Origin: Liolophura sinensis
Lineage: Eukaryota > Mollusca > Polyplacophora > Chitonida > Chitonidae
DNA length: 64,000 nt
Reading direction: 5' to 3'
NCBI RefSeq assembly: GCF_032854445.1
Contig: NC_088302.1
Span: 51,240,046-51,304,045, forward strand
Both the position numbers and the translations under genes were made by a program. The notes under the pieces were generated by a model that was not told where the DNA came from, searched no databases, and saw only the letters and a program-made list of their open reading frames with translations. Below are positions 1-64,000 of this stretch, in pieces (the stretch's first letter is position 1; every line of letters begins with the position of its first letter).

Positions 1-850
1 CCACGAAAGAAAATGTGACATTGTTCCAGCATCAGATAAAATTTCTAATAAGGTAATCTTTATTTGTAAAAAAATATTACAACCAAATTCATGTAGAGTG
101 ATAAAATACGTGTACAACAACGTCCATCTTATCTGCTGCTACATGCAATATGGAGAAAACATTCAACAAACATTTAGCCTTTCGTAAATATACATGTAGG
201 CTCCCTTGCGGTCATACTGATATACATTAGCTTTACTCCATTCCTAAACTGCACAAATCCCCTTACAAAGCTCGATTTATCGCGGGTTCAAGACACTGTT
301 TCACCAAACATTGTCCATTAAGCATCTAGAGCTGCACAGAAAAATTTTGGAGTGCCCTATTAATACTGCTGTGTAGTTTCAGGAAATCCCCGTGTTAACC
401 GCGTATGGGTTCTTAACACCTGAAAACGTCTCGCCCGGGAATTTGACCCTCAAGGCTACATACCATACCAAGACGTACCCACTTAGGATTCCTCTACTGT
501 CTACATTACAATTCCTCACAAACATTTAATTTCAAAGAACATGCATCGTTTTTAATTCTCTCGGTGTACAGTAAAACCGGTCATCGTTACGTCAACAGCA
601 AATTCTATACTGTTTACAAAGGTTACCATTTCTGGGAGGTTAAAATGTAAAAATCGATGATACCATTTACTAGCAGTCCATAGCTATTCTAGTGGGTAGA
701 TTTTATTTTCGTACATGGCCCTGATTAAATACAACAGACAGCCTGGGCTAACTTTTTAGCATCATGCCATCCAGGCATCCGTGCGATGGATTCTTTTATC
801 ATTTAAACTTTATATTTATTATACTTAAAAAAAAAATTATATAAATAAAA
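1..850. other. Flanking sequence, no gene seen
   Basis: I see no convincing coding exon, RNA gene or mobile element here. The sequence is AT-rich with only short open frames. Confidence 0.5.
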
Positions 851-955
851 GCATGGGGAATATTTTGCACAAGGAGAAGTCATTAGGTGTGTGTGTACAT
901 GTACTCTGTCTTCTTGTTTCAGGACGAGTTCATGCATGTCAACAAAGTGCTGCCG

Positions 956-1258
956 TCACCGACTCGAAGTATGATGCCAAAGACACCAGACATGAAACCC
1001 ACACCCAGTCACATTTGACTGACTCCAGGCCAACCAGTCCTCCTTGTTCTGGTGTCTTGTAATCATGGTAGCATCTGAGAGGCTTTCAGTTGATAACTTG
1101 AAATTCCACTGAATCTTTTTTCCTTCTTCAATTGTTGGATAGCCTTTCTGAGATGAAGTTGCGCCAGTGTGTCGGTTTCTGCTGTGCAGGATACCCAATG
1201 GAAGCATTTTTGGTCTTTGGTACGATCCAACTGATAAAGGCGGACGCACTATAACCAC
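956..1258 (-). CDS. Possible internal coding exon, unrecognised
   Basis: On the minus strand a stretch of about 100 codons is open and of mixed, exon-like composition (it includes RPPLSVGSYQRP, GYPTIEEGKKIQWNF and ATMITRHQNKEDW). A possible acceptor, ttatag, lies at the upstream edge (about 1250), so the segment may be spliced rather than starting at an ATG. I do not recognise the family. It could belong to a gene running leftward out of the window, or be chance. The opposite strand is also partly open, which weakens the case. Confidence 0.25.
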   Translation of the reverse strand: MVIVRPPLSVGSYQRPKMLPLGILHSRNRHTGATSSQKGYPTIEEGKKIQWNFKLSTESLSDATMITRHQNKEDWLAWSQSNVTGCGFHVWCLWHHTSSR

Positions 1259-1506
1259 AAAGCTTCATAATTTGAGAATACGGTTAAACTACAAAGGAAT
1301 TATATATGTGGTATGATGAGCTACGGTTTATAACTACACGTGTTAGCACTGGTCGAAGAGGCCCTAAGTGTTACTCTACTTAGGCTGTATTATATAAAAT
1401 GGAATCATTCCACTGTTATTAAACACGCTTTGTTCAGACGCTATCGTACATATACATCCAGGTGACTGTACGTATGTATTGATTGAACATGAGTATAAAT
1501 CCGGAA

Positions 1507-2045
1507 TTATACGGAGCCGGACGGAACAATATCCACCCGGCTCACAACTACGTCGTCGATCAATATGGCTAAATCAGACATGGGCGTATAGATGTTGGTT
1601 TTATTGCCGGTTGGAGGCCTCGAGTCCGAGGCCAGAAATACCACAGATTTTCTCACTTTGCAAATGCGGATGTAACTGATGGCCTGAGGCATGTATAATG
1701 ATACCAGGCCGTGGAATTATCACTGGACTCATGCTTTATGTGGGTCCGCCACTTTTTACTATTCAAACCGTTGATATAATCTAGTAAGAGGAGAAACAGC
1801 AGGGCGCTCTCCGTGCGGGCATTATACGTATATACCCACGGCTGACAAGTGTTGTGGACTGGCTGCTGTAAGATAACCCCCCTTTTCTTCCTGTACACCT
1901 GTCCAGGCAACGCGATCACCCCGGGGCCAATAGGCACCAATATTATCCGATCCAGAATTGGTAGGGATAGTAGACTTCTGTCACCTCTAGGGTTAACACC
2001 GGTCTGCAGTAAGATTTCTATTAGGCCTTGGCTCATCTCTGTCAC
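1507..2045 (-). CDS. Possible minus-strand coding segments, unrecognised
   Basis: Two minus-strand open segments (about 2045-1653 and 1692-1507) lie in sequence richer in GC than its surroundings. The first starts with MTEMSQGLIEILL; the second contains NIYTPMSDLAILIDDV. Together with the open segment at 956-1258 they could be exons of one leftward gene. I cannot connect them by convincing splice sites and recognise no domain. Treat as candidate only. Confidence 0.2.
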
Positions 2046-2082
2046 AGTAGTAATTCAACTCACCTATGGCGTAAACAACTGA

Positions 2083-3348
2083 AAAACCACGGTTTATATA
2101 CTCGTTACTCTGCATGCAAGGCATTTGGCTTACAAGGTAGTCAATAAATGCCTAATCCTCGTACACACTCATCTCGCTCCAAAAGTCTTACTGGTTAGTC
2201 ACAAATTTAGCGTAGCTATTAAACAGTTCTGAAATTTAGTCTCTGGTGAGTCCAAGTCAGCTTAATGGCCCTGGCCTGTTGAAGAGAGCTAAAATGCTGG
2301 CTCCGCTATGGTTTTCCGTAAGGAAGTATATCAGGTATAGGGTAATAGGTGGTCGCTTGTCTTGAGATGTGTTTGAATCAGAGGAAATATGTGCATCTGT
2401 AAAGAGTGTGCAATTAAGTTACCGTACCCATTTCACACAGGTTTATTCTCATCATTTCTCCACTCATGAAATACCGTCATCCAAGGAGTGCAAACCTCAC
2501 GGACACATGCAGCACTCAACACAACACCATTGCATCAATCAACCAAGGTCAGTTCCATTTCACCCACTCACAAACCACATAAGCGTAGTAATCTAATCTG
2601 GATACAAATGCTTCTCCACCAAAATATCACTCTTAATGTTTCAATCACATAAAATTTAGTCCAGCCTCCCACTTTCGTCGGTATGTTTGAGGACTGTTTC
2701 ACAAAAAGTCTAAAGGCAAAATCAGATAGCAGTTTTCTCGAATCCGTTTCACAGAGGAATTATTTGACCAGCGGTTAAAAGTTTTTGTCTTGAGCTTTGG
2801 AAGTTACCGGTACCCCAAAATCTATAACCAGCTCCGGAAGTAGCTAGGAGACAGCAAAGTTGGCTTTAAAAGTATTGTGTGTCCAAATTTTAAAGTTTAC
2901 TTATGGATTCTGAGAAAACAGGAAGAAATCACCGTCTTACAGCGCACAAGAGTTTTTAAAGCTCACAAACCATCAAAACGCGTCTGTTGTTGATGTTTCG
3001 CTTCGACCGTTTGTAGTGTGAGAGTTATCCCCCTTGGTCTGCAAACTTTGATAAAACGAAAATAAAGGAGAAATTATTCCTTTTGTGTCATTTATGCACC
3101 CTAATTTCATTTAAATCATTTATATTTTGAAGCTAATTTAACAATCAAGAATGGATTCTACCACTAAAATTGGTGCAGAGAGGCCGGCTATGGTAATTGT
3201 TTCTTTCTTTCTTTGTATCAATTTTTTTAACTCAACCTGCTCACGATACCAGTAGTGGGCTAAATGACCCTTACCTGACTAACAGACTTTACAGGGCTAG
3301 AAAAGTTTTGTAACATAGGCCCCATATCTAAATAACCATTTCCTGGTC
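2083..3348. other. Intergenic, no gene seen
   Basis: Only short open frames without splice context. Nothing recognisable. Confidence 0.5.
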
Positions 3349-3450
3349 ACTCCACCATTCACCATTTTCCTTCCACCATTATATTAGCAGCTGTTGTACA
3401 AGTGAAATATTTTTGAATACGCCAACATCAATCAAGTAAATAAATCAATA
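3349..3450 (+). mobile_element. SINE 3' fragment (family 1)
   Basis: It matches the 3' core of the full SINE at 46951-47220: ccttccaccat, then tacaagtgaaatatttttga, then catcaatcaagtaaataaat. It is diverged and truncated at the 5' side. Confidence 0.6.
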
Positions 3451-3516
3451 CATAATAACGACAAAAAAAAAATTATTCTAGTAACAAGTAAACTTGATGA
3501 GATCTGATGTCATTTG

Positions 3517-3522
3517 TTTATT
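3517..3522 (-). terminator. Candidate MED7 poly(A) signal
   Basis: TTTATT on the plus strand reads AATAAA on the minus strand, about 235 bp past the MED7 stop codon. This is a plausible 3' end for a short UTR. No transcript evidence is available. Confidence 0.4.
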
Positions 3523-3755
3523 GGATGTAGACAACGTAAAGCAACTAAGCGAAAACTCAAAATCTGTTTGTGTGCCATAACATTAGTCTATGAAGAATGG
3601 CACAGGTTTCACCTTGGCCCATACGTACATACCACTTAAATGTAGAATTTATATTTACATGAATCCTGTTCATGGAGAGATATGTCTGACTGATAAATAT
3701 CACAAGATTTTATGGTACAAATGAGAATATGATGATGACAATGTTATGAGAGATG

Positions 3756-4302
3756 CTAGCAGTTCATGGTGTCGATGATGTCACACATCATTCTGTCTAA
3801 TCCGTCACATGGTTCTTGGGGCGGGGTCTCATGATGGGTCTGTTCAGTGGCCTGCAGTATCTCAGACTTCACAAGCACTTTAGAGTTCATCCCTCCATCA
3901 TCTGGTAGACCTGTAATGGCTCCCTGTAGAAGCTCTTTCACCTTGTCCAGATGTTTCTGAAACCGGTCTGCCGTCTCAAGACGCTGTCGTTTCTGCAGTT
4001 CCATCATCACTCGAAGTGTTTTCTCGTGCCTGATGTGGTCGAAATTCATTTATGAGATGATGCATGTGGATGAACAGTAAATTTAGATCGTCAATTTTCT
4101 CTGCTCTTTTTGGCGAATCAGGACATTTAATCAGAATGTCCAGCAAGTCCAGGAAATTCACCAACAGTGAATGGTTCATTTTTTTGAGTTCTCGTTTTGG
4201 GTCATAGTTCTGTGGATAGAGGCGCCTTAGTCCTTGCATCTCCAACGGCCGAATAATATGATCTTCTGCATTGAAAGTCTGTCCAAATATCATGTAAGTG
4301 TC
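3756..4302 (-). CDS. MED7: MED7 exon 2 (terminal) with apparent frameshift
   Basis: It starts after acceptor ttcag (4304-4303) with DTYMIFG and ends at TAG (3758-3756). It holds the [13 protein letters not shown] and [16 protein letters not shown] blocks, then the [13 protein letters not shown] helix and an acidic tail. Between HQARE and TLRVMM the frame changes by one base at a run of four A (minus strand; TTTT at 4019-4022). As given, the upstream frame runs into a stop at 3976. Homology continues smoothly across the break, so the shift is an assembly indel in a short homopolymer, a recent mutation or, least likely, programmed. No other damage is visible. Confidence 0.9.
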
Positions 4303-6671
4303 CTGAATTGAAATGGAAGTAGAAAATGTCATCACGCAAAGATAAAAACCACATGTACATGTATTTCATAAGTATTCCTGAGCTGAACAAGGACTTGATC
4401 AATGCCAACTGTAATACTGTTTTCTCACCACTATGGCTATGGGACAAAGAGGAAGCTTTTCTTACCAGTTGTTAGCTGTACTTTCCTGTACTGGAGGTGA
4501 TGGAGGATAGTTGTTATATTATGAATGTGACGTGCAGAAGATTTGCCTGTATTGGAGGTGATGCAGGACTGCTGTTATATCACGAATATGTAGTGCAGAA
4601 GACTTACCTGTATTGGAGGTAATGAAGGAATATTGCTACATCATGAATGTGAGGTGCAGATGACTTACGTATATTGGAGGTGATAGAGGACTCCTGTTAT
4701 ATCATGAAAGTCAAGTGCAGATGACTTACCTGTATTGAAGGTGATCGAGGATTGCTAATATATCACAAAATATGAGACAAAGAAGTCTTACCTGTATGGG
4801 AGATGATGGAGGATTATTGCTATATCGCGAATGTGAGGTGCAGAAGACTTACCTGTATTGGAGGTGATGGAGGATTGCTGTTATATCATGAATGTGAGGT
4901 GCAGAAGAGTTACCTGTATTAGAAGTGATGGAGGATTGTTAATATATCACAAAGTATGAGACACAGCAGACCTACCAGTATGGGAGATGATGGAGGATTA
5001 ATGCTATATAACGAATGTGAAGTGCAGAAGACCTACCTGTATTAGAGGTGAAGGAAAATTGCTGTTATATCATGAATGTGAGGTGCAGAAGACTTACCTG
5101 TATTGGTGGTGATGGAGGATTGCTGTTATATCATGAACGTGAGGTGCAGAAGACTTACCTGTATTAGAGGTGAAGGAGGATTGTTAATATATCACAAAGT
5201 ATGAGACACAGCAGACCTACCAGTATGGGAGATGATGGAGGATTAATGCTATATAACGAATGTGAAGTGCAGAAGACCTACCTGTATTAGAGGTGAAGGA
5301 AAATTGCTGTTATATCATGAATGTGAGGTGCAGAAGACTTACCTGTATTGGTGGTGATGGAGGATTGCTGTCATATCATGAACGTGAGGTGCAGAAGACT
5401 TACCTGTATTAGAGGTGAAGGAGGATTGTTAATATATCACAAAATATGAGACACAGCAGACCTACCAGTATGGGAGATGATGGAGGATTAATGCTATATA
5501 ACGAATGTGAAGTGCAGAAGACTTACCTGTATTAGAGGTGAAGGAGGATTGTTAATATATCACAAAATATGAGACACAGCAGACTTACCAGTATATGAGC
5601 TGATGAAGGATTACTGCTATATAACGAATGTGAAGTGCAGAAGACTTACCTCTACTGAAGGTGATGGAGGATTGCTGTTATATCACGAATGTGAAGTGCA
5701 GAAGACTTACCTGTATTAGAGGTGAAGGAAAATTGCTGTTATATCATGAATGTGAGGTGCAGAAGACTTACCTGTATTGGAGGTGATGAAGGATTGCTGT
5801 TATATCATGAATGTGAGGTGAAGAAGACTTACCTGTATTGGTGGTGATGGAGGATTGCTGTTATATCATGAATGTGAGGTGAAGAAGACTTACCTGTATT
5901 GGAGGTGATGAAGGATTGCTGTTATATCATGAATGTGAGGTGAAGAAGACTTACCTGTATTGGAGGTGATGAAGGATTGCTGTTATATCATGAATGTGAG
6001 GTGAAGAAGACTTACTGGTATTGGTGGTGATGGAGGTTTGTTTATATATCACGAATGTGAGAGACAGAAGACTAATCTGTATTGCTGGTGATGAAGGATT
6101 GTTGTTACGTCAAAAATATGAACCCTAGAAGACTTACCTGTATTGGTGGTGATGGAGGATTGCTGTTATATCATGAATGTGAGGTGCAGAAGCCTTACCT
6201 GTATTGGTGGCGATGAAGGATTGCTGTTATATCATGAATGTGAGGTGCAGAAGCCTTACCTGTATTGGTGGTGATGGAGGATTGCTGTTATATTGCTGCA
6301 GAAGACTTACCTGTATTGGACGTGATGGAGGATTGTTGTCATATCACGAAAGCAAGGTGCAGAAGACTTACCTGTATTGGTGGTGATGGAGGATTGCTGT
6401 TATATCATGAATGTGAGGTGCAGAAGCCTTACCTGTATTTGAAGTGATGGAGGATTGCTGTTATATCACGAATGTCAAGTGCAGAAGACTTACCTGTATT
6501 GGAGGTGGCGGAGGATTGTTGTCATATCACGAAAGCAAAGTGCAGAAGACTTACCTGTATTGGAGGTGGTGGAGGAGGAGCTTTGCCTTTCTTGATGTTG
6601 TCATCTGAATACATATTCACATACTGCATTGGTGGAAGGGGGTATGCACTCACCCCTTGATTCTCACCCAT
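3756..6671 (-). CDS. MED7: Mediator complex subunit 7 (whole gene, 2 coding exons)
   Basis: MED7 is a middle-module subunit of Mediator, the nuclear coactivator bridging transcription factors and RNA polymerase II; with MED21 it forms an elongated hinge. The protein is about 220 residues (human is about 233 from memory). It runs from [17 protein letters not shown] through a poly-Pro stretch, [42 protein letters not shown] and [16 protein letters not shown] to an acidic tail; I recall the same order of blocks in metazoan MED7. One phase-0 intron (6554-4303) has donor GTAAGT and acceptor ttcag. Oddities: the intron is almost entirely a tandem array of the exon 1 donor, and the second exon carries a one-base frameshift at 4019-4022. 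The start ATG has A at -3 and G at +4. The gene is divergent from the Tec-family kinase. Confidence 0.93.
4478..6575 (-). repeat. Minisatellite of the MED7 exon 1 splice donor (about 61 bp, some 34 copies)
   Basis: On the minus strand each unit reads roughly CACCTCCAATACAG|GTAAGTC, then about 40 bp of intron (ttctgcacctcacattcatg and on). The first copy is the true exon 1 end. Most copies keep an intact CAG|GTAAGT. A higher-order period of four units (about 245 bp) is visible around 5041 and 5286. The array fills more than 90 percent of the MED7 intron. Read-through of the true donor meets a stop within a few codons. Confidence 0.92.
6555..6671 (-). CDS. MED7: MED7 exon 1 (start codon, Pro-rich N-terminus)
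   Basis: The exon is 117 bp, 39 codons, and ends in phase 0 with ATACAG|GTAAGT. It encodes [17 protein letters not shown], then a conserved DDNIKKG and six prolines, as in the metazoan MED7 N-terminus. The ATG context is AAGATGG. The last part of this exon together with the donor is the source of the 61-bp array that fills the intron. Confidence 0.9.
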
Positions 6672-9560
6672 CTTTTTTCCTTAACTCTAAACAGAAGACA
6701 TAAATCAGTCATGTATTGTCAACATGTAAGAGGAATTTTGTTGAACAGTGCGAACTGGGCATGTCAGCATTACGTAGTAAATGTTCTAAGCTGCCTCATC
6801 TTCTACTATCGTCATGCAACAATTGTCGCCTGTTTTGTCAGTTATTGTTAGCTCACGTCCTATTTCCTATTGTCAGGAAAAATAATTTTCTACACCCTCA
6901 GGCATTCATAGAAATCCAAGACTTACAACTGGAAATTCAAAATTGAATTGACTTTTTTTTTCTTGTCAGACTGAGTTTACTTGTATTTTAAATGCCCACT
7001 TTAACCTGGTACAGAGTTTAATTCCACTTTAGCGACCGGTAATTTGGCAAACGTGAAGGTATATATGAAATATATATAGAAAGAGGAAGTTTAATTTCAT
7101 TTGTACACAAGAATTTCAGGTCTTTTGTGTTGACTGAGTTACCCGATTTAATAAAACAACAAATTATAACAATTCTGGCATGTCTCATAATAAGGTCTTG
7201 AAGTAATGGAACATTATCACGGGCAAAGTAATATACCATGCCAAGCATTACTGAATGGATTGCTTTATCTGCAAATCGAGAGTCTGCAATCTTCAAGAAA
7301 GGCAAAATTTAGGCCTGCATGACAAAAGTATATCAAAAATTCTTTATTTTTTTCTGGAATAATGTATTTTTAAGAAAACAAGCCTTAGTTCGTCTTAACA
7401 ATGTGTAATAAAACAAAGATCTAGACAATACACTGTTACATGGCTGGACTGGTGACAACAAATCTGTTGCTCAAAATACACACAAGGGAGGATTCTTGCC
7501 AAGTCATCATAGACTGAGCAAAGATTACTCAAAAATACATATATTTCCCTTTTTTATATACATAACTGATGAACAGACTGATAATGTCTTTCAACCACCA
7601 CTCAGACAGGCAAGCCTCATCGCGATTTGAAAGAAATATAACCTGTGAGGAGATTTGCATTTTTTTTTCTACGCTGACAAACTCTTTACCATTTGGTGTT
7701 AGTAAACGTACTGTAAACTAAATGAACCAAACGAAAAGTGCCACATACCAGAAGAATTCATAATTATGCCCAGAATGTCGTGCCACCAAATTACCTAAAC
7801 TGTTAAATTTCATCAATCGAACTTTGGAGGCAATGGCAGCATCATGTGTGGAGGGCTTTAATAGCTTCATAAAGGGTGAAGGGAAGTAATTCAGCTGAAA
7901 TCATGTTTGTTCTGTGACTCCCACTTCAGCATGTGTCTTTGTTTACCCCGAGACAATAGGATTACGATTGTCAGCACAGTTTTTATTTACCATTTATTTA
8001 CTTCATTTTACATCAATAAAAACTTGATATCACTCAAATCTGGCCAAAGTGATGCCTCAAGACATACTTATGACAAAAATTTGGCCCTTTTTCCTGTGAA
8101 TATTTTGACACTGGTAAAAAAAAAAAAAAGGGGATTGCGTTAATTCTGCTTTTGCGGTAAATCAATCCGCATAAGTTCGAGGGAGCAGTGTATGTAACAA
8201 AGACTGGGCTTATCCTGATCAGACATGTATCATTGCAATAAAATAGATATAAACCATCCATGTTCAGTTGGTTGGTTGTTATCCAACAAACAAATAACTA
8301 CTAGAAAAGCCTCTTTACAAGTACACTATCCTTGGCTATGTTGTAACCACCCAAGGGAGCCTTTCCTCAGATCACTGACTAGCTTTGACCTAATTTCCAT
8401 TGCCTGTAAACACTTATGCTTCAGGGAGAGGTCAGCCAAAATCATGTTGTGTTGCATTAAGTTTTAGATTGAAATACAAGTCTTGTCCTTGTATATGAAC
8501 TTCCCTGTATGGATTGGAAAAATGCACAGGTCTGCCCTTTCAAGTGCCTCTACTATTGTTTTCACATCTCAACAAGGTATCAGTACAAGGATATAGTTCC
8601 TATCCACCAAAGTTTCTTCGGTATCAGAGGGCTGGTGACTTGTCACTGACAGCTGGAAAATCATGTTAATTATATGATCCCCAACAGACCTTTGACCGGA
8701 GAACAATTATCCATACACCTCACCATTCTTTTTGGTTAATATGGGATGTCCCAAACAGTACATTTCAAGTGGCTCAAAAGGGGGCCTCAAGCTCAGAAGA
8801 GCATACTGTTTGATGCCAACATGAAAAGGGGGCACTCCTGGGGATTTTTTGATGATGTAGGTGTGAAGCAAAACCTATTGACCCGGTTACTACAAAATTT
8901 AGGATCTACATGAATCAGTTTCAATTTATCACCATGACTATTTGGCCCACAGAGATATACACCCGTCCATCACTAAACTAATTTAAATCGCAGTGAGTAT
9001 ATCAACAGCATAGATTCAGTAATTGATTCAAACAGCTGCCTGCTCCCTATCTAAAACCAATACAAGTGCAAGCTTTTTACTGTTACACACAGTATTAAGC
9101 ACTGTGCGCTGTGTTTTTTTTTTTTTTTTTGATACAAAGAATCCGTAAATCATAAATATGTGACAACATCACATAGCATATGCTCAGGGGACACCGCTCT
9201 GTGCTTCTACTGAGTTACACAGGTCAATATACAGATTTAATGGGGCACCCAGATTGACCTGATTCTGCCATAAAGTTGCTGAAGACAGATGGTTATGTGA
9301 TTAACATTATGTGTTAATAGGATGCTTGATCTCAAATCTTCTGTGTTGGTGATCTGTCTTTGAACATTGTGGGGAAAGCAACACAGCTCGAGTCCATTTA
9401 CTCTAGCCGTGTTGGCATAAATAGGCTAGCTAGACCATCTTGGTCGTGAAAATCAGGGCTGACTGCTTGGCTTGTCACAGGTCCATCCACTGACGACTGA
9501 ATTCCAACGCTACGCGAATATGATTCGAAAACAATTCAGTCTTTATCCAAAAATTTAAGT
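6672..9560. other. MED7 upstream region, no gene seen
   Basis: No supported exon. It should contain the MED7 5' UTR and possibly its promoter, but no TATA box or CpG-rich block stands out. It has short poly-A and poly-T runs (8106-8120, 9114-9131). Confidence 0.45.
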
Positions 9561-9700
9561 ATTTATACCAGAAAAACACAGAATTGATTTTTTTTTTTAC
9601 TCCAGGAATCAGTTTTTAACTGAATTTTACCACAGAACACGTCTAAAATCGATGTGTATGAATCCCTGGCCCTTAGCCACTTTCTCAGGAAGTTACTTAC

Positions 9701-9811
9701 TTCAACAAAGGCTGCATTTGTGTCATTAGATCCAAAATAGAGGTACTGGTGTGTTGTTACATGCAAAACTTTTCTTTCTTCAATGCAGCCAATCTGGCGG
9801 CACGTTTCCAT
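9701..9811 (-). CDS. Possible first coding exon, unrecognised
   Basis: A minus-strand ATG opens METCRQIGCIEERKVLHV and runs 37 codons to a consensus donor GTAAGT (GTTGAA|GTAAGT). Composition looks coding, but no downstream exon was found and I do not recognise the protein. It lies in the interval between MED7 and the kinase. It could also be chance. Confidence 0.2.
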
Positions 9812-9973
9812 GAAGCTAGATACGAGAGCCTCAATTTTGCATCCTCAACTTCCTAACTATGACAGGAGGCCAGTGCACCGAAAAAGAGTAGATTTGACAA
9901 AGTTTAACCCAAATTTATGGATACAGAATGCGAATTTAATGTGAAATGAACTGTTAGTTACGTGGTAAGTGCA

Positions 9974-10183
9974 CTATTCTACATATGCAGAATATTTGTT
10001 TTCAATTTTGACGAGGTTTTTGTCAGAAATGTGCATCATACCACAATGAAGCAGAACATGGATGATGTGCGAATCAGCTTGGGCCTTCGTTGAATTCGAA
10101 ATCTGAAGTTTGAGGCCTTTCGTGTCGAAAACAAAATGGCCGCTCAATATTAAAGCATTGAGGAAAAGGTCACATTTTACCAC
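9974..10183 (-). other. Minus-strand open segment / possible promoter area
   Basis: An open segment of about 69 codons includes, on the plus strand, caaaatggccgctc, which resembles a YY1-type motif often found near transcription starts. It may mark a divergent promoter or a 5' UTR exon. Weak evidence. Confidence 0.15.
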
Positions 10184-10504
10184 CTCGCTAGCGACCAGTA
10201 AGGTCTAGTTGTAAGGTCTATTTAGCAAAACTAAGCTGAAATTAAGGGACGAATGTGAAGTTACCTGGAATGGGATTAACGCGGAACTGGCTTATACAAG
10301 ACTGTACGTGAGATTGATGTAAAATATGACGATTAATTGAGCACTGAATAATCCTTCCAGGACCTTAAGATGAGAAGAGACAGAATCAGATATAATGCAA
10401 ATTGGCTTGCCTTATTATCGGCGGCTAGTTAGACGATGAACTGTGGAATACATATAGCATATCAATGTCGTCTGATTACGTAGTGCATCTTTGTGCTTAC
10501 CACT

Positions 10505-11842
10505 GATGAAGAGACTGAAGCAAAGACTCGTCCACAAGCACTGCTGGATACGAACGGGACTCCACGACAGGAGAGCTCTAATAATAGAAGAGCTCTGCTG
10601 ACAGAAGGATGGGCCGCGGCGCTTCCTGGTGTTACCAAGGGGAGGACAGACGAGAGTTTACGAAGCTTTGGTGAGGATCTTTTTGGTTAAAAGAGAAAGT
10701 AACAAGTGTTAAGACCTAATACGTGCTAATGAAGAGTTCTAGTGTCAGTTTAAGACAAATTTATATCATTTCATAAACTTTTAAAACTTTTTGGGGGACT
10801 GTTATTAGGTTTGATACAACAACAACGTACATGGTTTTCGACCGGCTTATAGTTATTGTATACGTTACGGTTACAATTACCTATGTGTTAGAAAGTAATT
10901 TTTACGTATTGTTTGCTATGTATGTTGAGAATGAATTAGCTATTGACGAATGTAAAATAAGCCTGGTGATAATTTTTGAATAAATGGTAATTTGGAGGAT
11001 AAGTGGGAAGGTCCGTCAGCAACCTGCGAATGGTCGTGGGTTTCCCTCGGGCAGCCCGGTTTCCTTCCACCATAATGCTGGCCGCTGTTGTATAAGTGAA
11101 ATATTCTTGAGTACAGCATAAAACATCAATCAAATAAATAAATAAATTAATTTGGAAGATTTGTCTGTGTGGTGGATTTAGTTTTATCCAAGTAAATCAA
11201 CCGTTGTTCATGTATGTCACTGTATATATAACTTATATTTAAGTTATTGTGGCATGTGATGAAATGATAAGTTAAAAGAAGAAAAAATAACCCTCAATTT
11301 ATATATTCAATATGTTAATTTTAAAGAGAATTGTCCTATGACAAATGCGATTGTAAAAGTAGTGAAAGATTTAGAAATAAAATTGCACAGTGGAATGGTG
11401 AGAAAAACTTTTTTTTAGTGGGAAAATAAATTTGCACTATGAAAGTAAAAAATATATATAATTGTAGTATATAATTTTTAGAATTGTTGGCATTTTGTCT
11501 GTTATCAGAAATGATACATTGTTTAATAGATTAAATTAAATTTAAATACGATAAGAATTGAACCCTAATGAAAGAACTGAATGATTAAATTAGAAATGGT
11601 CATGAAAGTCCAGATTCAGCTATACACATCTGAATACTTGATATGTCTTGGTTTTTCTTTATGTAATGCTGGTGTTACATTTTCCTCCTCTTTTTTCAGA
11701 TCGGCCTTTGAGAGTTTGGAAATACAGTAATAATGTTGAAAAGCAAGATTTTGTTGCTGAAACAGATAACTTAGCCCATGGCTGCGGTAGGGTGTTAACC
11801 GTGGGAAGCAATATGTTGAATGGATACAGGTCTGTTTCCTAG
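10505..11842 (+). CDS. Spliced upstream ORF or small gene before the kinase
   Basis: Two open segments join in frame. The first ends at 10670 with ...SLRSF and a phase-1 donor TTTG|GTGAGG. The second begins at 11700 after a very strong acceptor (tttcctcctcttttttcag) and reads DRPLRVWKYSNNVEKQD to a TAG at 11840-11842. The join regenerates an Asp codon. The combined peptide is about 100 residues and not recognised. No ATG is present in frame in the first segment (a stop lies at 10481), so an upstream exon is needed or translation starts elsewhere. No AATAAA separates its stop from the kinase ATG 98 bp later, so both may share one transcript, but the frames differ. The exact left edge is uncertain. 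Confidence 0.4.
10985..11150 (+). mobile_element. SINE family 1, 3' two thirds
   Basis: It matches the full copy at 46951-47220 from aagtgggaaggtc through aacctgcgaatggtcgtggg and accataatgctggccgctgt to catcaatcaaataaataaat. The tRNA-like head is missing. It lies in the intron of the upstream spliced ORF. Confidence 0.85.
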
Positions 11843-11939
11843 GATGTATAGGCATACTGTACATGTATTTAAATTGTCCAGTCCTGGAATTTAAATAATC
11901 GGCCATTGTCATGATTTGGATGAGGATTACTCTTTCGTC

Positions 11940-12089
11940 ATGGCAGCTGGTGGTGAAAATTGTATCAAACTGACATTTATGCAGAAAAAGTCCCAAAACA
12001 AACGAACAATAACTGCTCAGAACTTAAAATACAGATGGTTTGGACTGTACCCGGATGCTTTGCGTTATTTCGATGGCACACCTTCGAAG
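11940..12089 (+). CDS. BTK: Kinase exon 1: start and PH domain beta strands
   Basis: 50 codons, ending phase 0 at TCGAAG|GTAAGC. It includes KKSQNKRT and [18 protein letters not shown], the PH first strands; Arg32 aligns with BTK Arg28, a phosphoinositide contact. It opens at the only suitable ATG; upstream codons lead back to no ATG in frame. Confidence 0.9.
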
Positions 12090-15000
12090 GTAAGCTGACT
12101 GTATCCATAACATGTTTTGAATGGACAGTATAGTTTATTTGTGATTAACTAATAATGTGTTTATTATGTATTTGCCAGACTGTTGTGTTTAAACTATGTA
12201 GATCTACAAAGAGGCCACACGTTTGGACACACTGAACAGAGGCTATGCTGGCTCAGCTACATTTTATAGGTCAATGACTGTTAAATGCCAGGTTGATCTG
12301 TAAACCTCACTCATCTAACCATATAAATATTCTGATAGTTCTTATGTGTGAAACATCAGTAAACACAAAATAATTTTAAAACACACACATTCCATAATTC
12401 TTCTAAAATTTGGGACAGATATTAGTAGTGTTAACAGTAGAATATTACATTTCTTTACCAGCCTTTTGGAAAAGTAAAGATATGAGTATGATATTCATTA
12501 GATGGGCTAACCATGTTAGAAAAAAGAAATTCAGTATTCCAGCTAGAATTACATATATATTGGGTAAAATGAGCAGACCAGGTGTCCCACAATTTAAGAA
12601 GAAATAGGGTAGGCTAATCCTCCATCAAAGGCATGTTAATGTCAAGCATCTTTGCATGGTATCTTTACATGTATTTGTGAATGTTGGGCCTTAAGCTGAC
12701 TGAGCAGAATAATGGCTCCTGGCGGATGTAACATCACTAGCTCATCCTTAATCTGTGAAACTGCATTTTAAATCCAGCTCCTGCTGACAGGGTCACAGCT
12801 TAAAATCAGCTGGTGTTTTGTGAAAATTTTATTTGATAAATCTTTCTACCTGTGCTCTTGTGATGTTGGCATAACATATGATTTGATATTTTTGTTAGAG
12901 AAGTGGATACATCATTATGTAAAGCATGTTTATTATGAAATCTCTTTTAATTGGTTCATTAATTACATTTGATATTTACAATATGGAGATATCACAATCT
13001 TTATTAAATTCAGTGTGGAAGAAATAAAAACATATGTTCCTAGATGTCTGCATGAATGACCCAATATGAACCATATAGGAACATCTACAATGATCGCTGC
13101 CTTAATGTTCAGGGAACATACATGTCTGACAAATATTGATTTTCATGATGTCGAAGTTCTGTTCGTGTTATGCTTTATCCTTTGTCAAATGATTAGATAA
13201 CATTGATCCATCATGTATGTATGTGAAAGTTGTGTATCAGTGAAGTTTGTACTAGTGGTATGTCATGTTGTGATGTGGCAGTGGTTGTTCACATGACCTT
13301 CATAACTGTTGTATGCACATACACGTAGATACATATTTCATTTCAGTCATTCATTCCAGTTAATTGTAAAACACAGTGTAGTTGTAATCTTATTTTGTCA
13401 TATTTGTTAATGTGTCATCTAGTGTGTCCAGGGTTTGGATTTTGGTCACACAAATTAATTTGTATTACACCATAAAGACATATAAGAATTATGCTGTGTT
13501 ATTATTAGCTAAACTGACAATTACTCCACGTCATGCTGCTAGACCATCTGAGCCAAATGCTCTCAGGCTGAATACACTAGAACATGATGACGGTCTGGTT
13601 AAGTGCCATATTATATGTACACTGTGTAAAAATATGTTGTTGACAAGTCTTATGTGTACCAGCGAAAACGTATTTAAGCCCATGTTCATTGACACTATCA
13701 CCACTTTTTGCCAACATACATGTATACATTGTTTTAGTGTGAATAATTGACAAATGGCCTAAAATTTTCTAAAAAAAGTTTAAGAGGCAAATAAATTTTA
13801 AGAGGCAAAGAAATGTCGTAAAGTATTACATTTGGTGCTGAAACTTACATTTTGCAGTAAGATATCAACCAGTAATTTTTCCAGTCAGATATCAACCAAC
13901 ATAAACCTACCAAGCAAACCTGAAAACACCTTCTTAAGATCAACAGAACTCTTCTAATAAGGCAGAATTGTAGTCCAGCTTTGTAGTCATGGACAGAATT
14001 TTAGGCCATTTACCATAATTTTCATTAGTCATGTTTGATGTCACTACTGACTGCAAATTTGCTTTTTCCTTTTTAATGCATATAACTGACCTTTACAAAG
14101 TTGATACTTATGAAAATGTTGCATTATAGTAATTAAACACACATGTAGTTTTACCTTGTCGAGAGGAAAGTCCATTCTATAAAGGCCCTTTATAAGGGTA
14201 CATGAACATAAAATCCCTTTGAAACGGTTGTGTAGTTTGCTTACTATGGCATATTGTAGGAATGTTCTTTGATCACATTGTATTATGTTGAATAATGTGG
14301 AAAATTGACAATTCCCAATTTGTCATGATCAGAAAATACTTCTTCTTTGCTCAAAATGATGATTGACATGGTTATGATATGAACAACATCGTTGAAGTGC
14401 AGTCTTGGCAAGATCTAATCTTGTGAAAATGAGAAAATCGACATGGTAACTGATTGTTGGATTTTTTCTATTGGCTTGTCCTTGTTATCACCTGAAGAGA
14501 TAATGCACAGTTTGGCATACTGAGAGAAGACCGTGTAACAGAGGGCATGGTAGAAAACGAGAAACTGTATTCATGTAAAGAGACACATTGTTAATATCTT
14601 GTGAAGTATTTTCAGTGAAGTTGTCTATTCTGTGATTACATGAACATGTACAGTTAGAACAATCCTACATATACATTTAGTTGTCTTGTTAATGGAGACA
14701 GTTTTAGACTCACATTATCCAAAAAATTTGAGTCATGCGTTTTTTTATTGAAACTTTCTTTATAGTGGCTTTAAAGGACATACAGATATTTTGAGCAAAA
14801 ATATTAACTTGAAAAAGTAGGTTTTCTTTCATTCAGTTCTACAAAATGTTCACATTTTTGATGACATTAATCTTGTAGTTGAAAGCAATTACATGTAGAT
14901 ATAACTTTATTAAGTCAAAATTCTTGACAACAGTTAATAAGTAGCTTTAAATTTACTGTGCAGTTTTGCTGAAGCCAACTGGAGCAGCATTTGTACACAT

Positions 15001-18000
15001 GTCCATGTATACAACATACATACATACATACATGGGAAAGCTTTACTGATCAAACATGCGTGTAGAGCACCCCTTTTCGATCATTATGAATGAATGATTA
15101 TGGCTTAACGCCACATCGGCTATATTTCAGGCATATCGTGGCGATCGATCATTATGATGAACAGATGACTGAAATATGAACACCTTTTTAACAGTTGCAC
15201 AATTTTAAGTCTATGTATTAACATATTCCTGTTGAAGACATCTCTTTCAGCTACAAACTTAAAGGGTATTAGTTCAAACCCGGCTCGATCTGGCTGGCTT
15301 CCCCTGCAGCTGTAAGTGGGAAGGTATGCCAGCAGTCTGCGGATGATCATTTATTTCCCTTGGACCCAGTTTCACAAAGATGTCGTACATATACGATAAT
15401 CGCACATATAGGACAGTTGTGTAGTAATATTGACATACAAAATATCGTATAACAAATGTACGTTAAAAAAATGTTTCATGCTGCTTTGTGAAACTGGGCC
15501 CGGGTCTCTGCCTGTTTTTCTTTCACCATAATGCGGGTCGCCGTCATACTTTTAAGTGAAATATTTTTGAGTATGTTGTAAAACACCAAACAAATACACA
15601 AATGAAGGAATAATATTAAACTTACATCCACATCATTTGGATATGGTATTTTGGTGTAGGCTGAAAATGGATGACTGTGCTGTTTGTAAGTAATTATGCT
15701 CCTGACTTTTCCAAGAGGTTCATACATTGAATTATCACTTAAATAACGATCTTACTCTACTGGAATTACTCCTGTTTAGCACACAACCAGCTTTATGCTT
15801 GTTCATGTTAGTTCACCTTAAGAAGATGTTTTCTTTGTGATAAAAAAAGTCATTATTTAAATTGAATACATGTCCTGAGGCACATCATTCCTGAGCTTAA
15901 AATATCTTTGTCTAGCTGTGGTCTTTGCCTTTTTTCCGGATACCCTGACACAACATTTACTCACTCGTGCTGACATGTAAGACGTTGTGCACATCAATCA
16001 CCTTAAACTTTTCTGCAAGTTACATCTATATGTATTTCTGCTCTGTGAAAGACTAAAGACTTTCACACCTAAAAATTGTCAGAGGAATTAAAATAGTTAA
16101 GCCAAACGCAAGCGTTTAACATATGTAATTGTCATGATGAGACGTTTGCACGTGTCAGCAGCAGGTATTTATGCTAGGTCATGCCAGCATTTCAACAGGC
16201 CTGGCGCACACTTTTAACCAGAATATTAAATTTAAATTTTTAACTTTATAATTAAAATTGGGACATGATTTTATATTCATTATGGTTTCCATAAATTCAA
16301 CCACCTAAGCCCAAAATATTAAGAAAGACTAATGGTGTGTTTCCAGTGACGTGATTGTGTCTGTGTTAGTTCATGCGATGGCTTGATGCAGCAATCAGAG
16401 TGTTTCCACGGCCCCTGTGTTTACCTGCATGATCTACTGCTCTGCTTATCCACCCAGCAATAAGTCCTTGTCCGATTCGTTAAAAATGGCACAGTTGTTC
16501 CATTCACTCGACATTAAGGTTTGCATGAAATCTGTGGAAACACTCCAGCATATTTGTGTACGTCCCATTCTTGGAAAAAGTAACGGATGAGTAATCGCAA
16601 TCACAATTGCATGTCCATGGAAACACAACTTTATATGTGATTTAATATTATTTATCAATGTCTGTCATGTATTATGTAGTCAAAGTCCTGTTTCTTCATC
16701 GTGTTCCCATGTGTACAAGAAGGCAAATCTGTATCAGATTAGCTCTGTGAAGTGTAAGATACATACATGTACAACAAAATGTTTTCTCTGGGTCGCCACA
16801 TATTCTGTGAATCTTATTCAGTACTCTCTTCTTTTCCAGACCAGCTAGTACATGAAAAGGCGAGTTTTAATCAGGTCTGTGCTATGAAGTACATGTACAT
16901 GTATTTTTGCATAGTGAAGTGAATTTTTGTGGGCTGCTCATCTTCAGTACTTTGTAGAAAAATCTGAAACCTGACCAAAGGGTTAGCCTTGTCTTTATCA
17001 GTATATAAAATGCATGTGTTTTAATCAGGTCTGCTGTGAAGTTCATGTACATGCATCAGGTTCGAGGGTTGACAGATACCTGGTCAGGTGTGACGGTACC
17101 TGTGAGTTCAGACCAGATTCTTCCGCATTTATATGATATATATGCATTTGATAGCAAATGTTATTGAAATGTGTTATCGTGTTTTATGAGTACATAACCA
17201 TTAGATTCTACAGTTAGGACGTATGATAATTCAAATAATGGCCATTCTGCCAATCAGAATAACCAGGCTTTACAACTAAGCTCCTTAGAAGAGATTGTAC
17301 ATGTACATGTACCTAATTGTCCTAGCCACTGTTATGAGAGTCATGTAGCCTCTACACGTGTGTATAGGCAGGTGAACGTCTAATTCCAAGTCAGATTCCT
17401 ATCAGCACTTGAATTAACATTAAGCTGTGTTTAATGTTGTCATTTCACAGTTAAAAGCACATACATGTAGGGTAACATAATCACTGTATATGCGGGCCTC
17501 CATAGCCGTGGGGTGGGGTGGGGGTGGGGGGAGTGAGTAAGCACACCAGCAGGGTGCAATGACCCAGGAGCCTCCGACCAATGCCATCACTGTGAGTTCA
17601 AGTCCAGCTCTCATGCTGGCCTCTTCTCTGGCCGTATGTGAGAAGGTCTGTCAACAACCTGCTTATGATTGTGGGTTTCATCTGGGCTCTGCTTGGTTTC
17701 CTCCCACCATAATGCTGGCCAGTGTTGTAGACGAGAAATGTTCTTGAATCACTCATTAAACAAATAAATCAGTGTATATACGTGAATGTAGTTTACACTA
17801 AATAAGCAGTGAAAGGCCTGACCAAGTATTCTAGGTATGACAGTGTGCTCATCATGAGTACTTTATAGCCAAGGATGTAGTTTTGGTGAAGACTTATTTG
17901 TCTTATTCACTGAAGTGGAACAGGTTGAATTTCACCTATGAAGTTCCATATAGGGCATCGGTATAATACTGAAACCTGACATCCTTCTGTTTATAAGATA

Positions 18001-21000
18001 GTGTATATGTAAAATCAGGCATGTGTAATCCTTCTTTAGCAAGTCAACAACTGATGAAGTAACCTCTGAAAATGTAGTTGAGTATTGTGAAATCTAGGAC
18101 ATTGCAATTCTTGTGTACTCCATATAGGTTTTATGAGCCCGATAATTGTGATGCAAAAAAAAAAGAACAATTAGTTCATAGCTGAAGAGTTCCCCAATGA
18201 ACAACACCCTGTAGTAAAGAACCTTGCATTATCAAATTGTGACATCAAATATGCACTGAAGAATTGTCAAAACTGCTGCAGTTGTGTTAAGTCTGGTGAT
18301 ACAAATTTTGCTTGTGATTTTTGAAACAACAGTTTCAATCTTTTCATTTTGTCCTGAAAAAGCATTGTAACTTTTTCGATATTCCTTTGAAATACTCTTG
18401 CATATATCGGAAGACTTTTTGCCAGTAATAACTACAGTGTATTAAATGGATGCATGCATGTAAACATATAATGATAATCTATTTGTTTTTTTAATAGGCT
18501 GACAGTTGCTCCTTACGTTCACATATTTAATCTACTCAATCGAATTTTTCACTTACCAGTACATGGCTTAAAATCATTTAACGTTCATGTACATTATATT
18601 AGAATGGTGGCTAATTATGTGTTTTGGTAACATCTTTCAGGACGTGTCACAAAGATTTATTATTTTTTTAATGAAATGTTGTTGAACTCCAGTTGTCACA
18701 AATGTAATTATAGAATCATTAAACACTGTTTTGCCTTTATTTTTGGATGTGTAAATGATCTCAGTTTTTTCTCATTCCATAATTAGACCTTTGTTTTTTA
18801 CAGCCACCTGTCAGTGAATCATTAAGCTAGCTGGGTTAAGACTTGTTTTCATATGTGGTTTTAATTGGGCGATACCACGTCACTTCAATTTCCTGCCCAG
18901 AGTACTCAGATTTTATTCCTGAAACTGAGACTCTGTCATTTAGAAGAAAAGGATATACTGGTATACATACATGTATATGTGGTTGCTCTAAGAGAAATGT
19001 TCTAGAAATTCCTCAGGTTATTCAAAGTAAGTATAATTACTTTCATTTATGGTCAGTTATGCTGTATGTTTATTGGTCAGTGTTCAAAAACTTGTCTATC
19101 TTCACCATGTCTTAAAATGGTATTTATTCATGTCACTCAGTTTGATCATTGTATTTTGTTCTTTAGTAAGATACCTGAGTTTTAGATTTACTTAAAAAGT
19201 AGGAATATAGACCTTGACTTAGTGTTATTAATTAAGGTTGTATGACAGTTTAAATACATTGTAATATGGTTTATACATCAGTGTAGCTTGTATGTGTGTG
19301 TTATAGCTTGGAAGTACATGTACATGTAAAAAGGGACTGTCTAACACTATTGATGGGCCTATATGTAATTCTATATACTATCGGAATTATAGGTAATATA
19401 CTATCAGGGTCACCTCTATATACATACGTATATGTACCAGGAAGCTGACTCTGTGTGTTGGTGATTTTGTATGTACATTTGTGACCATGTTATATTGAAG
19501 CGCATGTTGCAGTGAAGCATGTTATCTTGAAGGAGAGTGGTTAGCGGCACAGTGATCCTTGTGGAGCCTCTCCATTGTGGGTGCTGTGAGTTCAGCTTAT
19601 GATTGCTACCTACACGTGCATGGGAAGGTTTTCCAGCAACCTGCAGATGGTGGTGGATTTCCCCCTGGATATGTCTGCTTTCCTCCCACCATAAAGCTGG
19701 CCGTCATCGTAAGCTGAAATATTCTTGAGTACGGCATAAAACACCATTCAAATAATTAAATAAAGAAATCAAATAATGAGTGAAAGGCATATATGTACAG
19801 TGTTTGATTGGATAACACAGTGGGATATGTACAGCAAAAGCCATCTCATTTGTCGAATGAATCTCTTTTGTATACAGTATTCGTGAGAACTTAAGCATTC
19901 ACACCTTCTCTCATCTTTCGTACTATGCTATCATAGCTATTAGTGTCATTTATGTTGGGCTTTTAAGTTAGAATTTGAAGTCTAAATTAATGGAAAATGT
20001 TTTCATTTTTAGACTATATATAGTACAGATGTATGTATTTGCTTGTGTAGGTGTACAGAATGATGGTTATCAGTAAATAAGGGAATTTCCTTGTACACAC
20101 AGACGCATTCCCTTTTTGCCCTTTTCCTCATGACATAGACTGAGGAATAATTAAGTCCCATAATTCAGTCAATATATTTTCTATTAACAGATGGTAATCT
20201 GTATGCCCTTTAGGGATAGTGTATAACCCTAAACCATATTAACTCAGAAACATTTAAAAGTCCTTCCGAACAACTGTTTCTTGGTTCACTCATTTCAAAA
20301 CCAATCTACATATATCTCTTAATTGTTTACCGATGTTGATTACATTCCCGCCACCTGAAGTACCGTAAATGACCATAAATTTTGTGCATGACTAACCTGC
20401 CCAATTGTCCTGATTCTGAGAGTTCTATTGGTTTTAGAAGGACGCTTTGAGGTTTGCTTGTGGGATGATATTCTAACCTGCCCAATTGTCCTGATTCTGA
20501 GAGTTCTATTGGTTTTAGAAGGGCGCTTTGAGGTTTGCTTGTGGGATGATATTCTAACCTGCCTAATTTTCCTGATTCTGAGGGTTCTATTGGTTTTAGA
20601 AGGGCGCTTTGAGGTTTGCTTGTGGGATGATATTCTAACCTGCCTAATTTTCCTGATTCTGAGGGTTCTATTGGTTTTAGAAGGGCGCTTTGAGGTTTGC
20701 TTGTGAGATGATATTCTAACCTGCCTAATTTTCCTGATTCTGAGAGTTCTATTGGTTTTAGAAGGGCGTTTTGAGGCTTGCTTGTGGGATGATATTCTAA
20801 CCTGCCTAATTTTCCTGATTCTGAGAGTTCTATTGGTTTTAGAAGGACGTTTTGAGGTTTGCTTGTGGGATGATATTCTAACCTGCCTAATTTTCCTGAT
20901 TCTGAGAGTTCTATTGGTTTTAGAAGGGCGCTTTGAGGTTTGCTTGTGGGATGATATTCTAACCTGCCTAATTTTCCTGATTCTGAGGGTTCTATTGGTT

Positions 21001-24000
21001 TTAGAAGGACGTTTTGAGGTTTGCTTGTGGGATGATATTCTAACCTGCCTAATTTTCCTGATTCTGAGAGTTCTATTGGTTTTAGAAGGGCGCTTTGAGG
21101 TTTGCTTGTGGGATGATATTCTAACCTGCCTAATTTTCCTGATTCTGAGGGTTCTATTGGTTTTAGAAGGGCGCTTTGAGGTTTGCTTGTGGGATGATAT
21201 TCTAACCTGCCTAATTTTCCTGATTCTGAGGGTTCTATTGGTTTTAGAAGGTCGTTTTGAGGTTTGGTTGTGGGATGATATTCTAACCTGCCTAATTGTC
21301 CTGATTCTGAGAGTTCTATTGGTTTTAGAAGGGCGTTTTGAGGTTTGCTTGTGGGATGATATTCTAACCTGCCTAATTTTCCTGATTCTGAGGGTTCTAT
21401 TGGTTTTAGAAGGGTGTTTTGAGGTTTGCTTGTGGGATGATATTCTAACCTGCCTAATTGTCCTGATTCTGAGAGTTCTATTGGTTTTAGAAGGGCTTTT
21501 TGAGGTTTGCTTGTGGGATGATATTCTACTTGTGAGTCTATTGTGAGTTTCAGCATCAAAAATAATTTTTTGTCACATTTATTTGCCTCTAAAAATATAC
21601 TTTTGTAGGGGAAATTTTGGATCATTTAGAGCACTTGTTGTTTGTGAGCGTACATCATGTAACCCACATGCATCAATATATTGTTTATTACTTGTAACAT
21701 TAATTCGATGTACTATTAATCACATGTGAAAGAAATTGATAAGACATTGATAGCTTGTGACGTAAGTGGCTATGATAGTGTTGGTTTTTGGAATAATTGA
21801 TACATGCATGTCATTAATCAGCAAATATCTATTAAACCTACAAGAATATGTACCAAGTAAACTGAGGTAAACAACACATACATTACAATTAAGTAGGTGA
21901 TCTAGTATTTATTTCATAGTTTAATTGTTTTATGCTGCTTTTTCAAAAGTTGCCTATATTCCTAACACTAAAGAATATGATTTATTTATTTAATTATTTG
22001 ATTGGCGTTTTACAACGTACTCAAGAATATTTCTCTTATGCGATGACGGCCAGCATTATGGTGGAAGGAAACTGAGCAGAGCTTGGGGGAAACCCACATC
22101 CATGAAATGAAGTCAAAGCTGGACCTTAGCAGTAAACCTCACCAGTAAAAATGACAGTATCAGATTGTTGGAAATGAGAGCAATCTATAATGGTTGCTCA
22201 CTGAGGCAAGCTATTGGTTTCATCATAATCCCACTTTGTAGATTTCATGTTTCTAGACCAGCCACACATCTTTATTGCTGTGTGCTGGATGTGTGGTAAT
22301 TTTAATTGGAATACACTGTGGTAATCTATTGAGAACTTGCAAAACTTTGCTACTTGATTATGTTAATGTTCAGGCTAGAAAGAGAAAGGTGGAATAAATT
22401 TGTTGTACTTTTTTTTATTTTTTTTTCAATCTTTTCACTACCATACTTTCATTGGACTTTTCTGGAAATGAGGAAGTTGTCTCATAAATGACATGAGGCT
22501 TTTTGTTTGTGGACAGTCAATTGCAGCACACTGTCAAAGATATTTATACCTTGATACAGGTACATGTATTTACAGCTTGGGATTATAGTATGTCACCTTT
22601 TGGCGAAACTGCTACACTGACCTGTTAAAATTTAGCCCACACCCTATCTTGTAATAAAGGGCACTATTAAGGTCAATCCTCTCCTGGTTACCATTGGTTA
22701 TGATCATAGAGCACTGGCTTTATACTAATATGTGAACGAGGAAGTTGTATCAGAAAGACATTTTGAATGATAATTCAAGGTTTGTCAGTATATGTATGTG
22801 ATTCTCTAACTAGCATTCAGTTGAATTTCCGAATTTCTATGAGAATTCTGTGGCGTTTGTGACAGAGGTGGGATTTGTTCTCTCGGCTGTGTGAATGTAT
22901 TTACGATAATATGGTGCTTTCACAGGAGCACTGCCAGAAAGTAAATTGAGAAACCTTATATGAATGTTTGATGAAAAAAAAAATTCTGTTCATTATGTAT
23001 TATATTTACACAGTCTCAGTAATTTCACAGTATAGCATAACTTTGTAGAAAGAAGATGCTTTTTTACAAACATCACACATTGCATTTAGAATCACTGAGT
23101 CATGTTCTTTTAGCTGTAATTACATATACACGTGCAGCATGATGAATTTTCCTGAAATTCTCCTATCAACATTGGCGAACTCTTTATATTGGCGTATTTA
23201 TTTTGATGAGGAAACTGCCAAGTGCATGTACACTTACACTTGTTGTTGCTGTTGTTATATATGGTAATGTTATTCAGTAATGACCTTCAGACATTTAAAC
23301 AAGGTCATGTCTTCGAAACTTCTGCCTTATCTTAACTTGATGTGCATCGTCTTCCCAAAAAAGAACCGTATAGTGAGAAAATGGTGGTGATCCTGTATTA
23401 CACTGGATGATGATGCATAATCCTGTATTACAGTGGAGGGTTATCCGACCAGCGTGGCTCAGTGACCCAGAAACCAATGTAGTCACTGTGAGTTAAGGTC
23501 CAGCTCATGCTGGCTTTCTGTCCAACCATACTTGGGAAAGTCTGCAACCTGCAGATGGTCATGGTTTTCCTCTGGGCTCTACCCAGTTTCCTCCTACCAT
23601 AATGCTGGCTGCCGATGTATAAGTAAAATATTCTTGAGTACGGCGTAAAACACCAATGGAATAAATAAATAATCATCCCTTTGTATTTGTACTGGCTTTG
23701 TTTGTTATGTGACTCTGTGAGTGGAAGTTTATATATTAATACAATGAAATCAGAGCTTCCTTTTCAAGAATGGTGTCCTGACATTTGAGATGAAAGGAAC
23801 TGTTAATCATATTGAACATTATCAAATTTCTGAGGCATTACAGTTAACCTTAATCACTTATTCGCAGCTTACTCTTTTCTTCCCATTTATCACATCATTA
23901 TCAAAATCACAATTGTTCCATAGGAATATCAGGAACAACAGATTAGCTATTCATTGTACATGTATTGAAGTACTTTGACTTGTATGGTGGTATCTGTAAT

Positions 24001-27000
24001 TTTAGTAAATTGTCATTACCACATGATGCTGGCCACCGTCATGTAAGTGAAGTATTCTTAAGTATGGTGTAATACACCAAACAAATAAATGAATATGTAA
24101 CCTTATATTTCTCCATAAATGAATTTCATGAGGAATTTCATATATGGATTAAAAATTCCAGTGAAACTATGAAATAAGAAGTGGTTTTGTTTTAAGTAGC
24201 AAGGACAGTTCCCTTATTTATTTATTTATTGATTTGTGTTTTATGTTGTACTCAAGAATCTTTCACTTATACCATTATGGTGGGAGGAAATCAGGCAGAG
24301 CCCGGGGGAAACCCATGACCATCTGCAGGTTGGTGCTACTAGTACACATGAACAATAAAGTTTGTGATACAGTAATTATTTACATGACTGAGCAGATGAT
24401 TTCAGTTGTTAGCCTTAATTAATGGTACACTTTAGTACAGCCTAAAGTGTTAATCCTGCAGACTCTAACATTCCTGAAGCTCGGGTAATTGACCATGATC
24501 ATCCAGCAGGCCTCAGGCTCCTATTAATTTCCGTAATGGACAATAGCAATATTTAGTGCTGTACACTGTAACTCAGCCCCAAGCATTTGGTTGCCCATAA
24601 ACGTTGGTGCCTTTACCTTGCCTTGCTTGTGAGAAGGCAGACCCAGAAAGATTGACATAGGTTTAGATGTCAAAATCTGGACCTTCCAATGCCAGAGGCC
24701 GGGAGGGGTGCATAATTCACATACTTTAGCAACGCCAAGAGAATGTAAAAGTATTTATTCTTGGAGGTTTGATGGTATTGTAATTCTTCGACCTCTTCAC
24801 ATGTTTGCAAGGTGTTTATTCAGACAGCTTTACTTTAGATTGATCGTTTAACTAACTACTGTTTAATGCCATACTCGGAACATTTCACTTGTACGATGAT
24901 GGCCAGTTTCTTGGGTGCCAGTAATAAACTACTGACCTTGGGCATACAACTGACAAACATCTCCATTTCAGACTAAATTACATAAATTTAGTTAAAGAGG
25001 CTCAGCCAGAGATTTTTGGCGAAAGATCCATATGTGCTAATCAACATTTTGTGTTTGTTGAGAATAGCTTTAATTATTTCCTTTTGGTAAATATCAGACT
25101 CTTACCTGTATTATTACGGATTTTGAACAATCATACATGCACATATGAGGCTGATGTCCTGTGGGATGTAATTATTTGGGTTATTCTAAAATAAATGAAT
25201 AAATTCTATCAGGTATGTGCTGATTTATTCCCCCCCCCCCCCAATTTTCTGTATATATCCTCTTTAACATTTAAATATACATGGGAGGGGTCATGGAAAG
25301 TTTCTGGTAACTAAATTAAAGTAATTGCACAATTTCACACAAGACATTGCATCATTTTCCAGTGTACAATAAAGATCATCTGACGTCTCAATTTATTGAA
25401 TACATGTACAACTAAACGTAGCAGTGTTTTGTAACAAGTGGGTGTACTGTGGTGCCTAGGTGTCTGACTGTGGCTAATCTTACTGATTATACAGCCTTCT
25501 CTCAGGTTATTAAGGCCAACAGCACTTATAATACTTTTGTGAATAGCCTGTTTTGTCTTGGCTTTGTGTAAATTACAGAAATGATGACAGCAATTAATTA
25601 ATTACACCTCACGGTATGGGATCTCGTTAATATTTAAATGTGTGCCACACACATGGCTTGTTATAAAGCTATCACTCACTCCTGTTACTGGAGGGAGGGC
25701 TGTAGTGTGTGGCCAAACCATGTTGTGAGTGCCAGCAAACTTGTAGCCTTTGTCCACCTGTGCAGGGGGATAACTCTGCACAGTAATCAGAAGGGAATGC
25801 CTTTAGGGGGATCCACCTTGAAAATCCAGTGTGCAGACATAAAGATAGGACACCTTGAAGTCCCATTGTCACTCACAAACACTTCTTACCAAACAGCACA
25901 CACACTGCATGTGGGTCTGTAAGACGTCACCATGAACATTTAGTTCATAAGGACAAAGTATTGGCACTCACATAGGGGGCCTTGAGCTGTAGTAAACTCT
26001 TCATGTTATCTTCCTGTTTCGTGACTTACAGTGTGCACTGGTTTGACAGGTTACCTGACAGTAGACTTTGGTCCAGTACTAATCTGAGCAGGGATATATA
26101 TATATATATATATATGGGACATGGGTCCATGTAATATATTTTATTAAAATTAGAATGTCTTATTATCCAGATCTTAAGTGTGTCTTTCTTTCTGAAGCTG
26201 ATCTAGAACATTGCTTATACCAAGGCTTATACCCTATTCAAGGCTTTAATTCTATAGCCATATTCAGTTTTGTCTTGATGATGTTTTGTTTAGCCCATTT
26301 CTCTGTCTGTCAGTCTGTACCGATGATGTGCCAGTCCAAAGCCTTTCTTGTTGACCAGCTTTGTCACTGTTGTCTTAATATCCCAATAATTTGCTGATTA
26401 TGACCTATGAGATAACCCACAGCTGACGGCATGTGTCATGGGGAGTATCCAGCACAGCACAGCATAGCATGACACCTGCGATTATTACATGGAGATATTC
26501 CCAAATTAAAAGCTATTCTTAAACTTCATGATACTAAATGACCCCCTTAGCATGATGAAATTACAAATAGGTAATTTTGATTACAATTAATGTATTGGTA
26601 TGACTGAATCTTTTGCAAGGTAAGTATAAACATTGATGGAAGTTGAGAAGTGAATTAAGTCAGTCAGATAATTTGGTACAGGTATACCCCTGGATCGATC
26701 AAAGTAGGTCAGACTTTCAGCTTGACCAGGTGTGGAAATTGTGGTTGTATATTTATAAAATGGTCTGTCTTATCTCATGATGTGCATACATGTAGATGCC
26801 TTAGGTAGTTTATGTGCAGGTACTTAATTATACACATGTACAAGTGCTCGATGTATAAATTTGGGAGTTATTTTTGTCTAGATACATACATATTGTAACA
26901 TTAAAGTCCTTTTCGAGCTCTCCTGTATGCAGATCCTTTATAATATTTAAATTTAAGCAGAAATATTTTGTACCTCTAATGTGGAAGAAATTCTGGACAA

Positions 27001-30000
27001 AGACTTAGTATTGCTAACAATCCATGCACTTCACCCCAGGATCTGAGATCTGTTCCATTCATCACAGTGTAACTGTCAGAAATACATGTATATATCTGTT
27101 CTCTTCCATTCACTAACCTGGAACTCAGTCTTCTTGAGTGTGCAGTCCTCTGCATGTCCAAGCTGCATAAACAGGTGCTTCAATCATAAGGTAATTCTGA
27201 TTTCATATCACCTAGTTATTTGTAAACAGGTACTGGAAGGATAGTGGACAGGTACTGGGTGAGTAGTGGACAGGTACTGGATGGGTAGTGGACAAGTACA
27301 GGATGGGTAGTGGACAAGTACTGGAAGGGTAGTGGACAAGTACTGAATGGTAGTGGACAGTTACTGGGTGGGTACTGGGTGGGTAGTGGACAGGTTCTGG
27401 ATGGTAGTGGATTGGTACTGAAAAGGTAGTGCACCATTACTGAATGGGTAGTGAACAGGTACTGGATGGGTTGTGAAGTACTAGGTTGGTATTGGTCAGG
27501 TACTGGATGGGTAATGAAGAAGTAGTGGACAAGTACTGGATGTGCAGTGGACAGGTACACATACTGGATGGATAGTGGAGTGGTACATGTACTGGATAGG
27601 TAGTGGACAGGTGGTGGTCAGGTACTGGCCGGGTAGTGATCAGATAGTGCATGGGTAGTGGACAGGTGCATGTACTGGACAGGTGATGGTCAAGTACCGG
27701 TCAAGTATCAGACAGATACGGCATGGGCAGATAGTGGTCAGTTACATGTACTATACAGGTAATGGACGGTTAATACTGGACAAACGTCCTGACCATATGT
27801 AATGTGGTGTTTGTATATTTGTATGAAGTGTAATTACTACTGAAACAAGTCAACTCACCTTACTCTTTGGAAAGTTGTAAGTGTTTACTGATGTGATATC
27901 ACTACAATGCATGTGGAAATGATGTGGTTCAGTCATAAAGCTTCAGAGTGACTAAATTCCAACATGGATCAACCTCAAGTATGAAAGTTTCTGAAGTTAT
28001 AAACAAGCTTCAGTCTCTAATGAAGCCCATATCTTTGAAGATTGATGTAAAAGAAAGTGTAAGCCTGATGCACAGTACTCGTATGTGTCAGAGAAAATTA
28101 GAGCGTATTGTACCCTGAGGGATCCTGTATTGATATGTATGTGTAGCCCATTACACACTGAGCCTGGATGATTTACGGTTGCCACACTCGTATAACCAGT
28201 GGTTGTAGTTTAAGAAAAATAAAAACAAGAGGAGCTGTCTGCATGTTTTGAAGACACCCGCCATGTGATCTTGTTAGTATCATTTTAAACCACTTTTCTC
28301 CTGTGTCGTGATGGGAACTGAAAAATGCTGCCTTGGCGAACATGAGACAAGGTATAAATAAATCTGTTGTCATAGTGACACCCAGGTAAAAAAAAAAACA
28401 GGCCAAGTGAGCCAGTCAGGTTTTCGCCCAGGGCAGTGTTTTTGTCAGAGCTATTGGGCCATGTGGTAATTAGAGCGGTTTGATAGTGCAGATTATCAGG
28501 AGGGGGGTTTTCAGCTCGTGTGTCACCTCCACCCACCCAGCAGTTTCATACTCTGCCTGTTCTGGTGACGAAGGCTGACAGTTCTGAAGAAGTTCTGATC
28601 ATCCTGAGAGCGCAGAAGATTTCTATCATAGCTTTAAGGATATACCTGTCACCAAACTCCCAAAGTTTTGGCGCACGGATGGATTTATCATTTCTGTCAA
28701 GGTACATGCCTGTCTTCTATGCAGGCTTTATGTGGTGTAAATGTACATGTCATTGTTTTTCTATGATTCACTTCATGTTTATTTCCCTTAGTTAATTATT
28801 CTGAAAGGAAATACTTTCGGCTACTGTGTTCAAGTTTTTTATGTGAAACTTCATGACATTGCAAACTACAATACAAGTTGTTCAAATTTTGTTATGGGGA
28901 AACAGGAATTTTGTGAACTGTTCTGATGAAAGTTTAATTTACATTCAAACTCACATAGGCCTGCAACAAGCCAGTTGTAATTTGATTCGGCCAAAGGGTT
29001 GCAATTTTAACTGCAGTTATTATAAAACAGACATTTACCTTAGATGCCACTGTGATACATATTTTTTACATCATTTGTATTTAAAAGGATCATGCTTGAG
29101 ACAAGGACTGGTTTAGTTACAAATTCAAGTCTAAATTTTCAAGTGTAACTTTTTGTGCAAAAAGATTTGTGTAAAAGTTTGTGCAAATATCACTAAATTA
29201 GAGGTTAATATGCATAATGCTAGTCATATGTACACATTTAAGTTATCCTTTCAAGTTACTGGCATAAGTTCCCCATTACTTCAAATACATGTACTAGGGT
29301 TGACCTTGCTGCAGTATTGCAAATGCAGGTGCTGTATTAATACAGTGTATGCACTGGATGATTTCACAATAGGTATATAAATAAAACTGTTTGTCTTGTC
29401 TCTTTTGTGGGCCTCATAAAAGTGATGCAGTAACTTGTCTAGACCAGAATTTATTCTAGAAATTATGTCACAGCATACATTGATATTAATATTAAGGGTC
29501 AAAGGTTAAAGGAGAAGAGTTAATCTCACCCAATCTACTGCTTAAATTTGCAAGCATTATTGATATCACCATCATACTGCTGTGAGCGTTTTAATTCAGT
29601 TTTATGATAGGCTTTAATGAGCTTATTTGGGGTATGTGGGGGGTACATGTAGACTTGTCCTGGTGATTCCATACCAAGAAACATTCTTCATGGGAGTTCC
29701 TATGTACTGATGAAACATTAAACTTGACGGTGTACATAGTTCAATTAGTCCACTGTGTGAACCACCTGAACATCTCGTTAACTCACTGAGTTTCGGTCAC
29801 GCCTTACAACAACCAGTGTAAATTATAGATGTCCATGTCAAACTGCTTGAGCGGGTTCTAAGTTAATGTCAGCAGTGTAGGCTGGCCCATTTCTGTTGCT
29901 GAGGCGTGTGACATTTGTCTGAGCTTAGGACTTAAGGAAAAACCTTGTGTACATGTCTGAGGCCTTTTAGGAAGGCTGGGTGAGCTGAAACATAGAGTGA

Positions 30001-33000
30001 AAGCAGGGTGATACATGGCTCTGTGTTCTAGGCTGAGCTGTGCGGACTGGGACTCACTTCATCAGGTTGTATGCTCAGAGAATCATTGTATGGTTTAGAC
30101 ACATTCACACTGGTTGGGACTGCTGTCAAGGTATTGTCTGTTGTGTTGTAGTCTGACTGAGGCACACTGGCTGGGACTGATCTCAGCTGATTGTGTGCTG
30201 TGTTATAGTCTGACCCAGGCACACTGGCTGGGACTGGTCTCAGCTGATTGTGTGCTATTTTATGGTCTGACTGATGCACACTGGCTAGTACTGGCCTCAG
30301 CTAATTGTGTGCTGTGTTATAGCTAACTGAGGCACACTGGCTAGTACTGGCCTCAGCTGATTGTGTGCTGTGTTATAGCTAACTGAGGCACACTGGCTAG
30401 TACTGACCTCAGCTGATTGTGTGCTGTGTTATAGCTTACTGAGGCACACTGGCTGGGGCTGGTCTCAGCTTATTGTGTGCTGTGTTATAATCTGACTGAT
30501 GCACAGTGGCTAGTACTGGCCTCAGCTGATTGTGTGCTGTGTTATAGCTAACTGAGGCACACTGGCTAGTACTGGCCTCAGCTGATTGTGTGCTGTGTTA
30601 TAGCTTACTGAGGCACACTGGCTGGGGCTGGTCTCAGCTTATTGTGTGCTGTGTTATAATCTGACTGATGCACAGTGGCTAGTACTGGCCTCAGCTGATT
30701 GTGTGCTGTGTTATAGCTAACTGAGGCACACTGGCTAGTACTGGCCTCAGCTGATTGTGTGCTGTGTTATAGCTAACTGAGGCACACTGGCTAGTACTGG
30801 CCTCAGCTGGTTGTGTGCTGTGTTATAGCTTACTGAGGCACACTGGCTGGGGCTGGTCTCAGCTTATTGTGTGCTGTGTTATAATCTGACTGATGCACAG
30901 TGGCTAGTACTGGCCTCAGCTGATTGTGTGCTGTGTTATAGCTAACTGAGGCACACTGGCTAGTACTGGCCTCAGCTGATTGTGTGCTGTGTTATAGCTA
31001 ACTGAGGCACACTGGCTGGGGCTGGTCTCAGCTTATTGTGTGCTGTGTTGTATTCTGACTGGGACACAATGGCTGGGATCAGCCTCATCTGATTGTGTCC
31101 TGTGTTGTTATGTGACTGAGGCACACTAGCTGGGACTGATCTAAGCTGATTGTGTGCTGTGTTGTTTTTTGACTGAGGCACAATGGCTGGGACTGATCTA
31201 AGTTGATTATGTGCTGTGTTATTGTCTGACTGAGGCACACTGGCTGGGACTGGTCTCAGCTGATTGTGTGCTGTGTTGCTTGTGTTGTTGTGTGACTGAG
31301 GCACACTGGCTGGGACTGGTCTCAGCTGATTGTGTGCTGTGTTATAGCCTGACTGATGCACACTGGCTGGGACTGGTCTCAGCTGATTGTGTGCTGTGTT
31401 ATAGTCTGACTGAGGCCCATTGGCTGGGATTGGTGTCAGCTGATTGTGTGTTGTGTTATAGTCTGTCTGAGGTACACTGGCTGGGACTGATCTAAGCTGA
31501 TTGCATGCTGTGTTATAGTCTGGCTGATGCACACTGGCTGGGACTGATCTAAGCTGATTGCGTGCTGTGTTATAGTCTGATTGAAGCACACTGACTGGGA
31601 CTGCTGTCAGCTGATTGTGTACTGTGTTACACTGTGATTGGGGCACACTGACTGCGACTGCTGTCAGCTGATTGTGTACTGTGTTACACTGTGATTGGGG
31701 CACACTGGGACTGCTGTCAGCTGATTGTGTACTGTGTTACATTGTGATTATGGCACACTGACTGGGACTGCTGTCAGCTGATTGTGTACTGTGTTACACT
31801 GTGATTGGGGCACAGTGACTGGGACTGATCTGAGACTGCATGCTGTGTTGTTTGAACTAAATATTGTACATGTGTCACTGGGGCTGTGTTTAGCTGTGAC
31901 TTAAGGATGGTTGGCAGCTCAGTAGGTTGGTTGGCAGCTCAGTCGGTTGGTTGGCAGCTCAATAGGTTGGTTGACATGCTTTTCATTTGGTTGAAGTTTT
32001 GATGTCGTGTCATTTAGCAGGAACATGTGGACTTTCTGCAGGATGTTGAAGCTATTGTGAATTTGTGCAGGCTTCTATTTCATATGGTCGGTTCTACTCT
32101 ATTTTGGTCCCAGGTTTCTATAAATGGGTGGACATGTACTTGTTAAACCTTCCTACAACATGTATGGATGAGGGTTGGGGTGGTGGGAGGGTTGTAAGTC
32201 TAATCTACCATATTAATTTATTAAAGGCTTAACTCTTGATTAACTGTACTGCAAGGCCTTGATGATGTATACGTGCTCCTTTGCACAATCCCTTTATTCT
32301 GCTCCCTTTAAGATACGCATATACATGTATCAGTGGTAACCTTATGTCACTCTCTACACATACCACTGAGAAATTAATATTTTTCATTTTTTTATCCGAT
32401 TGATTTCTAGTTGTATTCTAACTGTGTTAACGCCATACTTTTGTGGATGTTGTGTGGAAAAACTGCTCTCTCAGTGCTGGCTGATAGGCTTGAGGCCCTA
32501 ATAGTAACAGAAGAGTGATGAGTCAATCACTGTAAACCCATTAAAATGAAAGTCAGAGAAGACAGTGGACCAAGGCCTGTGGACACAGTTCTCTTTCCAT
32601 TGTCACCTTCCCTGTAATTACAAATATATCTCTGTTTATCTTAATGCTGTGCGTTTCACTAATTTAAAATTTATCGCTGTTTATCTTAACTCTCTAGTTT
32701 ACAATCAAACTGACCTCTGCTTTATCATGATAGTGGAATTTTAACAGGTGCATATACAAGCATGTTTCACCTATATATAAACTAACCGTTGATGTGTTTA
32801 TAGTGACTGCAAACTTAACTTTGTTCTGACCATACTGTTGCCCAAAGCACTGATGTGTAATGTTTATCACAACATTTCTTTTTGAAAAAAGCTATTTGTG
32901 ACAAAAAAATTGTTCTATTGACAGTCATCCTCATGTATATGTATAACGGCCTGTGTATAACTTTTGAGGTGACTGGTACATTTCAAAATTCCTTCAATCC

Positions 33001-36000
33001 AGCTAGTGTTTTGAAGATTCCCTATGTCAGGCACCACTTTGTACCTGATAAGATAGGATTGGATGCTCAATGCTATCATTGTCAGGCTGCCTATTTGTGT
33101 CTGTGTCTATATACATGTATCTATTTATGTTAAATGTAGTGGTTTATTGAACACAGCTTTTCTCGCATATTCACTCTCATTCACTATTTAGTTTAGATTT
33201 AAAACAACATCCTTACATGGGAAGGTCTGGCACAACTTGCGGATGGTCGTGTGTTTCCCCCAGGCTCTGCTTGGTTTCCTCCAACCATAATGCTGGTCGC
33301 TGTCGTGTAAGTGAAGTATTCTTGAGTACGGTGTGAAACACCCATAAGATAAGTAAATTAAAACTACATTTATGTATATTTGTCATTATTTTAGGAAATC
33401 ACTCATGTAAGAAATCTCTTTTAATCCAATTTGATGTGAATCTCCTGCATGTTAATATAATGATAAAGGTTAAGTGATCTTTTATGTGTTTTGATATGGA
33501 TGAATAACTGTCAATGTTAATTCTTGCAATAATATGTCAACATTCAGTGGTCTGCATGGTTAAGTTTTAATTGCTCTGGTTTGAAGAGGGCTGAGTTTCT
33601 CCGTGGGCATAATGTAAGTTATGGTCTGCCAAGTCCGTTATCTTCAAACTCCTGTTAGATGTCGGCTGATTTTAAGAAAAACCCTTTTGTGTACGTATAT
33701 ATCTGTACTGGCTTGTAACCTACCTGTCATTGCGTTGGTACATATCAACCCGGTGTTTGCAAACTATATATTATTTTGTCCAGCAGATAAATTCATTATC
33801 TTTAAATGGCTGCCAAACTTTGGTGAACTTTTCAGACCCTAAGGCTCTATAATATCTGATTCAGTCAACTGTGAAGGACAGTGGTTGTTTGAAATTAATA
33901 ATGTCAGATTTTCCCATATGCTTTGTCAACAAAAAAAGGCTCCCTACAAAAAATAGCACAGTGTATTTTGTAGTTTCCACACGCATTGATTTTTTTCATT
34001 GGACATGTTGGATCGCTGTTTCCAGCTAGGTGATGATGTTATTTCCATACACATGTCTGCAGTAAGTACATGTATTTTCTAAAATGTTGTTTTTTGCAGA
34101 TAAGTATATCATATTTGAATAATAATGATCTTGGTCTGTGGGCTAATCTTTGATAAGACTCTACATTGGTCACAAGTTTGCCCTCTTTTTGACTTTGGAC
34201 TACTCATTGATGCATCCTAATCAGTAGGGTTTACTTTGATCTTGATTGATTTGATCTACATGTACATGTTCTCCCACGACATTATTTGTTTGTTTAATTG
34301 AGTACGCATTTAAAGTGCTCCCGGGTACATGGATACGTACTGGTGTACACACATTTGCATACATGTAGATGACATTTACCTGGCTCTCCGAAGCCAGTCT
34401 TCATATAAACACACCTGTGCATACATCAGGTACATGTGTATATTGTGTGTTGTGCTCTGTTCATCAACCTTACATCAAAGAGCATACACTTAGTCATATG
34501 TAGGTACTTGGTGCGCAAGTACACCTCTCTATCAATTACAAAGACTGTTCTACATGATCATACATTCACACTTTGTTATTATAGTGAAACCATGATATGT
34601 ACATGTATTCTGACTGGAGGTACGTGCACTAGCTGACATGGTTAGAGGAAACCTCCAGGAATACTTATGTTTATACCCACCTATAAACTAATAGTCTAAA
34701 TTTATTCAAATGTAAGCATAGATAATCTGAATATACTGAGAATATTGCGTATTTGGCACAATTAAGTGTTGAATTATCATCATCAGTTGTTTTTATATGT
34801 TGTATTTAAAGGCTGAGGAAATGTACAACAACAAGCAGTCTGTCAAAACAGTTTCTGTTTATGACAGAAAAGAAACTTATATTGCATGATAGGATTGTTA
34901 GTATCGTGGGAATTTCTTCAGAAACAGGCAGAAAATTTGTCATTTTAAGGAATTTTAACTTAACAGTTAACCAGCTCAGTATCTGCATGTAGGGCCTACA
35001 TACATGTATATCACATTTTTAATATTTATACATAGATGTAAATATGCTAGGGATACAAATAAAAGCTGGAAAAGATGTATTGACTAAAAAAACATCCTGT
35101 TACGTACATTAGTTTTATGCATAAGGTTATTATGTCTTGTCTAATATGACACTGACTGTAGAATTCATGAACATGTTGTGGTTATAGGGCAGCGGCTACA
35201 CCAGTACCCTAACCAGTTGGCTGTGTTAATACGAAGGTGCTGTTTTCCAATCCAATGGAAATTTACCTTCATAATGTAATAAATGTCATGTAGGTTAGCT
35301 TCTATTTAGATTTACAGGTGTAGGTAAAACATTCAAGCTATTAGTGGAGGTTCTAAAAAAGGCAAGCCACATGTAACTAAAGATACAGTTCTTTCTGATA
35401 ATACTGATGTCTTGTGAAAATTCGGTGCTGAGCTGAGGACAGTCTGTCCCGGAGCTCTCACATTTGTGAGACATTATTTACTTAGTCACACCTAAACTAT
35501 GCAGACACCCAGAACTACTACATGTTAAAGCTAATAGTCATGTGTTAGAAATTACTGTAAGAGTTTTGTGGACTTTGAGCCAAAGTGTTAAGTTTACATA
35601 TATACATATTTACATATATGTACACAATACTTGTACAGCTATTGATATGTTTTTAAAGATGTGTTCAATCTAATTAGGCCATCAGCTGAAATATTAATTT
35701 ACTGTCTCCATTGTATTAAATACTAGGTTTTTATAAGTGTATGACCTGTATGTTAACTTTTGTGAAGCAGTATGAAACTAGTTATTTTTGGAATCATTGG
35801 ATTTTGAATTTTGGAATTCACAGTTATTGGAGATGTTCTACCAGTGATGTCCGCACAAGAGTGTCCAAGAAATCTGGCATGCTGTGATAGGTTTATTGGT
35901 CCTAGTCCACATATCATGTACACAAGTTTATGTGCCAAATGAAGATGACAAGTACAGGTGTAGCTATCATTGTGTAATTGCAACACATGCAGACAGGATC

Positions 36001-39000
36001 AGTGGCTGTCATATTTTGTCATTGTTTGGTGGCTCAGTCTTTGGAAAGATTTAAGTTATATTAAGCTACAAAGTAACTCCTATCACGCTTTCTATTCACT
36101 GTGTCGGACGCTATTCACATGCGGAATTCTTGAAGGCCGTTTATTAACATTTTTGTGCCATTGTTACATCAAGGGTATTTTTGTCCTTTTATCTATGTCA
36201 GCTGTGGTTTAAGTGGTTTTTGCCGTTCGTCAGGCTGGTTTGACAAAATGATGATGAGACCTAGTTCTATTTGTGAACTTAATAGGACCGTCATGTACTT
36301 CTGGTTGTAAACTTATATCTTGATGAAACTCCAACCTACATGGGAAAGGATATCAGTTAATGGATATAATGTAAACATGAGATGTTTGCTAATTAGCACT
36401 TTTCAGAAATACTGAGAAAGGAATTTTCTGAATATTTGAGCCTTGATTGAGACATTTGAAGCTTATGCAACACCTCAAATGTATGCAAAATTTCTGAGAG
36501 TGAGAGTGTAAATTACATGGACATGTTTATTCTCGTGCTAACATGCCTGAGAGTGTAAATTATATATACATGTGTATTCTTGAGCCTAACATGCCTGAGA
36601 GTGTAAATGACATGTACATGTGTATTCTTGTGCCTAACATGCCTGAGAGTGTAAATTATATATACATGTGTATTCTTGAGCCTAACATGCCTGAGAGTGT
36701 AAATGACATGTACATGTGTATTCTTGTGCCTAACATGCCTGAGAGTGTAAATTACATGTGCATGTGTATTCTTGTGCCAAACATGCCTGAGTGTGTAAAT
36801 GACATGTATATGTATTCTTGTGCCTAACACACCTGAGTGTGTAAATTACATGTGCATATCATGATGGTAAACTTCACCATGTCCTTGCATATCACAGCGC
36901 AATACATGTAGCTATGTCTATGTGATAACATTTAATATGTAGAAATGTCACCCATGGTACAAATCAGACACAAGTTTCAAGCAGAGCCATAGCCCTGATT
37001 GAATTTTTTCTCTTACAAAATGGGGAATAAATTAGTAAATATATTCTTTAGTCGTATCAAAGTTACTGGTCAGTTAACAAAAACTGATGGTAATTTAGAG
37101 CCTAAACATGTGAAATTTGGAAGTGGGGAGGTTTTAGAGGAGAAGAGGGTTTCTAGACATGCTCTCTTCAGAACTGTAATATAGACCATGCCTCAGCCGA
37201 CTGAGATTAATTTGCTTGCAGGTTTAATTAAATTAATTTATCCTGTTACTCGCTCTGTTTAATTGAACTGCTTTCGACAATTTAGATACATCCAATATTT
37301 CAAGTTTTACCTTAGTATTAAATTCTATGTTCCCTTAGGTGTCAGTAATTTTGATACATCCAATATTTCAAGTTTTACCTTAGTATTAAATTCTGTGTTC
37401 CCTCAGGTGTCAGTAATCTAGATACATCCAATATTTCAAGTTTTACCTTAGTATTAAATTTTATGTTCCCTCAGGTGTCAGTAATTTTGATACATCCAAT
37501 ATTTCAAGTTTTACCATAGTATTAAATTCTATGTTCCCTCAGGTGTCAGTAATTTTGATACATCCAATATTTCAGGTTTTACCTTAGTATTAAATTCTGT
37601 GTTCCCTCAGGTGTCAGTAATTTAGATACATCCAATATTTCAAGTTTTACCTTAGTATTAAATTCTATGTTCCCTCAGGTGTCAGTACTTTTGATACATC
37701 CAATATTTCAAGTTTTACCTTAGTATTAAATTCTGTGTTCCCTCAGGTGTCAGTAATTTTGATACATCCAATATTTCAAGTTTTACCTTAGTATTAAATT
37801 TTATGTTCCCTCAGGTGTCAGTAATTTTGATACATCCAATATTTCAAGTTTTACCTTAGTATTAAATTCTATGTTCCCTCAGGTGTCAGTAATCTAGATA
37901 CATCCAATATTTCAAGTTTTACCTTAGTATTAAATTCTGTGTTCCCTCAGGTGTCAGTAATTTTGATACATCCAACATTTCAAGTTTTACCTTAGTATTA
38001 AATTTTATGTTCCCTCAGGTGTCAGTAATCTAGATACATCCAATATTTCAAGTTTTACCTTAGTATTAAATTTTATGTTCCCTCAGGTGTCAGTAATTTT
38101 GATACATCCAATATTTCAAGTTTTACCTTAGTATTAAATTCTATGTTCCCTCAGGTGTCAGTAATTTTGATACATCCAACATTTCAAGTTTTACCTTAGT
38201 ATTAAATTTTATGTTCCCTCAGGTGTCAGTAATCTAGATACATCCAATATTTCAAGTTTTACCTTAGTATTAAATTTTATGTTCCCTCAGGTGTCAGTAA
38301 TTTTGATACATCCAATATTTCAAGTTTTACCTTAGTATTAAATTCTATGTTCCCTCAGGTGTCAGTAATTTTGATACATCCAATATTTCAAGTTTTACCT
38401 TAGTATTAAATTCTGTGTTCCCTCAGGTGTCAGTAATCTAGATACATCCAATATTTCAAGTTTTACCTTAGTATTAAATTTTATGTTCCCTCAGGTGTCA
38501 GTAATTTTGATACATCCAATATTTCAAGTTTTACCATAGTATTAAATTCTGTGTTCCCTCAGGTGTCAGTAATTTTGATACATCCAATATTTCAAGTTTT
38601 ACCATAGTATTAAATTCTATGTTCCCTCAGGTGTCAGTAATTTTGATACATCCAATATGTCTAGTTTTACCATAGTATTAAATTCTATGTTCCCTCAGGT
38701 GTCAGTAATTTTGATACATCCAATATGTCTAGTTTTACCAATTAATATGATTAAATCCTATGTTCCTTCAGGTGTCAGTGAGTTTAATATACAAGGTCAT
38801 TTTTAGGTCTAAGAAAATCAATGATACATTGTATTTTATAATAGATCTATAATATATATAATATCTATATTTTAGAAATTTGATTTGCAAATGAACTGAG
38901 TTTGTTTTGGGGGTACATGTAATCTAATAGTGTTTGTTAACAACAGATGCAATTTGATGAAATTGTCAATTAGTTAGCAGGCGTAGGGGTGCACCACCAC

Positions 39001-42000
39001 CATTAAGGGCTTAATTTGTTTGTCTCTTATCCTCATTCAGGTCATATGATGGAGTGTATTTGCCCTCTGACCTTTATTAGGCCCTCATTAAGTGACAACC
39101 TGACATGTGTACTTGTATGTTATAATATCCTACTTGTGTACACAGTAGTTACAGACTGTACACAATGATCTTAACTTCCAAAAGTGTTCTGTGCAAAACA
39201 GCTATGTTCTTATCTAAGCATTATCACATTTTCACATGCATAAACATAGTAAATTGAGCGAGAAATCATAGATTTCAGTTAAATTTCTGTTTTGCTTCAG
39301 AGCTTCTTGGCAATGTTTTGAGAAGTTTTGATAACTCAGCTGGTAAATGTGTCGTACATGTATATCAAAAATGTTTTAAATATTTTTGCAGATGAATGCA
39401 TGCCATGGAAATAAAACAAATAGACATTTGATCAAGCCTACTTAGACAGACATATGCATGCTATAGCCCCGCCTTTTGTGTGCGTGTGGTGAAATGATTA
39501 AAATATTAATTGAGTCTTTATGCAGACTAGTGTATGTGTGAGTAGGCACATGTACTTGTGTGTAGAACTGCTGTGGATTTGTCAAAATCTAAAGCCTAAC
39601 TTGGCAGTAAGGTCAGCTGTAGACCTTACATGTACATGTCCAGTCTGGACATAACAAGTATCCTCAGTACAGTACTTCAGTAGAGTTTTTGAAATATGGG
39701 ACTCAGCAATGGACGGCAGGAGAAGTTGGTGTGTATCTATAATCATTTTGGATAAGTACAATATTAGAAGCACTGTTAACTTCATAATTTGTGAGCATAG
39801 TTATTCTAAAATCTACTTTGCATTAAGTTCCCATTATATCCCTGCACTATTTGTTGAAAAGTGTATAAAAACATATAAACACAGTGATAATGCCTTGTTT
39901 GTGGATTGATGCATGACATGGACATGTATTTGTTTGTTAATGTACAAGTGTCCAGATCTTGTAACTACCTGTGTGAGCATTAAGTCTGATATTGATGTTT
40001 TATGGACTAATCAAATGTAGACATATACTGTCATCTTGTATAAAGGAAAAAATTTCTAAAAATCAAAGTAGCCATCACTTCATAGACCACTTAAAAACTA
40101 ATATGCATAAATATACTTTCACATATTTTTTTTAAGTTTTTTCGAAGAGAAATAAAGGTGCTCAAACTTTTGAATTCTGATGTGGGCTTTAAGGGCCATA
40201 CCATTAGAATTTAGGAACTCTGATGTCACAGGAAGATTTTCCAACTCTGATCACCAGTGTTGGAATAACTCTTTTTATCTATGACTAAAAGATTACTGAA
40301 ATAATGTTCACAGAAATTCCTTCCTTCTGGTGAACATCAGGAAAAAGGGTGATGTGACGTCAGAGTTTCTAGGTACTGTCAGTATGGTGTCACAAAGCCC
40401 ACCATAGAATTCAGATATTCGAATGCCTTTCAACACTCTTCAAAAAATCTAAAAAAATAAATGAAAGTATTTTTACACATAGTTTTTAGTTGTCTGTACG
40501 ATTATCCTTATCATATTTTAGCTTCTTTTACTTTAATGCATCAAGGTGTGACTGGTATTAAGATTTAAGACATCTTTAATGTGGACTAATCACCCCATGT
40601 TAAACTTGAAACATGGACCCTAGAAACATTTAAAGCACATACACGCTTGCTTTGAAGACTGCTTTAGTGGCCTAATGGTTAAAGTGTCTGCCTAAAAGTC
40701 GATAGGCCCTGGGATCAAACCTGGGTCAGGTCATACCAAAGACATTAAAAATGGTACTTGCTGCTGCCTCGCATGGCACACTGCACTGTGAGGTTAGAGC
40801 AAGGAAACATGATTGGTGTCAATAGGTGACTGGGTGGGATGTCATTTCTTGTATTTTCAGCATGATACTTCAGTGGTAGCAGCACTTTGGCAGCAAGTAC
40901 TCACCCTGCCGCAAGAGGACACCATATATGTACACACACCTAATGACTTTTTGTCATCATATGGCTGTAAAATTGTTAAGTACAACTTTAAACCCGCAGA
41001 TACATACATACTGTATACACACACATACATACACTTTCTTTGAAGTACTGATGTACATGTATTAATTCATTGTTGGTACATGAAACTGAAAGTGGGTTGG
41101 CTTGAGCACTACTTGTACTTGTAGTATTATAGTTACGCTGTTTCTCAGTGATACGGAAATATATAGTGTGAGTAACCCTCATATTGTGATATTGTATGAG
41201 GCATAAGCCAAGCCCAATACCAGAATTACTGACACCATGTTATATCCTGTCAAATAGTAATAGCATCATGAAGCTATCTTGCAAAAGACCTATCAGTTCA
41301 GTACAAAAGGCTGATGGTCTAGCTGGTGAATCGCCTCAGGGCACCAGAGTTAAACAAAGGGAGATAACCTAGTCAACAGATGCATGTATGACATCAGTTG
41401 CAGGATACGTGAATATACATGTTCCTCTTGTGAGTTTTACTAACCAATCAAAACCAGAATTTTTGGTCAGAGTCAGGTGAAATGTTTATTATTTAATTTT
41501 AGAGATGAAATTATATGACCTGGGTGGTCAACTGAGTGGTGAACTAAGTACAGTGATATCAGTCTGTACGGGACACGTCTCAAATATTCTCAAGTACATA
41601 TAGATGCAAATTCGATCATATCAAAATGTTGATGGGATGGAGTATGGTGGGTTGTTTTTAAGAATCTTAAATGAGTAGGATACACATGATTTTCATTCAT
41701 TTGCTGCCTTGAAGAGGGAATCTTTAAGATTTTATGCTTTTGTTATGGATGCCTCTTTGTGGCAAATTGTAGACTACAGCACATACAAGACTGTTCCAAC
41801 AAGTGACCATACATGAAGTTCATATAATGTTACTTGCCTTCTGCAGATATGATGAACTCTTTGAGCTTACTCTGCTTATTAAAATCTGTGTGTCACAAGG
41901 AAAAGTTCATTAGTTTCTCTCTAAATGTCAGTGGTTTACTCCAATTCCTCAGGTTTCCTCCACCCATATTTCATGTACTTGTTGCTGTAAATATCTGGTA

Positions 42001-45000
42001 GAGCTTTGAGTGTCCTAGATCTGTGTGACCTTTTCTCATTGCAAGTTGAGTAACGTATGTTTAATCTATTTCAGAATTTGAAGGAGAAAGGCTTTGTGCA
42101 TCTGAACCAGATCAAAGTGGTAGCAGATGTTGAGGATAAAGCTCTTGACAATAAGGATAACGTGTTCCAGGTAAATCAGACATCAAAGTCTTCCACAGCC
42201 AGTCACCTGTCTCTAGGTACACGGAAACACACTTTTTCATCCTCTGATATGTCTGATAGCTACGTGACATATTATAAATTAACAGCTGTAATGGTCAAGG
42301 ACATACTGAGTAATTTTGTTTTCTTTTATTAAACACACATGGCCAGTTTCAGTGTCTTATGAAGTAATTGTCCATTAGAAGTTGAATTTATATATATTTA
42401 TATATACATTTATTTGCTAACGGATTGAATAGCAGTGTTGTTTAAAGTCAGCTTTGTGTGGTACATTTTATCAAGTTTGTTTTTCCCGTTATTTGCATGG
42501 AATCAAAATGTTTAAACATGTTTAAATATCTGCTAAAAAAAGTGGAAATCTGTTTCAAGCAGAGACTTTTTGTTATGATGATTTTGCCTTTTATTGGACA
42601 AAATCGTCATGCCACGTGATGACCTTTGTCCATTAAGCTCTTACAGGAACTGTCTTGTTTTTTAGGTGAGGATGAATATTGCTGAAGTAAGGTGATATAA
42701 CAGGACTGGATTTGCTTGTGCATGAATCATTATAAAAGTTGCTGTTCTGTGTGATTATTAGAAACATCATAGGGAAATACTAGCATGTCACTCTATCTGT
42801 TGTTGTTGGAGTGTACTTGTTTAAAATGTAATTGTTTGGTGTATTCATTCACCATACATGCATTTTTACCACATGCATGTTCGTATGACACACAAGTTTA
42901 TTCATGCGAACAGTTAATTGGAGAGGTCTGTCTATGTCAGCAATAAATATTGGCTTTATCAGGAAAAAAATAAAGTGCTTGTAAATTACCCACATAACCC
43001 ATTCACATGTACATCTGCCATATTTGTGCTTATATTTTTACCCTCTAATGTTAGTTGTGAAAAAAATGGCTCATTTTTTCAAATAAACCTCTAGGTTTTT
43101 GACAGTGAACACATCTTGAGTGCAATGTTAGACAAGAACAACAGTTAAAAAAACCAGCATTCAGATGCATGTATATGGTGATATGAATTGTGCTGACTGT
43201 ATGACACAACTCATAGTATTGTAGAGCTATATATTAATGATCCCAGCCTTGGACAGGGATTTTTTTACATTTGATGCTGTCTGTTTGATTAACACCACTC
43301 AAAACACCACTCAAAACACCATTCAAAATGTTCTGGAACATGTACAAGTTATAGAACAAATTTATCCAACATGTTCTTGCCAGTAGTTTAGGTTCACATA
43401 ATTATCTAAAGGATACAACATGGCTTGGTACTACAAAACAAAGATAATAGTATTAAGGAAACTACAGGAAAATAGGCCTAAACAGTGTACAATTTTCTTT
43501 TTCATTTTGAAGGCATATTTTACATTTCTTAATAACCTCTCTAGTTTATGCATGTTTTCCATCAAGGCTTAGGAATATTCCGAAATGACATCGATGAACT
43601 TACTTGTAATGCAGGATTAGCTTAGCACCCCCCAGTTCAAGCTTTTTCCCAACAAAGTTATTTTGGGTACTTAATTTCTGGTGTGTAAAGAAGGGCCAGG
43701 CACCAGGGCATATGTATTTACAGGTGTATGACTGTATTTTGGTGGTATTTAAGGTGATGTATGAAGAAAGGCCAGACACCATTGTGTTGTATATACAGGT
43801 GTATAACTCTATTTTTAGGGTATTTCTGGTGGTGTATGAAGAAGGGCCAGACACCATTGTGTTGTATATATAGGTGTAGAACTGTATTTAGGGGGTATTT
43901 CAGGTGGTGTATAAAGAAAGGCCAGAGACCAGGGTGCTGTATATACAGGTGTATGAGTGTATTTTGGGGTATTTCAGGTGGTGTATGAAGAAGGGTCAGA
44001 CACCATTGTGTTGTATATACAGGTGCAGAACTGTATTTTGGGGGTATTTCAGGTGGTGTATAAAGAAGGGCCAGAGACCAGGGTGCTGTATATACAGGTG
44101 TATGAGTGAGTGTATTTTGGGGGTATTTTTAGGTGGTGTATGTACAGGTGTAGAACTGTATCTTGGGGGTATTTTCAGGTGGTGTATATACAGGTGGTGT
44201 ATATACAGGTGTAGAACTGTATTTTGGGGGTATTTTCAGGTGGTGTATATACAGGTGTAAAACTGTGTTTTGGGGGTATTTTCAGGGGGTGTATGTACAG
44301 GTGTAGAACTGTATTTTGGGGGTATTTTCAGGGGGTGTATGCACAGGTGTAGAACTGTATCTTGGGGGTGTATTCAGGTGGTGTATGTACAGTTGTAGAA
44401 CTGTATTTTGGATGTATTTTCAGGTGGTGTATATACAGGTGCAGAACTGTATTTTGGGGGTATTTTCGGGTGTTGTATGTACAGATGTATAACTGTATTT
44501 TGAGGGTATTTCAGATTGTGTATAAAGAAAGGCCAGAGACCAGTGTGTTGTATATACAGGTGTATAAATGTTTTGGGGGGGTATTTCAGGTGGTGTATAA
44601 AGAAGGGCCAGAGACTAGGGTGTTGTATATATAGGTGTAGAACTGTATTTTGGGGGTATTTCAGGTGGTGTATAAGGAAGGGCCAGAGACCAGGGTGTTG
44701 TATATACAGGTGTATAACTGTATGTTTGGGGTGTTTCAGGTGTTGTATAAAGAAGGGCCAGAGACCAGTGTGTTGTATATACAGGTGTATAACTGTATTT
44801 TTGGGGTGTTTCAGGTGGTGTATAAAGAAGGGCCAGAGACCAGGGTGTTGTATATAATAGCTAACACAAAGTTGGAGAAAGATGAGTGGATTAAAGCATT
44901 AAACAAAGGTATGGGTCTGCATATATGTTTCAACTTAATGTATGTCTTTACGAAATTCACGCAATAAATTGTCTAGTTGTATTCATGTTTATTTCATTTG

Positions 45001-48000
45001 CAATGTAATCTATTAAAACATTATATCAAAGGCTTGAATGTTATCAGAGTGGTATATTATTTAAGCCATTACATATATATATTATGTACCATGAGGCTGC
45101 ATGCAGAAATTTATCTTCATGTATGAAAAAAAATGATTTATGATTTTATTATTTTAATTGCATGGATTTGTGGGACTTGAAAGGACAATGAGATGGTGGC
45201 AAAGTGATTTTAGAAAGCGGGGTTGAAAATGTCAAAGTCAGGTTGCATGAATGTAGAAATGTCAAAGGCAGTTATATCTGTTTGCCATTTAACATATACC
45301 CACAAATACAAACAGAATGACATTTATTATATTGCTTGACTCACACATTGCCTAATTGCCATCTGCACTATTTTAGTGATAGTCTAACTAGACCCTAGAT
45401 GACTTGTAGGAGAATGTCAAATGTAGAAATGCAGCTCGGCAGTAGAAAGAGTATTGTGGACTGCAAGGTTTTAAGACTGCTTGTTGAAGTAAATCCAAAC
45501 ATTCCTCTGACGTGCATGTAAATATAGGATTTGGTGTTATGTAATTTGTATTCTTTAATAGAGTGTAAACCACCAATAAGATAAATAAATAAATAATGCA
45601 TGTACTGCATTGTTTGGTATTAATTCAAATCTGTATTTAAGTATTAATCAGAGTATTGTGCTGATTACATATGCATATGACTTCTGAGTGGACACCAAAC
45701 TTTCTACACCTACATATGTTATTTGTAGCTGCCTGGGCTCACAGTATAGAACTCTATTTTAATGATCCCAGCCTTGGACAGGGAATTTCTGCACGTGGAT
45801 TCCCAGCTCCTAATACTGTTCATGCCCCCTTGGTAACATTAAGTGCCCAGTGATGCTCCTAGGGTCATGCATTTACACAGTCTTACATCCGTTAAAGACC
45901 ACAACTTTTTTTCTTTTACCAGTATGGTTTATATACCTCTGTACAGCATGTGTGGCAAAGTTCATCAGTAACTTGCCGTAGATTTGTGATTTAATCCACC
46001 AATAGCACTGACTTAAAAATATCATTTAAATGAAATATTCTCAAATATTGTAGTGAACAGCAGTCAAGCTTTTCACCATTCAGTATAATGCTGCCTTCAC
46101 CCGGGCCCTGCTCGGTTTTGTCCCACCATAGATAATGCTAGTCGCTATTATATATATGTGAAATATTCTTGAGTATGGCATAAAATAGCAGTCAGATAAG
46201 AAAATAAATATAATGCATGCATATAGGGTTCTGGGGTACTGATGAAAATATCTTCTATCTGAATTAATAGCCTCCTTTTAGTGCGTGGTAACATCTTTGT
46301 GCATTTTGTTTCCAGAGTGTGTGAAGAGAGGGTGTGTCTATCACACTCACTATCATACTGGAGCTTGGACCAAAGCTACGGGAAAGTTCAGCTGCTGTGG
46401 TAGGGAAGGCAGAGAGGCAGAAGGCTGTACGCAATTTATCTTCGATACTGAACGAAATTCAGGTAAGATGTGCACACAGTTAATACATCCCTCACCTTTA
46501 GACACTGAGCAACAGTCAGGTAAGCTGCACACAGTGTAATACATCCCTTGCCTGAAATACTGAACAACAGTCAGGTAAGCTGTATACAATGTAATACATC
46601 CCTTGCCTGAAATACTGAACAACAGTCAGGTAAGCTGTATACAATGTAATACATCCCTCACCTGAACTTCTGAACAACAGTCAGGTTAGCTGTACACAGT
46701 GTTATACACCCCTCACCTGAAATACTGAATAACAGTGAGATAAGCTAAACACAATGTTATACATTCCTCACCTTAGATATTAATAAATAGTCCGGTAAGC
46801 TGTACACAGTGCAATACATCCCTCACGTGAAATACTGAACAACAGTCAGGTAAGCTGCACACAGTGTAGTACATCCCTCACCTGGACTACTGAACAACCA
46901 GGAGTCAGGTAAGCTGTACACAGTGTAATACACTCCTCACCTTAGATATTGGGGGCCTCCGTGGCTCAGTCGGTTAGCGCGCTAGCGCAGCGTAATGACC
47001 CAGGAGCCTCTCACCAATGCGGTCGCTGTGAGTTCAAGTCCAGCTCATGCTGGCTTCCTCTCCGGCCGTAAGTGGGAAGGTCTGCCAGCAACCTGCGGAT
47101 GGTCGTGGGTTTCCCCGGGGCTGTGCCCGGTTTCCACCCACCATAATGCTGGCCGCCGTCGTATAAGTGAAATATTCTTGAGTACGGCGTAAAACACCAA
47201 TCAAAAAAAAAAAAAAAAAAACCTTAGATATTAAAAAATAGTCAAGTAAGCTGTATGCATCGTAATACATCCCTCACCTGAACTACTGAACAACCAACAG
47301 TCAGGTAAGCTGTACACAGTGTAATACATCCTCACCTCTATATACTGAAAAATAGTCAAGTAATCTGTACACAATGTAATACACCCCTTACCATAGATAC
47401 TGAAAAATAGTCAGGTAAGCTGTACAGTGTACATACACCTTACCTTAGATACTGAACAACAGTCAGGTAAGCTGTACGCAGTGTAATACATCCTCAGTGT
47501 AATGCCTCCCTCACCTTAGATACTGAACAACAGTCCAGTAGGCTGTACACAGTGTAATGCACACCGTACCTTAGATACTGAACAACAGTCCAGTAGGCTG
47601 TACACAGTGTAATACACACCTTACCTTAGATACTGAAAAGCAGTCAGGAAAGCTGTACGCAGTGTAATACACCCTCAGTGTAATGCCTCCCTCACCTTAG
47701 ATACTCAAAAATAGTCAGATAAGCTGTGCACAATGTACTACATATCTTACCTTAGATACTGAACAAGTCCAGTGGGCTGTACACAGTGTAATACACACCT
47801 TACCTTAGATACTGAAAAACAGTCAGGTAAGCTGTACGCAGTGTAATACATCCTCAGTGTAATGCCTCCCTCACCTTAGATACTCAAAAATAGTCAGGTA
47901 AGCTGTGCACAATGTACTACATATCTTACCTTAGATACTGAACAACAGTCCAGTAGGCTGTACACAGTGTAATGCACACCGTACCTTAGATACTGAACAA

Positions 48001-51000
48001 CAGTCCAGTAGAATGTACACAGTGTAATACACACCTTACCTTAGATACTGAAAAACAGTCAGGTAAGCTGTACACAGTGTAATACATCCTCAGTGTAATG
48101 CCTCCCTCACCTTAGATACTCAAAAATAGTCAGGTAAGCTGTGCACAATGTACTACATATCTTACCTTAGATACTGAACAACAGTCCAGTGGGCTGTACA
48201 CAGTGTAATACACACCTTACCTTAGATACTGAACAACAGTCCAGTAGGCTGTACACAGTGTAATACACACCTTACCTTAGATACTGAACAACAGTCCAGT
48301 AGGCTGTACACAGTGTAATACACACCTTACCTTAGATACTGAACAACAGTCCAGTAGGCTGTACACAGTGTAATACACACCTTACCTTAGATACTGAACA
48401 ACTGTCCAGTAGGCTGTACACAGTGTAATACACACCTTACCTTAGATACTGAACAACAGTCCAGTAGGCTGTACACAGTGTAATACACACCTTACCTTAG
48501 ATACTGAACAGCAGTCCAGTAGGCTGTACACAGTGTAATACACACTTTACCTTAGATACTGAAAAACAGCCAGGTAAGCTGTACGCAGTGTAATACATCC
48601 CTCAGTGTAATGCCTCCCTCACCTTAGATACTCAAAAATAGTCAGGTAAGCTGTGCACAATGTACTACATATCTTACCTTAGATACTGAACAACAGTCCA
48701 GTAGGCTGTACACAGTGTAATACACACCTTACCTTAGATACTGAAGAACAGTCAGGTAAGCTGTACGCAGTGTAATATATCCCTCAGTGTAAGGCCTCCC
48801 TCACCTTAGATACTCAAAAATAGTCAGGTAAGCTGTGCACAATGTACTACATATCTTACCTTAGATACTGAACAACAGTCCAGTGGGCTGTGCACAGTGT
48901 AATACACACCTTACCTTAGATACTGAACAACAGTCCAGTAGAATGTACACAGTGTAATACACACCTTACCTTAGATACTGAACAACAGTCCAGTAGGCTG
49001 TACACAGTGTAATGCACACCGTACCTTAGATACTGAACAACAGTCCAGTAGGCTGTACACAGTGTAATACACACCTTACCTTAGATACTGAACAACAGTC
49101 AAGTAAGCTGTACACAGTGTTTTATTGCTCACTTCAGACTCAAGGAATTTACCTAATTTTTTCAGGCAACATCAGAGTATTCACTTCTATAATCGTCACC
49201 TGTGTAATCAGTGTTAGCATTTTTGAGAGTGTTGAAGAATGACTCAGACTCGGCATTCTTAGCTCTGCACTGTCTCAAGTGACCAGTAATTAATAAATAT
49301 TGTCTGACATTTATGTTGATGCTTCACTCCATTGCAGGTTTGCCTACACTGTCGTATTCACAAGTAGGTTGTGATAGACCTACTCTTTGATTTCTACCTT
49401 TGTGTATTGGACGCCTAATATTTGTGTTTTTCGGTAGGCTGAGATGCTATCAGCCAAGTTGTATTGTTTGCTGACTATTGCCCTGCAATTACCACTATAC
49501 AGTATACAAGTCATCTATATGCCTGGATGATTTTTTTAAGTCTTTGTCCTTTTTTAAACAGTCTTCCTTTATTTACTGTTGTATTCTTTTTCTACTGTTG
49601 ATGAAAATTACACGACATTTGATTTAATTGTAACATTTTTTTTTCTAAGGGATGAATACCTGATATTTTTGTTGAAACAACTGGACAGGCAACTTACTGT
49701 ACCATACTGTTTACTTTAGTATGTCCCCCTGCAACTCTATAGTGGAGGACACATGCTAGCTGTTGTTGTTTGACATCCATGCTTTGTTGTGCAAGTTTTG
49801 TTCACACACCTTCATTGTTCAGACAGCCTTTCTCAATCTAACATCATTGATGTGAAAAGTATGTAGATTTACTTTAACCAAATTTCATTCCATGCTTTAT
49901 GCTGATGTCAAACAATTTTGTGTGTGAAAATTCATTTAAGAATGAAGATGCTCATCTAAAACTGTTTGTTATCCAAATTGCCATTAATTAATTTCTCAGC
50001 TCTGTACTGTCAAGGATGCAGTTTCCTCCTACTTTTCAAAAGTGCAAAACACCTTTTTAATCACAGTTCATTGTGCAATCTTTAAAGATACTTCTCTTTC
50101 CTGATTGTATATGTTTACTTGTGAGTAGAAAAGTCATGATGTTTTTGTTTTTGACAGATGCAGATATGCCGGCACAGGGAACACCCTCCTCTCCCTATCC
50201 TGGCGAGAATGGCTCCGCAACTGTTGCCCCTCAGTTACCAAGTTCAAAGCCATCCAACAAATCTGATATTAAGCTCTTTGTTGCCATTTACGACTTTGCA
50301 GGATTAGAACAAGGAGATTTACAACTCAAGAAGGTAAGTTCTTGTCTGTTACAAGTAATCCCGTCTGTCTGTGTCTCTCTGTTTCCTTTTTATTTATGTT
50401 TTATTAAAACCCAAATGGTTTATTACAAGAATATTGTTCTGCTTCAGAGTATATGTCAGCTGAACACGAAGAAGTACATGTACATTTATGCATTTTTTTT
50501 GGGGTCATTTGGGTGGCCCTATGGTACCTCATTTGACCATGTGACTGCTTTTGAAATATGTTCTCAACATTGGTATGGTTGTGTTGATGTCTAAAACTGT
50601 GCAAGCATTTAGTTTGATGAAGTTACATACAGCTGTCTGATTGGGTTTGGCTGAAATATTTGCGTGATATGTTTACAATGTACTTTTTGTTTGTACCAAA
50701 ATGTGTTGTTGTCACAGGACAGAGAGTATGAGATATTAGATGACTCCAATGAGCATTGGTGGCTAGCTAAGGATGTGCTGACTGGGTAAGTATTCAGCAT
50801 CCAGGCTGCACTCTTCCATGAGCACGTCACACAGTTTACATTGTGAACAGTCTTTAGGGTTGGCTTTGTATGATTGATCATTTTCAAATTAAGCATTAAA
50901 AATGAAGTAAAATATCAGTGGAAAACAAGAATAGTGTCATATATGATTGAGTTGACATTTCCAGAATAACCAACTTTGTAACCATTCAAGCACCCAAGCT

Positions 51001-54000
51001 TTGGGGAACGTACGTACACTGAGGAAGAATTACTCAGGTGTGGTACATGTAGCTTTTGCCGACATTGTGCAGTGCACCATTCCTGTCTCTATACCCTACC
51101 ATACATGTTGTTCCTTAAATGGTCAAGGCGATATACCTAGTTTGTTGTAATGCTTGACTACACATACAGCACACTGTGGCCAAGGGGGCTAGCATGCCAT
51201 CGCAGCGCAATGACCCTTGAGCCTCCCACCAATGCAGTTTGTGTGAGTTCAAATCCAGCTCATGCTGGCTTCCTCTCCAGCAGTAAGTGGGAAGGTCTGA
51301 CAGCAACCTGTGGATGGTCATGGGTCTCCCCTGGGTTCTGCCTGGGGAGACCATAATGCTGACTGGCCTCAGTGAATAATTGAAATATTCTTATGTATGG
51401 TGTAAAACACCAATCAAATAAATAAATAAATAACATACACTAAACAGTTATTTAAATATACAGGTACTAATATGATTACTTTTGCTTCCAGGAAGACTGG
51501 ATATATACCCTCAAATTATGTCAAGCAAAAAAATGACTTACAAACACATGAGTAAGTACATGTACATGTATGGGTTCACACTGATTCATTGATAAAATGT
51601 TTGCCAGTAATACTCTAAATGTCCCCAGGGCGAGATTCGTGAAGCGCGTTAGTTAAGTAAGCCCTGAACTATCACCACAAGGTATGTTGTAGAAATATAA
51701 AGTGCACTTAGCCAAGGCCTACTTAATATACTAAGTATGCTTCATGAAACTGGCCCAAAATGGTTGTCTTGGACAACATGTATGTTGTGTACAGCAGAAT
51801 TTGGTTTCTTTGTGTTAAGATGGAATCTAAAGATCACTTCACAGGTCAATGGATGGTAATATTTTAGTGCTAAAGAAAATAGGCGTGAGCCAAACCTTTG
51901 CTTTTTTGATGTTATATATCAAGTGGATATGTTGGGTTCCATGATAATAACCTCTGTTTTTACAACAATATTTATAGCTACATATTGTGTTTCTTCATCA
52001 GTCAGACAATGTCCAGAGATGTGTGTATTTTTGTTGTTTAAATGTGCACATTATATTGATTTTACTTAATCAAAAAGGAACAAGATATTATGGTTATTGT
52101 CTTATTTTACATGTACATGCAAAGGTGTGTTACAATTTGTAAAATTTCATTTTAAAAATCAACTTATTCCTGTCTATAAAACTTAAGAAACAAACCAAAA
52201 CGTGTCCTGTCATTTGTGAGCGAGTGACTTTTTGGACCTAAAATGGTTTTTGTTCTGCTGTGTAGATGGTACCAGTCGGACATGTCACGTAGTCGCTGCG
52301 AGGAAATACTGAGGAAAGATGGCAGAATAGGGGTCTTCCTTATACGAGATTCAGTGTCCCAGCCCGGGCTCTACACTCTCTCACTCTTCACTGGGGAACC
52401 GTAAGTTTGTGGTGTTATCTTACATGTCTGACTGATGTTTGTTGAAGAATAAAGTCAAGCTTGCCCAGTAGCTTTAAGCTCTGTATTAAAGTTGATCTGT
52501 ATATCTCAGTCAGTGAAATTTGACATCCTACAGAACTGTACCTTTTAACATGGAGTAGCGACAGATTGGAGGATGTTGCAGCTAATTTGCACTTGTTGTT
52601 GTCTAACGTCATCTGTTATACTTCATGTAACATGACATGAAACCCTTTTTAGTCATGGCATTAAACATTACCATGGTATCCCGTCACAAGCAGGTCATGT
52701 AAAGAGTTCTGAAACCTTCACTGTCTCACACAGTAGTTCCGGCCCCGATGAGTCAGCTGGTTGAGCGTCTGCTTCAGGGGGCAGTAGATCCAGGGTCAGT
52801 CTTGGGTCAGGTCACTCCTAAGACCTTAAAAGGGGAAGTTATAGCTTCCTTGCTTGTCATTCAGCGTTAAGGGGATAGTGCAACGACTGGTTGACCCGTA
52901 TCAGTATAGTGGCTCGGGTGGGAAGGCTTTCTTGCCTTTGATAAGTTGTCTCAGTGAAGCAGCACTCGATAAAAGAGGGGTGGAAATTTGTCCTGCAACA
53001 AGAAGACACATTACATGTACATGCACTCTAAGGACTCCTTCGTCATCGTATGACTGAAATATTGTGAAGTATGACGTTAAACCCCATGCACTCACTCACT
53101 CACTCACATACATGTAATATTTATTTATTTTTGTGATTGGTGTTTTACGCGGTACTGAGGAATATTTCACTTATGGTGGGAGGTAATTATATGAAATTCA
53201 AACCAGATCAGTGACGTAAGGGGATATCCTGGAATCTTTCCTGTTCATTGGCTAATGGCAATATCTAATTACAGGTAAACCCTCATGACACTATGGCTGC
53301 TCAGAGATATTTACAGCTTTGGCTTGTTTTTCTACCTTTGTAGACTTTACAAAAGTATTAAACTTGTCACTGTGGAGACAACAGAGAATTTACATCCCAG
53401 TATAATCTTCGTGTATGTGTGAGATTTTTTATTCCTTATCATGCAGATTTTCTGTATTATTTGCAGAGGAATTTTAGTTAGACATTACCACATCAAGAAA
53501 TCAGATGGGAAATACTTTATAGCGGACAAACATTTATTTAGCACCATACCAGACCTTGTGTTTTACCATAGCAGAAATGCTGGAGGTAAGTGTATGAAGA
53601 GCAACAGTCACTTATTGGCACATTAAGTAAATATATATATTGGTAGTTCCTTTAAGACTGATGATGCTTTCTAGAAGCCTCCAGAAAAAAAGCTGATGAT
53701 TAGATATGGTACTAGTGAACAACAGTAGAAAAAAAAAACAATATTTGAGACTGCTTTATTGTCATTTAGAGTATTACTGGAATGTAAAATAAAGACAGTT
53801 ATTTGTGAATATAAGTTTAAAATACACGTGTGAAGTCATAGTTACTTGAAACCTTACAGCCTTCTGGTTAAATTTAATGCCAGTATAAATATGACGGAAA
53901 GCCTGTTCTGACTGATGTTTTGTTGTACAGGGTCAAGCAATTTTGCAGGTTACAAAACTTTTTACGATTTGCACAGGTTTGGCTCAAAGAACACGATATT

Positions 54001-57000
54001 CGCCAAAACATACCAAAAATCTTCCAGCAACAGCTGGTTTAGGCCATGGTAAGTCAAACACTCCAGATTACCATTTGTATTCATATTTTTTGTTTTTATG
54101 AAGTAACTATAATCCTTGAGTTCCGTGTAGGTCTACTACATGAACGTAAAGCTTTGTCTAACACAGGGGGCATTTTACATGCATGTTAAGGTTAGCAAAG
54201 TGGGATTTCTCTTTTCTGCTGAGCTAAATTTGATTTCAGCTGAAGACTTTCAGTCTGCTTGTTTTGTTTGATTTGCCTGACATGATGCAGTTGTGCATAT
54301 TATTGATGGATATGTGAAATTTTGTTCTTCAGACAAATGGGAAGTTGATCCATCAGAACTAGAAATCTTGGATCTTCTGGGATCTGGTCATTTTGGCGTA
54401 AGTATTTCTATTGTTGGAATAGTAGTTTTGTGCAATGTAAACATGTCAGTAAAATATTTCAGTAAAAAACATCATGCTGCCTTCCAAAGAAAGCATAAAA
54501 CACTTTTAGATCAATAGATCTGTCAGGTAAAATGATTAACTTTGTCACGATCAAAATCTGGGATCAAGTAGATCATTATATTTAAATTTTTAATGCACTG
54601 AATTCTCCACAGAGTGTGCACAGAGCGGTCTGGAAACGAAGCCATCAAGTGGCTGTTAAACTGATGAGGGAAGGAACAATGTCCGAGGAGAACTTCATCG
54701 ATGAGGCCAAGACAATGAAGTAAGTGCTGCATACACACACGAGAATGGTGTGACGTGTGATGTTAGAATCAGCCGAGACAAAAGGGAGATAATCTGCCAG
54801 TTCTTCATGACTTATTGCCCCTTATTTCACTTTCATGACTCATTACGGTAAAGTGCTTATGATTCACTGCAATTTATTTTCATGGATTTTCTCCAAAAAT
54901 ATGTTTGCGGGAAATAATTTTTGGGTATTTAAGAGAATACTGAAAAACAAATCTTAAAATCTTTAAATTTTCCAAGATATAATATGACCAAAATTATTCA
55001 AGCCAAAAAAAATTTGGCTGGCCTGTCAGGCTTTCTTAGTGCAACTCCGTTCACCCTGGCAAAGATTTCACTTCATTATTTGTCATTTTTGGTAAAATCA
55101 AAATGTTTATCTTAAGATTCTAATATAAGTAAATGTCTTTTTGAAAACTGCAAAGAAGCCAGAAAAGTTTTTTGTTTTATGAATATCATGAATGTAGTGA
55201 AAAGACATGTAATTGTTGGTTTCTGTGTTGTACATATAGGTGATTGAATTATGTTACAGACAGTTACAGCATCCTAACCTGGTGCAGTTGTACGGTGTGA
55301 GCACACGGAAGAGGCCGCTCATGATCATCACAGAATTCATGTCCCACGGTCAGTCATTTGTATTAGTGCAATGTGTAATTCCACAAGGCAATTTTCAACT
55401 CTCTGGTCTAAATTTGAAGTTCAGTTTTAAAGCTTCTATTTAGGCCCTAGATATTAACAAGGTGACCACCTTATAAGTGCTATTATGAGACAAATGTGTC
55501 ATAATTTCAGATTTTCAGTACCGAAATCTAAGTATTTTGTCAAGGTTTTAAATTTTGACTGATGTCAGAATTGTCGTAGTGGAATAAATTCCTGTTGTTT
55601 ATTGACCCTATTTTGCTAGAATATTTCACTATAACTTTTAATGCTCTAACCTGTGTAGCTGGATTGTGTTTTGCTAATTATGCGATTAGATGGCGCGGGA
55701 AGGAGGATGGATCCAGACAACTGAAACACTGAAACTTTAATTTACACGTGATTTGAACATTACAAAGCAACCTATTTCTGTAGATAAGACATTCAACAAG
55801 TTCAGCTCATAAACTTTGATTGACAACTTAAAAGCACTTGCTGTAAAGTAGGAGACAGAAACGTTGTAAGAACTTTAAAATAGCCAAGGCATACTGATAT
55901 GGAGTTGTACATCCTGCCAACTCCTTTTTCAATATTGGAAGCACTTTGAAGTTTCCAGATCTTACAATACGATCGTGTATCCCCCAATTCCTCCACCCTG
56001 TCTGCATGGAAGTTTTAACGGGTACATGCCCATCAAGCTGATGCTGTCCGGACTGTTGTCTGTTATTTTTTATAATTATGATTTCAGCCATGTGCAGCCC
56101 AGTGAATGGTCTTAAGTGACAGATTTCACACGCATGTTCTCTTGAACTGTCTTAAAAGTACAGTAAAACTTTGTTGATCTAAATAATCTGACCGAGAACA
56201 ACTGCCAGTCAAAATACTGCATTGGCCAGTAAGAAAACTTTATATTTTTTCATGTTGCCATTTCGTAAGTCAAGTTCCAAGGGTAGAACATTTGGTTGGC
56301 GTGGTCAACTGAGTCGATCACTCAGTTGACAAGAACATTCCATCCAATCAAATCACTTCTGTAAGAAGCTTCAAATTTGATTGACAATCTATGAACGAAA
56401 TTTTACAGTTCACGCCCTTCGTGGCTGTCTCTGCTGTATTAACTGAGATATCAATGAATGATTGTATTGTAAAGCTGTGTGGTTACTTTTTCTAAACCAT
56501 TGAAAACTTATCAGTCCAGTTGTACATTGGGCTCTTTAAATAAACTCCAGGTAAATGAGAAGTTCATGTACAAATGAGAAACGTTTTATGAACCAGTCAT
56601 TTCGGTTGGAAAAATAAACGGGTTGTGTGTGTGCTGACTTGCATGTTTTGCTGTGAAGAAAATATTTACACCTTTTGGGACCAGTTCAGAAAGGGTTTGA
56701 TGACTTCCTACTTCCATGTTTATATAATTATTACTTTTACATGTTTTATCGTATGTTTTATTACATTCGTATGTTTTATTACATTTGTAAAAAATCTTGA
56801 CAGAGTGGAAACATTTTTTGTGCGGCTTCAAGTGAAAACAAGTGCATTTACACGTGTACTTCAAAATATTATTTCCATTTCATGAGAAACTTTGCGGCAC
56901 AATTTTCAGATGTTTCAAGCAATGAAAACTAAATTATTTTTGGTGTAAGGATGGAATCACAGAAAGGGTAAATATATTTCAAGAAATAAAAAGAATTTTG

Positions 57001-60000
57001 CACCATGGTTTGAACCTTAGAGAAAACGTTTCCGCTATACACCGCTTTGTTTGTCATTCACAAAGTAAAAAAGCACTGGTACATCTAGCATAGGTAACAA
57101 AGGTTTGGATTATTGCTTAAAGTATCTGTATTTACAAAGCCAGTAAAGGGAATCTGCGCGTTCATTTAAGTTACTTTATTGTTGTAGTGTAACATGCCTG
57201 CAAATTCCACATGCCTGCCATCTGATCATGATTTGGTAGTTTCATGGTATAAGATATTGCTGGGAGTTGAAGTCCAGCATTATGCCATCCAGGGGGTTAG
57301 CCAGAAATGTGAAAGAAGGTGTAAAGACCCTTTTTGAAGCCATTTTCTTATAGCAGGGTGTCCATATTTCATTTTCTCCTATTTCTTCCATGTTAAAAGT
57401 GGTGAAAACAAGGTGTCTAAATAATACCAGTTTTCTATTTTGACCTGTTGAAATGAATGGGTGGACAGGTAGTTGGCTAACTGTATAATGCCATCATGGA
57501 AGTGAAGTTGTGAGGTCCTAGCAAAAAAAAAAACAAAAAAAAAACAAAGAAGAGATATTGAGATGTAGATTCATCATATCAAGTCCTAAGGGCCTTGGTT
57601 ATTTTCTACCCTTTTGTCCACATCATTTCAAACAGGTAGGAGTTGGGTAAACGAATGTATCTTTGGTGGCCTTTCAAGTATGGTTTCCAAATTTCTTTTC
57701 TTTCTCCTTGACAGGTTCGTTGCATTCCTACCTGAAGCGACACAGAAACATGTTAAACAAGCCTGGTCGCCTGTTAGATATGTGCCTTCAGATCTGTAAA
57801 GGGATGTCATACCTAGAGAGGAAGAATGTGATCCACCGTGACTTGGCTGCCAGGAACTGTCTTGTGGGTCAGGAAGGGGTCATCAAGGTGGCCGACTTTG
57901 GACTGGCCAGGTATGTTGGCTGCAGCCAGGAACAGAGCGACCATAGATCACACATACTCTACATGCCCAAGACTTGTCCCCAGAAAAATCAAGTGAACTC
58001 CAGGAATTTGAATTGTACTAGCATTCTTGGGAGAGAAAGTAGAAAATCTTTTGTTGTACAATGTATTAAATTGTTTAGCCTTTTCTTTGAATTTCCCCAA
58101 AAATGTATGCACTCAGTAGAGGCAGGAAAACCAGCACTTCAAACTAACTGCTGCATGGCATAAAGTCAGGAAACCATCACTTCAAACAAACTGCTGCACA
58201 GTTTATAGCGAGGAAAACCAGCACTTCAAACTGACTGCTGAAGAATTTTGGTGCTTCAACATTTTTTATATAGAATTGAATAGATGCTAACACTCAGGTA
58301 TTTGGAATATCCTTTCCTTAAGAAATCTGGTATCAGTAAAGCTTTACTTGGTACATCTAATATTTTTATGACCCAAACTGTATCTCTGCCTAGTTGAGGC
58401 ATTTAATACAACAGTTGTTGTGTGAGTAAAACATTTTTAAGTATGAGACAAAACACCAATGAAATAAATAAATGAGTGTATTGTTCGTTTCAGATTTGTG
58501 TTGGATGATGAGTATGTGAGCTCTAATGGCACGAAGTTCCCTGTGAAGTGGGCACCCCCAGAGGTTCTCAGTTATACCAAGTTCAGCAGTAAATCTGATG
58601 TGTGGGCATTCGGTAAGCTTAATAGCCAATTCAATCTAGAGACTGTTTTATATTATACATTTACTCATGATACTCTTCAACCTTGGTTGAATTTTAAAAG
58701 ACCCCATGGGTAGCAAATTATTGAAAATAGACCTCAATATTAAAATATTTAGCAGATGCTTTCTTCTGTTTTAATCCATAATGGCTTTACATATACTGCA
58801 AACATTTAAAATACTATCATAATACTACTGTAAATCTTCAACCTTTTCAACCACTGAAGCGCTCTTTTCATTGGAATTTATGCATACAGTTGTTGTGAAG
58901 ATAATGCTAAAAATGATTTGTCTGTGTCATTAAAGATGCAAGCTTCATGAAACTGTGCAAGTTATTTCTCTGCACCCCATAGTTCTCTCAGAATGTTTCA
59001 AAATATTGGTTACAGAGTCCGTTGACAAGGTTGAAGAATTATTGTATTAAGAGGAGGAAACAATATAAAGCATGTACACTGTATTTTAAGGTAATTTAAA
59101 AATAACACATTCAATAAGAATTTTGACCAGGTGTTCCTTAGTCTTTTAGTTGAAAAAGTTTTGAAACTTATGATGTGTGTTACTTAACTGCAGGTGTGCT
59201 GATGTGGGAGATCTTCAGTGGGGCTGAGATGCCCTATGATAACATGCCAAATGCTGACGTTGTTGATTATGTAGTGAATCGTGGGAAGAGATTGAAACGG
59301 CCGCGTGACTGCCCTGATTCTGTGTACAGGGTGATGCTGGAGTGCTGGAATAAGGTACACTAAAGATCTTCTGTATAGGTTGATGCTGGAATAAGGTAGA
59401 TACAAAAAAGATCTCATGTACAGGTTGATGCTGGAATTAGGTAGGTGCACTGAAGATCTTGTGTACAGGTGGATGCTGAAATAAGGTGGGTGCACTAAAG
59501 ATCTTGTGTACAGGTTGGTGCTGGAATAAGGTAGATACACCAAAGATCTCATGTACAGGTTGATGCTGGAATAAGGGTAGGTGCACTTAAGATCTTGTGT
59601 ACAGGTGGATGCTGAAATAAGGTGGGTGCACTAAAGATCTTGTGTACGTGTTGGTGCTGGAAAAAGGAAGGTGCACTAAAGATCTTGTGTACAGGTTGAT
59701 GCTGGAATAAGGTGGGTAGCCTACACTAAAGATCTCGTGTACAAGTTGATGCTAGAATAAGGTGGGTACGTTAAAGATCTCGTGTACAGGTTGATGCTGG
59801 AATAAGGTGGGTGCACTAAAGATCTGCAGGACGATCTTTTAGTGATATGATAAGGTGGGTACACTGGAGATGAATGACTTTCCCACAATTTCACCAGTGA
59901 TAATGTTTTAATGATTTCTTTGGTGTTTTCTGTTGGGATTATATTTATGCTATTAATGTTCTAAATTGTTTTTGATAAAAGCGGAGTCTTTTTGAGCTTC

Positions 60001-60306
60001 TGAAGAAATTAACCTTGAAGTATTTTTGTCTTCTTTTTCCCCTCACCTTTATGAAATCATTTTTATGCATGAATTGAACTCTAACGCTCATGTCTGTATA
60101 ACAGAGTAAGTATCAAGGCCATGACAACCTTCATTTTTCATATACCTACATATACATGTAAGTATTAAATTTTGATTTTTTTTTTTTTTTTGGCTGTATG
60201 ATTAATTTTCTTTTTTCTTTATCAGGATGCCGATGGCCGACCAGCGTTCATTAACCTTGAGATGAAATTATTAAAACTCAGTGACAGTGGCGATTATTCT
60301 AGTTAA
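11940..60306 (+). CDS. BTK: Tec/Btk-family non-receptor tyrosine kinase (whole gene, 17 coding exons)
   Basis: This is a cytoplasmic tyrosine kinase recruited to PIP3 membranes downstream of immune and other receptors. Seventeen exons join with matching phases into 644 codons plus stop; human BTK, ITK and TEC are 620-659. Order: PH (1-113, Arg32 at the BTK Arg28 position), Btk zinc motif (His127, Cys140, Cys141, Cys151), SH3 (about 201-258, [13 protein letters not shown]), SH2 (about 264-350, FLIRDS with Arg291), kinase (about 382-635: GSGHFG loop 389-394, Lys410, Glu425, gatekeeper Thr454, HRDLAARN 500-507, DFG 520-522, activation Tyr532). The residue at the BTK Cys481 position is Ser461. 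No KKPLPP-type proline motif precedes SH3. The start ATG 11940 has G at -3 and +4 and opens the PH domain as in family members. Three exon junctions (exons 3, 4, 16) have seeded minisatellites. Invertebrates usually have one family member, so the symbol stands for BTK/TEC/ITK collectively. Confidence 0.95.
15085..15150. mobile_element. Fragment of another SINE tail
   Basis: It has gaatgaatgattatggctta followed by acgccacatcggctatattt, typical of a dispersed invertebrate SINE tail and different from families 1 and 2 here. Only a fragment is visible. Confidence 0.35.
15265..15605 (+). mobile_element. SINE family 1 copy interrupted by a MITE
   Basis: The left part (ttagttcaaacccggctcga, gtaagtgggaaggt, about 15265-15363) and right part (gggtctctgcctg, ccataatgcgggtcgccgtc, aaaacaccaaacaaata, about 15499-15605) align with consecutive parts of the full SINE, with a MITE between them. 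Confidence 0.8.
15364..15500. mobile_element. MITE nested in a SINE
   Basis: The ends are perfect inverted repeats of 15 bp: cccagtttcacaaag (15365-15379) and ctttgtgaaactggg (15484-15498). The element is about 137 bp, has no coding capacity, and splits a SINE, so it inserted after it. Confidence 0.8.
17497..17772 (+). mobile_element. SINE family 1, nearly full length
   Basis: It runs from gggcctccatagccgtgggg through caatgacccaggagcctcc, gtgagttcaagtccagct (B-box region), cctcccaccataatgctggc to caaataaat. A G-rich stretch replaces part of the A-box region. Confidence 0.85.
19535..19770 (+). mobile_element. SINE family 1, diverged
   Basis: It shares tggttagcggcacagtgatc, gctgtgagttcagct, cagcaacctgcagatggt, cctcccaccataaagctggc and gtacggcataaaacaccatt with the full copy. 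Confidence 0.8.
20392..21530. repeat. 81-bp minisatellite, about 14 copies, open on both strands
   Basis: The unit is 81 bp (27 codons). On the minus strand it reads [18 protein letters not shown] and SESGKLGR through a 432-codon frame (21625-20327); on the plus strand it reads [15 protein letters not shown] and on. Because the unit is a multiple of three, one open unit makes the whole array open. It lies in kinase intron 1 with no splice or promoter context, so I treat it as non-coding. The minus strand carries GGCAG|GTTAG in each unit. Confidence 0.9.
21975..22115 (-). mobile_element. SINE family 1 fragment
   Basis: It is a reverse-complement copy: gattggcgttttacaacgta, ctcaagaatatttctctta, cggccagcattatggtggaa, gggggaaacccac. 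The tRNA-like head is missing. Confidence 0.8.
23430..23670 (+). mobile_element. SINE family 1, nearly full length
   Basis: It includes ccagcgtggctcagtgaccc, cactgtgagttaaggtccag, gtctgcaacctgcagatggt, cctaccataatgctggctgc, gtacggcgtaaaacaccaat and an aataaataaataa tail. A short deletion lies after the A-box region. Confidence 0.85.
24018..24095 (+). mobile_element. SINE family 1, 3' fragment
   Basis: It includes gatgctggccaccgtcatgt, aagtgaagtattcttaagta and acaccaaacaaataaatgaa. Confidence 0.75.
24214..24335 (-). mobile_element. SINE family 1 fragment
   Basis: It is a reverse-complement copy with a tatttatttatttattgat tail, then gtactcaagaatctttcact, accattatggtgggaggaaa and gcccgggggaaacccatgac. 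Confidence 0.8.
27228..27775 (+). repeat. Irregular minisatellite, about 22-bp unit
   Basis: The unit is roughly ggtactggatgggtagtgga plus ca, with many indels and substitutions and later copies more diverged. It carries CAG|GTACTGG in many units. It lies in kinase intron 1; no coding role seen. Confidence 0.85.
27776..30084 (+). other. Kinase intron 1, third part
   Basis: Nothing recognisable. Short open frames here have no splice context. Confidence 0.6.
30085..31850. repeat. 57-bp minisatellite, about 30 copies
   Basis: The unit is 57 bp (19 codons): tgactgaggcacactggctg, ggactggtctcagctgattg, tgtgctgtgttatagtc. The minus frame reads [19 protein letters not shown] repeatedly (up to 243 codons open, 31703-30972). 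A higher-order period of three units (about 170 bp) is seen at 30487 and 30656, with a related block at 30883. It is intronic with no splice context, so probably non-coding. Confidence 0.9.
31851..36494 (+). other. Kinase intron 1, fourth part
   Basis: No supported exon. It begins with a short repeat of ggttggttggcagctcagt (three copies, 31910-31975) and contains one SINE copy at about 33220. Confidence 0.6.
33218..33355 (+). mobile_element. SINE family 1, 3' two thirds
   Basis: It includes tgggaaggtctggcacaact, tgcggatggtcgtgtgtttc, tcctccaaccataatgctgg, gtaagtgaagtattcttgag and gtacggtgtgaaacaccc. Confidence 0.85.
36495..36855. repeat. 48-bp minisatellite, about 7 copies
   Basis: The unit is 48 bp (16 codons): catgcctgagagtgtaaatt, then an ACATGTACATGTGTATTC-like part, then ttgtgcctaa. 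Two alternating types differ at aattatatata versus aatgacatgt, giving a 96-bp higher-order period. It is open in several frames and intronic. Confidence 0.88.
37275..38788 (+). repeat. 68-bp minisatellite, about 22 copies, acceptor-like
   Basis: The unit is about 68 bp: gatacatccaatatttcaag, ttttaccttagtattaaatt, ctatgttccctcaggtgtca, gtaatttt. Each unit carries a good 3' splice-site-like sequence, tgttccctcag followed by GTGTCAG. Copies are more than 90 percent alike by eye. It lies in kinase intron 1 and no exon is attached. Confidence 0.92.
40127..40465. mobile_element. Long imperfect inverted repeat, MITE-like
   Basis: The left arm (aagttttttcgaagag, gaattctgatgtgggcttt, gaactctgatgtcacagga) pairs with the right arm (tgatgtgacgtcagagtttc, aaagcccaccatagaattca, actcttcaaaaaatct). 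The arms exceed 100 bp with mismatches. No ORF. Probably a non-autonomous hairpin transposon. Confidence 0.7.
40660..41045 (+). mobile_element. SINE family 2 (tRNA-derived)
   Basis: A tRNA-like head has an A-box-like tagtggcctaatggttaaag and B-box-like gggatcaaacctgggtcag. The body matches the copy at 52738-53107: gtagcagcac..., gcaagaggacac, cgtcatatggctg-like sequence, then taaacccgcagatacatac. Confidence 0.75.
42075..42170 (+). CDS. BTK: Kinase exon 2: PH domain middle
   Basis: 32 codons, phase 0 to phase 0: acceptor ctatttcag, donor TTCCAG|GTAAAT. It encodes [19 protein letters not shown], the PH middle strands. Confidence 0.92.
42171..43680 (+). other. Kinase intron 2, first part
   Basis: No exon seen. 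It contains a 26-bp block (ttaatgatcccagccttgga and on, about 43235-43260) that recurs at about 45757-45783. Confidence 0.6.
43681..44860 (+). repeat. Minisatellite of the exon 3 acceptor and exon start (about 75 bp)
   Basis: Each long unit reads gtatttcag|GTGGTGTATAAAGAAGGGCC..., 45 bp in total ending TATATACAG|GTGTAT, then about 30 bp of intron (aactgtattttgggg). The last copy is the true exon 3 start. There are about ten long copies upstream of it in two blocks (43681-44100, 44516-44814) and about nine short copies between them that lack most of the exon-like core. Several copies keep both a good acceptor and a donor-like end. The last two upstream units are open in frame with the exon. 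Confidence 0.93.
44815..44908 (+). CDS. BTK: Kinase exon 3: PH domain C-terminal helix
   Basis: 94 bp, entering phase 0, ending phase 1 at AACAAAG|GTATGG. It encodes [18 protein letters not shown] and then [11 protein letters not shown] with the invariant PH Trp (107). The first 42-45 bp and its acceptor are the unit of the upstream array. In-frame alternative acceptors lie 75 bp (44740) and 150 bp (44665) upstream; a third, 225 bp upstream, reads into a stop. Confidence 0.92.
44909..46315 (+). other. Kinase intron 3
   Basis: No exon. It includes a short SINE tail fragment (about 45550-45597) and a SINE fragment at 46085-46210. The acceptor is ttgtttccag. Confidence 0.7.
46085..46210 (+). 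mobile_element. SINE family 1, 3' fragment
   Basis: It includes acccgggccctgctcggttt, gtcccaccatagataatgct, gtgaaatattcttgagtatg and a gcataaaatag tail, diverged. Confidence 0.75.
46316..46462 (+). CDS. BTK: Kinase exon 4: Btk zinc motif
   Basis: 147 bp, phase 1 to phase 1, donor TTCAG|GTAAGA. The zinc ligands are His127, Cys140, Cys141 and Cys151; the His-x3-Trp and CC-x9-C spacings match BTK, but the Trp-to-CC loop is two residues longer. The exon end (GATACTGAAC...TCAG) and donor seed the downstream array. A second donor in the next copy (after 46519) would add 57 bp, 19 codons in frame. Confidence 0.92.
46441..49125 (+). repeat. Minisatellite of the exon 4 end and donor (about 55 bp, some 44 copies)
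   Basis: The unit is cttagatactgaacaacag, tcaggtaagctgtacacagt, gtaatacacaccttac. The first copy is the true exon 4 end. Two subfamilies occur: donor intact (agtCAG|GTAAGCTG) and donor destroyed (agtccagtaggctg). Copies near the exon mostly keep the donor; the uniform block at 48170-48540 is nearly all of the destroyed type. Higher-order blocks of several units recur. A SINE interrupts it at 46951-47220. Confidence 0.93.
46951..47220 (+). mobile_element. Full-length tRNA-derived SINE (family 1) with target-site duplication
   Basis: The head has an A-box-like gtggctcagtcggttagcgc (46961-46980) and B-box-like gagttcaagtcc (47030-47041). A conserved core follows (aacctgcggatggtcgtggg, ccataatgctggccgccgtc, gtacggcgtaaaacaccaat) and an 18-A tail. 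Perfect 12-bp duplications, accttagatatt, flank it (46939-46950 and 47221-47232). It looks young and inserted inside the exon 4 array. Confidence 0.93.
49126..50157 (+). other. Kinase intron 4, distal part
   Basis: No exon or element recognised. The acceptor is gtttttgacag. Confidence 0.65.
50158..50333 (+). CDS. BTK: Kinase exon 5: linker and SH3 start
   Basis: 176 bp, enters phase 1, ends phase 0 at AAGAAG|GTAAGT. A Pro/Ser-rich linker ([21 protein letters not shown]) lacks the KKPLPP-type motif of vertebrate members. SH3 begins at KLFVAIYDF, with Tyr207 in the ALYDY position. Confidence 0.92.
50718..50785 (+). CDS. BTK: Kinase exon 6: SH3 middle
   Basis: 68 bp, phase 0 to phase 2. It encodes [19 protein letters not shown], with the SH3 Trp pair (235-236). 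Acceptor gtcacag, donor ACTGG|GTAAGT. Confidence 0.92.
51175..51435 (+). mobile_element. SINE family 1, nearly full length
   Basis: It includes gccatcgcagcgcaatgacc, gtgtgagttcaaatccagct, gtaagtgggaaggtctgaca, ccataatgctgactggc, ggtgtaaaacaccaatcaaa and an ataaataaataa tail, in intron 6. Confidence 0.88.
51492..51551 (+). CDS. BTK: Kinase exon 7: SH3 end
   Basis: 60 bp, phase 2 to phase 2. It encodes [14 protein letters not shown], the SH3 peptide-binding C-terminus. Acceptor tgcttccag, donor CATGA|GTAAGT. Confidence 0.92.
51630..51757. mobile_element. MITE-like element
   Basis: The ends are imperfect inverted repeats: gggcgagattcgtgaagc at the left and gcttcatgaaactggccc at the right. The tips resemble those of the MITE at 15364. 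In intron 7; no coding capacity. Confidence 0.6.
52266..52400 (+). CDS. BTK: Kinase exon 8: SH2 first half
   Basis: 135 bp, phase 2 to phase 2. It starts at [18 protein letters not shown] and holds FLIRDS (288-293), with Arg291 the phosphotyrosine contact, then [10 protein letters not shown]. Acceptor tgtgtag, donor GAACC|GTAAGT. Confidence 0.93.
52738..53107 (+). mobile_element. SINE family 2 (tRNA-derived), full length
   Basis: The tRNA-like head is gatgagtcagctggttgagc (A box) and gatccagggtcagtcttg (B-box region). The tail is gaagtatgacgttaaacccc followed by a CACT repeat (about 53088-53106). It shares its body with the copy at 40660. Confidence 0.8.
53113..53185 (-). mobile_element. SINE family 1, 3' fragment
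   Basis: A reverse-complement fragment: tatttatttttgtgattggt, gttttacgcggtactgagga, atttcacttatggtggg. Confidence 0.7.
53467..53585 (+). CDS. BTK: Kinase exon 9: SH2 second half
   Basis: 119 bp, phase 2 to phase 1. It encodes [19 protein letters not shown] and then [13 protein letters not shown]; the HYHI motif is typical of SH2 beta D. Acceptor ttatttgcag, donor GGAG|GTAAGT. Confidence 0.93.
53977..54048 (+). CDS. BTK: Kinase exon 10: SH2-kinase linker
   Basis: 72 bp, phase 1 to phase 1. It encodes [20 protein letters not shown] and then GLGH, matching the GLVTRLRYPV ... PTTAG linker of family members. The acceptor gcacag at 53971-53976 is chosen because an upstream one at 53931 puts the kinase out of frame. 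Confidence 0.85.
54333..54397 (+). CDS. BTK: Kinase exon 11: kinase start and Gly-rich loop
   Basis: 65 bp, phase 1 to phase 0. It encodes [20 protein letters not shown] and FG; the KWE(V/I)(D/N)PSEL entry and GSGHFG loop (389-394) are family signatures. Donor GGC|GTAAGT. Confidence 0.94.
54613..54719 (+). CDS. BTK: Kinase exon 12: ATP lysine and helix C
   Basis: 107 bp, phase 0 to phase 2. VAVK gives Lys410; [10 protein letters not shown] gives the helix C Glu425. Acceptor tctccacag, donor ATGAA|GTAAGT. Confidence 0.94.
54720..55259 (+). other. Kinase intron 12
   Basis: No exon or recognisable element. Confidence 0.65.
55260..55348 (+). CDS. BTK: Kinase exon 13: hinge and gatekeeper
   Basis: 89 bp, phase 2 to phase 1. 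It encodes [20 protein letters not shown] and [10 protein letters not shown]; gatekeeper Thr454. Acceptor atgttacag, donor CACG|GTCAGT (non-consensus at +3). Confidence 0.92.
55349..57714 (+). other. Kinase intron 13
   Basis: No supported exon. It contains a perfect 10-bp inverted repeat with a 7-bp loop (gtcaactgag, 56304-56313; ctcagttgac, 56321-56330) and an A-rich stretch near 57522. Open frames here have no splice context. Confidence 0.6.
57715..57910 (+). CDS. BTK: Kinase exon 14: catalytic loop and DFG
   Basis: 196 bp, phase 1 to phase 2. It encodes [10 protein letters not shown] (Ser461 at the BTK Cys481 position), then HRDLAARN (500-507, catalytic Asp502, Asn507) and VADFGLAR (Asp520). 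Acceptor ctccttgacag, donor GCCAG|GTATGT. Confidence 0.95.
57911..58493 (+). other. Kinase intron 14
   Basis: It holds a short tandem repeat (about 43 bp, nearly three copies, 58124-58245; aggaaaaccagcacttcaaa) and a SINE tail (58405-58473) ending about 20 bp before the exon 15 acceptor. Confidence 0.7.
58405..58473 (+). mobile_element. SINE family 1, 3' tail near an acceptor
   Basis: It includes caacagttgttgtgtgagta, aaacatttttaagtatgag, acaaaacaccaatgaaataa and ataaatga. It abuts the exon 15 branch and polypyrimidine region. Confidence 0.7.
58494..58612 (+). CDS. BTK: Kinase exon 15: activation loop
   Basis: 119 bp, phase 2 to phase 1. It encodes [20 protein letters not shown] with activation Tyr532 (BTK Tyr551 position), PPEV and [10 protein letters not shown]. 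Acceptor tcgtttcag, donor TTCG|GTAAGC. Confidence 0.95.
58613..59193 (+). other. Kinase intron 15
   Basis: No exon or element recognised; acceptor taactgcag. Confidence 0.65.
59194..59354 (+). CDS. BTK: Kinase exon 16: kinase C-lobe
   Basis: 161 bp, phase 1 to phase 0. It encodes [20 protein letters not shown] and then [19 protein letters not shown]. Donor AATAAG|GTACAC. Its last 36 bp and the donor seed the downstream 45-bp array. Read-through gives a stop two codons after the junction. Confidence 0.94.
59319..59865 (+). repeat. Minisatellite of the exon 16 end and donor (about 45 bp, some 12 copies)
   Basis: The unit is gtgtacaggttgatgctgga, ataag|gtgggtgcactaaa, gatctt. The first copy is the true exon end (GTGTACAGGGTGATGCTGGA, then a 9-bp part lost from the later copies, then ATAAG|GTACACTAAAGATCTT). 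Many copies keep a GTGGGT or GTAGAT donor-like site. Confidence 0.92.
60226..60306 (+). CDS. BTK: Kinase exon 17: C-terminus and stop
   Basis: 81 bp, phase 0. It encodes [20 protein letters not shown] and a short tail to TAA (60304-60306). With the previous exon it completes the CW...RPxF signature of tyrosine kinase helix I. Acceptor ctttatcag. Confidence 0.94.
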   Translation, partial: DADGRPAFINLEMKLLKLSDSGDYSS

Positions 60307-61672
60307 CTACACACTGGAATGTCTTTGTGTGTTTCTGTATTATTGGACATCTAGTCTGTAAGAAAAGTGGGTGTGTCTCTGAGGAGAGGAGCATGCAATG
60401 CTGTGTATATGTATATAAAAGCTCCAGCCGCTTCCCAGCACTGTGTCTAGTCTGTGTGTATAACATTGGTATGTCCAAGTGTGTGACTCCAGCATCTGAC
60501 CCCTTGTACCTGTTAACAGGTATAAATTTACATTCAGAGGACAAATTAAATGTCCAGTTGAGGATCTTAACAGTGAAATGTTAAGGTGTATGTTAGGTGT
60601 CCAAAGGACAGATGAGCTTGCCCGATGCTCATTCTTAACCCTGTTGTGCCCAATACACACCCTGGGCTTGTTATATGTGGAATTAGGGCAAGAGCTTCCA
60701 TGCTCCTTTTTGTATACTTTATGCCAGGTGTAAATTGACTTTTTTGACAGGAGGGAATATATAGCCCAAACTGGAGTAACAGAGTTAAACTCTGTGGGAC
60801 CCTATTATGTACATGTATACCTGTGCTTGTAGCTCTGTTCATACATGATAGGGGCAATTCTCCAATAAGTACCTGTGTAGGTGAAGTATTGCTGAGAACA
60901 TGCAGAAATACTGCTGTCTGAAAGATTTTTGATGATTCGTGAGTGAAACTAATTGTATAACACTGAACTGAAAGAGTGAGAAGTATGACGTAAAACCCCT
61001 GGCCTTCATTCATTCATTCATTCATTTTGAAAGAGTGAGGATTGTCATATGTAGAAGGCCATGCTGCGGAAATGATGCCACAAGTGCCACTCACAGACTG
61101 TTAAGACAGGTGCGTGGTCTTGTGTGCATTGTTCTCAGATGAAACGGGACTGTCACAGCTTGAGGACTGTAAAAGTCTGTGTTACACGGAGATGAAATAT
61201 GACTGTTATACACTGTGACATTTGGTTAAATTGTAAATGAATATCTGGCCTCGTATGAACAAGGGCTGTCAAGTCTCCGTCATGAGATGCCACATGTTAC
61301 CCAGCCAGCTACACACAGATTGAAAGAAAGAAACTGAAAAGCTGGTGTTCACCAAAATCAAAGGTGGATGATAAACCATATTTTTAATTTACTATCTCTT
61401 TTCCACATAACACGAAGAAACCAAATCTGAGCATTTGTCAGCAAATTTAGTAACATTATTTTTGCTGTACATGTAACTTGCACATGTAATGCAGACAGGT
61501 ATGTTATGGGTTTTTGTTTTTTTCATTTCTTTTCAAGTAAATGTACGAACCATTTTTCCTCTTGTAAAACTTGCTGGTCTTAGTTTGATAAGTGTGCAGC
61601 TAAGTGATTCTTCACAACTTGATTTCAGCAACTATTTGTTTTCCTAATAAAGATATAGTTCTTTTTAATAAA
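60307..61672 (+). other. Kinase 3' UTR (inferred)
   Basis: There is no coding signal after the stop. Two AATAAA hexamers at 61646-61651 and 61667-61672 would give a UTR of about 1.35 kb. A partial family 2 SINE tail (about 60960-61027, tatgacgtaaaacccc plus an ATTC repeat) lies inside. Confidence 0.5.
61646..61672 (+). terminator. Candidate kinase poly(A) signals
   Basis: AATAAA occurs at 61646-61651 and again at 61667-61672; a third lies at 61878-61883. Which is used cannot be told from sequence. Confidence 0.4.
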
Positions 61673-61874
61673 CTAAGGCTTTGCATCCTAAAGTTAAGTT
61701 TAACGAAAATGACACATCAGTTTATAATTGGTTTGTTTTTATTGTTTTTCTTTGTATGATAGTATGGAAGTCATGTACTTGACAGAGATGTGTCTGTGCA
61801 GGGTAAAGTGTGTGTTTGAAAATTTGTTCTTTAAATGTTGGTTACTAGTGACAGTTAACTACTGTCTTAAGCAA

Positions 61875-61962
61875 CAAAATAAAAACTGAACATCAGATGG
61901 AATGCTGAACAACAGATGGAATACTGAACAACAGATAGAATACCGAACAACAGATAGAATGG
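61875..61962 (+). repeat. Short tandem repeat, about 19 bp, 4 copies
   Basis: The unit is actgaacaacagatggaat with small changes. Confidence 0.75.
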
Positions 61963-63000
61963 TTCAAAACACACAGAAAGCATGTACTTAACAATAGAGT
62001 ACCTTAGACCGAATACTTTGGCCCATTAAATGAAAACACTTTAAAAATCTGTCTGTCCCTGCTAGGGTGTAAATCTCAAAGCTGTAGTGTAAAGGAATGT
62101 TTGTTGCTTTTTGCCGTTTTGTATATTCTTGTTGACAGAGCATGGTTTTACAGAAGCTGAAGGCTGGAACAAATCAGAAGTGTTGATCTAATCATATTGA
62201 TCCATATTATCACATTGAATTACTGTGGTACGGAAATAGCCAGAAGAAAAAAACCTGATGTACAGATTTGATGAGTTACAGTGTACACGTACAGGCTAAA
62301 GTAGTCGTGTAGCAAGTTTGTTTGAGCCTTTGTTGCCAGTTTACAACAGACTGTGTTTAACTATTATTTTCATATTCTACTTTATCTCTTTTAATAATTA
62401 CATTTTCAGATATTAACAGCCAGTTTTGGCCATTTGATAATTTCTTTGTTCAATGTCAACATATGTTTTTTTAGTATACCCCCCAGTGCTAGTACTTCAC
62501 AAAAAATATGAAACAAATTGTGTTTTGGTAGGATAAATTCCATGATGAAGTCCCATGACAAGACCCTGTTTGAAAAACCAGCCAGCATAGTTTATTGGGT
62601 GATTATCAACTCCCTCCTGGGTAAACAGTCTAATCAGCTGATTAACCAGGACAGGTAGATCTCTTTGCCTTTCTCATCACCCTTGGGCACTGGGTTACAC
62701 CTACTGCTGACTGAGGGTTCACCCGTCCAGCTTACTGGTAATGACTATAGATCAGTGGTCAGATAGTGAAGTACACATGCAACTCCTTTACAGAGATCAG
62801 TTAATCATATTAGTGTCTAACACCCTGCTACAGTATTTAAAAGCTGTTATTTACACTGGCAATTATACCCGCAGGTGTACATTTACTCTGTTAATTAATT
62901 ATCCTTTCCCTTGAGGTGTCAAGTTTGATTGCAGATTTTTCAACGTTAAAATTTTTTAAGTGTATTAAAAGGAAGATGGCATGAGGGTCACATTGTTAGC
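61963..63000. other. Downstream flank, no gene seen
   Basis: Only short open frames; nothing recognised. Confidence 0.5.
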
Positions 63001-63800
63001 ATAAGCATGAGTCGTTGTTGGCATGAGTGGTCCCAGTGTTGGCATGTGAGTTCTATTGTTGGCACGAGGGTCCCATTGCTGGCATGAGAGCCAAATTATT
63101 GCCATGGAGGTTCCATTGTTGCCATGACTGGTCCCGGTGATGGCATGAGGGTCCCGTTGTTGCCATGACTAGTCCCGTTGTTGTCATGAGGGGTTCATTG
63201 TTGCCATGAGGGGTTCATTGTTGCCATGAGGGGTTCATTGTTGCCATGTGTGTTCAATTGTTGGCATGACTGGCCCTGTTGTTGCCATGAGGGGTTCATT
63301 GTTGGCATGTGGGTTCCATTGTTGGCATGACTGGCCCTGTTGTTGGCACGTGGGTTCCATTGTTGGCAAGACTTCTCCTGTTGATGGCATGAGGGTCCCA
63401 TTGATTGCATGACTGGTCCTGCTGTTGCCATGAGGGGTTCATTGTTGCAATGTGGGTTCCATTGTTGGCATGACTGGTCCCGTTGTTGGTATGTGGGTTC
63501 TATTGTTGACATGACTGGCCCTGTTGTTGGCATGTGGGTTCCATTGTGGGCATAACTGATCTCGTTGTTGCCATGAGGGGTTCATTGTTGGCATGTGGGT
63601 TCCATTGTTGGCATGACTGGTCCCATTGTTGGTATGTGGGTTCTATTGTTGACATGACTGGCCCTGTTGTTGGCATGTGGGTTCCATTGTGGGCATGACT
63701 GATCTCGTTGTTGCCTTCAGGGGTCCATTGTTGCCATGTTGGCCCAGTTGATGGCATGACTAGCCCAGTTGATGGCATGACTAGCCCAGTTGATGGCATG
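63000..63800. repeat. Minisatellite, about 20-21-bp unit with longer period
   Basis: The basic unit is like ttgttggcatgtgggttcca or ttgttggcatgactggtccc. The types alternate, giving higher-order blocks (for example 63460-63560 resembles 63590-63700). The minus strand is open over much of it because many units are 21 bp. No evidence for coding. Confidence 0.88.
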
Positions 63801-64000
63801 TGATCATGGTCTGGCCTATTGGTGTATAGCTGCCAACTATCCGGGTTACTTAAATTTAGCCTCTTAGTCTGTGGTTGTTATGAAAGTTATGATTCTTCTA
63901 AATATAAAATAGCTAAGTACACTATTTCATCAATGCTTTTTACTTAGAGGCAGAAAAATAAACATTTTGGATTGCGAAAATCACTCTGATTTTTTATTGA
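63801..64000. other. Window end, nothing recognised
   Basis: AT-rich; no exon or element seen. Confidence 0.5.

Follow-up and report, generated by a model that had tools for sequence, protein, structure and literature searches.

Minisatellites whose repeat unit spans an exon-intron boundary have been described from amphioxus under the name of 'mirages', namely in Adh3, in the globin genes BflGb6 and BflGb9, and in TnC (compare PGBD5); the accessible portions of the two reports (PMC3087553; PMC3902484) deal with lancelets (cephalochordates) only. Both donor and acceptor types are described there, with AG/GT in many units, regular mRNA splicing that is undisturbed, and length polymorphism and somatic instability of the arrays. 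Among the literature matches listed, which cover the field without most subscription journals, no title or abstract beginning refers to mirages outside lancelets. Tandem duplication is also the basis of the Rogers model, in which it reportedly creates a new intron inside an exon. The potato RdRp case, as given in the accessible part of PMC4974935, is an example of intron gain by tandem genomic duplication. Internal tandem repeats in human segmental duplications, according to the part of PMC2812944 at hand, have units of about 30 bp and about 4 repeats, occur in recent paralogues, and are coding in half of the cases.

The window examined here, 64,000 nucleotides from the genome of the chiton Liolophura sinensis, contains a MED7 gene and a Tec/BTK-family tyrosine kinase gene in head-to-head arrangement (Table 1). 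Joining the kinase exons at their exon-proximal sites yields a single open frame. Its PH, SH3, SH2, and kinase domains scored above the Pfam cut-offs and its BTK motif slightly below the respective cut-off; human BTK was the top PDB match. PF05983 was matched by exon 1 and the beginning of exon 2 of MED7. Our own list of exon-intron junctions in the window contains 34 entries, the same number as in the first-pass annotation of this DNA. The latter had counted about ten arrays, a figure to be corrected to approximately 12 for units of at least 20 bp and a score above 100.

Table 1. Genes, array-bearing exons and tandem arrays in the window (positions are those of the window; exonic bases in the edge unit were counted by TRF).
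Feature	Position	Strand	Properties
MED7 gene	3740..6671 (lower end approximate)	-	2 coding exons; head to head with kinase
MED7 exon 1, coding part	6555-6671	-	
Junction array 1: MED7 exon 1 donor	4480..6576	-	61-bp unit, 34.5 copies, 22 exonic bases in edge unit
Tec/BTK-family tyrosine kinase gene	11940..60306	+	17 coding exons, 644 aa
Other arrays of kinase intron 1	20392-21528, 27226-27689, 30106-31831, 31904-31973, 36501-36857, 37279-38779	.	detected by TRF
Kinase exon 3	44815-44908	+	
Junction array 2: kinase exon 3 acceptor	43679..44856	+	75-bp unit (25 codons), 15.5 copies, 42 exonic bases in edge unit
Kinase exon 4	46316-46462	+	
Junction array 3, part 1: kinase exon 4 donor	46445..46942	+	55-bp unit, 8.9 copies, 18 exonic bases
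Presumed SINE-like insertion within array 3	46947..47218 (about)	+	direct repeat CCTTAGATATT at both flanks
Junction array 3, part 2, past the insertion	47221..49120	+	55-bp unit
Kinase exon 16	59194-59354	+	
Junction array 4: kinase exon 16 donor	59353..59825	+	45-bp unit (15 codons), 10.4 copies

The four arrays that had been reported at MED7 exon 1 and at kinase exons 3, 4, and 16, with units of 61, 75, 55, and 45 bp, were all recovered at these places by TRF. The accompanying statement that one edge of each array is the true junction, and that the units contain both exon and intron bases, was confirmed by TRF as well and, for exon 16, by direct alignment: the exon end aligned to the adjoining intron with a score of 37, the maximum for other introns being 29. 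The TRF start of the exon 16 array falls on the junction because its units are devoid of about 8 bp present in the exon. The exon-side homology of the exon 4 array is weak if taken alone (score 21, p 0.037) and is carried mainly by the stretch crossing the junction. From the reading of the sequence, the two parts of this array appear to be one array interrupted by an insertion, which we take to be SINE-like on account of its tRNA-like head and poly-A end. The units within arrays match each other at 70-94%. No coding junction was found adjoining the other arrays of kinase intron 1.

The chiton arrays share several traits with amphioxus mirages. Units with exon and intron bases are present in the four window arrays and in 13 arrays sampled elsewhere in the same genome (see below), 4 of the latter 13 failing a strict rule. 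The sampled arrays occur at both donors (7 of 196) and acceptors (6 of 201). In 15 of the 17 arrays, the majority of copies retain the splice dinucleotide (GT in 9 of 10 donor and AG in 6 of 7 acceptor arrays). Unlike the amphioxus arrays, they belong to another phylum and reach up to 34-43 copies, compared with 3 and 6 in the two BflGb6 haplotypes of the published accounts, as far as these are accessible. The chiton case adds a rate over 397 junctions with a chance comparison, and covers one assembly. Rogers-type intron gain has in common with it the tandem duplication of a segment bearing AG|GT; in the chiton, however, an existing junction is multiplied within its own, probably old, intron, and by TRF the array reaches just one end of each window intron instead of both. 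Human internal tandem repeats also represent minisatellite expansion that alters gene structure, sometimes with activation of cryptic splice sites, but in the accessible part of PMC2812944 they are not amplified junctions of old introns.

The rate of junction-crossing arrays was determined in exon-centred pieces from the same genome outside the window. We preferred these to gene-dense 10-kb stretches, which were rejected since they would under-represent introns with arrays, these being long. From 357 listed exon hits, 218 were taken; the selection rule for the first 140 pieces had been fixed before their retrieval, but the E-value order was not followed strictly, since some hits with long open frames or overlaps were skipped and a few stop-containing ones were taken. 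Three of the 218 were dropped owing to internal frame or stop problems (L058, L138, and L139), leaving 215 exons of five gene families. Splice sites were called by matrix (PWM), not from transcripts, and 33 of the 430 exon ends were dropped for having no site with a PWM score of at least 4, so that 397 junctions were called. A second batch and secondary exons were added after the result of the first batch. The null expectation was the density of array edges multiplied by the unit length minus 16, that is, uniform founding of arrays; the background range, 51-300 bp, was set once the histogram had been inspected. A null based on the fraction of the pieces covered by arrays (9.6%) was rejected: whereas intronic arrays contain every site in many copies, an array founded at a junction includes that junction a single time, at the edge.

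Arrays crossed 13 of the 397 junctions (3.3%) versus approximately 3.6 expected (3.6-fold, p 0.0003). Other samples and background ranges gave an excess of 2.6- to 4.5-fold, with p <=0.012 in all 15 combinations; the size of the excess is dependent on the background measure used. Under the strict rule, 9 crossed junctions faced 3.1 expected (p 0.008), or 8 versus 2.9 if secondary exons were also left out (p 0.016). The four arrays failing this rule are L004 (7-8 exonic bases), L081 (9), L166 (11), and L037 (2.4 copies). In the first batch, 9 of 257 junctions were crossed (9 of 253 after row drops), as compared to 2.2 to 3.3 expected (p 0.001 to 0.012). Exon homology was examined for 16 nearby or borderline arrays lying no more than 60 bp from a junction; 15 of them gave p >=0.07, and the crossing class therefore looks distinct, while L004 gave p 0.03. 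These data support the view that junction-crossing arrays are not confined to MED7 and the kinase gene and that the effect is genome-wide. The enrichment proposed by the first-pass annotation thus holds outside the window, but it is several-fold and not 'far above' chance, the window itself being unusually rich.

A word count, covering donor and non-donor words throughout the genome, agreed with the junction excess only in part and gave a mixed result. Donor word CAGGTAAG formed 1289 triples, the highest number among the words tried. Donor word AAGGTAAG formed 558, which exceeds its own reversed control (366) yet lies within the range of the non-donor words, 242-689 (GAATGGAC, 360; CAAGGTAG, 242; GATGGAAC, 293; CAGGAATG, 689; GTAAGGAC, 445; GAATGGAA, 366). 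As single words, CAGGTAAG occurs 30137 times and GAATGGAC 14616 times, so the triple excess per occurrence is about 1.7-fold. This count provides weak support because one long array yields many triples (for example, C1:1375435-1381670).

It is unlikely that arrays are simply so common that junctions are hit like any other base, the exon anchor merely making the junction cases noticeable. The share of the sampled pieces taken up by arrays would fit this explanation. So would the local richness of the window (4 of 34 junctions, a post hoc count, versus 13 of 397 in the sample; Fisher p 0.037), the enrichment of array edges in the first 50 intron bases as well (13 versus 7.6, p 0.045), and the position of AAGGTAAG within the non-donor range. 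However, the expectation calculated from the observed unit lengths and edge density was exceeded in the full sample and in every sample and background combination, and purifying selection should depress the count below this expectation rather than lift it.

The arrays are most probably mirage-type minisatellites in a mollusc, each arising from a small duplication over an old junction followed by expansion within the intron. A single tandem duplication across the junction would found each array, and slippage or unequal exchange within the intron would make it grow. Splicing would mostly use the exon-proximal site, so that the array is tolerated. Junction sequence may be mutationally biased, for example, through its higher G+C or CAGG-type words, and this would account for the several-fold excess, given that selection against splicing disturbances should make junction cases fewer rather than more numerous. 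A more far-reaching version appears doubtful, if conceivable: a junction-directed mutational process, perhaps linked to transcription or splicing, would have amplified about 3% of junctions (thousands) and left potentially working splice sites that keep feeding new exons, introns, or isoforms.

The arrays run away from the exon, and the exon-side copy remains attached to the coding sequence. Unit lengths range from 27 to 125 bp in the sample and from 45 to 75 bp in the window, and copy numbers from 2.4 to about 43. When 84 units were compared all against all, every match of a junction array was with its own array or with its own gene region in an adjacent piece; therefore, no shared mobile unit was seen. 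Among the 13 junction arrays, the sense strand carried the stronger splice motif (acceptor, p 0.02; donor, p 0.13). The 62 non-junction arrays displayed no such bias (p 0.4), and arrays in general are therefore not amplified junctions. As to the genome-wide process suggested by the first-pass annotation, the junction arrays in other genes speak for it, while the mixed word count and these 62 arrays do not.

A function of the arrays is quite improbable, be it binding of U1 snRNP by rows of donors or the insertion of repeat-encoded segments by alternative unit use (units of 25 codons at exon 3 and of 15 at exon 16). The retention of GT in most donor arrays would agree with it, as would the exon 3 array, open in the coding frame across several units, and MED7 intron 1, in which the array has 29 strong donor-like sites (PWM >=8) on the sense strand of the gene and 0 on the other. 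Against it, the unit is a multiple of three in 8 of 17 arrays, not clearly more than one-third, the match at the splice dinucleotide is just 0.9 percentage points over the mean of all columns, and the copies of L001 are mostly without GT. The L001 copies also count against the mirage-type reading, as do those of L167, which are mostly without AG, and part 2 of the exon 4 array, where strong donor-like sites number 44 antisense versus 11 sense. A further point against that reading is the exon 3 array, in which no acceptor-like site was found at PWM 8, the true exon 3 site scoring 7.0.

It is very improbable that the arrays are introns being born via tandem duplication of AGGT-containing exon segments, as in the Rogers model. 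In a protein alignment, the kinase introns between exons 2 and 3, 4 and 5, and 16 and 17 appear to lie at intron positions of human BTK, and so they look old; for the kinase gene, the data do not support the intron-gain link proposed earlier. Also, all four window introns have the TRF array at one end, the opposite end being without an array. The points in favour are the AG|GT in the units and the mirage-based model of intron gain set out in the accessible text of PMC3087553. Exon hits in several paralogues show a break near residue 191 (exons 15/16), with no clear break at exons 16/17. HiFi reads are as a rule longer than arrays of this size. An assembly artefact is hardly credible: tandem repeats are often misassembled, and an A-run of MED7 shows a frame shift of one base, possibly an error, but the published Liolophura assembly, as described in the accessible part of its report, was built on PacBio HiFi reads, the units differ from one another, and array 3 bears an insertion flanked by a direct repeat.

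The structure as such was already published for amphioxus, and the chiton provides a mollusc case. Now that it is documented in a mollusc and its frequency can be set against that expected by chance, what was an oddity becomes open to counting. The arrays offer natural series of nearly identical splice sites on which site choice by the spliceosome could be tested, and their introns, probably old, make up a set for seeking the proposed mirage route to new introns.

A reverse search was performed for 379 of the 397 junctions, 18 having too little sequence. L004, L069, L081, and L166, all with short exonic parts, were not outstanding in it. The search added one candidate, L126, a degenerate acceptor-side duplication without a TRF array, which stands outside the 13.

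Tandem arrays crossed exon–intron junctions of the Liolophura sinensis genome (609,464,459 bases in total) more often than predicted by chance. Five Pfam searches listed 357 hits (132, 81, 50, 37, and 57), of which 218 were used and 3 of these then dropped; they were sampled in 193 pieces around hits plus 7 intron extensions, and a matrix called 397 junctions from 430 exon ends. A junction was counted as crossed if a TRF array, obtained with the settings applied to the window, reached 8 or more bases into both the exon and the intron. In this sample of conserved gene families from one assembly, part of which was picked after the first result, arrays crossed 13 of the 397 junctions (95% interval of the rate, 1.8–5.5%). 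The crossed junctions, named after the sampled exon hits, were seven donors (L001, L037, L038, L069, L072, L100, L106) and six acceptors (L004, L005, L081, L131, L166, L167). L069 and L072, myosin-head hits of one region, are one kilobase apart; the others are far apart. Older junction arrays may be undercounted. TRF found no array at the duplication in piece L126 (see table).

The chance model lets tandem duplications arise evenly and multiplies the density of exon-proximal array edges (36 in 94,444 bp, 51–300 bp inside introns) by the mean of unit length minus 16. It predicted 3.6 crossings against the 13 seen (conditional binomial p 0.0003). The junction excess proposed for the window in the first-pass annotation was thus found outside it as well. 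A stricter rule (12 bases, L037 excluded) gave 9 versus 3.1 expected (p 0.008), or 8 versus 2.9 without secondary exons (p 0.016); over fifteen sample/background combinations, the ratios were 2.6 to 4.5 (p ≤0.012). Since selection against disturbed splicing would reduce the count, a bias in the starting points of duplications is the more likely source of the excess. Array edges, however, were also raised just inside introns (13 versus 7.6, p 0.045), and the zone prone to duplication may therefore be the surroundings of exons. Base composition may also contribute, because arrays are richer in G+C (0.422) than introns (0.372); the value for exon hits is 0.473.

TRF placed all four window arrays where they had been described. 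Those at the MED7 exon 1 donor, the kinase exon 3 (E3) acceptor, and the E4 donor pass through the junction, with edge units containing 22, 42, and 18 exonic bases, respectively; the E16 donor array starts at the junction by TRF. The E16 exon end aligned to the adjoining intron with a score of 37 (maximum among other introns, 29), and exon-side-only homology at E4 was weak (score 21, p 0.037). A SINE-like insertion interrupts the E4 array, at least part of which therefore predates it. The kinase PH, SH3, SH2, and kinase domains scored above Pfam cut-offs, the BTK motif marginally below (21.7 versus 24), and the top PDB match was human BTK. The MED7 frame slip may be an assembly error, an allele or a real lesion. 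No coding exon was seen beside the kinase intron 1 array, which could possibly adjoin an unannotated non-coding exon.

Features of the window, of sampled piece L126 and of chromosome sequence C1
Feature	Sequence	Position	Strand	Details
MED7	window		minus	head to head with kinase
Tec/BTK-family kinase	window			17 exons; joined frame open, 644 codons
MED7 frame slip	window	about 3980–4050	minus	one base, short A-run of exon 2, after RPHQARE
Kinase intron 1 array	window	37279–38779		68-bp unit, 22 copies; acceptor-like TTCCCTCAGG in unit
SINE-like insertion	window	46947–47218		direct repeat CCTTAGATATT on both sides
Tails resembling that of the SINE-like element	window	e.g. near 51200–51430
Degenerate duplication, adaptin exon acceptor side	L126, oriented	about 420–650		three copies by eye
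CAGGTAAG array	C1	1375435–1381670		about 6 kb, 54-bp unit

Most copies kept GT in 9 of 10 donor arrays and AG in 6 of 7 acceptor arrays; the L001 copy consensus has GG instead of GT. Conservation at the splice dinucleotides was similar to that at the remaining unit positions (mean difference 0.009), with neither clear purging nor clear selection. Strong donor-like sites numbered 29 on the sense and 0 on the other strand of MED7 intron 1 (2.07 kb); for comparison, kinase intron 1 has 0.6 per kb. The E16 array has 7 sense and 0 antisense, but in the part of the E4 array beyond the SINE-like insertion antisense sites (44) outnumber sense sites (11). At the strong-site threshold, the E3 array contained no acceptor-like sites, and no sense-strand splice bias was seen in 62 non-junction arrays (p 0.4). 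In a comparison of 84 units, junction arrays had no matches beyond adjacent pieces from the same region. The MED7 array reaches 2.1 kb into the intron; the longest reach in the sample, extension pieces included, is about 1.35 kb (L081, about 43 copies).

Having the structural features of mirages, the junction minisatellites named in amphioxus, the chiton arrays are classed with these, as a case in another phylum, on structure as read from one genome assembly. A further paper (PMC3902484) extends the amphioxus cases to TnC and draws a comparison with PGBD5. As far as the literature searched shows, 13/397 is the first rate estimate for mirages. The Liolophura genome was published as an assembly of ~609 Mb with a scaffold N50 of 37.34 Mb and 28,010 protein-coding genes (PMC11068029); the species was later corrected to L. 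sinensis (PMC12441733). By extrapolation from 3.3% and this gene number, thousands of junctions would be affected genome-wide. In the repeat table of the genome paper (PMC11068029), unclassified repeats make up 14.04% and the class 'Other (simple repeat, microsatellite, RNA)' 0.08%, and the word 'tandem' is absent from the main text; the arrays therefore seem uncatalogued as tandem repeats there. TRF arrays cover 9.6% of the exon-flanking pieces sampled.

The link to intron gain by duplication of AGGT-containing segments, also drawn in the first-pass annotation, does not fit the kinase, because its introns between E2 and E3, E4 and E5, and E16 and E17 appear to coincide, by protein alignment, with human BTK intron positions.

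Genome-wide word counts were mixed as evidence for donor-word enrichment. Three spaced copies of the donor word CAGGTAAG occurred 1289 times, and those of six non-donor words 242 to 689 times; per single occurrence, CAGGTAAG exceeded its reversed control about 1.7-fold. The donor word AAGGTAAG (558 triples) exceeded its own reversed control (366) but lay within the non-donor range. Among the matches listed (about 100 of 1289), all CAGGTAAG triples were in the first 4.3 Mb of C1.
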